From Auricularia sp. M13 (taxonomy: Eukaryota; Basidiomycota; Agaricomycetes; Auriculariales; Auriculariaceae), in NCBI GenBank assembly GCA_037042915.1, contig CM073193.1, positions 5,704,001 to 5,768,000 of the forward strand: a DNA stretch of 64,000 nt, written 5' to 3'. The notes beneath the pieces were generated by a model that saw only the letters and a program-made list of their open reading frames with translations, was not told the DNA's origin and did not search any database. Position 1 is the stretch's first letter. Each line of letters opens with the position of its first letter. Shown here piece after piece: positions 1-64,000 of the stretch. Made by a program: the position numbers and the translations under genes.

Positions 1-859
1 TGCTCTCGCAGGGCCGAGTGCTGCGCTTCGAGGGCGGTATGCTCATCCTCGAGCGCGGAGAAGCGGTGCGCGGCGTCCTTGTTGGCGGCCTCGAGCTTCA
101 GGACAAGCGGGCGGAGCGACTCGAGCTCGGCCTTTTGCGTGTCGATGGTGTCCTTCTGCGCATCAAGCTGCGCCTTCTGCGCGTCGATCGTGTCGTTCAT
201 CTTCCTCGCCTCCTCGTTGGCCGCGTACTGCTCGTCCTCCATCAGCCGCAGCGTGCGCTCCAAATCCGCCACACGCTCCGGCAGCGCCTTCAACGGCAGC
301 AGCTCAGCCACCGTCGCAGCCTGCTCGAGCTCCTTGCACACCGCGGCGTCCAACCGCTCCTGGAGCCGGTCATTCTCGCCCTGCAGCGCGGCGACGCGCA
401 CGGCGAGGAGCTCGTGCTGCGCGGCGAGCGGGCGCGCGCGCTCGAGCTCGTGCGCGAGGCTCTGCGCGTGGGCGCGGCCGGCGTCGAGCGCGTCCTCGCG
501 CCGGCGGATCTCGCGCTCCTGCTCGGCGATGCGGCGCTGCAGCAGCGGGATGGTGTCGCGCAGCTGGCCGATCAGCGCGCTCTGGTCCGCGAGCAGCGCG
601 CTGAGCTGCTGCGCGGTGCTCGCGTTGCGCGCGCCCGCGGCGACCTGCTCCTCGAGCTCCTTGGCGCGCTGCTCGAGCGAGGGGATCGTGTTGGATTGCA
701 GCTGCTCGACGAGCGCGTCTTTCTCGGATAGGCGTTGGCGCAGCAGACGCTTTTCGCGCGAGGAGAGTTTCGTTTTGACGAACGTCTGCGATGATGGGAG
801 GCGTCAGCTGAGAGTCCTGGCGGTGTCAACGACGGGCTCACCGTCGTCCGCGAAATCAT
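1..859 (-). CDS. Coiled-coil protein, 3' part beyond left edge
   Basis: Two exons read leftward: 859-842 (MISRTT) and 785 to the window edge, joined over a GTGAGC...CAG intron (841-786) in phase 0. The visible ~267 residues are almost wholly heptad-like, rich in Leu, Glu, Gln, Arg and Ala (for example SREKRLLRQRLSEKDALVE), with near-repeats of DAQKAQLDAQKDTIDTQKAE. This indicates a long parallel coiled coil. No enzymatic motif, signal peptide or membrane segment is seen. The start is the only in-frame ATG next to a strong donor, so the first exon is just six codons and is the least certain part. Such proteins are usually cytoskeletal, spindle, vesicle-tether or nuclear-pore scaffold components, but nothing here chooses between them. 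It is divergent from SEH1 across 1.6 kb. Confidence 0.7.
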
Positions 860-2478
860 CTCTGATGGAGACTTGGTGCTGGAGCTGGACGGGGAGTTCA
901 GGATGGGCAATGGGCGATGGACAGAGTACGCGTAGACCCAGGCGACGGGTGCAGAGGTATATGATGCGCCGACCAGCAGGGAGCCTCGTGTTCGTCCCTT
1001 CTCTGGCAAGGACCTCGGCAGAATGCCTGTCGAATGTTTCAGCACGTGGGTGTGAAAGGGGCGACAAGGGAACGCACCCTTGCGCCTGCATGGCCATTGG
1101 TCGAGCTTCGAGGCTTCGCCCTGCTTCACTGTGCCAGGAGCGCCAGACCTATAGCTATGCAATCCGACTGCGCATAGTGTGAGGGGGAGACAATGCGCTG
1201 CTCAATAGCAATGCTGGCGTGCAAGACGCGCTGAAGGCGTGTGTGTACACCGGTATTGTGAAATGAGCGCCCGTAGAACTCTATTGTGTTCCATTGAATG
1301 CGATCGAAGGCTTCAGCGCTTCAGCCGCGACGTAATTGAAAGCGCCATGCAAGACCTGGGATAGCAGAAATGGCGCTGCAAGCCGCGGAAACGGTGTTGA
1401 GCAGGAGTCATGATCAAACACCTTTTCGGGCTCCGCACACGACGTGCTCAAGCGCCGTCTTCAAGTTTTGCATTTTCCGGCGAGCGATCACCAACTAAAC
1501 GAACTGGGTCAAGGAGGACAATCAGCACTTCAATGAGAGATGAAGACGAAGAGACCTGCATTCTCCAGAAATCGATCGGCATAGGACGACTGCATCACAC
1601 TCCTGTTCGAAACCTGATTGGTCACTCGCGCGCTGGCGCGAACTGCAGCCGGAAACGTTCGAACCACGAGATACGGTGCATATGCATGGGTAGGACGATC
1701 TCCGTAAACCGACCTGGCAAAGGTCCGTGAGTCATATGCATTATATAGAAATGCCCTGCTGAAGTTCGTGAGTCTCCTCATGCACAAATGTCGACGTGCT
1801 TTGGCGTCAATGTCATGTGAATGACGGTAACTTATGTTGAAAGAGGTACATACCCAGAGGCGGGAGGTCGTTCATTATCAACGCGAGTAGATCAGTCCCA
1901 CTAGACGTGTACAAATTCTGCGGCCAGCCCTTTATGAACCCTCGAGGCTAGCATCTGTCGAAGCATTGACAGTGACGACTCACTGACGAGCGTACACAAG
2001 CCGCACCTGACACGAAACATGCGCGTACACCGGTATCGCGCAAAACAGATAGAAGGGCTCATATCGGTGTCCAGCTTGTGTCGAGCTGCTGATCACATCG
2101 GCAGCGCGACAATGAGATCAAAGTCAGCAGAATAGGTAGGTGGGTCAAGAGCACGGGGAAGCGCAAATAACCCAGAACCTCAGGAAGCTCAAAAGCTATC
2201 GGGCAGGGCGCGTTGCTGGGGCGTCGCAATCCGCTCCACCGACATATCTGTATGATACAGCACCTATATTGGTCGTGGTAAGCGGTGTATATGCTGTGTA
2301 CGTAGTTGTGGACGTCGTAAGGACAGGAGGCCAACACCATTTCCAGCTCCGCGCGTCTGGTTCACCTCCTGCTCAACGCGTTCGCGTACAACGCAAGCGC
2401 GTTTGGTTACTTCATCTACCAATTCTGCACTGGTCGTCGACTTCATTGCTACATAGGCGCTGCGTTAACACTGCTGCA
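860..2478. other. Intergenic, no gene seen
   Basis: Spacer between the divergent coiled-coil gene and SEH1. Only short interrupted frames occur. The octamer-like string TACACCGGTAT appears twice (near 1247 and 2027) without further repeat structure. Presumably it holds both promoters; no clear TATA element was identified. Confidence 0.5.
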
Positions 2479-3915
2479 ATGATTCAAAGCGGGATATTAC
2501 CGTCCGCGCACACGGACCTCGTGACGGACGCCGCGTTCGACTACTACGGCCTTCGACTGGCTACATGCGGCATAGACCAACGGTGCGTACTATATCATGC
2601 TCATTACAACGCGTTGTTGAACTGATATTGTTGCTCCAGAATAAAGGTATGGCTGCAGGACGAGAGCACCGGTCAATGGGCCGTCGAAGACGACTGGAAG
2701 GCGCGTCCCATTCCTCCCAAACTTATCAGCCCAACTAATGTCTTACATACTCGCGTTTCAACAGGCCCACGACGCGCCGATATGCGCGCTCTCATGGGCG
2801 CACCCGGAGTACGGCACCATCCTCGCCTCCGCCTCCACAGACCGCACAACAAAAGTCTGGGAGCGCCGCTTAACCGCCAGCCCAGCGCACGGCGGCAGCA
2901 GGTGGTCCGAAGTAGCGAGCTTGAGCGACGCAAAGGGCGCCGTGCGCTGCGCGGCGTTCGCGCCCGCCGAACTTGGGCTCAAGCTCGTGCGTCCATTTTC
3001 GCGTAGCCTCCCCCAGGGCGATTGAACTGTGTTGATACGGATGGTTACAGGCGACGCTGGCGACGGACAATACTCTGCGGCTGTACGAGTGCCTCGAGAC
3101 GGCCAGCGGCGCGCAGTGGGAGCTGCGCGAGGAGCTCGACATGACCTCGCCGCACCTCGCCCTGACACCCGGCGCGACGCCCACACAAACGCTCAGCGCG
3201 CCGCGGCTTGCATTGACTGCGCCATCCCCGCCGGCCAGTAGCGATTCCGCAAGCGACGGCGCGTGGAGCTTGAGCTGGTGCAAGGAGGGCTACTGGGGTC
3301 CTATGGTCGCCGTCGCCGTCGCGTCTTCGGCGTTCTTACGCGTACGTTTCCCACCTTCCTGCCTGCCTGCCCGCCTGCCGGTGACGCTCGCTCCCCACAG
3401 CTCATCCACCTCCCGCCCGCCCTCCGGCCCTCCTGCGCGCTGAGCATCGGCGTGAGCGGCGCGACGGCCGTCGGCTGGGCGCCGCTCATGGGCCGCGCGC
3501 ACCACCTGCTCGCCACGGGCTCGCGCGACGGCCACGTGCGCATCTACAAACTCCTCGCGCCCAGCCCGGGCGACGACGGCGGGCGGTGGAGCGCGGAGTG
3601 TCTGGCGGATTTCGACGAGCACGCGTGCGTCTCCCCTCCTTTTTCCTTTCTTCCATCCCGCTACTAACTCGTTGACGTTCGCAGCGCGTTCGTGTCGAAG
3701 GTAGAATGGAACTTAACAGGGTGCGTTCTGTCCACAATCCTCACGACGCAGTGCTGATGGGGATATGAAGGACGATCCTCTCCTCATCCGGGCACGACGG
3801 CCGCGTCCGCCTCTGGAAGGCGTCGTACTCAAACATCTGGCGGCCCATGGGCTACGTCACGGCCGAGGCGGCCGAGGAGCCGCTCGAGCTGCCCGAGGAG
3901 GAGCCGCAAGACTAG
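2479..3915 (+). CDS. SEH1: Nucleoporin SEH1 (WD40 beta-propeller)
   Basis: Seven exons: 2479-2582, 2640-2700, 2765-2986, 3051-3341, 3401-3624, 3685-3720, 3771-3915; 360 aa. The order of segments follows yeast Seh1: an N-terminal HxDLVxDxxxDxYGxxxATC block, IKVW, then AHDAPICALSWAHPEYG, ASTDRTTKVWE, a GLKLATLATDNTLRLYE blade, LSWC, a TGSRDGHVRIYKL blade and the final WNLTGTILSSSGHDGRVRLW plus KASYSN. Known role of the family: a subunit of the nuclear-pore Y complex (Nup84/Nup107-160) and of the SEA/GATOR2 complex acting on TORC1 at the vacuole, in both cases as a propeller completed by a blade from Nup85 or Sea4. Intron 2 (2701-2764) has a GC donor, required by reading phase and by homology at the W-K/A-H-D junction. 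The protein ends in an acidic EEPLELPEEEPQD tail. Identification is secure; only minor splice details could differ. Confidence 0.95.
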
Positions 3916-4326
3916 ATTAGGGCTGCTGTTGATGTGCGAGCTTGTTTTCTTGTGTCGGGCGGTGTATCGAGGTATAATTGAATTACTTACATTCTTGTCC
4001 TGGGGTATTCGAGAAAGAATCTGCGATGGCGATCTGACTCGCAAAGACAAAGATCTGCTCGGTGCCGACCTTCATTGTTATGTGGGAACACATGTACCGA
4101 GGCGCATTCTAGGGTTTACTTGATCGTGACATTGCATTACAGGCCCGATACTCAGTACTGTGTTAACCTTCTGACGGGTCTGGCGTCGTTCACAACACCG
4201 TGCATTCCATGGAGCATAGATACATGATGTCCTAGTCAGATACATATAACATGGTGGAGGGCTACAACTAGCTAAACGAGAGTTGGCGAGTAAGTGAATG
4301 GTGAGGTTTGTCATTGGAATCCGGGG
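3916..4326. other. Convergent spacer SEH1 / A1
   Basis: 3' flanks of two convergent genes. The A1-side flank (about 4200-4240) is clearly similar to the flank after A2 (about 15125-15185): both contain ACATCATGTATCTATG followed by ATGGAATGCACG, showing that the A1 and A2 units share more than their coding parts. Confidence 0.6.
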
Positions 4327-5365
4327 TCATAGGCCGACATTCTCCTTGTCATCTTCGCGCCGTGCTCGCAATGGCAGGGACTTGTCGATCTCGCATTGGC
4401 CGGATAACAAAGACGTGTTGTCCTGCAACACCTGATGGATAGTGAGGGAGCAGATGCTCGGGGGAGGCGTGACGCTGAACGCGATCGTCGAACCACAATT
4501 GGAAGAATTCGCGAGGTCTGGGAAAGACATCTACAATAAGGTAAGCCGCGTGGAAGGTGTATGAAATGCGGGGCGCAACGAACCACATCGTCAAGAACAG
4601 GCCTTGAAATAAAGTTGGTCGCAGGAGGATTCGAGGAGCTCTTTGCTTCCCCGTCTCGATAATCAACTATGGTACGATCTCCCGGCCCAGGGACACGAGC
4701 CGCCCATGTCTTCGTCCCATACGGATTATCCTGGAACATATCAGCGATGTGACAAGCCGGGCGAACAAAAATTGGCGCACTTCAAACGACCGAATCCACG
4801 ACTGAACGACAACCTTGGGGCTTTTTCGCAAACTCGTTACAACTTCCTGGCAATGCGATTTGAGTTCCAGGGCCACCGAATGCGACATGGCCGCGGGAAG
4901 CCGACGAAGCGGTGCGTCGAGGGGTAGAATCACGATCTCCGGGAAAATGTACGTTGGATGTCCTTCGCGGTGCGTCCACGCCGGTTCGGTCTGAAAAGCC
5001 TTACGATCATGGAATATGGGCCGGATAGTGCTCTTGTCGCCAATGGGAACGACGATTTCTTGTAAGAGAAGATTCCATGTCTCCGGTTCATTTCCTTGGA
5101 ACGTGGAAAGGGGCAGTACGTGAATGCCCTTCAAAGTGCGCTGCAAAAATACGCAGGGCCGGAGATTGGGTTCCGCCAGCGGCTCCCACTTCGGGGCCTG
5201 TGTAGAGAGTTTAATGTTGTGGCTGTTTGCGGTGGATAGCGCGAGCTGGTATAAGGCCCGTTGAATTGAAATGACGCCTGTACAGAGCTGGCCGGGATAG
5301 AGATGGACGCGGCTGCGCTGGCCCGTGCTGTGCGGGTGAGCGGCGCAAACTGCGCCAGACGCCAT
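4327..5365 (-). CDS. Family A protein, copy A1 (C-terminal KEN motif)
   Basis: Three exons on the minus strand: 5365-4781, 4730-4584, 4530-4327; 311 aa. I do not recognise the family. Visible features: an N-terminal segment ending in an ISIQRALYQLA helix-like stretch (about residue 32), then RPCVFL, a PLSTFQGNEPETWNLLLQE block followed by IVVPIGD (about 105-125), FHDRKAFQTEPAWTHREGH, YIFPEIVILPL, and LKSHCQEVV before the first intron at residue 195. Exon 2 holds a NFISRPV motif. The last exon is polar and ends REDDKENVGL. No signal peptide or membrane segment is seen, so the protein is probably soluble and intracellular. It is transcribed head-to-head with B1 across 191 bp. The start matches the aligned starts of A3 and A4 in distance to the ISIQR helix. 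Function unknown. Confidence 0.85.
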
Positions 5366-5556
5366 TTTGGCGGGAGAGAAGGAGGAAGAGAAAGAGTAGG
5401 TGGTGGCCGGAAGCAGACCGGCCCTCGTTCCGTCGCTTCGAACGTGGTGCGAGGCCGCACGAACCTCGTCGCCGTTTCAACCTCCGACCTGCTTTTGTTC
5501 ATAAACCAGAACGCCACTCACCCCTCCATCTTAGTTGTGCACATTGCTTTCTTCGC
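5366..5556. promoter_or_regulatory. Divergent promoter A1/B1 with shared motif
   Basis: A 191 bp spacer between opposed start codons. TTTCAACCTCCGACC lies at 5475-5489, followed by TGCTTTTGTTCATAAACCA, and ends 67 bp before the B1 ATG. The same element lies at a similar distance before B2, B3 and B4. It could be a core promoter or an activator site shared by both genes; which one is inference. Confidence 0.65.
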
Positions 5557-6931
5557 ATGTCGTTTGTCGACTTCCCGTTGCCTAGAAATAATCGCCCGCC
5601 CTTCGGCGCCTTTGTCGTCGTCGCTCTCGATCCGGTGGCTTCGCTCGCAGGCATAAAAGACCCATCAGTCGAGGAAGCTGCCAGAAGGCTCAAGACACAG
5701 AAGCGCATCGTTATGGTGGACTTGGTGAGTCCAAGATGCCCGGGATGTAGCTAATCTCACGTCAACTTGTCAGGCACTCGGTGCACCGCCCGGAACGACG
5801 TACCTACATTTCAACCCAGTTGGATCTGCCCTTCCAAACGAGACATGGGCATGTGTTCCCGTTTCGCCACAGTCAAGCAACCCCGAAGGTCGCTGTCCAA
5901 TTAGCGTTTCCAGACCTTTGCCAATCGACAACGCATACATCCACACTACAGAGGCATTCGAAGGCATCGTGTCGCGAATCTACACAGACAGGCCAACAGA
6001 AATTCAGTGTTCAGATGCTGATCGGACGCGGGTGTATAGACAGCACCTGGAAGACGTGGCCAGGGTGGAGGCCGCCGAGTGGGACAATCTGCACGGTAAC
6101 GTCGAGCCGTCGGCACCTTCCCTCAATGACGAAGAGGAAATCATATTTTCTCCCTTCCCAATCTTGACGCAGCCGTGCTACCGCATGTGGCTTGAGGTCA
6201 GCGCGGACGAGACGTTTGCGGATCCTCGCACCCACCGGGAAGAAATCGATGCATTGCTTGCGTAAGTGAAGCCCCGCTTGAGGAAAACGTCGCTAAACGA
6301 TGCTGCAGAATAGAGGCCGAATGGCGCGAACGTCGAGAGCGGGAGTGTACGACCCGCGAGGACCGGCTCCTCCAGTGGCGCGAATCGCACGGCGAATACG
6401 AAAACTGGGAGGATGACGAGAAGTGCGCATTCAACTACAAAAGAGACCCTGATACTCACATTTTGCAGAAATACGCTGCAGTCCACTCGGGAATCCACGC
6501 CCGAACCTCCTGTCTGCGCGACGCACGAATGCGAGCAGGATGGAAGGTATTCATATCAGCGCAGTGAAGAGCAAAGCGAACTGTGCGTAGTGTTCAGCGG
6601 CATTATTTCGATCTTAAAGCTCATGCTTACCAGGTCCTTTGCGCACCTTTCCAATCTTTCCATTGGCCTGCGGGACCGCGATGGAAGCGCCTCTGAGACG
6701 ACATGCTCGGAGCCAGCTTCTGTGCGGTCTGGAAAGAACGACGACGACGACGTATCTTCCGAGTCGGCTCCGCACGTTACGGCGTATCCGGCTACGGGGC
6801 CATCAAATGACGGTCGACCGCAAAACTCGAATCGGATTGCAGATGAAGATGACTGGTTTCTGGCATACAGCCGCGTCAAGGCGTTCATTGGAGATTGCGT
6901 TCGCGCAATTATGCCAGCCGAGGCCTGGTAA
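5557..6931 (+). CDS. Family B protein, copy B1
   Basis: Five exons: 5557-5724, 5774-6261, 6309-6422, 6469-6582, 6634-6931; 393 aa. Unrecognised family. Exon 1 (56 codons) encodes MSFVDFPLPR, then FGAFVVVALDPVASLAG and KTQKRIVMVDL. Exon 2 holds the conserved core PLPIDNAYIHTTEAFEG plus VSRIYTDRPT, an acidic stretch, YRMWLEVSADETFADP and THREEIDALLA. Exon 3 starts IEAEWRERRERE, a basic helix. The C-terminal third is Ser/Asp/Glu-rich (a run of five Asp near residue 345) and ends in WFLAYSRVKAFIGDCVRAI, a plausible amphipathic helix. Exon lengths and phases match B2 and B3 closely, which supports the model. It pairs head-to-head with A1. The acidic middle and basic helix suggest protein-protein contacts, perhaps with the A partner; that is inference. 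Confidence 0.87.
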
Positions 6932-7397
6932 CCCGCGTCGCGGCACCGCCCGTCTGGCGGGGCGAGCCTTCTTGCTCATAAGTTCTTCGTGCAATCAGCA
7001 TTGTAAATAACTTGGTGCTATGCGAAACGAGCTCACTTTTTTGTGCTTCGAAGAGCCACCTTTCACGGGATGTAAGCTCCTCGCAACGATACGGACGGCC
7101 TAGCATGACAGAGTGGGGCGACTTCCTTGGTACGAGATTGACACGTTAGCGTCGGAGCCTGAAAGACCTTCTCCTCCTCCTTTCTTCCTCATTGTCATCC
7201 AGAGCATATGCGCGGGTCACGTAACCCCGTTTCTCGCTATTTGGCTTCGAGACCCGGTTCCAGGCTCGTTACGGCTTGCGCGACATGCCAGATCCGATCG
7301 CAGTGCTCCGAGCTCGGTATGAACGTCACGATGCTACTTCTATATAGGGCTATAGCTACACGCTCTGAGATTAAAACACAAGGGCTACGTATCCCGG
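6932..7397. other. Convergent spacer, no gene seen
   Basis: Between the 3' ends of B1 and the minus-strand hypothetical gene. No conserved frame or repeat noticed. Confidence 0.5.
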
Positions 7398-8297
7398 TCA
7401 ATATAGACGGCCTGACGCAGTCATGCGTCGCCGTCGCAGCGCGCGTTTCTTCTGCTGAACCTCCATGACCAAGATACCTCCGAGTCGCCTGAATATATCC
7501 TCGTGGCTATGCTCTTGTACGCTGGTATGCTGGATGACGTGGATATGTGCACTGTCATTCTTGGCGCCGTCGGTGCGAAAGGCGATGCAAGACCAGGTGT
7601 CGATCAGGGTTATCCTGGTCTCTGCGCTCGAGTGCTGGTGCTGCTGCTCTTGATCTGGATGCTGCTCATCTGGAGCATGCACACCGGCTGGGAACGCATC
7701 TGTACGATTGCGCAGGACGGAATGGGCGATGACGGCGGTCCTCGACATGTCTGCCGGTGCCATGTAGCCGAACACGGGCGATTGCATGACCAGGAAGGGA
7801 TTCAGCGCTGCCAGTGCGTACGAATGTTGTCCAGCCCAGTATTGTGAAGCTTGTTCGGGATACAGCGCGCACCAGTCGATGGGATCTACAGTCCGCTGCC
7901 ACGCATTCCAGTGGCAAGCAGGCGCTATCGGCATCGGCGCTGGATTGAATCGAGGCGCTGCCATTCGCTGTGCTCTAGAGCGTTTCTTCCTGGTCCTGGC
8001 GCGTCGCGAGCGTGTGCCAGAGTCGGTCTGCTTGTCGCCCTGGACGGCGTCGACCTGCGGCGTCGGTGCTTCAGGCGACGGCGGGAACTTCTCGCGCCAT
8101 TTGCCCGCGCCAGGTGACCAAACGAGCCACGCTTCGTTCCTGTGCATTGCGCTGCTCCTCGGCGTCGCGGCGCTGTTGTGCGTCGGATCGTCACTGGCGC
8201 TGCCCGCCGCCCATGCCGTTGGTGTGATCTGGCGCTCGCTTGTATGGTCCTCATGCTGGGAGGTCGCGTTCTTCTGGAATCGTGGGCCCGTCTTCAT
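7398..8297 (-). CDS. Hypothetical basic protein
   Basis: One uninterrupted minus-strand frame of 299 codons from ATG 8297 (an upstream in-frame ATG at 8387 would add a hydrophobic 30-residue leader and is less likely). I do not recognise it. The N-terminal third is Ser/Thr/Pro-rich with EAWLVWSPGAGKWREKF. A strongly basic RSRRARTRKKRSRAQR cluster near residue 125 could be a nuclear localisation signal. A Trp/Tyr-rich part follows (HWNAWQRTVDPIDWCALYPE), then a His/Gln-rich stretch and a basic C-terminus (KKRALRRRRM). No domain is apparent. The length of the open frame is the main evidence, and an intron could be hidden in it. It lies between two paired loci and shows no resemblance to family A or B. 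Confidence 0.5.
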   Translation of the reverse strand: MKTGPRFQKNATSQHEDHTSERQITPTAWAAGSASDDPTHNSAATPRSSAMHRNEAWLVWSPGAGKWREKFPPSPEAPTPQVDAVQGDKQTDSGTRSRRARTRKKRSRAQRMAAPRFNPAPMPIAPACHWNAWQRTVDPIDWCALYPEQASQYWAGQHSYALAALNPFLVMQSPVFGYMAPADMSRTAVIAHSVLRNRTDAFPAGVHAPDEQHPDQEQQHQHSSAETRITLIDTWSCIAFRTDGAKNDSAHIHVIQHTSVQEHSHEDIFRRLGGILVMEVQQKKRALRRRRMTASGRLY

Positions 8298-8575
8298 CAA
8301 AAAGAGTAGGTAAAGAGGAAAGAAACTGCACAGGACCGGCGGAAAGGTGCGGTGCGCGTTTATCCTGGAAAATACAACGATGATCACAGGATACTTGTGC
8401 TCGCACAGCTGCTATTGTGGCTTATGTATCTATTGAACATCGGTCGCTGGAGACATTAGGTGAGTCCTCATCCTGCATACTGTACATTGTATCAAGTTTG
8501 CCGTCGTCGTGCCCAGAGGTTCACCCAATCCCACCGCCATCGTGCCCATGGATATCTACGATCCGGCCGCATGGG

Positions 8576-9037
8576 ATGCAGCTAGAGATGCCAGAAAATG
8601 CACTAGCCTCTCGCGCTGACGATAACCGCGCCCGGCAGCCGGTCGATGTTGACCCCGAAGAGAATGCGCTGACACGGTGGGCGCTGGCCATACTTCCAGT
8701 CATCGCAGCTGGTACGTGATGAGCTATTGTTCAGAACTTCGGTTGATCACGAGCGTACCATACAGCTTACTTTCTGGCGATTTACCGCTGGGCCGATATT
8801 GCTGATGAGGCTAATGTTGCCAACATCCCGTACGGCTACCTCCTCAACATATTCGTCCTCTTTCCCGTCTGGCTCTTTGCTATGTACCCCGAGAGGTTCA
8901 TACACGCGGGCATCTGGATGTGGGTCGGAGCGCCGGTCTTCGCCTCACAGGCCGTGGTCTGGTTCCAGTTCTTCCTGTGGTCGAGGCGGGAGTCGTTGCG
9001 AGAGGAGAATTATTACATCGCTAGACTGCGCACATAG
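8576..9037 (+). CDS. Small three-TM membrane protein, copy 1
   Basis: Two exons, 8576-8711 and 8766-9037; 135 aa. The start could also be the ATG at 8588. A polar N-terminus (about 30 aa) is followed by three hydrophobic spans: LTRWALAILPVIAAAYFLAI, YLLNIFVLFPVWLFAM and a Trp-rich WMWVGAPVFASQAVVWF, then a charged WSRRESLREENYY tail. It is probably an integral membrane protein; no catalytic motif is seen. The first span and the intron position match the gene at 10969-11510 (WALLILPVNIA/VFYVPNYRW), so the two are likely diverged paralogs on the same strand. Function unknown. Confidence 0.65.
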
Positions 9038-9230
9038 ACCATGTAAATTTTCTTGGTGTAATCGATAAAGAGCTTTGTTTGAATTTGTGATGCCGCGACC
9101 TGACGGCGCTCGGTACCGCGGCGTACACTGTTATCGGGCGGGACGTGTGAACACGTGTAGCCAGGCGCCATTGAATCCCTTTATAGCCTATCGCTGCCTG
9201 TTCATCGCCTCACTGAAGTCGCATCTCAAC

Positions 9231-9503
9231 ATGGTCCAGATCGACGCTGAGTTGCTCAAGCCGCTCGGCGTGTTCGCAGCCTTCTACGTTACTCATTACA
9301 TCTGTTACCGCTTCAAGCGCGGGTTCTGCGTCGTTCCCAAGGTGGATCCCGACAGCCAAGTGCCCGCTCTGAGCGAGAAGACAGTGCTGCTGCCGCTGGA
9401 AGTCGTTAAGGCCGGCGCCCCCGATATCGAAGGCCAGCACGATGTCGTCAAGGTGGCCGACGCCCTGCCCAAGTCCATCGTGAAAACCGCCGACAGATTG
9501 TAG
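9231..9503 (+). CDS. Small single-span membrane protein
   Basis: Intronless, 90 aa, from ATG 9231 in an AACATGG context, with a TTTATAGCC element about 45 bp upstream that argues against the longer in-frame starts. Residues 12-27 (GVFAAFYVTHYICYRF) could form one membrane span; the remainder is polar with a PLEVVKAGAPDIEGQHDVVK segment. No family recognised. It lies between the two small multi-span membrane protein genes and has the same orientation. Confidence 0.55.
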   Translation: MVQIDAELLKPLGVFAAFYVTHYICYRFKRGFCVVPKVDPDSQVPALSEKTVLLPLEVVKAGAPDIEGQHDVVKVADALPKSIVKTADRL

Positions 9504-10968
9504 CATAATACATCATAATGTAACGAGTTATAATCCTCCACCTTGCCTGTCAACTCTCACTTTCAATGTAAGCATGGTGAGATCCAACCATCCAGTGTCA
9601 CTGACTCAGTCGGTGGGAAACTCGCCGGCATCATAACAGTCCACTGGTAATTCCTCGTAATCTTGCCACCAGGTTGGCCCAACGCGACAACTTGTTGGTC
9701 AGCATCATCCAACTAGGCCACTATATTGCCAGTAGCCCGAATTTCTGGAATGGCTGGGCCGAATGGGTTATTATTTGCTCGGATTCTCGAATTCACTGAA
9801 CACAAAGCAGGTGGTATAATGCGAAGAAAGAGTGTATTTTTGGACTACAGCAAGGACACGTGATCACAAATCTGATATACTGGACAAGAAAGGGGGGGAG
9901 TCAGGACGAGCAGACGGCTCCCAGAAATAAGGGTGGGGGAGGTATTTGGGGGCAGCCGGGGCAGTGACGGGTGGGTAAGGCGAGGGTGGGCTGGTATGAG
10001 GTTGCGACACACGCGTTGTTATGTTGGGCAATCTGAAAATGATTGGTTAGTAAGCCTCGGACAGTAGGCAGCAGATAGGCGTGAGAGCGAGCAGAGAGCC
10101 AGAAACGCCCGCAGTGCAAACGGCAGAACAAGACCAGGAACAGGACCAGTTCACCGGAGCAGCGACCTGAGCGACAGACACGAGCAACTCTAGCTTAGGG
10201 AGGCGACACAGCTCGGGGTCAAGTAGTTATTGCGGACGGAAAGGGCAGCGCCGCCAGGAAGTTGACCAGCGCGTCTAGCTCCGCGCCGGGGTGCTGCGCA
10301 AAGGTGTATTTGGAGTGCGCGGGCGGAGGGCGCGTCGCGGGCACGCTTGCGCGGTTGTTGCGAGAGCCGGTGGTGGTAGGCGCGTGCGGATGAGCTTGAG
10401 GCTGGCGCAAGGGCGGTGGGCAGAAGGGAGAAGAGAGAGCGCACAAGTCGATTTGAACACCGCGCTGTTCGTTGACGCAGTTAGGGTTGGCACAAACAAG
10501 GTTCCGCAGTCCGGATCTCGCTCCACAGTGCGGTGACGCTCATGACGTCTTTCTGGGCACCTTCGTCTTAAGTCTACTGAAGCATATCCATATGGTGTGA
10601 GATACAGTAAATACAGTCGTAAAATTGCTCTAGCAGCTCCGGGTGCAGATTATGTAAGGTTACTGAGCAATCCCTTCAGATAGTTACTCAGGGTATCTGT
10701 TAGGGTTGCCGCAGAGTCGCAGCTGCATGAAAGCGGACCACAGTGGCTGTAAGAGGTCGGTAAGCAACGGTAATCCAACCGCCAGGCTTAGCTTATATTC
10801 TGATCCGCTACCAAGTTCCGTACGGGGTGTAATCCGAGTGTAATAGCCGGGCATCCTGATGGGTTCTTCCTTCATAATGTAAAGGCTTGTAACAATATCC
10901 AACTGGCCGCTTTAAGTACAACCTAACATAATAGGCCTGTCATCGTAAGTAACTTCCTACGCCTTTTC
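9504..10968. other. Intergenic, no convincing gene
   Basis: About 1.5 kb with only short frames. A G-rich strip lies at 9890-9960. A minus-strand frame of 75 codons (10446-10219) is Pro/Ala-rich and lacks splice or family support, so it is not called. Confidence 0.45.
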
Positions 10969-11510
10969 ATGATGTCGCTCATCGCCTGGGCCCTGCTCAT
11001 TCTCCCGGTCAACATCGCCGGTGCGTACGCTTATCAACGAACTTCTTGAGACTAAATGCATCTTCGACTAGTATTCTACGTTCCAAACTACCGCTGGAGC
11101 ACGGGTGATGTGAACATCAACGAGCCTGGCGCCATGCTCCGCATCCTCGTCGGCGCCACGGCCGTCCTCCCCATTCTGGGCGCGGTACGTCATCACCGCT
11201 CCCTCATCTCAGTCGACTCACCACGAGGCAGGTGCAAGTCGTCGTGATGGCGCTCTTGCTCGCTCGCCCGAACCTGCCCGAGAAGGCGGACAAGTACCGC
11301 CTGCACATGCGCCTGTCGATGCTGGACGGTGTGTTCCTCCCGCCGATTATCTTCCTGTGGCTCGACCACGAGTTTCCCGGGACGTTAGACAACATCAACT
11401 GGACTACGCTGGTGTTCGCTGCGTATGGCTGTCAAGGTGTTGTCTGGTCATTCTTCTTCAACCGCGCGCGGCGCGAGTGCGACGAGAAAGTGAGAATCCG
11501 TCTCACATAG
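10969..11510 (+). CDS. Small multi-span membrane protein, copy 2
   Basis: Three exons: 10969-11020, 11072-11184, 11232-11510; 147 aa. The N-terminus is itself a hydrophobic span (MMSLIAWALLILPVNIAVFY), followed by a YRWSTGD loop, a second span ILVGATAVLPILGAVQVVVM, then MLDGVFLPPIIFLWL and a last span TLVFAAYGCQGVVWSFFF ending in NRARRECDEK. Probably a four-span membrane protein. A GTGAGA donor immediately after DEK leaves open a further exon; the ORF otherwise stops at 11510. Paralogous to the gene at 8576 by its first span and first intron position. Confidence 0.6.
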
Positions 11511-11724
11511 TGTATTTGGGCTTCCCCCCCCCTGTACTATTTGTTCTGCTGTTTCTGCCGCAAGCTCACTCAGACTGCCAGGTTGAACGCAACGTGGGGC
11601 ACGACTCTTTGGACGTTGATCAATATATGTTGACTTCTTGTCGTTCCTACACAGTACGATTCCTACATCTATAAACGACTTTCAGCAAAAACCCTCTGTG
11701 AAATCCAAAAGACTGAGGAGAGGT

Positions 11725-12044
11725 CACTGGGAGCATAGTAGAGAATCCATTGAGTATCTATTGAGTATCCTGACTCGACATTCAGATGAATTACACGAGT
11801 ATCCCAAGAGTATCATATCCTGAACTACTCTGGAGATACTCCAGGCGCAAGGTAATATATTGAAGAGTATCTCATGAGAATATTTGGGCCTCGAGGGATA
11901 CTCATCCAATATATCATCTTGTGTATAGAGTATCACCAGAGTGGTTCAGGATGTTATCCTCTTGGGAAACTCAGACCATTCATCTGAATGTCATTGCGGG
12001 ATACTCAGGAGATACTCAAGGGATCCTCGGCCTTGCTCTCAGTG
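11725..12044. mobile_element. Palindromic MITE, copy 1
   Basis: A ~320 bp imperfect palindrome. The left end CACTGGGAGCA and the right end TGCTCTCAGTG are inverted copies, and GAGTATC motifs recur in both arms (GAGTATCTATTGAGTATCC on the left, GGATACTCAGGAGATACTC on the right). The centre lies near the ATCTCATGAGAATAT string. The whole element could fold into one long hairpin. No coding capacity. A second copy lies at 31016-31338 in the same window. A target-site duplication is not obvious, so the superfamily is unassigned. Confidence 0.8.
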
Positions 12045-12487
12045 GGTGCAAGTTATGTTTCCATTTCACTTCGTTGGAGATGCTGCTTCTGCTAGCAGCC
12101 TCTTCAAGCCTTGCAGATATATTCGTATACACATCATTCTTCTTCTTGAGCTTTTTCGTCCACCGCAGCTTCTTCACCCATAGGTTGAAACCTAGGGAGA
12201 TTTCGAAAATGACTGAGGACAATATTTTTTGCACTCCGCCAGGAAGCGGCCAGCGGCAAGCCGCTTTCATCATCGTTTGTATCATGACCACGCCCATTCG
12301 CGCCGCCCTGCGTTTTCGTTTTGCTCATTCGCATGATTTCCAGCGGCCTCTTTGCCCGGTTGAGGGTGCCGGATGCCGCTTGCGACACTCTACAAGACAT
12401 AGTTCGTTATTTTGCCTTCACAATTTTCCATCTTTTGACAAAATGGCAGTACCAGGGAAGGCTAAATAAGGATTGCGTGAGCTAGCA
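12045..12487. other. Intergenic between MITE and B2
   Basis: 3' flank of B2. Only unsupported frames are seen. Confidence 0.45.
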
Positions 12488-13871
12488 CTACTCGACCGAC
12501 ATGAACCCGGACATGCAGCTATCCGTGAACGCGTTCAAGCTGAAAGGAAGCACGTTGTGCTCGTGTCCGTCTGGTATCGGCTCTGAGCTCCGCAGGGCAT
12601 TGTCACTTGGCGATCTTGAAGGTTCAGAAGTCACTGGGCGTGTTTCAGATGACGAGGATGCCCCGGAGCAGCTCGTCTCCCAGCTTGAGGCCAATAACAC
12701 CGAGTATGCGCTGCTGGCCTTGCCTTGGCGGCACTCTGCATTTTCTTCGCCAAGAGAAAGGTTCGCAAACGACCTGTTCAACCTTAGTCGTAAATTCTCG
12801 CTGGTGATTCTGAATAAGTAATACGCACAGGTTGCCGCGTCCATCTCTTCGCTCGGTCGCCGGCGATGATGCTTTCACCTCGCATTTGCGCGGCCCATCG
12901 CTTTCCGTGCACAAAGGTTCCGACGGGCTGCTCCTGAAGACGTAATTGGTGAGCAGAGGTGCGTATCAAGTAGCTGGACACGTACTCATCAGCCAGCGGG
13001 GCAGCGTCGACGTCGTCGTAGTCACCGAGCCCCGCGCGCCAATGCAGGAGTCGCTCCTCTCGCGCTGTGCATTCGACTTCCCGACGTTCGCGCCACTCGG
13101 TCTCTATGCTATGGAGGCTTCAGCCGTGGCGTCGGTACGCAGTGCTTCACTTACGCCACCAACACGGCGATCTCGTCCTGGTGGTCACGCGGGTCAGCGA
13201 AAGTATCGTCCTCACGGACCTCGAGCCACATATAGTAGCACGGCCGGAGGAACGTCTTGACGAATGGCTCGAAGGCATAGTCCTCGTATTCGACGAGTGA
13301 TGAGGTCGTGAGCTCATCGCTGTTGGGATCGTCATCGCATTCCGCTTCGTCCATTCTGCTCCTGTCTTCCAGTCGCTGCAGACAGGCTCGTCGGAGATCT
13401 TCGTCGGAGCACTGAATGTTCGAAGGATTGTCCGTGTAAATTCGCGACACCACGCCGTCAAAGCATTCAGCCGTGTGCAGGTACGCGTTGTCCATCGGCA
13501 ACTTGTTGGAGAGTGGGATGGGCGGACGTTCCTCCGGATTACGCGTGGCAGGCAGAATCGGGATACATGCCCACTGAGTATCCTGTCGTGTCGGAAGGCC
13601 AGATCCGACGGGATAGAACTGAAAGTGTGCTGTGCCCGGTTCTCTGTAGAGCACCTGACGCTGACATGAGATTGGTTTACCCATAGATAAACGTCCAACG
13701 CACCACGTCGACCATGGCAAGGTACTTGCGAGTGGCGAATTGCCTGGCCGCCTGCTCGGCCACTGCGTCGTGCAGGCCTTCGAGTGACGCCACCGCATCG
13801 AGGGCGACTGTAACAAAGGTGCCATAGCGCGGGCGATCTTTCATGGGCCGTGGAAAGTCGATATATGCCAT
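12488..13871 (-). CDS. Family B protein, copy B2
   Basis: Five exons on the minus strand: 13871-13704, 13654-13155, 13108-12986, 12933-12829, 12782-12488; 396 aa. It is the closest relative of B1: MAYIDFPRPMKDRPRYG, then TFVTVALDAVASLEG; core KLPMDNAYLHTAECFDG with VSRIYTDNPS; YYMWLEVREDDTFADP and HQDEIAVLVA; then IETEWRERREVECTAREERL. The Ser-rich C-terminal part ends PFSLNAFTDSCMSGFMSVE. Exon 1 is exactly 168 nt, as in B1 and B3, and every junction keeps phase, so the gene looks intact. Its head-to-head partner A2 is damaged, so B2 may now be an orphan. Function unknown. Confidence 0.86.
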
Positions 13872-14053
13872 GCGAAGAGAGCAGCTTGCACGGTCCGGAT
13901 GGCTGGGATAACTGGTGTTATGGTTTCTGAACGAAAGCAGGTCGGGGGTTGAAAGGGCGGCAGAGGCTCCCACCACGTTCGGGCGACGGAACAAACACGG
14001 TCTGTTTCCGGTTCGACCACCACTCTCTTCCTCTTCCTCTTTCTCCCGCCGGC
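13872..14053. promoter_or_regulatory. Divergent promoter A2/B2 with shared motif
   Basis: On the minus strand TTTCAACCCCCGACC occupies 13954-13940, followed by TGCTTTCGTTCAGAAACCA, ending 68 bp before the B2 start. This is nearly the same 34 bp block as upstream of B1. Confidence 0.65.
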
Positions 14054-15057
14054 ATAGCCTCCGGCTCTGCTCGTGCTGTGCCCGTGCACGGCGGCTGCAG
14101 GCCGTATCGGCTCAAGCTCACTCGAGGCCAGCTGTACAGCGCTACAATTTCCGTTCAAATGGCCATGCACCAACTGGCCTGTTCGCTCGCCGACTTCGGC
14201 GACATTCCACTCTCTACACCGACCCCTTACACCGGTGGAAGATCTCGGCCATTTATATTCCTGCTGCAAGATGAGCAGGGGATCCACGGTATTCCGCTAT
14301 CGACATTCGAAGGATCGGATCCCGCGGAATGGAATCTCCTTCAACGAGCGATCGCGCTTCCCTTTGGCGATAATATTCTTTCCTTTTTCCACGATCGCCC
14401 GGTCTTCCAGACGCAGCCGGCTTGGAATCATCAGGATGGCCACCAAACGTACATCGTGCCCCGCGTGGTGCTGTCGACACAACGATTCGCCGCCTATGCC
14501 AGCCCGTGTTCATGGATGGCGCCACGGTCAAGCGACTCGAAGATCATTGCTTGTCCGTTGTTCGGAATCTGGAGAACAGCCCTCTGGACGACCTCGTCGC
14601 GTTGATAAAATTGTATGAAGTGCGTCGGGTTTCTGTCCGGGCTCCGTCACGTTCTCACTTTATTCCTCAGAATAAGCCGGCAGGAAAGACCGTGGAGACC
14701 TCTCCTAGCGAACAGGAAAACATTAACATCGAAGTTACGAACGGACAAGTACAGAGTATGCTTAATCCGGAGGCCCCCGCCTTCATCCCACGGGCGGCTC
14801 GGGTGGACACTGTACGCCGTCCTTCTCTCTTCCTTTCTGCTGCATCATCTCAGATCTGCTTTCCGCCTCTGCAGCTATCCTTTCCGAACTTGGCGGGCTC
14901 AGGCTGTGCTTCCACGATCGCATTTACCATTGCTTCAAGCGTTACCGCGCCGTCGGTCCTGGAGGCGTTGCAGAACATTCCACCTCGCGAGGTCGACTCG
15001 GAGCCGCGAAAGCCGCCGGGGGCACACAAGGAGGACAAAGAGAACATGCGTCTATGA
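14054..15057 (+). pseudogene. Family A copy A2, damaged
   Basis: Exons by homology: 14054-14619, 14671-14811, 14854-15057. Conserved parts: ISVQMAMHQLAC, RPFIFLLQDEQGIHGIPLS, PAEWNLLQRAIALPFGDN, FHDRPVFQTQPAWNHQDGH, then LEDHCLSVV, AFIPRA and the terminal HKEDKENMRL. The last exon is 204 nt, as in A1. Two defects are visible. The codon aligned with the A1 start (MASG) is ATA here (IASG at 14054). The first exon also needs a one-base change of frame between about 14455 and 14490, since the YIVPRVVLS part and the TIRRLCQPVF part lie in different frames. An in-frame ATG at 13949 could give an N-terminal extension but would overlap the promoter motif. Either a recent pseudogene or, less likely, a sequence error plus an alternative start. 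Confidence 0.75.
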
Positions 15058-15797
15058 TCTACTACTTAATGATTACAGAAACTTTACCTTCACTCACTCA
15101 CCCACTTTCGCTTAGCTACATTGCTACTTATGTATCGAACTGAAACATCATGTATCTATGATCTATGGAATGCACGATGTGGTCAACTAGGCTCGATTCG
15201 TGGCCACAGCGGGGGTTGTTTCTGGCAGAGTATTGTCTGCGCCGAGGGACGCGTCTTCCTCGCCGGCCGCAGCTCCATGCAAAGACAATCGACTACAGGC
15301 ACGCCGAGCTTCCGGCCACTCGAGGCGGGGCGGGCATGCTGCGCTGAGAGCTGGTCGTGCGGCAGTGCGGTATGACTTGCGTATGGCTTGACACTGACTG
15401 TAGGATGTACATAACGTCGCCAGTGAATGGGATGCCGAGTTAGCGATCGAGCAAGGAATCCTTGTCCGCCACACACAGCGACTAGCACAGGGAGCCCCTC
15501 AGACAGATAAGCAACGGCCGGTAGTTTGCCCTACTGGGCGCTTTGATTAGCTGCGAGTTGCGGGTGCGATGCTCGGAGCGCTGCGCTGCGACTTTGGACA
15601 ACGGCCAGGACGTGTGGGAGGAGAGCAGCCAGGGAGAAAGCAGGAGGCCATGAAGGACAAAGCGGAGGTTGCGGAGTTGTCGTGTGCAAAGTGGGGGCTC
15701 GGGCGTCCCTGAGGAGGGGCTGTGCTTCATCCGGGGGGGAAGGATCAATCCGCGGAAGCCGCTTGGTCTCGTTTTGCAGCAGAGGTCGAGGACGGCG
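15058..15797. other. Intergenic
   Basis: A2 3' flank (shared with the A1 flank to about 15190) followed by the 5' region of the gene at 15798. No other gene supported. Confidence 0.5.
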
Positions 15798-17158
15798 ATG
15801 AAGCGCATCCAGCAGGTGCTCGCGCCCAAGCCGCTGCCGCCGGACCCTCGGACGGCGGACCGCGCGAGCCGGCTGGCGGCGCTGACGAACGCCCACTACT
15901 CCACCAGCTCCGGCGGCGGCAGCGCCGTCCCCAGCCCCCACGTCGCCGCCGCCGCCCACCCGACGTTTGCGGCCGGCGCGCCGTCGGGCTCGCGGCGGCC
16001 GAACACTGCGCCCGCGCTGAACGGCCACGGCAACGGCCAGAGTCACAAGTACCCGAGCGCGGCGGACGAGAAGCGCATGCTCGAGGCCGAGCTCGTCAGC
16101 GAGGCCGTGTGCGCGTCGCTGCGCGGGACGGACCCCGAGGCGTGGCGCGCCCAGGCCGAGGCCAGCTGGCGCGCCCAGGCGGGCTCCGTCGGCGTCTCGC
16201 GCGTGCGGCGCGAGGAGCGCCTGATGCTCGAGGCCCAGGTACGGATGCTCTTGCTGCTTAGCGCCGGCGCTGACGGCTCTACTTGCAGGAGCTGAGCGCG
16301 GCAGCGGAGGAGTGGCGGCTGCGCGCGGAGGAGGCCTGGGAACGCCATCTGCTCGAGGGCGACGACGACACGATGCAGGAAATGAAGGACGCCCAGCGCC
16401 GCGCAAAGAAGTACGAGGCGCGCATGATGGACAAGCTCGCCCTGCTCGCCGTCGCAGAGGAGGACGCCGACGACGCCCCCGCCCCTGCCGTCCCCGCGCG
16501 CCCGGTCAGCGCCTCGGCCGCCGTTGTCCTGCGTGCGTATGCGCTGGCGATCGTGACGGGCCGCAGTATTTCGCTCACTGCCTTTGTCTTTTCATTTCCT
16601 CAGCATCTGAAGACTCTGAGCGCCGGCGACAAGAGGCCGCGCTGGAAGAGCTGCATAAGCGCCGCCAGGCCCACGAGGCGTCCGCAGCAGCTCGCCGCGC
16701 GATCGAGGCACGGCGCGCAGCAAAGGCCGCGTACAAGTCCGCCTGGGACACCCTGCAGAACAACATCAACGCCTACGCCGCCGCCGCGCCTTTCGTCGCC
16801 ACGAATCTCCAATTCGCCGCCTTCCCCTGGCCGCTGTATAGTCCTGTCAAGGACGTACAGGACATCACACGCGACAAGGTGTGTTTCACTGTCACTAGGC
16901 GAACGATTGGACGTTTACTGGCTTTAGGTGCTCGAGTTCGTGTGCGAGCGCGAGCCGGCCAAGGGCGGCGGCGAGGAGCAGGACGACGGCGCGCGCCGCG
17001 CCATGGTCCGCGCGGCGCTCAAGATCTGGTCGCCCGCAGGCGACCGCTTCGCCGCGCGCGTCCTGCGCCACGTCGAGCCCGCGAGCCGCGACGCCGTGCT
17101 CGAGGGCCACGCGCTCGTCGTCCGCATCCTCAATGGCGAGCTCGCCAGGCTCGGATAG
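15798..17158 (+). CDS. Coiled-coil protein with J-like C-terminal region
   Basis: Four exons: 15798-16238, 16289-16532, 16604-16878, 16928-17158; 396 aa. The N-terminus (MKRIQQVLAPKPLPPDP) is Pro/Ala/Ser-rich. Residues ~95-290 are mainly Glu/Arg/Ala helices (RREERLMLEAQELSAAAEEW; ELHKRRQAHEASAAARRAIE). The C-terminal ~95 residues contain FPWPLYSP, ALKIWSPAGDRFAARVL and VLEGHALVVRILN. That order (hydrophobic-xW-xP-DRF, then RVL, then VVRxLN) resembles the J-domain-like tails of many basidiomycete and NFKBIL1-type proteins, where the first motif is WHPDKF. Here the His-Pro-Asp triplet is not present, so classical Hsp70 stimulation is unlikely. Assignment to that group is inference. Splice phases are all consistent. 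Confidence 0.78.
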
Positions 17159-18407
17159 CACGGGCCCTCTCTTGCTCTCCCGTCATTCGCCCTCCTCGTC
17201 ATCGCGCCGCCCTCGCCTCCTTGCCATTCGCCCAATTGTCTACCTAGGACATTCGCCTTCGTCAGCCCCTTTGCCTTCTCCTTCGACTTGCCCCGCCCCC
17301 CTATTTTATTCGCCCAACATCCCATTTTGTGTGCTCCCTTTAGACCTTCCCTTTTCCCCATCCGCCCAGTCCCGTCATCCCAGCTGCTACATTATAAATC
17401 ATAATCCTCAGGCTCCACCTCACGACCACACTCGCTTGCTCTCGCGCATCTCGTCTCTCATCTACCATCTCTGTTATCTATTTACAGCCCATCTGTCTGC
17501 GTCTCAGGCTCTCACTCCCACTCTGTCTCTCACTCTCAATTTCGGGAAAATGGAATCGTCTTTGGAGTTTCTGCTACCGTAGTGGAGGGATTCATAGAGG
17601 CGTCGAACTCGGCCGCGGAGCGCGCTGTTCAAAGCGTCCTGCGTGACGTTTAATTGGTCCTCGTCCGTCTGCGATGATAATGTTGCGGCTTCCCTGCCAG
17701 TGTCAGCCGAGTCAGGTTCCTGATGAAAGCGAACTTCGTTCCAACCGTGCCCTCAGCCAGGACCTGCCAGTGGAGAGTCAACATCGAGGGATCAGACTGA
17801 AGTGCTGTGGCAGGGCTTGCTCGGTATCGTCGTCATCTACTAGCACCATCGCAGACTGAAATTTGAAGTTGAGTGCCAGACCCGCAAAGCTGCGCGTTGC
17901 ATTTCATCGGGCGGCCAGTGCGAGAAACCGCGATCGTCGTCGCTTCGTGGATCGTCACTGTGTTACAATTGTGTACAGTATCACTATCGAATTACGGCGC
18001 GGCACGGTGACCTGCGTCTGACTGATAACTGAGACCGCGACTGTGACTCGAAGGCGGTAGCCAGACTCTCATGCCAGTGATACTCAAGTCGTTTGCGCAC
18101 CCGGCTGGGATTTGTTCAATGCTCGCGGTTGCACTGCAATGATCTGCGCCAATACAGTAAAAGAAAGCAGCTCCAGCCGCAGCGTGCAAGTTGGGCTCCT
18201 GCTGTGGCATGCCAGTGAAACGCCCAAACTCTGAATCCCGATTATTTAAGTAATCTGACAGACACACACCCTCATTTAGCCCGTCATGCACTGAGGGGAG
18301 AAACGCCCGATCCTTCGTAGGAGATTGCATAATGGGTCGTATTATATTGTGCAGTAATGGGAGATCATATCCATACAACCACTTCGCGTCAATGCAATGC
18401 TACCAGG
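17159..18407. other. Intergenic, pyrimidine-rich then featureless
   Basis: 17160-17540 is strongly C/T-rich on the plus strand, probably the 3' UTR side of the preceding gene. 17580-18400 shows no convincing coding frame. Confidence 0.5.
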
Positions 18408-19479
18408 CTACGGAGGTGCAACTTGAACGTTCTCCTTGTCGGCCTCGTGCGCAGCCGGGGCCGTAAGTTTCAACGCGGAAGAAGTACTAATCGAGCGTTG
18501 TACATCGGTGCGGTTCGCCGCTGCCGCTGGTCGCAGGGGCTGAGAACGAGATTGCAAGCGCGAAGACTCGATGATGGACGAGAGGGTCAAGAGCGAGGCG
18601 CCATCGCCGTTGTCGGTCGCGAGATATTGGAAGGACAACTGTCCCGCGGTGAGCTGGTTGCTGCTGTGGGCAGTAAAACGGGAATGCGCGGCACGCACCA
18701 CGTCGTCGTCGGTGAGCAACCAGCGGGGCACGAAGTCTTCCACTGCGGCAGACAGGCCGCTCGTCTCAGCCTGAGCCTCCGAGTCGTCCTGGGCGACCGA
18801 AGTATCTTGGGCAGTTGACCGCCTCGTGATACCGGGGTACAACCGCTCCATGCGCGCCTTAGAGGGCATCAATGGTAGCCACGCGTCGAGACAGTCAACG
18901 CACGGCGTATGACTGGAGGCAGGCCTCGACTTCAGGGACTGAATACGAGCGGTTGAGGAGCGCGGAGCGATCTCTCGTGAGCTGCTCGAGGCGGCTGACA
19001 CACTGTACGCTCGCCCTCGAGCGCACGCGCTTGACTTCCGCCGTGAAAAGGATGGTCATCTGCTGGAGCACCAGGTAGGTCGGCCGTCCGTCCCCGTGGC
19101 GCCACGGCGGCGTCGTCTGCGCGAAGAACGCGTCGCGAAATGCGGGGTCATGCTCCGCGAGCGTCCCCACGGGCACCACGATCTCCCGCAGGAGCAGGTC
19201 CCACGTGTCGGGCGCGGTCCCACCGAAGGTAGCCATGGGCAGGACGATCCACCCTTGTGCTGAGCGCCCAATGATCATGGAGGGCCGCCAAGTCTTCCAA
19301 TTCTGCAACTTGGGTGCATAGGTCCTCCGGGGGAGCGGCAGGCACAAGCCTCGCCCCGATGCGAGCTCGTGCGCAAGTTCCAGAAGGATGTTTTCGATCG
19401 AGATGTATGCTTTGATCACGTATCCTCTATCACGGCCCTTCCGCAGAGACAGGCTGAGTGGGTCTGCGATCGGCCCCAT
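18408..19479 (-). CDS. Family A protein, copy A3 (C-terminal KEN motif)
   Basis: Two exons: 19479-18904 and 18857-18408; 341 aa. Start chosen at 19479, which places the ISIENILLELAHELAS helix at the same distance as in A1 and A4; an in-frame ATG at 19563 would add 28 residues. Core: RPSMIIGRSAQGWIVLPMAT, APDTWDLLLREIVVPVGT, PPWRHGDGRPTYLV, VSRLEQLTRD. After the intron, at the same position as in the other A genes, come VEDFVPRWLL and a Ser/Ala-rich segment ending HEADKENVQVAPP. One intron fewer than A1. Head-to-head with B3 across 246 bp. No known domain. Confidence 0.83.
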
Positions 19480-19725
19480 GGCCCGAATCGAGGAAGCGCA
19501 GAGAGAGGTGGTGGGTGATGGCAAGCGCGGAGGTCCGCACCAACCGAATCCGAAGCTGCTCAAATACGCCGCTGTGGTTATCCAGCCGTGGTGCGGGAAC
19601 TGGTGAAGCCAAACATAGTGTGGTGAAGATTATTTCCCCGACGCGTGGTGGAACAACCACCATTTCAACCTCCGACCAAGATTCTTTTAAAAGGCCGGTG
19701 CCACACCTCGCCCTGCACGCCAACC
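19480..19725. promoter_or_regulatory. Divergent promoter A3/B3 with shared motif
   Basis: TTTCAACCTCCGACC at 19663-19677, 48 bp before the B3 ATG. The downstream part (AAGATTCTTTTAAAAG) is less like B1 and B2. Confidence 0.6.
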
Positions 19726-21070
19726 ATGTCAGTCATCGACTTCCCACAGCCTAAGCGCGATAGAATACCTAGCGGAACCATCGTCGCTGTCCGGCTCGAC
19801 GCCTCAGCTTCAGTGGCACTCATGAACGACAAGCTCGTGAACAGCGCAGCGAGCGAGGTCAAAACGCAGAAGAGACTCGTTATAATCGACATCGTGAGTG
19901 CACGATGTCTATGTGTGCGAGAAACTCACAGTGAGCAGCCATTCCTTGGAGCGCTGAACCCTGTTATCATGCGACATCGGTTCTACCAGATCGGCCGAGG
20001 GCTCCCTGCTGATAGCTGGGCATCGGTTCCCATCATCCCCGGAGCTCAACATCCCGAAAATCGGCGCGGTGTAGAGCCTACAGCGCCACTTCCCTTCGAT
20101 GATGCGTCAGTTCATACGGCGTATAGCTTTGAAGGCACGGTGTCTCGGTTACACCTGAAGGAGCCGTCCGGCATCAGCTTGTCGACTGAGGACACGACCC
20201 ACGTTTTCGAAAGTCAGCTTTATGACCGCAACCGGTTAGAGCTCGGCGAAGGATGGGACAAGGCCGAGGATGACGAGGTGTGCGACTCCGACTCGGATTT
20301 CGAGATTCCGGAGGTGTCGTTTCTGGACCCGCACTACGAGATGTGGTTGCACGTCGAGGGGGAAAGCTACGCAGACCCAAGTACTCTGAGGGCCGAATTG
20401 GATCAGCTGCGCGCGTGAGTCCCCGTCTGACCCAACGATGTTCAGTCCACCAACCTTCCTGATGCAGGATTGAAGAGGAGTGGCGCACACGTCGGAAGCT
20501 CGAGGCCGATACAAAAAACCGGCAGCTGGAGCAATGGCGCGATAAGCTGGGCCCTGACGTGCCCGCAGAAGTCGATAAAGTCGACGAGTGCGTTACGACG
20601 CGTAATGCTGGCGTTGCATGCTTTCTGATGCACATTCTAGAGTATCTCCGCATGATGACCTTCTGTCGCCTGAGGATGCGGTGGACTCGGCGCTCGACGA
20701 GGAGGCGCACAGCGCGGCGCAACTGAACACCCGTAGTGAACAAGGGTGCGCATCATTTATTCGCATTGCTGTCGAGATGCGCCTGACGATGGTTAACCAA
20801 ACGCGCAGGATTCAACTGAGTGATATCCTATCAACGCACGGTTCGAGTATGGATGGCGCTCCTGTCGACCCAGTTCGTGCGAATCGACACCTCATCGCAG
20901 ACCCGGAAACAGCGCCTTCGACGGCCATTTACGCCGGTACGTCGGAGCCCTCCTTGGTCAGAATATCGAGCGGGAACGCGAGCGGGTACCCTTGGGAATG
21001 GGTGCCGTGTCACACGGGTCTTATTGGGCGGGTAGTTGCATTCCTGCGCGCGCTCATCTTGGCCTGGTAG
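19726..21070 (+). CDS. Family B protein, copy B3
   Basis: Five exons: 19726-19893, 19939-20414, 20468-20587, 20641-20745, 20809-21070; 376 aa. Exon 1 is 168 nt and encodes MSVIDFPQPKRDRIPSGTIV and KTQKRLVIIDI. Intron 1 is only 45 bp and stays open in frame, so retention would not stop translation. Core: GRGLPADSWASVPIIPG, HTAYSFEGTVSRLHL, YEMWLHVEGESYADP; then IEEEWRTRRKLE. The tail is hydrophobic and aromatic: YPWEWVPCHTGLIGRVVAFL plus RALILAW at the stop, the most membrane-like C-terminus in the family. Pairs with A3. Confidence 0.86.
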
Positions 21071-21676
21071 AGCGTCAGCCGGTGTAGAATATAGAATGAA
21101 CGCTACCGACCTACATCTACCTTCACTGCACCTGTCACCGGTGTAACATAGTATTGTGCAATGGAGTGCGCAATTTTCATGGGTCTGAAGGGTGATTCCA
21201 GGCCTTAGCTGGGAGGCGCACCAGAGGCTCGGAAAGGCTATTATGCAAGGCTATCATGAGCAAAGCGCGTAGTCTGTCTGCATTTGGTCGGTGGACGATA
21301 GTCGGCGACCAGACGATGAGCGGTCCGCATCTCCAAGTCCGACGAGCTTCCGAGGGCGCGGCGATGGTAAAGTACCACTCGCTCTGCTCCGTTTCATCAT
21401 CTCTTGAAGCACACCCCCTCTTCAATCTTAGTTTGAAGAAATCGGAGGCTTATAGGGAAATTTTGGGTAAGGAGAGGGTCGCTGAATGCACGCATGCTAT
21501 CGTTGCCGCGTCCAACAGTAAGACGGCGTCTTGTTACGGGGGATCCCCTAGGCCAACACGAAAATATAGTGCAGATGAGTATGTGGTTCGTATGTATACG
21601 GTTTCATACAGCCTAGATCTACCTACTGCATACAAATCATATTCAGAGTTAACACGTGCTCAATGAGCGGTCAGGA
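21071..21676. other. Convergent spacer B3/A4
   Basis: No gene seen. 3' flanks of two convergent family genes. Confidence 0.5.
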
Positions 21677-22730
21677 TCAAGCCGGCACATTCTCCTTTTC
21701 GACCTCTGTATCGACGACATCCAGTTGCGTTGTAGCCTTGCGTGCAGTCCGCGCGCGCGCGGCCGCCGCCATGTTCTTATGGAACCGGAGCGGCGAGAGG
21801 TGTGCCTCGGACGTATCAGTGGGAATTGAGTGCACACTGCCCACGCTCGGGAGCTACAATTACGCGTTAGCTATATGACGACGATAGAGAATATTTGGAA
21901 ATACAATACTTACCAAGCGGGGGACGAACTCTTTGGCCACGGGATTAAGGGTGCTGGTGCTCGCAATACTCGACGCGGATTCCGAGTAGTCGCTGCACTG
22001 CGACAGCGGTCGCTCCAAACTACCGGTATCGTTGGCAAGACGATTTTTCTTCTTCGTCTTTTTCTGTTGTTTACGATACATCTGCCGAGCGTCTTAGATC
22101 GTTATCGTCCTCGAGGAAGAACACCAGAAGACGCACCAAGAACGAATTGATCAAGATAGAAAGCACCTCATGCTTATAGTCCGAAACCATGTGTTGAGCT
22201 AGGTTCTGGCAGTGCGCCTCGAGATCTTTGACATCGGCCTCAGGAACGACTTCGACGAGGGGCTGCAGCTTGTAGCCAGCCGGTAGTATGACAATCCTCG
22301 GAAGAATGTACGCCGGCAAACCGTCGGCCTGCACCCAAGGCGGTATCGAGTCGTATAACTTCCGCCCGTGCAGCGCCGGCGAGATGTTCGCGTCGTCGTC
22401 GCCCACGGGTAGGGCGATCTCGCGCAAAAGAAGGTCCCACTCCTCTGGCGCCATTCCAGAGAACGTGCCCATAGGAATGACTCGCTGACCTCCGCTCGCG
22501 GTGCGATCAAGAAGAATGCATGGACGCTTGCCAGGCGCTTTGGAAACGCGGTGATGGGCCTTGGGTAGACGGATGTTTAGGTCGGCGGATAGTGATACCA
22601 ACTCGTGGGCAAGCTTGAGGAGAGTGTGCTCCATAGACACTGGGGCCAGCACCACCCTCCCTAAGGACAGTCTGCGATCAAGCCCACGTTTTTTCACTGG
22701 CGTGCGGGGTGAAGCCGCAGTCGTCGGCAT
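21677..22730 (-). CDS. Family A protein, copy A4 (C-terminal KEN motif)
   Basis: Three exons: 22730-22137, 22081-21914, 21853-21677; 312 aa. The start aligns with A1 and A3 relative to SMEHTLLKLAHELVS; an in-frame ATG at 22805 also exists. Core: RPCILLDRTASGGQRVIPMG, APEEWDLLLREIALPVGD, PPWVQADGLPAYILPRIVIL, LEAHCQNLA. Exon 2 is Lys-rich (YRKQQKKTKKKNR) and ends in AKEFVPRL. Exon 3 carries an Ala/Arg stretch and ends TEVEKENVPA. The second intron uses the acceptor after GCTAACGCGTAATTGTAG, with a good branch site. Head-to-head with B4 across 224 bp. Confidence 0.83.
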
Positions 22731-22954
22731 CGGCAATGGACAGAGGGGACGTGCAAGTGATGGTCGGCGGCGAGGGCGGAGTGCTGAGCTCGGAATCGCT
22801 CGCAAAGGGACGTGGTGGCGACGAGAGCCTGATTCAGAGCGTGGTGGGTTGGTCCCGGAGAGTTGCCGTGATTTTGTTCAGAAGGACGGGTTTCGACCTC
22901 CGACACATACCTTTGTTCTGGCCGCGCGCCACCTCTCAGTACCGCACTCCTACG
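22731..22954. promoter_or_regulatory. Divergent promoter A4/B4 with shared motif
   Basis: TTTCGACCTCCGAC at 22891-22904, 50 bp before the B4 ATG, followed by CTTTGTTCTGG, recalling the TTTTGTTCA after the B1 motif. Confidence 0.6.
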
Positions 22955-24277
22955 ATGTCCTTTACCGACTGGCCCAAGCCGCAGTTGGGCGTATCTGGGA
23001 CGTTCGCCGTTGTGGCCCTCGACCCTGTTGCGTCACTCGCCAGTTACAAGGATATCTTGGTCAATCATGCGGCCAAAGCCCTCAGGCCTCAAAAACGCCT
23101 AGTAATCATTGACCTGGTCAGTAACCAGTGCCAACAGAGAATGAATTACTGTCTGACGTCCCCATCCAGCCTCGAGGCGTTACGGATCCCTACGTCCGAT
23201 GTCACTGCTTCCACCCTGTCGGCCGCGGACTGCCCTTCGAAGAGGACTGGGCAACAATACCCATTTGTCCTGCAACGGAACATCCTGAAAATCGAGCGCC
23301 AGTGACACCGTCGGGGCCACTTCCGATTGAAAACGCCTATGTACACACCTTGCACACATTCGACGGTGGCGTATCCAGGCTCTACACCGATCGCCCGTCC
23401 AACATCGTGATATCGAAAGAGGACACGAAGCGTCTGCTTAGGGCTCAGATCGATGACTATGTCCGGCACCAGCGGATGTACCTGTCCGAGATCAGCGACG
23501 ACTCGGGCGAATGGGAGAGTACTCCGTACTGCGGACCCTGGGGGTCGGATGACCTGAACTATGGACCTGCACCGGACCGAGATGTGGGCGACGGCTCAGA
23601 TGGCGACTCATATGGCGACTCAGAAGAAGACTCGAGTAACAGCCAGAGTTCGGAGGAGCAGCTCGAGCCGTCCGTGGAGCCACACTATGTTATGTGGATG
23701 GACATCGACGAAGCCGAGAGCTACGCCGATCCTGCGACGCACCAGGTCGAGATCGACCAGCTGTTAAGGTAGGTGCGCGTTAGTATCAGGCGCAGAATGC
23801 ACGTAGCTGATGACGGCGCAGTATCGCAGACGACTGGCAGGAGCGCATGAAGTCAATCCAGTCGACCAGGAGTGAACGGCTCCGCGCGTGGCTCGAGTCG
23901 GTAACAGAGTGCGATCCGATAGAAGAGCAGGTCGTGGCCGATAACCAGTACGCAGAATTTCGTTGAAAGTCATGAGCTGGCTGACGTAGGCAATTTGCAG
24001 GCACCTGGACTCGTATGTTGGCGATGAGTCTTCCGACGTGCCTGTAGACGCGCAGGAAGTCGAATCATCTGCATTGCACATAGAGTTCGAAGTCGCGACG
24101 AAGCACAGCAACCTCGAGGGTTCGCGCGCATCTGGTTCGTCGTCAAGCTCGGAGCAGCCGGGCAAAGGGTGTTTGCAGGTTTGCGTGGACAGCCTGCGGC
24201 CTTGCACGCGCGACATTGTCCTCGAGAGCAGCCTCTGTCACATCCTAAAACCCGGCTGCGCTGTTGGCGCGCGGTAA
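22955..24277 (+). CDS. Family B protein, copy B4
   Basis: Four exons: 22955-23116, 23170-23768, 23822-23947, 24001-24277; 387 aa. Start MSFTDWPKPQLGVSGTFAVV; exon 1 ends KRLVIIDL. Core: GRGLPFEEDWATIPICPA, PLPIENAYVHTLHTFDG, VSRLYTDRPSNI. An expanded Ser/Asp/Glu-rich insert precedes YVMWMDIDEAESYADP and HQVEIDQLL. The block equivalent to EWRxRR is changed to DDWQERMKS. The C-terminus is Cys-containing (CLQVCVDSLRPCTRDIVLES) and lacks the fifth exon of B1-B3. Pairs with A4. The copy looks intact. Confidence 0.84.
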
Positions 24278-25504
24278 GACGATGCGTGTGGCTCGCAGCT
24301 GTACATACGATAGGAGGATGAACGGAGCGGAGCTTGTAAAATGCGATCATTTGCCTTGCCTCAACCTTGCCTCCGCAATATTCTGAAGGATTTTCAGCTT
24401 GACAACTCGGGATCCTTGCGTGCGAGAATAGCTCTTGTGCAGAACGGGCTGGGATCTGTAACGTTAAAATGCGGCTTTATTTGCAATTACCGGGTCAGTG
24501 TTCGCGGCATCGCTTTAGTACAGCATTTCATTGACATCTTCCATAACCGCCATGCTCGCTCGCAAGATCCAAGCTGTAGCCGCAACCACATGCTTCCCGC
24601 TCTTCCGGGTTCAGCAGCATATTTTGGGCAACGGCGTCCATGTGAATGCGCTCACTGTTCAGCGCAAAGCAGCATGGTCACACTGCGCGTCTAGACGACG
24701 AGCGGATGGTGCATGTTCCTGGCGCGGAAGTTTTGCGGACGATGACCAAGGGCTACAAGGCTTACAGCTGCGCCTAAGATGCACACGTCAAATGTTCATC
24801 GACATGGACATGACTGAGCATCCCTTCCTGTTCTGAACGCGAAGCGCCAATCGCCTCGCGCTGGAAAACACGAAGCTGCGCTTTCTTATGACACGCGCAC
24901 GTGTTCAAAAGGCTGTTGCTTCTCTTGACCTCTTGGACGCTGAGCAGAACCTTCGCGAAGTGCTGGTCGAAGGCGCGCGCCCTCCCTCACTAACCGGTCT
25001 GCGCAATTACAATGGTAATGAACTATACCAGACTGCTCTATATAAGGATCTCGGAAACCAATAGACAGCCGCAACATATGCTAGGATTCATCAAGCTGTA
25101 TCATTTGGACTGTCCCTGGACGCTCATATCTGGCCTGCAGGTATTGCGCTCATCACACTGCTCGCCACTGCCTGACATCTCACACTACATTTATTTGTGA
25201 TTCCTAGGATAATTAATTGACATCTGCCTGAGATTATCTGTTGGGCTTCGAAAGGCGTTGGCGCCGCATTACTATCGTGTTCTGCTGGATGCCCTGCAAT
25301 TGACAATCGGATCCATGGAAGCCGGTCGAACGAACGGAATTACCTCCGCTTGTGTGATTGGTAATCCGCGATGGCATAATTCGACAGCCTTGTCAGCGTC
25401 TCAGAATGACTAAAAGGCGACCCAGTCTCAGTCTGACCAGCATCCCACTCTAGCTTCCCGCTGCAACACACACCACCGCTGCAACTGTGGCTCTTCGACG
25501 CGCA
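24278..25504. other. Intergenic, no gene supported
   Basis: Short unsupported frames only. A CTATATAAGG string lies near 25038 without an associated gene. Confidence 0.45.
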
Positions 25505-26211
25505 ATGACGCACTTTAACATCGACATCGTCTCCGACACGGTGTGCCCGTAAGTGTCGCTTCGGGTCGCCAGTGGTCTACAGAAGACTAATGCTTCACTT
25601 GCAGCTGGTGCTACGTCGGAAAGAAGCGCCTCGAGCGCGCCATCGCGATGCACAAGCAATCATATCCCGCGGACACCTTCTCGACCACTTGGTTCCCCTT
25701 CTACCTCGACCCGACCGCGCCGAGCCCGGGCGAGGACAAGCAGGCTCGCCTCGTGCGCCGCTTCGGTGCCGATCGCGCGGCGGCCATACACCAGCGCCTC
25801 GCGCAGGTTGGCGCGGCCGAGGGCATCAACTTCAAGTTCGGCGGGCGCACGGGCAACACGCGCGACTCTCACCGCCTCATCCAACTCGCAAAGACCAAGT
25901 CGCCCGCCGTGCAGACGCGCGTCGTCGAGGAGCTATTTGCGAGCTACTTCGAGAACGAGAAGGACATCACCGACTGGGGCGTGCTCAAGGAGGCGGGCGT
26001 GGCCGCCGGACTGGACGCAAAGGAGATCGACGCGTGGCTGGCGGAGGGAAAGGGCGGGAAGGAGGTCGACAAGGAGGTCGAGGACGCGAGGAGGAAATTC
26101 ATCTCGGGCGTGCCGCACTACACTATCAATGGCAAATACCAAATTGGCGGGGCGGAGGATCCATCGGCGTTCTTGGAGGTCTTTGAGGCGGTGAAGAGGG
26201 CAGAGAAGTAG
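25505..26211 (+). CDS. DsbA/FrnE-like thioredoxin-fold oxidoreductase
   Basis: Two exons, 25505-25548 and 25605-26211; 216 aa. The start MTHFNIDIVSDTVCPWCYVG contains the CxxC redox pair (CPWC, residues 14-17), split by the intron. Family features that follow: WFPFYLDP, an inserted helical domain with GGRTGNTRDSHRL, and near the C-terminus SGVPHYTING with the cis-Pro of the thioredoxin fold, then GGAEDPSAFLEVF. This is the DSBA-like / FrnE / 2-hydroxychromene-2-carboxylate isomerase superfamily. Members act as thiol-disulfide oxidoreductases or glutathione-dependent isomerases. With CPWC a redox role is more likely, in the cytosol as no signal peptide is present. Complete, with usual length. 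Confidence 0.93.
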
Positions 26212-26485
26212 ATATAAAAGATGAAGTAGGCGAGAGAATCCAGCGGAATAAACAAGACGTCCGTGCTCTGGCCTTAAAGGACTGGTCTGTTGATGCATTG
26301 ATGCACTGATTCTAGTAAAGGTCATGTCTTCATCATGTGCAGTAGCGAGGTGTAACAGGGCGCATTCGACAAAGCTGAGCTACATAGCGTCCGAGTCAGA
26401 TACACAAGGAGAGTGAGTTTACAAGTAGGGACTGTGAGACACAAGGGGTGAGTGAATGAGTGACTAGTAAGTGTTCGAGATTAGA
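26212..26485. other. Spacer with A-type 3' flank
   Basis: Contains GAGTCAGATACACAAG near 26393, like the A1 3' flank (TAGTCAGATACATATAAC), in the matching position downstream of the relic exon. Confidence 0.45.
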
Positions 26486-26692
26486 TCATGGACGCATGTT
26501 CTCCTTATCTTCATCGCTCGTAAACCGTGAGGGCTTCCTCGTCGGGTTGACGTCGTTAGGTCCGATGGGAAAATGCCCGTTGTCCAGCAACGCCTGATGG
26601 AATGAGCGAGTTTGGACGCTGGGGAGAGTAGGCGGAACGCTAATTACGATTGTCGAACCGCAGTTCGAGGCATTCGCGAGGTCCAGGTTGTT
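26486..26692 (-). pseudogene. Family A relic: isolated terminal exon
   Basis: On the minus strand a CAG acceptor is followed by a 69-codon open exon, NNLDLANASNCGSTIVISV... ending TSDEDKENMRP. It aligns with the third exons of A1 (DLANSSNCGSTIAFSV, ending DDKENVGL) and A2 (DKENMRL), which are both 68 codons. No upstream family A exons could be found to its right, so this is the 3' remnant of a lost sixth copy, or an exon captured by an unseen transcript. The open frame is preserved. Confidence 0.75.
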
Positions 26693-27790
26693 CTGTCGTC
26701 CTCAGATGCGAGCCCTTGTGGATTAAGATGAATATGCACTGCCCTCAATCGTCAAGAATTTGCAACTATGGATACCTGAATCTCGCAGTTCCCGGATAAA
26801 GTTCAGTTGGAAATCGGCTTATCTCTGCAACAGGTATTGAGTAGACAAGGTAGCAGGTCATGCCCGCAAGGGCCTGTCGGAGTTATGGAGGTCATGTTTG
26901 GTTGAGTTTGTTCAGCCCGTGTCGCTACTGTATCCTCTCAGCATTGAACCAAAATGGTACTAGCCCCGGGTCGCAGGCCTCTAACAGTGCGTGTATCCAG
27001 GGCATCCCGCAACTGGTTGCGATGCCGGCTCCAATACATCATCACGAAACGCGTGAAGAGGTGGTCATTGCCAGTCGACATGAGCTCCGACTCTACCTAG
27101 CGCAGCTTGCCGTGCCGCAGGGCCGCAGAGACACGCCGCAGCAATGAAATATCACATAGAAACGGGTTTTCCCTTCCCGGGTGGGTTACCAGCGGCACGA
27201 AGTGCGCAGATAACCGTACGTCTTAAGTAGTCTAACCGCAAGTCACTCACCCCCGAACACGCAGAATCGCGGCGGCAGGAAGTCCGGTACGGCGTCAAGA
27301 AGCAGGATTGTATCAGAAATAACAGCGTGCACAAGCCTTACGCCACCGACAGCGCGCTTGTGTGGTCTCGACTAGAACTACTGGATTTCAGCGGTACGTC
27401 ACTTGCCCTCGTGCTGGCAGCGTGTGTTGAGCCCGCGTATGCAGGGCTCGGTCATTTACGAGGCATGTACATGCAGGGATGAGCTACCTCGCACCGACGC
27501 GTCCAATTTTGGTCCGTATCCACCCTCGCCATCCCCGGAATTCTTCGTGGCTCGCGCGCGTAAGAAGCCCATCCGCACAAACACGGGTCCTTGACAGACC
27601 GGCAGCGTTTCACCAGTGCCCGGTCCCCGGTGTTCGTGGGCCATTCTTATGCGGTGGTTCTGAAGCACCGAGCGCCGATCTTTGCCGCACTCCATAAAGG
27701 TCGTGCCAATGCCATCGACGCCAACCTGACCGTCAACTGACCAGTATCCCGCTTGCTCATTTAGTGGTACCCAGGCTCAACAAGGTTGCC
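26693..27790. other. Intergenic, no gene supported
   Basis: Expected place of the missing upstream exons of the relic; no family A or B core motif is recognisable in any frame. Confidence 0.5.
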
Positions 27791-30700
27791 ATGAATCAGG
27801 AGAACGAACTAGATGACACTCTTACTTCCAACGCCGAGACCTTGCCATCTCCTAAAAACAACGTCTGCGATATCTGTAATAAAGGAGCCGGCAACAATGG
27901 ACGAAACCTTGTCGTGTGCATCGACGGCACGGCCAACCAATACAGTGACAAGGTGACGTCCCGTCTCCTCTCAGCGCGAGTGTGATCTGACTTTGCTGTG
28001 TAGAGTACCAACGTCGTTTCGCTGTATAGCCGCATTGTCAAAGGCCGGAAGCAGCGCACCATCTATATCAGTGGGATCGGCACCTACGCACGTCCCTCCT
28101 ATCGATCCGCGAAATATGCGCGACAGCTATTTGCCAGCTACGCCGATTCTGGCATCGCAATGCGAGTAAACGTTACACCCGGCCTCCCGCAGCTCTGCTG
28201 ATGTGTTTCTCCCACAGAAACTTCGAGACCAATATCTTCCACGCCTACGCCTGGTTAGCAGACAATTACGAAGAAGAGGACAAAATCTTTCTCTTCGGTA
28301 CGTATGCGGCATGCACTCCGTGACCCTTCTCGGGCGCTCCCCGTACGAGCTAGAGGCTCACCAAAGTGGTCCACCCAGGCTTCTCCCGTGGCGCGTACCA
28401 GGTTAGGGCGCTGGCTGCGATGATCAATTTGGTAAATCGCTCACTGCTCGCGATCCCCTTTCTCACAAGTTCTTGCGAAGATTGGCCTTTTGCACAAGGG
28501 CAATGACGCGCAAATCCCATTGTGAGATTTTCGTTCATTTGCATTGGGTATCGCGTGTTTGAACCAGTGGGTCACTTGCAGCGCCTACGAATTATTCGCC
28601 GAGTCTGATGGAACGCGGGGACAACTTTCCACAAAAGTAGGTGCTTCATAATCCACTGAGCGCGCTGGAGCTCACGATGCCGCAAATAGATGGCTGGGAA
28701 GAAAAGACTTTTTAAAAGAACATTTTGCAGAGACGTCCCAGTTCATTTCGTCGGCGCATGGTATGTGCAGTCTCAAAGCCATATGTGTGACGTGATTAGG
28801 ACACCGCGCAGGGATACCGTCTCGTCTATTGGGTTCCAGAGAAAACCACCGACCGTCACGGACGGCAGCTACAGTGCTTGTTACTTCCGGCATGCGCTCG
28901 CCCTCGACGAAAGAAGGGTCAAATTCCTGCCCGAATACTTCAAAGGCGGCATCGGGGACGAACCTGATATCTCTGCAACGGCCGCCAATCGCAATCCCTT
29001 CCGCTGGCTAACCAGGCTTCTCCGATCTGACGCCGCTGGGGTCACGGACACATCGTCAAGAGAGTCCCCCACTGCTGATCCAGCGCCTAGCACTGCTGCC
29101 GAACCTCGCGTGAAGGAGGTCTGGTTCGCTGGATGTCATTCCGACATGTACGTAATTCAAAGTTTGTCCCTCCTGCCTGTCCTAACTCGAATCACTACCA
29201 GTGGTGGGGGCGCTATGCAAAACGACGAACTGAGCCTTTGGGGCCCGGCACTCCGCTGGATGTCATTTGAGGCCATCAAGGCTGGCCTCGATGTTATGCC
29301 TCCTCCTCGTGGGTGGAAACCGAGCCAACTCTCGGATTCGTTCTCTCCTCTCTGGAAAATGCTTGAGATCCTCCATTTCAAGAGGCTCACTTATTCGGAC
29401 GGGAACAGCACTTCTCGGTAGGAGGAAATACATTTCAAACTGGTATAAACTAACAAACGATATAGTCTCCCACACCTAGGAAAACGGCGTATCGTCAGAC
29501 CGTGTCACTTTGTGCATGAGACTGCCAGAGACCTCGCTGGGCCCACGAAAATACCTGACGCCTGCTGCATCGAAGAAGATCCGTTCGCTGCCGCAAAAAG
29601 ATTCCTCGAGAAGTTGAAGGACTGCTGCAGCCGATCTACACTTCTGTGTGAGGAAGGCATAGCTGAACTCCAAAAACTATTGGGTTCAGGCAGTGAGTGA
29701 CTTCAGTATCCACGATTCACACTCATTGTTCTCCTAGCCGTGGGACGTCATTCGCTCTGTGGGCTTGGCGACGAGTTGTTTCCTCACCTGCATACTATGC
29801 TGGTGATCTGCGCTCAGAGATTAAGGAACCCCGATATCCCTACGTACGCGACGGCCGAGCACATCACCGCAGCACTTCTAGTTGCTCAAGATGAGCTAGT
29901 AAGGTTTACCCTTCCAAATCCAGAGGAAAGCTACAACCCTACATGCGTTTCCGATGTTTTGGATATTTCCCCTTACCCGAGCGATTGTGCGCACCATATC
30001 CTTCGATTTACCTATCTGAATTCGCGCGTTGACAACGATTACCAGGGACATTTCCTCTTCCATTCATTGGTCACACAGCATCGGTGTCCTCAGTCGCATT
30101 CCTCGGAACAGAACGCATCGTCTCAGGATCAATGGATGGCTCCGTTCGCATTTGGAACGTTCGCACTGGCCACGAGCTGCTTATAGTCAACGACCAACCT
30201 GGGAATCGGGAAAGGAAGGGCATCAACTGTGTTGCGGTTTCCGAGGACGCTAAGTGGATTGTGTACTGCACAGACCATTCAGCGGACCTCTGGAGTGTGG
30301 ACACCCAGCGGGCGGAAACTGTACTCGTCGATGTCGTGGGAAAGGTTCTATGCGTTGCGGTCTCATCCGACGGCCAATCCGTCGTCTGTGGCATGTTCGA
30401 CGCGTCTGTTCGAGTGTTACACCGGGAGATGCAATACGTGCAATTCGGCATCAATCATACGAATTCCGTACGCAGCGTTGCTTTCTCATCCGATGGGCAA
30501 CACTTTGTGACTGGTTCGGACGACTGCTCATTGCAACTTTGGGATGCGAAGGAGTGCGTTCCATGGGGCGATTCTATGCTAGGGCACAGTGACTATGTTC
30601 GCGCTGTTGCCTTCTCTCGGGATGGCCTACTGATCATCTCCGGGTCCGACGACTGCACAATACGGATTTGGTGCACGCGATCCCAATCGACACTCTGTAC

Positions 30701-30950
30701 GATTGAGGAGTCAAACTTTGTCCGGTCCGTGGCTTTCTCAGCTCGCGGAGACTATGTGCTCAGTGCATCGACGAACGAAAAAATCCGTTTACGGAAGTTG
30801 GAGCTCGGAGAACAACCATCAGCTCAACTTGGAGTTGAACACGATGTCGGCGTCCCTGTTCTTTCGGCAGGCTTTTCTTCCTGTTGTTCACACATTGTAA
30901 CAGGCTTAGAGGATGGTACGATATGCGTTTGGGACCGTATCATCGTGTAA
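27791..30950 (+). CDS. DUF2235 (Tle1-like) hydrolase fused to WD40 propeller
   Basis: Twelve exons: 27791-27952, 28004-28165, 28218-28297, 28379-28431, 28481-28521, 28582-28636, 28690-28760, 28812-29147, 29202-29417, 29466-29692, 29738-29986, 30046-30950. DUF2235 signatures in order: RNLVVCIDGTANQYSDKSTN, GIGTY, IFLFGFSRGAYQVRALAAM (nucleophile elbow GFSRG), IPFAYELF, VPVHFVGAWDTVSSIGF and WFAGCHSDIGGGAM with the catalytic-type HSD. The last exon adds seven WD40 blades (SVAFLGTERIVSGSMDGS through HIVTGLEDGTICVWD). DUF2235 is the fold of bacterial Tle1 phospholipases and is common in basidiomycetes; WD40 blades usually bind protein partners. One oddity: exons 2 and 3 joined by the only GT-AG pair (28166-28217) are out of phase by one base, so a non-canonical splice or a defect must lie there; all other junctions fit. 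Confidence 0.85.
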
Positions 30951-31015
30951 ATCACTGTCCCAGCCATCCACTTTCCAAGTCATTGCAAGGTATCCCTCGG
31001 GGCGGCTAATCCATG

Positions 31016-31338
31016 CACTGGGAGCAAGGCTGAGGATCCCTTGAGTATCTATTGAGTATCCCGACGTGGCATTCAGATGAATGGCACAAGTTTCCCAAGA
31101 GTATCATATCCTGAACTACTCCAGAGATACTTGATGCACAAGGTAGTATATTGAATGAGTATCTCATGAGAATATCTGGGCCTCAAGGGATACTCATCCA
31201 ATATATTACCTTATGCATTGAGTATGTTTGGAGTAGTTCAGGATATGATACTCTTGGGAAACTCGTAACATTCATCTAAATGTCAAGTCGGGATACTCAA
31301 CAGAAATATTCAAGGGATCCTCGGCCTTGCTCCCAGTG
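31016..31338. mobile_element. Palindromic MITE, copy 2
   Basis: A 323 bp imperfect palindrome with ends CACTGGGAGCAAGGCTGAGG and CCTCGGCCTTGCTCCCAGTG. Better-preserved terminal arms than copy 1 (11725-12044), the same GAGTATC-rich arms and the same central ATCTCATGAGAATAT. Inserted just downstream of the DUF2235-WD40 gene and directly left of an A5-like fragment. Confidence 0.82.
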
Positions 31339-31347
31339 CTGGGCGAT

Positions 31348-31650
31348 GCTGCCTAATATTGATGAGACTCGGACGTTCCCCCTCGCCAAGCTGCACGTCT
31401 ACATACCATCCGCTGTTCCAGCGCTCAATACGCCCGCGTCAATGCCAGTTCTCAGCACCTCTCCGGATTCGTCCAAGATTCGTCCACGTGCGCGTCATCT
31501 CCGATGCAGACGCCGCAAAGCATCGAGTCCTCTCCGCCTCGCCCGTGATCGACATTGAGCCCAACCCGAAGCCCTCTGAGGCCGCGGAATGCCCACAGTC
31601 GCTTTTCGACCAGGCAGGTCCCGACGATCGCGGGAAAGTGGTACAGTAAC
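31348..31650 (+). pseudogene. A5-like fragment (relic of second exon)
   Basis: Interrupted similarity on the plus strand to the C-terminal exon of A5: LPNIDE versus LPIDED, IPSAVPALNTPAS versus EPSAVPTADTPAA, VLSTSPDSS versus SLSTTPDSS, and FDQAGPDDRGKV versus NDQAGPDDSELGKV. Frames change along the fragment and no start is present. It begins within about 10 bp of the MITE end, so the insertion may mark the break that detached it. Confidence 0.65.
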
Positions 31651-32216
31651 TTCACAGCAAGCGGTCCGCCGGCCGCATCCCCCGACGTCCGGATCCCTCC
31701 TCAAACACATTCTAGACTGACATGATGACGACGACGAATCTGGCTTGTGGTATTGCACACCAGACCGCGGGAAGGCGGTCGAAGGATTGGTATCCCCCTG
31801 CACCCGCTGCTCGCAACTTCCGAGTCTCAGCCCATTTTTTACAGCAAAGATCAAAGGCGTTTAGGGTTGCATTGATGTACCAAAAGCGGAAGGTGCCACA
31901 CACCATCCTGTAACTGTCCCGCGCGCAGTGGCGCATCCTTGCCGCCTGTCCATGTGCTCGTACCACCCGCGCGAGTAATAATACACAGTTGATTGCGTGG
32001 TGAGCACTCCCCCGCAGGCCGTTGAGAGCCCGCATTTTAACAAGAAATACAAAGAGATAGAGAGTGCAGTGTAGTGTGACGTGAAGAAGCTGGTTGAACC
32101 GCCGCCGTTCGCTCGTGTGGGGGACAGAGTTGAGCGTCCCCAATAGTGGGCGCGTTGAGCGCCCGATACTCGCCCTCATGACATGAGGGCACCTGATTGC
32201 CACAAGAGACCGACAT
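31651..32216. other. Intergenic, no gene seen
   Basis: 3' flank of the SHMT gene plus unassigned sequence. Confidence 0.45.
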
Positions 32217-34170
32217 TTAGTCGTCCTCGTGGATGCCGGCGGGCCGCTTCAAGTTCTCCGTGTCGACGCCGGGGAGGGGCCACTGGCGCGCGAAGGTGCG
32301 CACTTCCTTCGCCAGCGCCTTAACGTCGGCGCTCTCGCCCGCCACGCGCACGAAGTCCTACGATGAAATGAGCGCTCAAGTATGCCATATGGACGGAGAA
32401 GCGTATAGCTACCTTGAGCAGCTTGGAGCCCGCGGCCTTCTGGAGCTCAAGCGAGAGCTGGACGGCGCGATGCAGGAAGCCGGCGACGGTTTCCATGTCG
32501 GCCTCGGTCATCGAGCGCGAGGTCAGCGCGGAGGTGCCGAGGCGGATGCCGCCCGGCGCCTGCGCGTTCTGGTCGCCCGACACGGCGTTCTCTGCACGGA
32601 TGGGTTAGGGGTGGGCTAGCGGAAGGAAAGAAAAAAAGAAACTGCGCACTGTTGATAGTGATACCCGCCAAGTCGCAGATCTTCTCGACCTTGGAGCCGG
32701 TGAGCTTGAGCGGGCGCAGGTCCCAAAGGATGAGGTGGTTGTCCGTCCCGCCCGTCTGGAGCTTGTACCCGTTCTTGAGCAGCGCGCTGCTCATGGCCTG
32801 CGCGTTCTTGATGACCTGCTGCGCGTATGCCTGCACATCGAACCTCAGTCTATGTCCAAGAACGTCGTCGGTGCCGCTCACCTTGAAGCTCGGCTGCGCC
32901 GCCTGCCCAAGCGCAACAGCAATCGCCGCAATAGTGTTATTATGCGGGCCGCCCTGGCACCCCGGGAAGACCGCCTCATTGACGCGCTTCTCAAGGTCCT
33001 TATGCTGCTCGCCGTCCTTGCGGAAGAAGATCAAGCCGGCGCGCGGTCCGCGCAGCGTCTTGTGCGTCGTGGTCGTGACGACGTCGCAGTACGCGAACGG
33101 GTCCGCGAGCGTGCCGGCGGCGACGAGGCCGGAGGTGTGCGCGATGTCGGCCATGAGCCACGCGCCGTGCTCGTCGGCCGTGGCGCGCAGCGACGCGTAG
33201 TCCCAGTCGCGCGGGTACGCGGACGCGCCACAGACGACGAGGCGCGGCTTGAAGAGGCGCGCCTGGTTGCGCAGCGCCGTGTAGTCGATCAGCTCCGTCG
33301 CGGGGTCGAGCCCGTACGGCAGCGACTGGAAGTAGATGGACGACGCGGAGATTTTCTTCTTGGCCGTCTGTGCAAATGCGTTAAGCATGGCGAATTAACT
33401 GAGATTACACGAAACTTACATAGTAACCATGGGTCAGATGGCCACCGTCCGGCAGACCAAGACCCATGAGCCTGTCCTGAGGCTGGATGAGCGCAGTGAG
33501 GGCCGCGAAGCTGGCAACATGTTTATTAGCATCGGGCCGATAATCCCGAACGACAAGCTCGTTGACTCACTTGGCCGTCTACAACCAAAGTCAGTAACTA
33601 AAAAAAATTGAACTGAACACGGCCAGACGCACGCTGCCCGAGTATGGCTGGACGTTGACGCCCCACTTGGCCGGGTCAAGGTTGAACGCCTTGAGGGCGC
33701 GGTCGCGGCACAGTTGCTCGAGCTCGTCGATCCACTCGTTACCGCCGTAGTACCGGGCTCCAGGAAGGCCCTCGGAGTACTTGTTGGTCAGGATGGAGCC
33801 GTTGGCCTCCATCGTGGCCCGGCTCGTCAGGTTCTAGATAGATGTTCGCTCATCGAAGGCCGCGGCGAGCAAGGCACGGACGAACCTCGGACGCGATGAG
33901 CTCGAGGCCGGAGAACTGGCGCCATGTCTCCTTGTCGATGATGTTCTGGATGGCGGGATCCGCCTGCGCCAGCGGCGTGTACAGATCCTTGTTCTAATGC
34001 ACAGAAAAAGTAAGTAACCGAGCAAGTAAGTAAGTAAGTAAAAGTAAGCTCACAAAGTCGTTAGGAGTAAAGGCCATGGTGCGGGCGAGCAGGACGGGGC
34101 GCAGACGGGGCGGGCGGGCGGCGGCGCGGGCGAGGAGGGCGGGGGATGGCAAGAGCGCACGGCGGAGCAT
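32217..34170 (-). CDS. SHM2: Serine hydroxymethyltransferase
   Basis: Nine exons: 34170-34054, 33993-33886, 33833-33633, 33578-33571, 33510-33420, 33367-32882, 32830-32650, 32591-32413, 32357-32217; 503 aa. PLP-dependent SHMT of one-carbon metabolism (serine + THF to glycine + methylene-THF). Motifs: [74 protein letters not shown], the PLP-lysine segment [33 protein letters not shown] and [20 protein letters not shown]. Exon 4 is only 8 nt (ACGGCCAA), needed to read GSTANFAAL. The N-terminus before MAFTPNDF is Arg/Ala/Leu-rich without acidic residues ([20 protein letters not shown]), like a mitochondrial presequence, so initiation at either ATG could give mitochondrial and cytosolic forms. 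The intron at 32881-32831 is 51 bp and in frame. The symbol follows yeast usage; paralog identity (SHM1 or SHM2) cannot be decided here. Confidence 0.95.
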
Positions 34171-35081
34171 GGCGACCGACGAATTTTATAGCGGCGCCAC
34201 ATGTCGCCTGCCACTTTGCTTCGGACCCTAAATTTTCTTTTCTTTGCGCTATCACCTCATCGGCCGACTCGGACGCGCGTTCTCACCGGCTCAGTCTCTG
34301 ACAGCGCGCTCCGCTCAGACTATCATTGACCACTCGAGTGCTGTATTTCTCAGTCTTCAGAGAGACTTGCCAGGCTAGTATCACTGCACCCGCTACTGCT
34401 CCAAGCCTCGTGCGATTAGACTATTATTGTTCCCTTGTTTCCATCGGTTGCATCGTACCCGTGTTGCATGGCTGCGGTTCGAGGACACTGCTTTGGGATC
34501 TCTATTACTGGCCCGGAGCAGACTCGGAATCTGGCTCGCCCCCCTCGACATTCTAGATCCTCCCTCTACTCTACGCCGTATACTGCACTTCGCGAACACA
34601 TTCTGGAGTCTGAATAGTTGGTGTCAATCACAATGGCAAATGACCAGGCTTCATGTGAAGATTGCGCAACGACAGCCAGATGATAATACCCCCGCCAGCA
34701 CTCGCCCTTTATATCAGTGGCATGGTCAACTATACGTCCCATGTGATCACAACATGGCATACGGGACGTAAACGATCTTATACTGGTATATTATGGCTCG
34801 GAGTATAGTATCAAGAGACTAAATGACGGTACGTGGAGATGTCAACAGCGTTGCGCCGCTAGACCGATGTAAGCCCCATTGGGCTGACGGATGCGTGAAG
34901 GGGTTCTTCAAGTTGTATAAAACAGCGCCGCGCAAAAAGTCACCAGCAGCGAGGGTGGGAAGGACACCGAGGCCTCGGTCGCCTCCCTGCGACTTGCGCC
35001 TCGCGTGAGATACCACAGACCAGGATTCTTCTTCGTCGATAGTCTTAAAAATATGCGTGAGAAACGACGCCGGGAATGCGA
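34171..35081. other. Spacer SHMT / A5, possible extra A5 exon
   Basis: SHMT 5' region plus, at 35027-34819 on the minus strand, an open stretch (TIDEEESWSVVSHARRKSQG...) preceded by a TTTTTAAG acceptor. It could be a third A5 exon reached from the GTGAGT donor at 35091; undecided. Confidence 0.4.
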
Positions 35082-36380
35082 CTACAGTGCACTCACCATT
35101 TCGACCTTTCCAAGCTCCGAGTCGTCAGGACCAGCCTGATCGTTCGCTGAATTTGGGCTGCTGGCCTCAGAGGGCGGCGAGTTGATGCTAACTAGTGGCT
35201 GCGTCGACGTCGGCGGGGACTCGATGCTGCGAGGGGGGTCTCTGGGCGAGGAGTCGCACGACGACGAGTCCGGCGTGGTGCTCAGGGACGGCACTGCCGC
35301 GGGCGTATCGGCCGTCGGGACTGCGGAAGGTTCGTGTAGCACTGGAAGCGTGGCCAGGGAAGGAAGAGAAGCGTCTGTGTCCTCGTCAATGGGTAATATG
35401 GTCCAGTGATTAGGTGTCACGAGCGACACTGGCTCCACGGATTGCGTTCGACGATGTCCGCGGGCCGCGCGAGGTGACGTCGGGCAAGCAGGCGATTGCG
35501 CGACGCGAGGGCAACGGGGAGACAGTGGCGGACCGGGCATGGGTGGGACTGCTCGAACGCGATTAGGTGACTGCAGCTGGTTGCCGACGTGCTTCGTTGG
35601 TGCAAGAGAAAGTGGCACGCGGGGAGCGAGCGAACGATGCTGCTGCTCAGAAGCAGCACGTCGGTGAGTGCCCAGCCCGTTCGATGAGGTCTGCTTTGCG
35701 ATGCGGTAAAGCTCTTGGCTTGCCTATAGAGATGCATCAGCCCAGTGTACGCAAATGACTCGGATTACCAAAGGACTGACCACGTAGGATTTATCCAGTT
35801 GTTTACGCTCAGCACCACGCTTCGCGGACATGGATGCAGACTTCAGGGCACAAAGACTCTCGAGCTTCAGCAAGGACCTCTCTTCGCAATGATAGAACTT
35901 GTCTCCCGTTTGATAGCGATGTAGAAAGCTGCTGTGTGGTACGCTGAGGGTACAGGCAGTCAAGTACTGAGGGACGGTGCGCCAGCGCGGTTCGATCGGC
36001 AGGGTCCAAGAGTTCTGCGAGGGCCAAGGCGACGTGTCACCCACAGAGATAGCGAAGTGTTGAAAATACTGATTCATCTCACGGATGTCGGTGATTCCGT
36101 TACCTAGAGTAGTAAAAACGACGACAGTGGCAACCATCGTATTCAGATTGCTGTCCACAACGAGACATGGACGCATCGGGAGAGAGCTTCCAGCGCTCTC
36201 GAGCCTATCCTTGTCGGTCTGCATCGCAACGGAAAGACCAGCAACGCTGCATGCCTCGGCAGCCTGCAGAACAGGCAAGACGGCGCTGAGCCGGGCAGCC
36301 CAGATTTGGCCTCGCTGCGGCGACTCCGGTAAGTCGACTCCGGGTCGAGAGATGTCCAAGGATAGGGTGGAGCCAGCCAT
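35082..36380 (-). CDS. Divergent family A protein, copy A5
   Basis: Two exons: 36380-35781 and 35723-35082; 413 aa. It is recognised as family A by order and spacing: LSAVLPVLQAAEACS helix, RPCLVVDSNLNTMVATVVVF, IREMNQYFQHFAISVGDT in place of the WNLLLxEIxxPxGD motif, LPIEPRWRTVPQYL, and a first intron at residue 200. The second exon is long, Pro/Ser/Thr-rich and probably disordered. No KEN motif is present in this model, which ends GKVEMVSAL. A GTGAGT donor exactly at VEM could instead splice to an exon ending at 34819. Head-to-head with B5 across 372 bp. Confidence 0.7.
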
Positions 36381-36752
36381 TGGGGATGATGAAGTCGGAG
36401 GTGCAAGCGACCATGAAATGCTTGTTTACATACGCGCTGCGGCCGCGCAGAACAACAGCCATTGTGTTCAGCAAGCAACAACGGCTCCACGGCAACGGGC
36501 ACAATGAAGAAGAATCGAGTCGACGCGCCGAGTTGATTCCGAACAAGAGTCGCCTTGTCTCGTGCGGACGCAGGCGCTGCCCGGATGCCTTGTACTGCGT
36601 ACTATAGTGATGTGTCTCGCGCATCCCGTTGTTCTCGGTGCACGTGAACAGTATGGAAGGCAGACGGTTGCACAGCAAAAGTCAGGAACGCGATATCGCG
36701 CCTTGTTCACTCTTATTTCAAGGTCCGCTGATATCCTCTTCCTTCCCTCGTC
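36381..36752. promoter_or_regulatory. Divergent spacer A5/B5, motif not found
   Basis: Longest of the five spacers. The TTTCRACCYCCGAC element of the other pairs was not found on either strand, in line with the greater divergence of both genes. Confidence 0.5.
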
Positions 36753-38283
36753 ATGGACGTCGTCGATAAGCCAAGTATGGCGGATATGCCTGACTTTGGT
36801 TCATTTGTTGTCGTATCTCTGGATCCAGTCGCCTCGGTAGCGGCGCTGGAAGACGAGCAAGCTACTCAGGAGGCTGCGGCGATGATTCCTGGGAAATATC
36901 TTGCTTTGGTCAATTTGGTGCGTCCTAGTCCTTTTTATTTCATCGCGCTAACTGTGGAGAAAGCCTGGAGAAATGGTTTACTCTAGCGAAATCGACGACA
37001 TCGAACTGTGTTTGTCTTTTCTTCTTGTCAGCCACGGCTTGCCCAAGCCTCCGTATGCGAAGGCTGCCGTTCCCATCGCTCCAGCACCGCCGCATCCCGA
37101 CTTGGACCCGGATCGAGCACCTGTTCATGCGTCGTCACCTCTGCCGTGGGCTGACTGTTACTTTCATACGCTGGAACGCGTCACCGCAACCGTGTCTCGT
37201 ATCTATCTGCATTCCACCACGGGTCCGAGCTTCACCGAAGACGAGCATGATGAAATCAGGTACATGTCTGGGATGGACACGCGGGCGTATCCCGCCTTTG
37301 GTGCTCGTGTCCCAGAAGTAGTCGAGGAACACGGCTCCGACGTCGCGCTCTCGTTCTCGCAGCATGGGCATTTAGAACCCGATGTCCGGAATGTGGTCCT
37401 CGATGATACTCCCTTTTTCCCTGTGCAGTGCAAGGAAGGCATACCCATGATGCGGATCCACGCCCAGATGTGGCTCGACATTACGGCTTTCGATACTCAC
37501 GACCATCCCGAGAATATCCATGCGGAGCAGCGGCGGCTTGTAGAGTAAGGTGACGATGTTCGACTATTACACTTGCGCTAACACGCCCCGCAGAATTGAG
37601 CGGCAGTGGGCGCGCCGCGCTGTCAGGAAGATGATGTCCAAGGAGCCCCAGACAACAGCTTGGCTTCAGGGTGCGGCTGGCGCGGACGCCCCTGAACTAG
37701 ACGAAGATGGCCGGTCAGTCGTCCGTAGTGCGTGCGCATATCCACTTATCGCATGACGCAAAGCAGCTCTGTCTCATTGGACGACGATGAATTGATTGGG
37801 CCAGACGACGCGATCGAACATCGCGCAGAACGCAGTAAGTTCTTCAAGTCGCGTGGTATCGAATTTGGTTAACCTATCTCTCTAGTGATGCAAGAAGACG
37901 CTGACCGCGACCCGGACAACGAGTCGGATGTACAGAGAAGTATCTCTCCCGTTCATCGTGGGGTCGACGTTGCACAATCAAGCGCATCCGGTATGTCGGT
38001 ATCCAGCAGCTCGAGTCACCATTCTGTGGCGGCAAGTGCTTCCTCAGGTGTGGATCTATTTCAGTCATTTGGTTTTAAACTGACCGCTTACGTGCTTAGG
38101 AGCAGGCGCCCTTACTCCAAGGAATTGGGGCGGTCTCTCCGGTACGTCAATCTTACACCTGGTTTCCTAAACCCTCACTCTCCAGTAGCTTTTCGCTGGA
38201 TCCTCTCAAACCTTGGTTCTGTCTTTTCGCGCGCAAGGTCCTACTTCTGGAGTATCCTGTGGCGGAGACCATTCGCGAAGTAG
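36753..38283 (+). CDS. Divergent family B protein, copy B5
   Basis: Seven exons: 36753-36917, 36964-37544, 37594-37713, 37767-37834, 37886-38047, 38100-38141, 38186-38283; 411 aa, all phases consistent. Exon 1 reads MDVVDKPSMADMPDFGSFVV, then SLDPVASVAALED and KYLALVNL. Core: VSHGLPKPPYAKAAVPIAPA, PLPWADCYFHTLERVTATVS, MWLDITAFDTHDHPENIHAE (counterpart of MWLxVxxxESYADP), then IERQWARRAVRKMM. A Ser-rich stretch and the C-terminus RWILSNLGSVFSRARSYFW plus SILWRRPFAK follow, an aromatic, basic, probably membrane-active helix. It has two more introns than B1-B3. Pairs with A5. Confidence 0.82.
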
Positions 38284-38474
38284 CTTTTTTTCGTTTTCTC
38301 TGTCCGACTCCGCCGGACCGACGGCTGTATTTGTGGTATTGCCATCCCCGCTGCATATATGACACACCCGCATTTCTCACTCCGTGCCCTGCTTTCTAAG
38401 TTAACCGCGCTTGTTCACGCGGTCCAGAACTCTTTGCATCCAGTCTCAAAGAACAGCAATAGCATGCATCGAAG

Positions 38475-38978
38475 CGGGCACTGGCTCCAGTAGCATCACA
38501 TCACTTCACGGGGCCATCGGCTTATCAGTCAGGGAATCCGGCACCAGGCTTCTTCGTGCCATCTCAAATGCCCGTCTACGACAATGTAAACACCATTTCC
38601 CCGCAAAACATTCCCTAATTTCTCAAAAGTTCCTTCACTTCCTTCTCACCCGAATACGCAATGGCCGAACAACGCTCCTTACATCCCACACAGCAGCCAC
38701 CATCAGCAGCAGGCCGCAAACCCACTGGCAGAACAGCGCGTCCAAGACTTAGGCTATAATGAGCAAAATCAGAACTTCAATCCGGACCCGCACCGACGGG
38801 CGTCCGCATTAGGCGTACGCCAGTCCACCTCACGATTGTGAGAGACATACAGTAGCTAACACTCGCGCAGATGCACCAGAGCGCACAGATGATCGCGGTC
38901 ACGAGCGAGAATGCAGCTCGCATGCCCGAGCGGTTTAGGGAGATTGCGGATCGAGTCGAGATCGTCATGCCCATTTAG
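38475..38978 (+). pseudogene. Fragment of a Pro/Gln/Asn-rich gene
   Basis: Coding-like sequence: FTGPSAYQSGNPAPGFFVPS, MPVYDNVNTISPQNIP, then after a one-base change of frame NFSKVPSLPSHPNTQWPNN and DLGYNEQNQNFNPDPHRRAS. A good intron (38815-38870, donor GTACGC, branch GCTAAC) leads to a last exon MHQSAQMIAVTSENAARMPE ending VEIVMPI. No start exon found. It may be a decaying gene or a real gene whose upstream splice I could not resolve. Family unknown. Confidence 0.4.
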
Positions 38979-39125
38979 AATCTAGATCTGAGGTTGGACT
39001 GCGACACGTACAGTACAGGCGGCATATTGCGGGCAATATAACTGGAATATTTACAAATACGGCTGCTGGATGTATCGAGCCATTCAGAACCCCTACGCAT
39101 GAGACAACCAGAAAAGCGGTAGCCA

Positions 39126-40197
39126 CTACGTCGACAACTTCGACGTGAGAAGATCCCAGACAGCCTTGCGGACTTCCTCCCGCTGACTTGCAGGCGATGC
39201 GGCGATGCGCTTTAGGTTATGGTTCCAATGAGTGGCGTTCGGCTCGGTACCCACGAGCTTCTGGCCCTCGGGATTCGCGACGAGGAAGAAGGGGACGTTG
39301 GCGTAGTCCTCCGTGGAGACGCCGATGACGGCGAGGAAAACTTTGGAGAGGATGGAAATGAGGCGCGGGAGTCTCGGGTCGTTGACACCGTTAGTCCTGA
39401 CCGTGCCCGGGGAGAGGTGCAGGAAGCGCAGGGTCGGTACGCGCTGGGCGAGCTCCTGCAGAATCAATAGCAAGTGAGATACTGGTGAAGCGGTGCTTCA
39501 TGCCGAAATCAATGATAGCGACTCGCCTGCCACAGAGAATCCATCGCAGTGCAGTCGCGCGTCATAGCCTGATACATAGAATACTTGCCCATCTTCTTCG
39601 CCTTCTCCAGCGTAACATCGCTCTCATCGAAGTTCTTGCTCCCCGCGCCCGCATGCCCAATAGCCGTAACACTCCCCTTCACGACGGGGCGCACGACGGT
39701 GAGATGGTACGCGAGGACGAAGCGCGAGACGACCGCCACGGCGAAGTGTGCGTCGAAGCCGTCGGCGAGCGGCGCGACCTCGGAGGAGTAGGCGGGCCCG
39801 CCCTGCGTCTGGATGAGGTGGTCGACGCCGCGCTCGCCCGCTGCGGCGGCAATCTCGCGCGCGGCGCGCTCGGTCTGCGCGATCGACGTGAAGTCGGCTT
39901 GAAAGAAGCGGAACTGCGGCGCAGCTGCGCCCTCCTCCGGCTTCGGTGCCGCCGCGGTGAGCTTTTCAACGGCCTCGCAACCTTCATTTTGCGGTAAGTA
40001 TGAGTTAGAATGAAAGTCAGAATGCAGCAATGCGCACCAGTGGTGGGGTTGCGCCCGACGATCCAGACTTCCGCGCCAGCCTGCGCAAAGCGCAGCGCGA
40101 CGCCGAGGCCGATGCCCTGCGTCGCGCCGGACACCACGACACGCTGCCCGCGCACGCTGACGCGCTCGTTTGACTTGGTGACTGCTGGCGGGGCCAT
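39126..40197 (-). CDS. Short-chain dehydrogenase-like protein, copy 1
   Basis: Three exons: 40197-40038, 39981-39527, 39455-39126; 314 aa. Rossmann motif RVVVSGATQGIGLGVALRFA (TGxxxGIG type) near residue 18, then VWIVGRN, FFQADFTSI, HLIQTQGGP in place of NNAG, and FLHLSPGTVRTN (PG motif). The usual catalytic YxxxK is not evident: the aligned segment is GKYSMYQAMTRDC, so activity cannot be assumed. Intron 2 has a GC donor (GCGAGT), while the paralog at 42757 has GTACGT at the same place. Probably cytosolic NAD(P)-binding; substrate unknown. Ends KAVWDLLTSKLST, almost identical to the paralog. Confidence 0.9.
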
Positions 40198-41012
40198 GAC
40201 CGATGGGAGGGGGGATCACTAGTCTCTGGCGGGGCTTTCGTTACCCAAGAGCCAACTGCCAACGCGTCTGTCGGCTGCTCGACGCGCGTTTGTGCCGGAA
40301 AGACCTGCCGCAGCTCAGTCTTCTGACTCTGAGGGATGTCCGGGCAGTATGAGTTCACTTCAGCGCCCGTACGCCATTTGGTGACTGGTTAGCGGCAGTG
40401 GCGAGCTGGAAATGCGACGGTCGATGTGTGGAGGTCACGGCAGAGCCATATCTGGCATTATGTAAGCACTACCCGTTCAGAGCTCAGGTTCTTCTGTTCA
40501 GTGTTCTCCGCTGAAACTGAAAGATCTAGTCTCAGGCGATCGAGATCAACGAGACAAGCAGCCTGGGTACCAGCCTTCGCGGGTATCTTGATGTCGTCAA
40601 TTAGTACTGGGGCATCTTACGTTCTACTTGTTGATATTGTGTCTCGCTATTAGTCCCCCCGTCTACATTTTCGGTCGGTTCAGCCTTTCGCCCTAAGCGT
40701 TTAATATGCCCACCGACCGGATGGGAACGATCCCCGGGTCCTCTGTGCGCACGCCGCCGATAGAGATCGCAGGGCCTACCAAAACGTACCATGTATCGAA
40801 TTCTTCTAAGATAGACAGAGTTACCATCTTTTCGATCTAACACACTGGACTCTACCGGACTGGCCATAATTTCCTGCAATTTATGGTCGGCGGCAGTCGA
40901 ACAAGCGGGAAGGCGGCGGAATGCGAAATGGTAATTGCCACCGGTTCCGGCTAGACCTCCTACCCGCCCCTTCGTCGTCGTCACCGACCCGCAGCCGCCC
41001 GTCTAGCCCGCC
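40198..41012. other. Divergent spacer SDR copy 1 / DUF7137-like gene
   Basis: No gene supported. 5' regions of two opposed genes. Confidence 0.5.
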
Positions 41013-41808
41013 ATGTCGCAGACAGCAGCGCCCAACCCGACGAACACGGCGTCGAACTCGAACTCGAACCCGCCGTCGACGACAATACCGCAGACGGCGC
41101 CGGCCGGCGGGGTGTCGTTCACGCAGCCGCCGCAGACGGCGTCGCCGTCGTTCTACAAAATCGCGCCGAACGCGCCCATAACGTTCGGGTTCACCGTGAC
41201 GTCGCTGTACAGCACGCCGACGGCGCTGACGTTCTCGGCGTTCTGCTCGCTCAACGGCAACACCTATTCCATCACGTCGGTGCCGCCGACGGCGACGGCG
41301 GTCACGTGGGACCCGTACGCTTACGAGCAGCAGCCCGGCGCCATCCCGCTCGCCGTTGCCACGTACCAGCTGCAGGTCGTCGACGAGCGCGGGCTGCAGG
41401 CTGTCCCTGCGCCCGGCCTGTTCAGCCCCAACCAGCAGGTCCGCTTTGCGCTCTACAGGCCGCAGCCGTACCAGGACCTCCCGGGTAAGTTTTACTCTGC
41501 TGTGCAATGTGCAGGCGGCTGGCTGGTCAGCGGCTGTCCATGTGGCATGCCGTTTTAGCCGCCCATTGCTCCCGCCGGCGCCGCCTGCATTCCGCCTGGA
41601 GTCTGCATTTGCTGCAGGCATCCAACCGTCTGCTCAAATTGACACCTACTGACTGTTTTTACGTGCAGATTGGCATTGCCCAGACTGCTCGAGCGCCATC
41701 GTCCGCGCCGTCACGCACCCCGCAATACTCATGGCGCTCGTCACTGCCCTTGCACTGTTCCTCGGCGGCTGGAACGTGCTCGGCCGCAGGCGTGCACCCC
41801 GCGCATGA
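41013..41808 (+). CDS. DUF7137-like single-span membrane protein
   Basis: Two exons, 41013-41484 and 41669-41808; 203 aa. A Ser/Thr/Asn/Pro-rich N-terminus is followed by a beta-rich region: FYKIAPNAPITFGFTVTSLY, TAVTWDPYAYEQQPGAIPLA, ATYQLQVVDERGLQAVPAPG and QQVRFALYRPQPYQDLPDWH. Then comes CPDC, a span ILMALVTALALFLGGW and the short basic tail NVLGRRRAPRA. This order (TWDP, PLAxATYxLxVxDxxG, QxxFxLYxPxxYxxL, WxCxxC, TM) matches the fungal DUF7137 group from memory; biochemical role unknown. No N-terminal signal peptide is clear, so topology is open. It sits between two inverted SDR paralogs. Confidence 0.8.
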
Positions 41809-42756
41809 CCGCAATTCCGCGCGCAGTTTAGAAGCGCCGTCGCCGTTGGACGCTGGTTCGGTCCTACCTTATGTCGTCTGGTCTAGTACCCCGCTTTCCC
41901 CTCTCCTCCTCGCATCGTCATGACACTACACATCCCACTCGGACTTGCAGCTCCCGCCTCATATCCACTATCCACTGGACTCGAGCCGCCCGGCCCCCAG
42001 TCTCCGTCCCGCGCAATGTCTTTACGTTGTTCCTCTCGTTTTCATCTGCATTTTTTCTGAGTCTGCCGGTTTCCAATCTCTTTATGGTTTGTTCAGTGAT
42101 GATCCTCGAAATGCTCAGTGTATCGCGAAGTATTATAGGTACCGCACTTTCGGCCTCGCTGTCTGGGCGAGGCTGCTGTTGCTACCGTCAGTTCCGAAAC
42201 CTCCCAGCTTGACCACGCTCAGCACTGCGGCGAGTCAGGGTTTCTAATGAGAACTTTGACTTTGACTTGCAGCGCACTGGCCGTGGAGGACAGCTTCGTA
42301 CAGCTTTCCTCCACGGGCTGTCAACATGTCATGGACGCCACCCGCGGAGAAGCCAGGAGGTCATAAGTGGCTATGCCAGCCGCTGCAAGCTCAACAGTGG
42401 GACTTGTCTACTGTACATGTCCTTTCACAGGAAGAAACTGGGGAAAGGGGACTCAACTGTGAAGCCCAATATGGCTGCCTTTGCCGCCGGCGTTGGACCT
42501 CCGACACCATGTTCTTACCAACGACAATTACTGTATAATGAGATCGAGCGATCTACAGTTGTCGACGAGGCGCTACGAGTACCAACGCGCGTGCAGCAGC
42601 TGACTCAGTCTCACGCTCGCTTCCTTCAGAAGCCTGTGCACGTGGTACACGCGTCGGGCGGCATTGCGCCATGGTAAGTTAAGTACATATGCAGCGAGGC
42701 CCAGGCGCGGCTCTGCCTTCAACTTGAACTCGCAACTTGCTTGCACTCCATCCCGC
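41809..42756. other. Intergenic, no gene supported
   Basis: Between the DUF7137-like gene and SDR copy 2. Frames are short or without support. A TTGGACCTCCGACACC string at 42493 partly resembles the paired-gene motif but no family gene follows. Confidence 0.45.
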
Positions 42757-43824
42757 ATGGCTCCGCCCGCAGCGACCAAGTCCAACAGTACCGTGAGCGC
42801 GCGCGGCCAGCGCGTCGTCGTCGCCGGCGCGACGCAGGGCATCGGCCTCGGCGTCGCGCTGCACTTTGCGAAGGCCGGCGCGGAGGTCTGGGTCGTCGGG
42901 CGCAACGCGACCACCGGTGCGCATTCTCTCCTATCTGCGTACACCTGTGCTAAAAGGCGACTACAGGCCGCGAGGTCGTCGACAAGCTGACCGCGGCGGC
43001 GCCGAAGGCCGCTGAGGGCGAAGAGGCGCCGCAGTTCCGCTTCTTCCAGGCCGACTTCAACTCGATCGCCGAGACCGAGCGCGTGGCAGGCGAGATCGCC
43101 GCGGCGGCGGGCGAGCGCGGCGTCGACCACCTCATCCAGACGCAGGGCGGGCCTGCGTACCCGGACGAAATTGCACCGAACGCGGACGGCTTCGATACGC
43201 ACTTCGCCGTGCAGGTCGTCTCGCGCTTCGTGCTCGCGTACCACCTCACCGTCGTCCGCCCTGTCGTAAAAGGGAGCGTTGTGGCGATTGCGGTTGCCGG
43301 GCTGGGCAAGAAGACTTTCGACCTCAATGATATTACGCTAGAGAAACTGAAGAAGAAGGGCTGGTACTCGCTCCTCCCTGTCGCGGCGCGCGACTGCACT
43401 GCTATTGACTCGCTGTGGCAGGTACGTCCCCGTCTCCGCTTTCGTCCAGTTATTTTACGCGCGACGCTGACGCTGACACGAAATGGAACTGTAGGAACTC
43501 GCCCAGCGCGCGCCGACCGTGCGCTTCCTGCACCTCTTCCCTGGGACGGTCAAAACGAACGCGCTGAACAGCGGCAAGCTCTCGCCCGTGATGTCCGTCC
43601 TGTTCAAGCTCGCGGCCGCGCTCGTCGGCGTCACGCCGGAGGACTACGCCAACGTACCCTTCTTCCTCATCGCGAACCCCGAGGGTCAGAAGCTCGTGGG
43701 TACCGAGCCGAGCGCTACCCAGTGGAACTACAAGGCCAAGCGCATCGCCGCGTCGCCTGCGAGCAAGCGGGAGGAGGTTAGGAAAGCTGTTTGGGAGCTC
43801 CTTACGTCGAAGTTGTCGACGTAG
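42757..43824 (+). CDS. Short-chain dehydrogenase-like protein, copy 2
   Basis: Three exons: 42757-42916, 42967-43421, 43495-43824; 314 aa with exon lengths 160, 455 and 330, identical to copy 1. Rossmann motif RVVVAGATQGIGLGVALHFA, VWVVGRN, HLIQTQGGP, FLHLFPGTVKTN. The segment expected to hold YxxxK reads KGWYSLLPVAARDC, again without the lysine. It is inverted relative to copy 1, with the DUF7137-like gene between them. Ends KAVWELLTSKLST. Likely arose by an inverted local duplication; both copies remain open. Confidence 0.92.
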
Positions 43825-45208
43825 TGGGATCGTTGGGTCCGCATATCTCGCTTTAGTATCTCATGATTCGCTAGGGTTTGACAGCTGTATATAGTTGTGA
43901 TGGGTGTGCACATCTAGTAATAGGCGATTTTTCTTTCTCAGTTAAACTGTCTGTCAGTGGCCTGGCACTGTGCTCGTTTCCCAGCATGAAATCATAATCA
44001 TATAGGTCATAAACATACACACCGAAATTACACGCTAGTACATGCGATGCAATACGGTGCCAGCGCGTCATCAGGGAAATGGAACCAGCACTCCCAGCTC
44101 GTGGCTGGTGTTGCCATCCTGTGTCCGACTCCGTCTCCTGTCGTCTCCGTCTCCGTCTCTGGGTCTCCGGTGGAATTGTCGTGCTCGTCGAAAGGGTGCT
44201 CTGCATCTACGGGGAGTGGGCCTCTCAGAATACGCGTCCGCGGACATATGGTCGGTCCGAGCGAGAGGCGCACGCAAGGAATATGCTGCTCCTGATTCTG
44301 CTGCGTATGCTGTGGGTGTGGGCGTCGCAATAGATAGTGCTGAGTGAGTGTGGGCGACTAGAGTCGCTTTGGACATGGGGCCCTGGGCGAGCCCCAATAA
44401 ATAATAAAATGCCACACACGAAAGCAAAGTAGAGCAGATCAGAGCATATAGTCCGATGGGGGAATGCGATGTTGGCCCCTGTTTGGGGTCCCGAGAGCAG
44501 GCGTAGTGTCCGTTGCACACCAAAACGCAGACAAGCAGATGAGACGAGCACTGAGCTGAGGAGAGACGAGAGACATGAGCCAGGAAGTCCGGTTAGGCGG
44601 TGAGCGCAAGTCGCTCAGCGCCCGCCCTGGCCGGACTGGTTGGCTGTGGGCGGGGGCGGAGGGTCGGGAGATGACGGACCGCTGCGCACACCACCATGCC
44701 CAGCGTCTCCAGTGGAGACTGGAGACGACGACAAAGAAGCCGGAGAGAGACACAGGAAGATAGGCATGGCTATCTCTGTGACACGCTGGGGGGCTTGACT
44801 CGTCGCAAAGGGACGCTTATATCCAGCGACGATGCAACAACGCCATGTTCGTCGGAAACCGGAATGCAATGTTTATCATACGCGATGAGTTACGGTTTGT
44901 AATTCTGTGCATCTGTTGGGTCTGGAAACGCGAACAACAGTGCACGAAGAACAACTTGAACGCGATCCTTCGGTAGAATTTAGTCTAGATGATATTACTT
45001 ACAATGGAGTGATTGGAAGTGTCCAATTCGGTGTTGGCCGTGATGCACGTGATCTCGACGCGTCCCGAGAGACGCGTTGAATCCTCATAACAGCTATTTT
45101 GGATGCTTATAAAGGAATCAAGAGACCATCATATCCGTTCTCAGAATGAAGTCTTCCACGTTATCGCCTGCTCGGTCGCAGACTGAACGTCCCGGCGGCA
45201 TCTGGATT
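43825..45208. other. Intergenic, no gene supported
   Basis: A CTCCGTCTCCGTCTC-like pyrimidine strip lies near 44125-44165. Minus-strand frames here are low complexity and not called. Confidence 0.45.
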
Positions 45209-45529
45209 CAGTGTTGTTTCTTAAGGTTAAGGCCTTAATTAAGACTTGCCCTTAATAAGGGCTTAACTTTAAGCCTTATTTATTTTTCTGAAAACCCAAG
45301 GTCTTAATAACCTTAACTTGCCCTTATTTTCCCGTGTCTAGATGGGAACAAAATGCCTATTGGTCTGGGGTATCAGCAACATTTGCATTGGCACAATCTT
45401 CTGCTCTCATTTTCTGTTCCATACATAGAGAACTAGGTTTTGTTAGATTCCTTGCTTCCGAGTCGGGGATACACGGATAGAGCAAAGCCAGAGTGTATTC
45501 TGGTTGTCCGTATGCCTAAGGTACACGAG

Positions 45530-46125
45530 TAGTGTAGCCGGAGTCCGGTTCGCGAACCTTCCGAACCCCGAACCGAACCCGAACCGAACCGAGGTTCGGG
45601 GTGGTTCAGGTTCAGGTTCAGCAGCTGGCCGAACATCGTCCGAACCCTGTTCGAACCGAACCGAACCTCCGAACCTGATCACACTTGAGTATGGCTTTGT
45701 GTGTTGATTGTGCGCATCTGGGACGTGAGATGACCTGGGACAGTTTATACAATGCATGTTGCCCCTAACCCAGGGTCCTCAGCGGATCTCAAGAGCTGCT
45801 TGGGAGGTGCTGGGTGGCAATCAAGATGATGTAATCCATTCCCACAAGCTGATATGCTAGACACCAGACTTGAGATTAGCATTTCAGGGGCTTAATAACA
45901 GTGATATTGATCAATATAACATTATAGACACTGAGTACTACACCTATGTACACTGAGGGGTGCTCAAGACAACATTATCTATATACACACAGTGTTCAAG
46001 GTGCAAACCCCGAACCGAACCCGAACCGAACCTTGGGTTCGGGTTTGATGGTTCGGGAGGAGGTTCGGTTCGAGGTTCGGAAAAAAGGCTCCCGAACCGA
46101 ACCGAACCGAACATCGGCTACACTA
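45530..46125. mobile_element. hAT-like MITE inside the left LTR
   Basis: 596 bp with perfect 11 bp inverted ends TAGTGTAGCCG / CGGCTACACTA and 8 bp duplication TACACGAG (45522-45529 and 46126-46133). Both arms are packed with CCGAAC / GGTTCGG units in tandem. No coding capacity. It is the youngest layer of the three-level nest. Confidence 0.88.
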
Positions 46126-46269
46126 TACACGAGACGGGACCGGACAACCAGATGGGAAACAATGGCAAACAGAGACTGCCGTATGAGCATGCGGAGCGGA
46201 AACATACTAACGGATCATAATGCTAACACTCCCCCTGTTTCTGCAGAGCGTGCTCCCCCAGAAGCCAGC

Positions 46270-47247
46270 CTAACGTCCAAAACACTCGAGGTCACCATTG
46301 CTCACAGTGGGAGCGGACGGAGCAGAGAGAGCAGGTGTCGCGAAGCCGACGGGCGCGGAACTGATAAGTTGAAGGTCGGCCTCGTCGAGAAAACCGAAAG
46401 CAGCAGCAGCCCGCGCAGGTGGGTCATCGTCATCCGAAGCATAGCGGTCGCCTTCCATAATTGTCCTGCAGTCTGCGGCAATGTGTCCTGGGCGTCCGCA
46501 ACGGTGGCATTCCGTCGACCGCGCATTCTGCGAAGGACCAGCAGCAGGACGACGAGCTGGAGCGCGACGGGCTCCTCCACGAGGTGCGCCAAATCCACCG
46601 CGAGACGTGCCAGCTCCCCCGCGATACGATGCCATAGCCCTAGCCTCCTCACGCTCAGCAAGCTCGGCCTCGTCATCGACAGCTCCGGCGAGACGCGAGT
46701 GCTCGTTGACAAGGCGGCTCTTGACAAAAGCGACCGTAAGCAGGGTGTCGGGGACAGTGTCCAGCGCGGCGATGATCGTGTCGTAGTCCTTGGGCAGACC
46801 TTCGATGAGCACGACCATAATGTCGTCGTCAGGAACAACAGCACCGATGCCGCAAAGGTGTTCGACAGTCTGGTCGACACGCCCGATCCACTGGACCATA
46901 GACTCGTCGGGTGACTTGCGCATCTTGAAGAAGTTGCGCCGCATGACGAGTCGGGTGCCAAAGCCGCGCGGGCGGAAATACGTCTCAAGTCGCTTCCAAA
47001 GCAGACGAGCCGTGTCGTTTTCATGCACAAGACCGTACTGTGAATAGTTGATTGTGTTGATGATGGTAGAATAGCAGCGGAGTGCGGCAGCGTTGTATTC
47101 CTCAACAGAAGCGTAGTCGGTGACGGCGGCATCGCCGGTGACATGCGGCCAGAGTCGGAGAGCGGCCAGGATGCCGGTGATCGCCTTGCGCCAACTGGAC
47201 GAGTCCAACTTCGTGATGTTCGGAACATAGGGGTTCGGGGCAACAGA
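46270..47247 (-). CDS. gag of the copia-type fossil
   Basis: One open region of about 325 codons, starting MSVAPNPYVPNITKLDSSSW, with the UBN2-type copia gag order (SWRKAI, YSTIINTI, LLWKRLETYF, VQWIGRVDQTVEHL, LIEGLPKDYDTI), an Arg/Gly-rich stretch and one CCHC knuckle CHRCGRPGHIAADC. It presumably forms particles that depend on a related full element for enzymes; that dependence is inference. Confidence 0.85.
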   Translation of the reverse strand, partial: SVAPNPYVPNITKLDSSSWRKAITGILAALRLWPHVTGDAAVTDYASVEEYNAAALRCYSTIINTINYSQYGLVHENDTARLLWKRLETYFRPRGFGTRLVMRRNFFKMRKSPDESMVQWIGRVDQTVEHLCGIGAVVPDDDIMVVLIEGLPKDYDTIIAALDTVPDTLLTVAFVKSRLVNEHSRLAGAVDDEAELAEREEARAMASYRGGAGTSRGGFGAPRGGARRAPARRPAAGPSQNARSTECHRCGRPGHIAADCRTIMEGDRYASDDDDPPARAAAAFGFLDEADLQLISSAPVGFATPALSAPSAPTVSNGDLECFGR

Positions 47248-48029
47248 CATGATGCGGAGCACGAGGAAACGGCGGGTGCGATGGAAAGGAGAAAAGATGG
47301 GAAAGAGGGTCGGCGGGAGATCCCGGAATCGTGCCATGTTAACCGTGCTGCGGATGTCGGATCACCAGACCGGCAACATCGTAAACCAGGTCGCGGGCAC
47401 CAGCCAGCGCAAGACACCTGGGGTGGGCCGCGGGCACCAGCCAGCGCAAGACACCCAATGGGCCGCGGGCACCAGCCTGCGCAAGTCGCCGTCGTCGTGG
47501 TTTTGATGAACGGGAACCACGTCCACCGTGATCTGGTTGTGTTAGATTCCTTGCTTCCGAGTCGGGGATACGCGGATAGAGCAAAGCCAGAGTGTATTCT
47601 GGTTGTCTGTATGCCTAAGGTACACGAGACGGGACCGGACAACCAGATGGGAAACAATGGCAAACAGAGACTGCCGTATGAGCATGCGGAGCGGAAACAT
47701 ACTAACGGATCATAATGCTAACAGGTTTGGCGGGGATGTTCTTTGCATGCAGCGACAAGCATAACATGGCATAACATCAGGCCTTGCACCTTGGCTACCT
47801 CAGTCAATCTAGTTGAACAGCAGGCAATTGATGAAAAATGTCGGACAGGCGGTGAGTAGGACATAGGTGTCTATATATTCATCCACTTACATTGATTTGT
47901 ATTACAAAGTTACTACAATATGTATCCGAAAGTAAGCCCTTAAGTATATACCCTTATTAAGGGCTTATTAAGAAGTTAAGGCCTTAAGGTAAATGGCTGC
48001 CCTTAATAAGGCCTTCAGAAACAACACTG

Positions 48030-48526
48030 TCTGGATTAAGCACCGGATAAGTCCCCCGATCGCACAACGACCTCCGGGAGACCGTCATTGCATCCTAAGC
48101 CCTTATAAACGCGCTCACAAATTCCAAAAACGTGAATAAGGTACATATTTTAAGCATATTGGACTGGTACGCCTGGTGGGAGTAATTATTTTGAATTATC
48201 AGGAATCATCGGTCACAGCCGAGATCACGGTGCCAGCCGAATTGGGGACTTGCAATCAGACCCGCGCGTTATGATGCAGACTCTAATTGGAACGACTATC
48301 TTCCAACAGAGGATGCAAAGGAGACTAGGTAGAATTCCACCGAAGGCCCCCCCAAAAAAGCGTTGAAAGCTGTGCGCAGTGCTCTGAGCCATGCATATAC
48401 CAGCCTCTGTGTTCAGCGCAAGTTGTAAGGTCATTCCAAGGTAGTAGTTGGAGGTATCAGGAGAAATTGGTTCGGCCCGCGCGGCATCGGGATCAATTGA
48501 CTGTTGTACTCCTCCCATTCCGATCG
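48030..48526. other. Intergenic
   Basis: Right target duplication of the hAT element, then the 5' side of the F-box gene. Nothing else seen. Confidence 0.45.
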
Positions 48527-49111
48527 ATGGCTATGCTGAGCATCCAACGCTTGCCAGTCGAGCTCCATACCCGCACCTTTCTCTATCTAACTGTACCGGA
48601 ACTTATCAGCGTTGCGCACGTCTGCTGGCTCTGGCGCGAGCTAGCATTCAGCAATGAAGCGTACTGGGATGATATCTCTGTGAAAAGCGTCTCTCCCAGT
48701 ACACTCAATCTGGCGGAGCACCGCATTCAACAGGGAGGAGAGCGGCCTTTGCGACTTGTGATCAGATATACCGAATTCCACAGCAACCTCAACGATCCCG
48801 TGCGTCTTCGAATTCCCGCTACCTTGGTAGTGGGTCTTAGCCCTGCAACACCACCGAATCCGCACTATTTAATTATTGATAGTAAACTGCCACTTTTGAT
48901 GAACTTCCCCTTTTACGGTAACTTCCGCCGGAGCGTTCGGCTTGAGCAACTGCGCATCTGCCGGGTTCCTCTTGGCACGCTCGGTGTTCGCGTTCTTGTC
49001 TTCAAAGCCGTCTGCACCTGGCACCCTGGGCGTCGCGCAGGAAATACGGGGCGATGCTTCGCAGCGCACATGCTTCTCACCCTCGGGAAACCCCTCAGGA
49101 GACTGCATTAA
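48527..49111 (+). CDS. F-box protein, probably truncated
   Basis: A 194-codon frame from ATG 48527. The N-terminal F-box reads IQRLPVELHTRTFLYLTVPE followed by LISVAHVCWLWRELAFSNEA and YWDDI, the usual layout of the very large basidiomycete F-box families (substrate adaptors of SCF ubiquitin ligases). The rest (about 140 aa) has no LRR consensus visible. Downstream DNA to about 50100 keeps stretches that look like the remainder of such a protein but in changing frames (for example LDRKLVLLLSQHIVHLQTTF), so the gene is likely decaying and the stop at 49111 premature. Confidence 0.6.
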   Translation: MAMLSIQRLPVELHTRTFLYLTVPELISVAHVCWLWRELAFSNEAYWDDISVKSVSPSTLNLAEHRIQQGGERPLRLVIRYTEFHSNLNDPVRLRIPATLVVGLSPATPPNPHYLIIDSKLPLLMNFPFYGNFRRSVRLEQLRICRVPLGTLGVRVLVFKAVCTWHPGRRAGNTGRCFAAHMLLTLGKPLRRLH

Positions 49112-50583
49112 CTTGCCTTTGCCACACTAAGACTTTCTGCTCCCTGCTGTGTACATCTGGATCGCAAACTTGTGTTGCTGCTCTCGCAACACATCGTCCA
49201 TCTGCAGACGACTTTTGTCCTGCACGTCCGCTACAGGATCGATGTGAGGTACCGCCATCAACATGCACCCGCTCCCCATTCCCTGCTTCCGCTCCTGCAA
49301 AGGAGCGCATTCCCGCAGGCAATCTCCGTCCTTTACGTTTTATGACACAATTTGAGTCCCGCCAAACGTCCGCATGAGACCATTGTCGGGATACACACGA
49401 TCTTCATTTCATATCGCGCTTCCCAGAGCCGATTTATGGACCTGCAGGCCTCGGAATGCATTCTGTAGCTTATCTTTGGTGTTCTTCAGCTTTTTGAATG
49501 TCTCATCTCAAGGACTATTCGCTCGTCCACATGCCTCTCATGGCGTGCGGCGTCGGTCTTGAACACACCGGCGCAAACACATTGCCCATGTAGAATAATG
49601 GACGACGGGCACTCTCCTTGCATCTCAGCAGTTCCGCCTAGGATGCAATTTTGTATCCCTCTTTCTGCAGTCCAATCCCACATAACATATCAAAACACAT
49701 TTCCAGAGGGCTCAAAGAGGGCTGACCTCGAGTGGTGAGTTTCCCATCCACTGCAGTGCGTTTATATGCATATGCCTCTGGCTGCACCAAACCGCCTGAG
49801 CTGCAGAGAACGCTCGGGTTTGCTCCAGGGAACTCTGCAGGCACTCCGGTATGCCTTGCACCCCCTACAACAACTCCGAGCCCATCCCATTTGACCACAG
49901 ATTGTGTGCATTGTGTTGCTGCAACAAATCGCAAGTCTCAGCAATGTCAGCATGCTTGGTACATCTGGGAGACAGTAGATGTTGCGGCCTTTACGGTCTC
50001 CGCAAGCTCTGTCCGTTTGCCCGCGGATTTTATGCCGCTTCGCCGAGCGTTCCGTCGCTGCTGCATACAGTCGGCGCACTGTTTACCCTCGGACTGAGAC
50101 TCGGCCAGGGTTGTAGACTTCGGGCTGAACGGCTCGGGATATGATCTACGCGCCGCTCTCTATCGGTCTATGGGGTGAGATGACCTCGGGGCATACCCCA
50201 ATTCGGCTCGGTGGAGGTTTCCTACCCTCAGACCATGGTTCGGCTGCTCTCACCTCGCTGTATGCATCGGGTACGGGCGCTGGGATGCTCGGGACAGACT
50301 CTATGCCCCCCTTCAAACCTCAGACGGGTTTGGCTGGTCACCCTGGGCAGCCCCGGAAGCTCGGAAACGCCTCTATTGGGCCCCCCACGGGCGCGCTATC
50401 TCTCGGACGGACAGTGGTGAGGTTACTCTCGCCTGGTACAAGCTTGGCTACATCCTCGGACTCTCGGCTTTGGCTCGCATCAGCTTGACGCCATCCCTAT
50501 GCGCCCGTGTGACGCCCTCCTCCTCGGTCCGGGTCCTCGGCGTGTATGGTATGTCTCGACACCTTAGCCCCGCCTCGGACCGT
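49112..50583. other. F-box gene remains and unassigned sequence
   Basis: Broken coding-like stretches following the F-box frame, then unassigned sequence up to the left LTR of the Ty3-type element. Confidence 0.4.
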
Positions 50584-52152
50584 TGATCGGGCAGAAATTG
50601 ACACGCCGGAAAAATCGCGTCCCTTTCAAGATAAAGGCGACATAGCAAGACACAATACAAACTCGAATACAGTACTACCACACATCCCGACAACAACGAA
50701 GACCGCAAATCAACAAGAACAGCATCCCGAAATGGAACACGCGACGCACACCGGCAAGACCCGACATCTCTCCAGCATGGACAACTTGGCGACAACGGCT
50801 CGGCAACCACAATCCCTTCTATTGGACCTCAAGCACGACTCCCGGATTTGCCTTTCGAGACTCCCAGAGTATGCGCGAAGGACGAACGATCCGTCTCTAA
50901 GAGCAGGCGAGCATGTTCCACGTTCGCCTCCCGAAAGTGTTCCAGCACACGACCGCGTGCTACTCCGGCAAAGACACCACGACCACGAAGGTGCGCAGTC
51001 GCCCTGGCTGCGAAGGAATATTCTCGACGCCGCTGTCTCCGGTTCCAAGGGATCACCAGCAACCGAGAACGATCCTGACTCATTCACCCAAAATCGTTAT
51101 CGGCACCTGCGCATTCGCGAACACGTCACCCGCTGCGACCTCGGACCATATCCAGACCAGGGTCTAGGGCATCCTTCCTCTCTACTGTCCCTGAGCATGT
51201 GCACCCTGAGAAACCGGGGAAATGCGGAACACGAAACCCATACTAGGGGAATCCCGTCATCGTGATCGCAGCGCACTTTCCCACGGTCTATGGCGTCATC
51301 CAAACGGCAGGGCAGGCCGCAGCACACTTGTGGACGATCGGTAGTCTTTCCTCGGAGCAAAGTCTGAATCACACGCTCACGGGATCGGCCTCTCATTGGC
51401 TCCCGAGAATGGATTGCGCAACCCGCAGGCGCGCGCAGTCCGCATGTGACAATCGGGAACTCTTCCTATCGCATGGGCATTATCGGTACAGCTCGGGACA
51501 TGGTCTTGATTGGCTTGGCATTCTCCTGTATAAAACGCGATAGGTAGTTAGGTAGTTTTCCCTTAGCACAGCGGCTCACGAGCATCCGGCTCACCAGTAG
51601 TTCAGTATCGCGCACTCCGGCGCCCAGTTCTCGTACTCGCACCCGTCCTCCGTTCTAGTCCGTACGCAATCGAAGTCTCAGTCACCCTCTGCCATCTCCG
51701 TTGGCCTCAAGTCCCGTTCTCCCCCTTCCCTCGGTGCGTAGTCGCGACTTCCGTGATTGCACACCATCCTCCCTCCTCCCCTACTACGACTTCTCCATCC
51801 GAACCGTGCTACTTCTGTTCGTCGCGTTCGCACGCAGTCATAGACTTCGCCAGTGCAGCAACGAAGAAAAGACGCACTCCCGTCTCACAATCCTCCTCTC
51901 CCGTGCACCCTCTTCTCGTAGACGACTCCACACGAGTAGTCTCGAGCTCTCCGGATACGAACTCGGGTTCCCCCTCGTCTTCGTGATCCACACTCGGGTT
52001 TTGATCATACACACTCGAGACCATATCCCCGTTTCACCCCTACCTCTATATCTATTCTCTCGTGTGTTGGGTATACTCCACCCACCCACCCTTTTGATCT
52101 GCGGCTCCTCCCTACTCCTGGATTCATTGTCTTAGTCTTCCCTGGCTGTTCA
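50584..52152 (+). repeat. Left LTR of the Ty3-type fossil
   Basis: Start fixed by comparison with the right copy. The right limit is estimated (about 52152) from a TGGTGACC primer-binding-like string just after it, since the right LTR end is outside the window. A TATAAAACG element at 51528 is a plausible transcription signal. Confidence 0.7.
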
Positions 52153-52585
52153 AAGTGGTGACCACCGCAGGGAGTCCTTGAACTAGTCTTACAAACGGTT
52201 CAGGCTCCCTGTTTATCCCTTTCACACACCCCCACCACTTACTTGCGTCGAGATTGCGACGGCTTCACCTGGTCCTGCCGCACGAACTCGTTCTCGTGTT
52301 CGCCAAGCAACCATTCCTGTTGCCTCAACATCATCACTCACGCAAGCGAACCCCCATACATCTACATCGGTTTCCTTACCATTTTCCCCCCTTTCTTCCC
52401 TCTCTTCTCTCACCCTCTCGGAACGAGACCCTGAGTCGGAACCCGAGTTTCATTCCTCACGATCGCGAGAAGATTCAGATCAAGACGTCGCACCCCGTCG
52501 TTCTCGATTTGCTTCACTTGCACCACGCACTCCATCACCTGTCAATCGCATACCTCTCGCAGAAGAACATCCATACTTCCAAGAG

Positions 52586-54480
52586 ATGGACGATGACGGA
52601 AACCCCCCCAACCCGCCAGGCAATCCAGAAATGGAAGCGGCCTTCGGCAACCTACTGTTCACGTTCATGCAGCGTGCAGTACAGAACCTTCCCGCTGTGC
52701 CTCCAGGCCAGCAAGCTCCAGCCGCTCAACAAGCACGCGTTCCCCTCCCGTACCCAGACGAGAAGGGCGCGCCGCGATTTGACGGTGACCCATACAAAAT
52801 CGGGACCTTCCTCGAGACGTTCGAAAATCGGGCGCGACTAGCCGCGATTGGAGCCGACCGATGGAAGAAGGTTGTGGTTGATTATGTCAACCGTGACACG
52901 CGCAATCAGTGGATGCAACTCGAAGAGTTCGGTGATAACTCTACCTGGGAAGAGTTTAAGGCTCAAGTGTTGCGCGCGTATCCGAGAACGGTACCATCAA
53001 GGAGTATACGTTCGAGGAGCTGAAGGAGAAGATAGATACCTGGAAGGGACGGTCGCTGCGCTCCCCCGAGGATGTCAATCGGTATACCCGAGAGTTCAAC
53101 GCTTGTCAAAAGTCGTTGCAGCGTCAGGGCATCGTGCACCAAAAGCAAGAGCTCTACCTGTCGGCCTTTACAGCAGAAGAACGCGGGCGTATCGAGAGAC
53201 GCCTTGAGTGGAAGTTTCCCGACCAGCACTATCACGAACTCGAGATTGATGACATTGCGGACGCGGTTCGCTTCCTGGCAAAAAACTCGATCGCTGAGAT
53301 GCCGGGCGCGATTAAACTCGCGTACTCGCCGATTGCAATTGATTCGCGCGAGGTCTCAGTGTCGGTGCAGCCCCCGGCAGCCGTCAAACGCGAAGGTCCC
53401 GATGATCGCCTGATCGCGAGTGTCGCACAGCTCATCGAGGAAAAGTTGGAAGCGCGACTTGGCCCGGCTCGACCAGTGCATAATCACACGCACGCAACAG
53501 GCCCTAGCGGGTATACCGCGGGAAGATTTGGTCCTCCCCAAACGGGTGATACCACCTCCCGGATTGGACACGACCGTTGTCTATTCTGTGACGAATCGGG
53601 ACACATGATGCGTCAATGCCCCATGCGTCAGGAATACCTGAATGCGGGAAAGATAACGGAAGATCCATTGGGAAGGATGGTATTCCCAGGCGGACTGATG
53701 ATTCCGGGTCCTCGCGAGAAGCCCATTCGCAAGCGTATTGACGAGTACTGGGAGGCTCAGGCACGGTCGCACTACTACGATTCCGTGATGCTGTTGGACG
53801 GCGACGTTGACCCAGTCGATTACGAAGACGACCAGTTGCTCCCCGAGGAACGCGAGTACCAAGCGTTTCTTATGATGCGCAAACAAGTGCACAACTACGA
53901 GACCACTGGGCGCTTTCGACCGAGCAATAAGAAGTTCGATGGTGTAGAACTTCCGGCACGACGCTGGGGGCCAGCCTCGCAGCAGAAGAACACGGAACGA
54001 GTACCCGGAATCCTCCCCGTCCCGGCAGCCGCTCGCGCCAGCACTCCCGTCAGTCAACAAGCTCCACCTCAACGCGCACCAGAGAGGCCGGCCGATCTGC
54101 AGGTCCCAATTCCACTCGACGAGGTAGCTCGCAAACACGCCGACCTGACCAAGAAAGCCGCAGACAAGATGGAAGAAGCCGGCGTGACATTTCGTAACAA
54201 GGCTCCCGCAACCGACGATTCGATGGCCGAACAACTGTTCACGCGCGTACTCGAGCTTCCAATCACGGCAACGATTCGGGAACTGCTCGCGACTTCAGGA
54301 GACATCCGCCGCTTGGCACAGAAGTACACTACGACGAGGCGAACTCCTGTAAGCGAGGTACATATCATCGACCAGGACGACGGCGACGCGGCGACGTCAA
54401 TGACGTGTTTCAAGTTGTTGCGTGGGAACAATCGCTGCAGCGGACGCCTTCGGGAGACTTCGCGGCGCACGAGTCGCTAC
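52586..54480 (+). other. gag region of the Ty3-type fossil
   Basis: Capsid-like part (FDGDPYKIGTFLETFENRAR) and a CCHC knuckle CLFCDESGHMMRQC near 53580. Typical of fungal Ty3/gypsy gag proteins. Confidence 0.8.
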
Positions 54481-57400
54481 CGTTGATGGTCATCACCGCC
54501 GACATCGAAGGAGTCCCCATCGAGACAATCATCGACACAGGGTCGACTATCTGCTGCATGAGTGATCGCGTATGGAGGAAGATTGGCTCACCCGTGTACT
54601 CGGAAAAGTCAACCAACATGCGCGACGCGAATGGCAACGTAGCCGGCACCTTGGGCGCGATTGTCGACCAAGAAGTCATCATCGGAGGACTCAAGTTCTT
54701 CATCACCATACACGTCGTCCCAAACGCGCCATTCAGTCTCATTCTCGGAACACCCTTCTGCGCAATCGCCTCGATCGAAATCTCGTACCGCCCTTCGTCC
54801 GAAATGGTGCTCAAAATCACCGACCCGAATACGGACAAGACCGTGCTTATTCCCGGATCCGCCAAACCGCGCCGCGCTGTCGCGTTCAAGGCGCACTGTA
54901 GACTCGTCCAAGGATTTTTGATGCGGAGAGAACGCGCCTCTCCGTTCCGCAATATACAACCCCTGTTCTTCTATGATCGTCTTGTGGGCGTTTCGCAAGA
55001 TGTTCGCGAAAGGTTCAAGGACCCTGTCATCCTTGCGATGTTTGGGTTCACGCTGCTAATGTCACTTCCCAAAGAGTTGGTTCCCGCTTGGGTTCGCGCT
55101 CTTGTTCTCGGGATTGCGGCAGGACACGCGGGTACCTTGGTTCTTCAGCAGCCGGAGACGGCTGCGAAGATAGAAGAAGTTGTGGAGGACAAAAACTCTC
55201 GGCGACGTCGACGGTCGCGCAGAGGTCGCAAGAGAGGTAAAGCAAGTGTACTAACCACCCCGACCAATGATGACCCCTCTGAGGGAGGGGATGGTGTACA
55301 AGAAGCTTATCCCGACGAGCGACTTCTCGAGAACCGACTCCGGTATCTCTACGGCTTTGGATTCACGGAACAAAACGGCAACGGAAACGGGACGGCCCAA
55401 ACAATGCTCATAGAGGATCTGCCTAACCCGGAAACGGAAGGCAAATCGGACAATCAGCCTCAAGATCAGCAACACGCAATTACGATGACATCCACGACCA
55501 TTCCGATTGAGGTCTACACGCTCGATTCGGACAATCGGTTTGCGCAGCCAAGACCATACATCTTCCTCCTCAATGAAGATGGCACCCGAGTCGTCCCGCG
55601 AACGGAAGAAGACACGTGGGAACACGACGAAGACTTCGCTATGACGGTAACACTGACGATCGGCGACGACGCGCACTTCGCAATGCCTCCACGACCAGTC
55701 AAAACGGTACCGCCGCTACGATTGTCACGTGACGCGCGCAGCTTTCGGCACCCGCAAGCTATTCCCATGGGCGTCAGCGAACTCGAGTTTCCGTCACGCA
55801 AACCGGCTGGCATTGACACTGGCATCTTCGCGACTGTCTTTAACGTGATGGAACGGAGACAGCCGAAGGGCGAAGACAAACAGCGACCCGGGAACGCGGC
55901 AGGACTCGGACGGAGGCCCTACAAGTCCGCGTTACTCAAGGTACACCCGCAGAACGCTCCGATGCCAGAGGAATACCGGATAGTGCGACGACGACCGTCT
56001 GATCCGCTGATGACCTTACCAGTAATCGGCGCCAAACCCGCGGATTTCGTGCCCACGGCATATATGACGACGGAACGAATGGCCGGCTTCAAGATTGAGG
56101 ACTCTGCGCATTTGTGGGACGAGGAAAAGAAGCTGTTCAAAGCTATCGTCGCTGCCAATGAAACCGCGTTTGCATGGACAGAGGCGGAACGAGGTCGCTT
56201 TCGATCAGACTACTTCCCGCCTGTCAAACTCGCCGTGCTTCCGCATGTGCCATGGACCAAACGTCATGTGCCGATACCACCCTCTATTCGCGACAGTCTC
56301 ATCGAGCTGTTAAAGGAGAAGATCAAAGCCGGGCGATATGAAGAGTGCAACTCCTCGTATCGCAACAGTTGGTTCTGCGTCGTAAAGAAAGATGGCAAGA
56401 GTCTTCGCATAGTGCATGATTTGCAGCCGCTTAACGAGCATACCATTCGGGATGCGGGTCTCATTCCCAGCCTGATGAGTTCTCGGAAGAGTGCGCGGGA
56501 TTTACGCTATTGTCGGTACTCGACCTATTCTCATCTTACGACCAGCAACTGATTGATGAGGCTTACCGTGACCTGACGGCGTTTCAAACACCTGTCGGGG
56601 TACTACGGAATGTTGGATTGCCAATGGGGTACACGAACTCAGTTCCCATTCAGCAAGCAAACGTAACCTTCATCCTGCTCGACGAGATTCCGCGATTCGC
56701 GAACTGCTTTATCGACGACGTTGTCGGGAAAGGCTCGCGGTCGTACTACAAAAACGACGACGGGACGTACCAGACGCATCCGCACAACCCGGGAATACGG
56801 CGTTACGTATGGGAACACGCGATGACGCTAAACCGGATCCTTCATCGTTTGAAGAAGGTGGGTGCTTCCGTTTCGGGAAAGAAGGCAATCATTGCACAGC
56901 CTGAGGCAGTCATTGTGGGGTATCGTTGCAACTTCGAAGGGAGACATCCTGAGAAGGGAAACGTCAAGAAGATACTCGACTGGCCGACGCCGCAGAATGT
57001 GACACATGTGCGCGCTTTTCTTGGGACGTGTGGCGATCGAAACTCTGGATCAAAGACTTCGCGCGTGAGGCTCGGCCGCTGTACCAGCTCACCAAGAAGG
57101 ACGCAGAGTTCGAGTGGACTCCCGAGTGCGATGCAGCGATGCAGCGGCTCAAGAAGTTGGTCACGGAAGCCCCAGGACTCAAGCCGATTGACTACGCGTC
57201 ATACAACGATGTCATACTCGCAGTCGACTCGTCCGTCATTGGTGTTGGCTACATTCTGCTACAACTAGGCGACGACAAGAAGCGGTACCCATCGCGGTAT
57301 GGATCCATCACGTGGAACGATCGCGAAAGTCGCTATTCGCAGGCGAAACTCGAACTACATGGGCTGTTTCGATCATTAAGGGCTGTGCGCGCATACATTT

Positions 57401-59472
57401 ATGGCGTACACTCCTTGGTGGTAGAAGTCGACGCGAAGTACATCAAGGGAATGCTCAACAACCCGGACATGCAGCCCAACGCGACTATCAACCGTTGGAT
57501 TGCGGGCGTTTTGTTGTTCAACCCGAGAATAGTGCATGTTCCTGCGACGAAACACACGGGAGCGGACGGACTTTCACGAAGACCGGCAGCACCTGAAGAC
57601 GAGGACGAGCCCGACGATGCAGACGAGTGGTTGGACAAGGCTTTGGGATTTGCGATAGAACTCGAAAACGCGAAGACCCGTCTTCGATCACGTGTTTGAG
57701 AGCACTCCGCGACTCGCAAAGGCGTTGGGAATTCAGCTCAACGTGCCCCAGCGGCCACGTCATCAACAGGAAGTCTTCATTTTCGACGTATACGCGACGC
57801 TGCGTAGTGGTGCGAGGACGCAACCATCCAAAGTACCCCGCGGAGAGGAGTCAGACTCCGACAAAAACGCGCGCGAAAACGACGAAAATGAAGATTCTGG
57901 CGACGAATCCGTCTCAGGCGAGGAGGACGAACAAGAGCAGCAAGAAGGACGTCCCGCGAGCGAAAAGGAGCAATCGCAAGAGCCAATGCAAGAGGCGAAC
58001 GCGGAAACTCGAATTCGGGAAATAGCAACAGAACCCGAAGGAGAAGTCAAGATTCCTAGAGGCGCAAAAGGACGACGACGCGACAAAGAGCTACCGACCA
58101 TCTTCAAGTTCCTACAGTCGGGCGACCGCGACCCGAATATGCCGCACGACAAGTTTCACGCGTTGGTACGCAAGGCATCTCAGTATTTCGTACTTGGCGA
58201 CGTACTCTACCGGCGAAGCGAAGACGGAAGGCACAAGGCAGTGGTATTCGACAACGACAAGCGACTAGAGAAGATGAAGCTCGCGCACGACGAACTTGGG
58301 CACAAGGGATACTTTCCGGTTCGCGCACACGTGCGAGAACGGTATTTCTGGCACGATATGGACACGGACATTCGCTGGTATCTACGCACTTGTCATCAGT
58401 GCCAGGTTCGCCAATTGGGGCACCAGCGGATTCCGCAAACGGTGCCATTCGTACCCGGCCTATTCTTCAAGTGTCACATTGACGTGATGCTCATGTCGGT
58501 AATGTCCGAAGGCAAGAAGGCGTTGGTGCAGGGCAGATGCGCGACAGCCAGCTTCCCGGAATGGAGAGCTCTCGCGAAAGTGACTGGCGTCACTCTCGGG
58601 CGTTTCATTTTCGAAGAGATACTTTGCCGCTGGGGAGTTCTCGCAGAAATCGCTACCGATAACGGCGCGGACGTCGTAAAGGCAGTCGATTATCTCAGTG
58701 AGAAACACGGGATCCGTCATATTCGCATATCGGCGTACAATTCGCGAGCAAATGGCATAGTCGAGCGCAAGCACTTTGATGTGCGCGAATCACTCATGAA
58801 GGCGTGTGGTACCGAACCACAGAAGTGGGCCTCTAAGGCACACTCAGTCTTCTGGGCGGAACGCGTGACGGTAAAGAAGCACCTCGGAATGTCACCGTAT
58901 CGAATGGTACATGGATGCGAGCCCGTGCTCCCTCTCGATTTCGAACAGGCGACCTGGCTTGTCCCGCCAATGCAACCCCCGATGACAACGGAGGAGCTTA
59001 TTGCAACACGGGCGCGCCAGCTGGAGAAACGAGACGAGGACATTGCTGCGATGAGGGAACGAGTGCGGCAGTTCCGCAAAAAGCGGCTGAGCGTATGCTC
59101 AAGAGCTATCACGGACTCAAAGCACCGGACAACATTGCGCCAGGCACGCTCGTACTGGTCAAGAACTCGAGAATCGAACTAGAGCACAATCGGAAACCAA
59201 AACCAAGATGGCTAGGGCCGTTTATTGTGCTCAGGAGACATTCGGGAGGATCATACATTTGTGCGGAACTCGACTCGGCAGTAATTGTGGATCGAATTGC
59301 GGCAGCACGTGTACGCCTCTATCACGCTCGTGCAAATGTGCGTTACAACGTCAAGCAAATCGTGGAGAATACGCCGCAATACGTTTGGGAGCGGGCGAAC
59401 GCGCCGCAACCAGTCGACGACGAAGAGGATGAAACCGAGCTCGACGCCGACCCCGGGACCAACGACAATTAA
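54480..59472 (+). other. pol region of the Ty3-type fossil
   Basis: Retropepsin motif IIDTGSTICCM near 54525; reverse transcriptase from about 56250; RNase H with LAVDSSVIGVGYILLQLG near 57220; integrase with an H2C2-type CHQC motif near 58390, ATDNGAD near 58655 and VERKHFD near 58765; a C-terminal PRWLGPFIVLRR segment near 59205. Domain order assigns it to Ty3/gypsy. Confidence 0.85.
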
Positions 59473-59697
59473 CGAAGTTCATTCATGCCAACACTCTCGG
59501 CTCGGCAAAAATATTTATTTTCGACTTTTGTTACACTCAACTTCAAGTTCACTCTGAACAACAAGGACGAGACAAGTTCGATGTGATTGCGGGCGACTTT
59601 GGTCGCAGACGAGTACAAAAGGGGCGCGGAGGCCAATTCGGCGAGAACGACATACGGGACGCCACATGCGAAACGCGAGAAGCTACCTACGGGACAC

Positions 59698-61263
59698 TCA
59701 AGAAGCCTTGCTCATCGGACGCGAGGGCACCTTCGGGGTCGCCAAGGGGGCGAGCTCGTCGACGAGCTCTCCTTCGGCATCAGCCTCAGTGCCGGCGGCG
59801 ATGGCGCGCTCCCGCGCGAGCTTCGCGTGGATTTCCTTCATTTCCTGCGCGAACCCGGGCAGGGTGGCACGGATCTCCGACAAGTCGAGTTCGAGGGCCT
59901 TGAGGCGCGTCGAGTGTTCCGTGAGGAACGCGAAGGGCATCATGAGAGCGTTGACGAGCTCCTCGTCGCGCTTGAAGAAGTGCTTGAGCAGCAACTCGAA
60001 GTCGAGGTAGCCTGTGTTGCGAGCGATGTTCTCCTGAGACGAGGGCGACACCCTGTACGGCACGAACTTCTCGTCGCGCAGGAATGGCGGCGCGAGGATG
60101 TCGGGCTTGAAGTCCGAGTCCGTCTTCGTGCGCTTGCGGGGAGAAAGCGTGGACGAACCCGCGATCGGCGACGAGTCGCGCTTTCGCTTCTGCAACAAGT
60201 GATCAGTGGAATATCGAGGCGCGGGAAAGACGAAGGACGAACCGAGGTGCTCTCGACGTACTCGTCACCGTCCTCGGGCTCTGGCGTGGGCGTGTGCTCG
60301 GCCTCCTCGTCGCAGAGCGTGAAGCAGACGCGCTTCGAACCATGGCTGCGCCAGCAGGCGTAGCAGGCCTTCGTGTCCGCCCACTGGAGGCAGTTGCGCC
60401 ACTGGAAGTTGGGCGCGACTTGAGAGCGACTTTCCCCTAAGCCGCGGCACCACTCGCAGAGGAAGGCGGACATGATGGTCGTCGACGTGTGCGGGTAGAA
60501 CGAGAGCATGAGGAGCTTCTTCACCTCGGGGAACTGGCGCAGCGGGGAAGGCAGCTCGTCGAGCTCGACGCCGAGGCTACCGTACAGCGAGCGGATCGTA
60601 AGCAGCGCGTTGCGGTGCGCAGAGCCGAAATCGAAAGTGTACGCCCCGAGATCGAGGAGGCGAGTCGCTTGCCGCTTCCAGTGATTGTAGGCGCGAGCGG
60701 GACGAGGGCCCTGGTCGTTGTGGCAAGCGCCGGCCGCGAACTTGTATGCCAGAAAGAGGCGCGCAAGGAAGATAAAGGCGGGGCGGTGCTCCTCGTCGAG
60801 CTCCTCGTAGCACTCGGAGGGGATGACGCAGTACGCGGCCAACATGAAGCAACACACGGGTTCCGAGTCGTCGTCGTAGCCAGCGATCTGCGAGACCGTC
60901 AGCATAAACGTGCGCTTCCAATATCGTACCACGTACCGGGAAGTGGGAGAGAATCTCATGCTCGTTCTTGCCGGTGCGAATGGCCGTGAGGAATAGCACG
61001 AACTTGTTGGCGTCGAGGAGAGCGTCACGGCGCGGCTGGTCGCCGTGGCAGCAGACGAAGGACGAAGGAAGCGAAGAGTCCAACACGGGCGGGTCGTCAG
61101 GAGCGTTCCAGTATTCAGCGAGGGCCGCGAGATCCACGGGCACGGGCTCCTCCACGGGCGGAGGCGGTGGCTCCACAGCGCGCGCGACGACCACCAGCCT
61201 TGGCCTTGGCCTTGCCCTTGCTGTTCTTCGGGGTCCCGTCTTACGAGAGCGGCGGCTGGACAT
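59698..61263 (-). other. Antisense ORF 1 within the Ty3-type fossil
   Basis: A minus-strand coding-like region between pol and the right LTR, with blocks separated by intron-like GT-AG intervals. A basic, Pro-rich start (MSSRRSRKTGPRRTARARPR), a Cys-rich part (CEWCRGLG, ACYACWRSHGSKRVC) that could bind zinc, a nuclear-signal-like KRKRDSSP and a final Glu/Leu helix. Extra ORFs of this kind are known in some Agaricomycete LTR elements; its role is unknown. Confidence 0.6.
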
Positions 61264-61631
61264 GAGGGAAAACGCAATGAGAGCAATGCGGGACAGGAAC
61301 CAACTTATATCCTCAGACAGGGGTATTCAGTTCTAGCCCTTCACAAACGACTTGGACGAATTCGGGACGGTCAGTACGGTTTGCCGTGCAACGGCAGCCT
61401 CAGAACAAGCAGCCTGCGGTCCCGAATGTTCCACGCAACGAGTACCATTCACCCGAGTCAACTTCAGCAAACTCAACTCGCGACAAACACGTGGCGGTGC
61501 AAGAAATCAATGCTATTCCGCGGGAACACTTCCAAGAACATGTCAACTGTCAAACAACTCGACCCTGAGGCGCCGGCGCCGCGTTACTCGGACGGCCGAA
61601 CATCGGGACACTGGACCGCCACGCACTCGGA

Positions 61632-62600
61632 TCAGCAATCAAGTCGCGAATACGAAGACGGAACGCACTCAAAAGTCAAGGCCTCGAAAGCGTCAGCATG
61701 TTCACCAGTGGCGTACAGGCCGCCGTTAATGTTCTGACGCGAAAGAACGTCGTGGACGATCTCGGCACGGATGTCTTCAGGGATGAAGCCGTCAGTACGG
61801 GAGAAGGTCGCGAAGCGGAACGGGTTCCGTTCATCAAGCGCCCCATATTCCCAAAGGCTAGCGGTAGCTGTCGGAATTTCGGTGGTGAACGGCTTGATAA
61901 CGTTGAACATGGCCATGAGACCCGCATACGAGGAAGGACGAACGGAGCGGAAGTCGCGAGCGACGTTCGCGTGGATGCGCTCGAGTACCTGATACTGCGT
62001 TCCAACGAACTTGGCGTATTCGCGATAGATGCGCGCGAGTCCGGCGTAATGGGCAAGAATCAGAAGCGTGTTCTGCGCGGGCGTTCAGCCTCTTCAAACG
62101 CTATTCGAATGCGGCGACTCACGGAGATTGCGGGCCAGTGCGAGATGAAGAACCCGACTTCATCGGCGTGCGCTTGGTCAGGAGCGCTCACAAGGCGCCC
62201 GAGCTGCGTACCGATATCCTGAGCAACGGTGGCATAGAAGTCAAACGCAAGGACAGTAAACTGTCCCGGGTAGACCTTTGCGGGTTCCGGCATCTCGGGA
62301 GTCGGGGCGTTTGGATCGAAGTACGTCGAGAGACCAGCCAAGGCAGGGTTCCATCCAAGGGCCATTGAGTCTTGAGATGCGAGCGTCTGGATAACTTTGG
62401 CGGCCGTCTTGGTGATGCTATCGAGGGCGCGATAATTCTCGGACACCGCGCGCGAGATGGCCGCGAGCTGAGCATGTTGCGTGGCGATAGCCTCGTCGAT
62501 TTCGCGATGACGCTCAACAGCGCGACGGGCGACGTGGGCTTAACGACAGGAACGTCGGGAAGACGTAGACCTGAGAGAGGGAGGTATTGACGAAAGACTG
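61632..62600 (-). other. Antisense ORF 2 within the Ty3-type fossil
   Basis: A second minus-strand coding-like region with ENYRALDSITKTAAKVIQTL, FDFYATVAQDIGTQLGRLV and IHANVARDFRSVRPSSYAGL; mostly helical, no known domain. Transcribed towards ORF 1 and away from the right LTR. Confidence 0.5.
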
Positions 62601-62729
62601 CATGATGAATGCGGGTTGGAGGACACGACTTAGCATTCCGAGGACCTTTTATGGCGACGCGATTTTGCGGGTCCCTGATGCTTCGCAATTTGATGCACAG
62701 GGACGTGCACATTCAAAGTACCCCGCGGA

Positions 62730-64000
62730 TGATCGGGCAGAAATTGACACGCGGAAAAATCGCGTCCCTTTCAAGATAAAGGCGACATAGCAAGACACAA
62801 TACAAACTCGAATACAGTACTACCACACATCCCGACAACAACGAAGACCGCAAATCAACAAGAACAGCATCCCGAAATGGAACACGCGACGCACACCGGC
62901 AAGACCCGACATCTCTCCAGCATGGACAACTTGGCGACAACGGCTCGGCAACCACAATCCCTTCTATTGGACCTCAAGCACGACTCCCGGATTTGCCTTT
63001 CGAGACTCCCAGAGTATGCGCGAAGGACGAAGGATCCGTCTCTAAGAGCAGGCGAGCATGTTCCACGTTCGCCTCCCGAAAGTGTTCCAGCACACGACCG
63101 CGTGCTACTCCGGCAAAGACACCACGACCACGAAGGTGCGCAGTCGCCCTGGCTGCGAAGGAATATTCTCGACGCCGCTGTCTCCGGTTCCAAGGGATCA
63201 CCAGCAACCGAGAACGATCCTGACTCATTCACCCAAAATCGTTATCGGCACCTGCGCATTCGCGAACACGTCACCCGCTGCGACCTCGGACCATATCCAG
63301 ACCAGGGTCTAGGGCATCCTTCCTCTCTACTGTCCCTGAGCATGTGCACCCTGAGAAACCGGGGAAATGCGGAACACGAAACCCATACTAGGGGAATCCC
63401 GTCATCGTGATCGCAGCGCACTTTCCCACGGTCTATGGCGTCATCCAAACGGCAGGGCAGGCCGCAGCACACTTGTGGACGATCGGTAGTCTTTCCTCGG
63501 AGCAAAGTCTGAATCACACGCTCACGGGATCGGCCTCTCATTGGCTCCCGAGAATGGATTGCGCAACCCGCAGGCGCGCGCAGTCCGCATGTGACAATCG
63601 GGAACTCTTCCTATCGCATGGGCATTATCGGTACAGCTCGGGACATGGTCTTGATTGGCTTGGCATTCTCCTGTATAAAACGCGATAGGTAGTTAGGTAG
63701 TTTTCCCTTAGCACAGCGGCTCACGAGCATCCGGCTCACCAGTAGTTCAGTATCGCGCACTCCGGCGCCCAGTTCTCGTACTCGCACCCGTCCTCCGTTC
63801 TAGTCCGTACGCAATCGAAGTCTCAGTCACCCTCTGCCATCTCCGTTGGCCTCAAGTCCCGTTCTCCCCCTTCCCTCGGTGCGTAGTCGCGACTTCCGTG
63901 ATTGCACACCATCCTCCCTCCTCCCCTACTACGACTTCTCCATCCGAACCGTGCTACTTCTGTTCGTCGCGTTCGCACGCAGTCATAGACTTCGCCAGTG
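62730..64000 (+). repeat. Right LTR of the Ty3-type fossil (partial)
   Basis: Nearly identical to 50584-51855; continues beyond the window. Confidence 0.9.

Follow-up and report, generated by a model that had tools for sequence, protein, structure and literature searches.

Co-duplicated head-to-head gene pairs in Auricularia sp. M13: a PAM2 tag in some copies hints at a two-part system acting on mRNA

Two gene families, here called A and B, occur in the genome of Auricularia sp. M13 as divergently transcribed pairs, each of which is one co-inherited, selected unit, and a PAM2 tag in some copies of A hints at a new two-part system that may act on mRNA. The DNA analysed (the window) is a 64,000-nucleotide stretch of assembly GCA_037042915.1, contig CM073193.1, positions 5,704,001-5,768,000 of the forward strand. 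An initial annotation had placed five head-to-head A/B pairs at positions 4327-38283, with gaps of 180-370 bp; all five are present and divergent, with measured gaps of 182-372 bp (Table 1). This pairing is far beyond chance, as a further 17 pairs with profile matches to both partners lie outside the window.

Table 1. Features of the five A/B pairs in the window; each intergenic region runs from the 5' end of one coding match to that of the other.
Feature	Position	Strand	Evidence
A1 last exon, ends DDKENVGL + stop (KEN box)	4327..4530	-	exon models, KEN scan
A1 degenerate PAM2-like stretch SSSNPPATNFISR	4602..4640	-	motif scan; no Pfam PAM2 match
A1 core exon, 195 aa	4781..5365	-	exon model, profile match
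Pair 1 common intergenic region, 191 bp	5366..5556	.	
B1 exon 1, 56 codons	5557..5724	+	
B1 exon 2	5774..6261	+	
B1 exon 3, EWRERRE block, end provisional	6310..6414	+	
B2 exon 3 block, end provisional	13012..13107	-	
B2 exon 2	13155..13654	-	
B2 exon 1, 56 codons	13704..13871	-	
Pair 2 common intergenic region, 182 bp	13872..14053	.	
A2 core, damaged: ATA for start codon, frame shift 14477-14478	14054..14619	+	
A2 PAM2 motif SMLNPEAPAFIPR	14749..14802	+	PF07145 score 18.5 bits (cut-off 20, not reached), E 0.0016
A2 last part, ends EDKENMRL + stop	14875..15057	+	KEN scan
A3 C-terminal EADKENVQVAPP	18411..18446	-	KEN scan
A3 degenerate PAM2-like stretch SGLSAAVEDFVPR	18720..18764	-	motif scan; no Pfam match
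A3 core exon, 192 aa	18904..19479	-	exon model, profile match
Pair 3 common intergenic region, 246 bp	19480..19725	.	
B3 exon 1, 56 codons	19726..19893	+	
B3 exon 2	19939..20415	+	
B3 exon 3 block, end provisional	20469..20588	+	
A4 exon 3, ends VEKENVPA	21680..21853	-	exon model, KEN scan
A4 exon 2 with PAM2 motif STLNPVAKEFVPR	21914..22081	-	PF07145 score 27.8 bits (cut-off 20), E 1.6e-6
A4 core exon, 198 aa	22137..22730	-	exon model, profile match
Pair 4 common intergenic region, 224 bp	22731..22954	.	
B4 exon 1, 54 codons	22955..23116	+	
B4 exon 2	23170..23769	+	
B4 exon 3 block, end provisional	23820..23903	+	
A5 core exon, about 199 aa; member of the A group with a MazF-matching profile	35784..36380	-	
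Pair 5 common intergenic region, 372 bp	36381..36752	.	
B5 exon 1, 55 codons	36753..36917	+	
B5 exon 2	36964..37545	+	
B5 exon 3 block, end provisional	37595..37714	+	

The B genes begin, as annotated, with a short first exon of 54-56 codons that ends in phase 0, and this exon has 55-58 codons in all but one of 21 further copies modelled automatically; the exception (B_c5_2831) is clearly wrongly spliced. The sequence blocks proposed for B were recovered in part: PLPxxNAYxHT and MWL..YADP are present, with substitutions, in B1-B4, and EWRxRR is found in B1-B3 but is replaced by DWQERM in B4 and QWARRA in B5. The intron expected near residue 195 of A follows a first exon of 195, 192, 198 and 199 codons in A1, A3, A4 and A5, respectively, the A5 splice site being the least certain of these ends. 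The arginine and proline of the RP motif are conserved in 24 of 24 A proteins. The earlier description is corrected for A2, which is damaged by a 2-base frame shift and by ATA where its relatives have an ATG start, and it is extended by the tail exons of the A genes, which it lacked.

Both families had been called unrecognised, and no characterised family in Pfam, NCBIfam or PDB covers the core of A or B at the significance level. Single weak Pfam matches (Thioredoxin_7, CdiA_C_tRNase, Pox_G9-A16 with 23.8 bits against a cut-off of 24, and others) were taken as chance, and ten single weak PHROGs matches of A (best E 0.0066, nine of the ten unnamed) were uninformative. Alignments of A and B gave no match at E <= 0.001 among the 8000 candidates scored per search in a collection of 5.8 billion proteins, which may lack fungi. 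Homology of A and B to each other was rejected, since hhalign finds nothing, and B matches no antitoxin family. Among the literature matches listed, none deals with pairs of this kind or with mushroom proteins resembling MazF/PemK.

Genome-wide, homologues of the two families are regular neighbours: in this one genome B faces 22 of the 25 A loci matched in the DNA examined, on contigs C1, C3, C5, C9 and C10. The gaps, taken between the 5' edges of protein matches, span 182-671 bp, except in one of the 22 pairs, where the distance is 1051 bp. A tally of 24 A-B neighbour pairs, which adds to the 22 a pair whose A is partial and a pair on the same strand, has 23 divergent ones; P is 2.6e-13 if four arrangements are equally likely, although the copies are related and non-independent. 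Only three of the 25 A loci lack a head-to-head B, while 16 of 38 B loci have no facing A match, so B can exist alone. No diverged A was recognised by eye beside the B loci at 0.71, 0.75 and 0.88 Mb on C10, 2.829 and 2.842 Mb on C5 and 5.455 Mb on C1. The suggestion that A and B are partners stands on the A side: A is nearly always paired with B, and therefore the two are probably functional partners. Distances among A and among B proteins are strongly correlated (Mantel r 0.919, 21 of the 22 pairs used; none of 5000 permutations as high, the best reaching 0.358). All 13 comparisons give a dN/dS ratio (NG86) below 1, with 0.30-0.43 in all five for A, 0.18-0.48 in seven of eight for B and 0.72 in one near-identical B pair; the range 0.18-0.48 comprises the 12 comparisons with dS > 0.03, and 0.72 is the thirteenth.

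The tails of some A proteins carry two recognisable motifs: PAM2, the docking motif for poly(A)-binding protein, and the KEN box, a motif linked to APC/C-dependent destruction. Pfam PF07145 (PAM2) matches five of seven A tail pieces preselected by a motif-scan match (c1_5353 was omitted, its motif being the same as in c1_5408), two of them above the cut-off of 20 (A4 with 27.8 and c1_5410 with 25.3 bits) and three with 17.3-18.5 bits; the PAM2-like stretches of A1 and A3 are degenerate and have no Pfam match. The scans used consensus patterns of the two motifs. With weights fixed after A1-A4 had been seen, the PAM2 scan found eight matches in the 24 A tails (21,602 aa), none among the 26 B tails (25,948 aa) and 21, the eight included, in both strands of all these loci (517,076 aa). 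The remaining 16 of 24 A tails gave no PAM2 match, several ending at the edge of the stretch examined. The motif is confined to the A1-A4 subfamily and c1_5297, where it sits 303 codons downstream and is perhaps outside the gene. KEN occurs within eight residues of the stop in seven of 24 A tails (A1-A4, c1_5353, c1_5408 and c1_5410), all in one A subfamily, and 28 times near a stop across all loci (699,540 aa), these seven included. Neither motif was found by the scans in the A5 tail. A gene with an MLLE domain (PF00658, 65 bits) lies on contig C4.

PAM2 proteins of mRNA metabolism include Ataxin-2, Paip1, Paip2, PAN3 and TOB. Like them, A has its PAM2 in a presumably disordered tail, in a genome that encodes an MLLE domain; unlike them, it has a head-to-head partner and a terminal KEN box, and its core matches none of their Pfam families. 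A fungal PAM2 protein is Upa1 of Ustilago maydis (PMC4466420). With PAM2 and KEN in their tails, the A proteins look closer to mRNA biology than to mating type or recognition.

The reading we tentatively favour, at a little short of an even chance, is that A and B form a two-gene module whose site of action is polyadenylated mRNA; the module duplicates, spreads and is retained as a unit, with B as the partner of A. The short divergent gap is likely to serve as a shared promoter, by which A and B would be made together. A would be small, its compact core followed by a long tail. In the A1-A4 subfamily PAM2 would dock on the MLLE domain of the cytoplasmic poly(A)-binding protein, and binding of this protein by A is probable. 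The terminal KEN box might set the level of A through APC/C-dependent destruction, although its function as a degron is put forward with some reserve. B would set or limit the action of A on the stability or translation of polyadenylated mRNA; for direct contact between A and B, the chances appear evenly balanced on the available sequences.

Profile searches provide a further lead, to the MazF/PemK toxins. In PDB, MazF accounts for three of three matches of a 10-protein A profile (best E 0.027), three of three of a 23-protein profile (best E 0.87) and the top three of six matches up to E 10 of a 14-protein profile (best E 0.07); the three profiles share members, and the three PDB sequences represent two different MazF proteins. 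In hhalign the 10-protein profile outscores 200 of 200 column shuffles against 194 MazF sequences, although the program's own probability for the best A profile is only 6-10%. The profiles of the A1-A4 subfamily and of C3 gave no MazF match, and shuffles did as well in 58 and 29 of 200 cases, respectively. The catalytic residues of MazF are given as Arg25 and Thr48 in PMC7354611; the arginine is present in 24 of 24 A proteins, and all 24 have a threonine that either coincides with the aligned site or precedes it by one residue, in a register that rests on weak alignments. Some 40 additional residues separate putative strands 1 and 2 in the A core. For Pfam PemK (PF02452) there is no genome match up to E 10 and not even a first-look candidate, nor any match in the 14 A members scanned; NCBIfam yields six weak matches, none of them MazF. 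A MazF/PemK-like barrel is a possible, still doubtful, fold for the A core, and survival of RNase activity in it would be unlikely.

A/B resembles MazEF in being a two-gene unit, in its weak profile similarity and in an RP...T block that aligns with the catalytic Arg/Thr. It differs in that MazEF is an operon and A/B is divergent, that E. coli MazF has 111 aa and the A core about 195, that some A copies bear a long PAM2/KEN tail, that PemK finds no match and that the candidate partner B matches no antitoxin family. In a toxin-antitoxin-like arrangement, A would be an endoribonuclease of the MazF type that PAM2 tethers to mRNA, and B a catalytically dead MazF-like relative or another restraining partner; A would do harm on its own, which would oblige the two genes to stay together. 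The rarity of A without B, compared with B without A, is what a harmful unpaired A would produce, and the G-x-FVVI-x-LDP block in B exon 1 aligns to the first strand of MazF, with only three of 197 shuffles as good. These points, together with the PDB matches and the conserved Arg and Thr positions, are set against the weak scores, the lack of PemK and NCBIfam MazF matches, the two A subfamilies without MazF signal, a B profile that finds no MazF in PDB and the absence of mutual homology between the A and B profiles. Two partial A copies also have no B on their 5' side within the stretch examined, and AlphaFold models from window sequences only (pLDDT 43 for A with 5 rows and 38 for B with 9 rows) are of too low confidence to speak for or against the fold. 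We regard this arrangement as unlikely, and its most specific form, a chromosomal system of about two dozen diversified copies in which a MazF-fold mRNA endonuclease would be delivered by PAM2 and removed through KEN while a catalytically dead MazF-like B restrains it, as distinctly improbable.

The pairs could instead be a lineage-specific family held together by a bidirectional promoter alone, with neither physical partnership nor shared function. The gaps are short, the 8-mer ACCTCCGA, picked as the most enriched, occurs in seven of the 22 against 0.2 expected, and a correlation of the A and B trees would follow from segmental duplication by itself; the cell-cycle promoter boxes ACGCGT and CGCGAAA are present in two of 22 gaps each. 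However, head-to-head linkage persists in five of 21 pairs despite A being only 25-39% identical to its nearest relative, and on five contigs, and although the lone B loci are evidence that the two genes do part, A is rarely without B. We regard a promoter-only origin of the linkage as unlikely.

The initial annotation had compared the pairs with mating-type loci while seeing no homeodomain motif. The second observation holds, no homeobox being among the Pfam matches of A or B; the analogy is not supported, with STE3 and homeodomain matches located elsewhere, at least 0.16 Mb from any pair. Contig C7 carries the STE3 genes. Homeodomain matches occur at 1.15 Mb on C3, at 1.92 and 2.72 Mb on C9, at 1.30 Mb on C10 and also on C6, with none on C1; those closest to an A/B locus are about 0.165 Mb (C9) and 0.18 Mb (C10) away from it. 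The MIP gene is linked to HD mating-type pairs; peptidase M3 matches, from a model that is not MIP-specific, occur on C6, C9 (0.27 and 0.37 Mb), C10 (2.32 Mb) and C12, with none on C1 or near A/B. Mating type as the main reading is rejected by these positions. A broader self/non-self or mating recognition role, in which diversified A and B products would recognise cognate or non-cognate partners, fits the resemblance to HD1/HD2 genes, namely divergent, tandemly duplicated and diversified pairs in several copies with short shared gaps, and the closest-pair identity: in 20 of 21 pairs A has a lower value than B, and in the remaining one the two are equal. Such a role is very doubtful, as A and B match no homeodomain, pheromone or receptor, the 22 pairs are scattered over five contigs rather than one MAT locus, and the dN/dS values in this one genome indicate purifying selection, which does not resemble the pattern of diversifying recognition genes.

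If the preferred reading of a poly(A)-mRNA module is genuine, A/B would represent a fungal mRNA-control system outside the curated families searched, with more than 20 copies in this one genome, its newness being provisional and relative to those families only. If the MazF lead is true, A would be a eukaryotic relative of the bacterial mRNA interferases, paired and docked on poly(A)-binding protein, and under a toxin-antitoxin function the copies would be parallel mRNA-cutting switches, or a cell-death or conflict system. Even without MazF, the head-to-head co-duplication, on five contigs, of two families between which no relation is detected is a strong pointer to obligate partnership.

Hand-made gene models confirmed the five head-to-head pairs proposed in the initial annotation, A1/B1, B2/A2, A3/B3, A4/B4 and A5/B5, in which a gene of family A faces a gene of family B across gaps of 191, 182, 246, 224 and 372 bp for pairs 1-5, respectively. 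The same models bore out the first exon of 54-56 codons, ending at phase 0, in the B genes of the window, as well as the A intron near residue 195, exon 1 comprising 192-199 codons in A1, A3, A4 and A5. The A2 gene is damaged, with ATA at the position of its relatives' ATG and a frame shift. Other features of the window are listed in the table; the 300-bp direct repeats and the 94-103 bp repeats are possibly a recent mobile element.

Positions of features in the window
Feature	Position	Remarks
A2 frame shift	14477-14478	
MITE-like element, two copies	11725-12044; 31016-31304	inverted arms long, complementary at 78% and 87% and separated by 44 and 11 nt; copies 83-85% related
Tle1-like hydrolase ORF, then WD40 ORF	28690-30950	PF09994, 61.5 bits (Tle1-like)
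Inverted duplicate of short-chain-dehydrogenase-like gene	39123-40206; 42748-43827	arms 75-84% complementary; gene label assigned by eye
Repeats of 94-103 bp	45436-47723	near the 300-bp direct repeats
Direct repeats of 300 bp	50607-50906; 62752-63051	identical

Single-protein searches of the whole genome (52.1 Mb in 14 contigs; window at C1:5704001-5768000) gave 49 exon-level matches for B, and A matches on contigs C1, C3, C5, C9 and C10. The genome is probably that of a basidiomycete, judging by its intron structure and by its STE3 and homeodomain genes. A profile search of the fetched stretches placed A at 25 loci and B at 38; the B count leaves out two B-profile matches with E of 0.036 and 0.038, and both counts exclude loci found by single-protein search only, in stretches that were not fetched (such as those of B at C1 5267503 and C5 3374522, that of A at C5 3360793, and fragments of both at 3366 kb of C5). 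A B gene lies head-to-head with 22 of the 25 A loci. The A gene at C1 5289445 has its neighbouring B on the same strand, and the partial A copies at C1 5264819 and 5698092 have no B on the 5' side within the fetched stretch, which is short for the former, the B at 5267503 lying about 2.4 kb beyond it. The gap between 5' match edges falls within 182-671 bp for 21 pairs and reaches 1051 bp for the remaining one. Altogether 23 of the 24 tallied A-B neighbour pairs are divergent (P 2.6e-13 under four equal arrangements, although the copies share ancestry). In the profile search 16 of the 38 B loci had no A match facing them, one of which, at C3 3883715, faces a partial A seen in the single-protein search; B loci without A show that separation of the two genes can happen.

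Between 2.83 and 3.42 Mb of C5, seven fetched B copies are 81-86% identical to one reference copy, two pairs among them being 97% and 99% alike, and an A gene faces only two of the seven. This region is a recent B expansion, largely without A. An insertion of about 190 bp interrupts the core of the A copy at C1:5352745-5353529 (L019), which is close to c1_5408 (A copies on C1 outside the window are named by position in kb).

The distance matrices of A and B in 21 pairs are correlated with r of 0.919, a value reached in none of 5000 permutations (best 0.358), and such correlation of the A and B trees is expected from linkage alone. The nearest neighbour is common to both families in 12 of the 21 pairs, and in seven of the remaining nine both neighbours still come from the pair's own contig group. 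Both families are under purifying selection, with dN/dS of 0.30-0.43 in five comparisons of A and 0.18-0.48 in seven of eight comparisons of B; the eighth, between a near-identical pair, gave 0.72, a value of little meaning given the small number of changes. A diverges faster than B, since the best identity to another pair is never higher for A: it is lower than that of B in 20 of the 21 pairs and the same in the last. Five of the 21 pairs keep the head-to-head arrangement although their A shares no more than 25-39% identity with its nearest relative. This persistence, together with the separable B loci without A, argues for A/B being a working unit. The 8-mer ACCTCCGA, chosen as the most enriched in the gaps, occurs in 7 of 22 shared A/B gaps versus 0.2 expected from first-order resampling, and may reflect common descent or else a shared promoter element.

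The analogy to mushroom mating-type loci, drawn initially, was not supported: STE3 receptor genes are located on C7, homeodomain matches on C3 near 1.15 Mb, C6, C9 (1.92 and 2.72 Mb) and C10 (1.30 Mb), and peptidase M3 matches, which presumably include the homeodomain-linked gene MIP, on C6, C9, C10 and C12, so that the genome search gave none of the three on C1, the homeodomain match nearest to any A/B locus lies about 0.165 Mb away on C9, and the A/B clusters are thus not mating loci.

The A core, the product of exon 1, has no covering Pfam family in a search of the A proteins. Sequence comparison makes it possible, at somewhat less than even chances, that this core is related to the bacterial endoribonucleases MazF/PemK. 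Among 177,635 PDB sequences, a 14-protein A profile had six matches at E <=10, the top three being MazF endoribonucleases (best E 0.07), and all three matches were MazF both for a 23-protein profile (best E 0.87) and for a 10-protein profile of the A5/C1/C5/C9 type (best E 0.027); the three profiles share part of their members, and the MazF sequences matched, three in number, represent two different proteins. Profiles of the seven-protein A1-A4 subfamily and of five C3 proteins retrieved no MazF from the PDB. The aligned block reads RP-x-hydrophobic ... P-x-T-T. The catalytic residues Arg25 and Thr48 of MazF (PMC7354611) align to two conserved positions, the RP motif's R, which all 24 A copies have, and a Thr likewise found in 24 of 24, one residue earlier in the five C3 copies. 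In profile-profile comparison with 194 MazF sequences the 10-protein profile gave E of 0.003-0.007, with a reported probability no higher than 6-10%; its score exceeded 200 of 200 column shuffles and that of the 23-protein profile 199 of 200, and the other two A profiles were not distinct from shuffles (58 and 29 of 200 as good). The B profile was borderline (3 of 197 shuffles as good), its block G-x-FVVI-x-LDP aligning to the first strand of MazF. The Pfam PemK model had no match in the genome, none of the weak NCBIfam matches of A and B was MazF, and AlphaFold models, built from window sequences only, were unusable (pLDDT 43 and 38). RNase activity of A appears rather unlikely. Among the literature matches listed, none concerned A/B-type pairs or MazF/PemK-like proteins in mushrooms.

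Poly(A)-binding protein (PABP) has an MLLE domain to which the PAM2 motif binds. A position-weight scan, with weights fixed after A1-A4 had been seen, gave eight PAM2 matches in 24 A tails, the parts downstream of the core, seven of them at 43-60 codons of genomic DNA past exon 1 and that of c1_5297 at 303. The scan found no match in 26 B tails, and 21 matches on both strands of all A/B loci. Five of the seven scan-positive tails submitted to Pfam matched its PAM2 model, A4 (27.8 bits) and c1_5410 (25.3) above the cut-off of 20 bits and A2 (18.5), c1_5297 (17.5) and c1_5408 (17.3) below it; the tails of A1 and A3 had no Pfam PAM2 match. KEN occurs within 8 residues before a stop in 7 of 24 A tails (A1-A4, c1_5353, c1_5408 and c1_5410), in the context [DE]KEN[VM]; across all loci and all frames this terminal pattern was found 28 times in 699,540 aa, the seven A tails included. 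The genome encodes an MLLE domain on C4. The PAM2-MLLE partner logic has a precedent in the basidiomycete Ustilago maydis, where the PAM2 of the fungal protein Upa1 engages Pab1 through the latter's MLLE domain (PMC4466420).

Pairing, co-duplication and selection are established, as are PAM2 and KEN in the sequence. One promoter common to A and B would lead to both being made together; A may dock on PABP and act on polyadenylated mRNA, with B as its putative partner, and KEN would provide for the timed removal of A.
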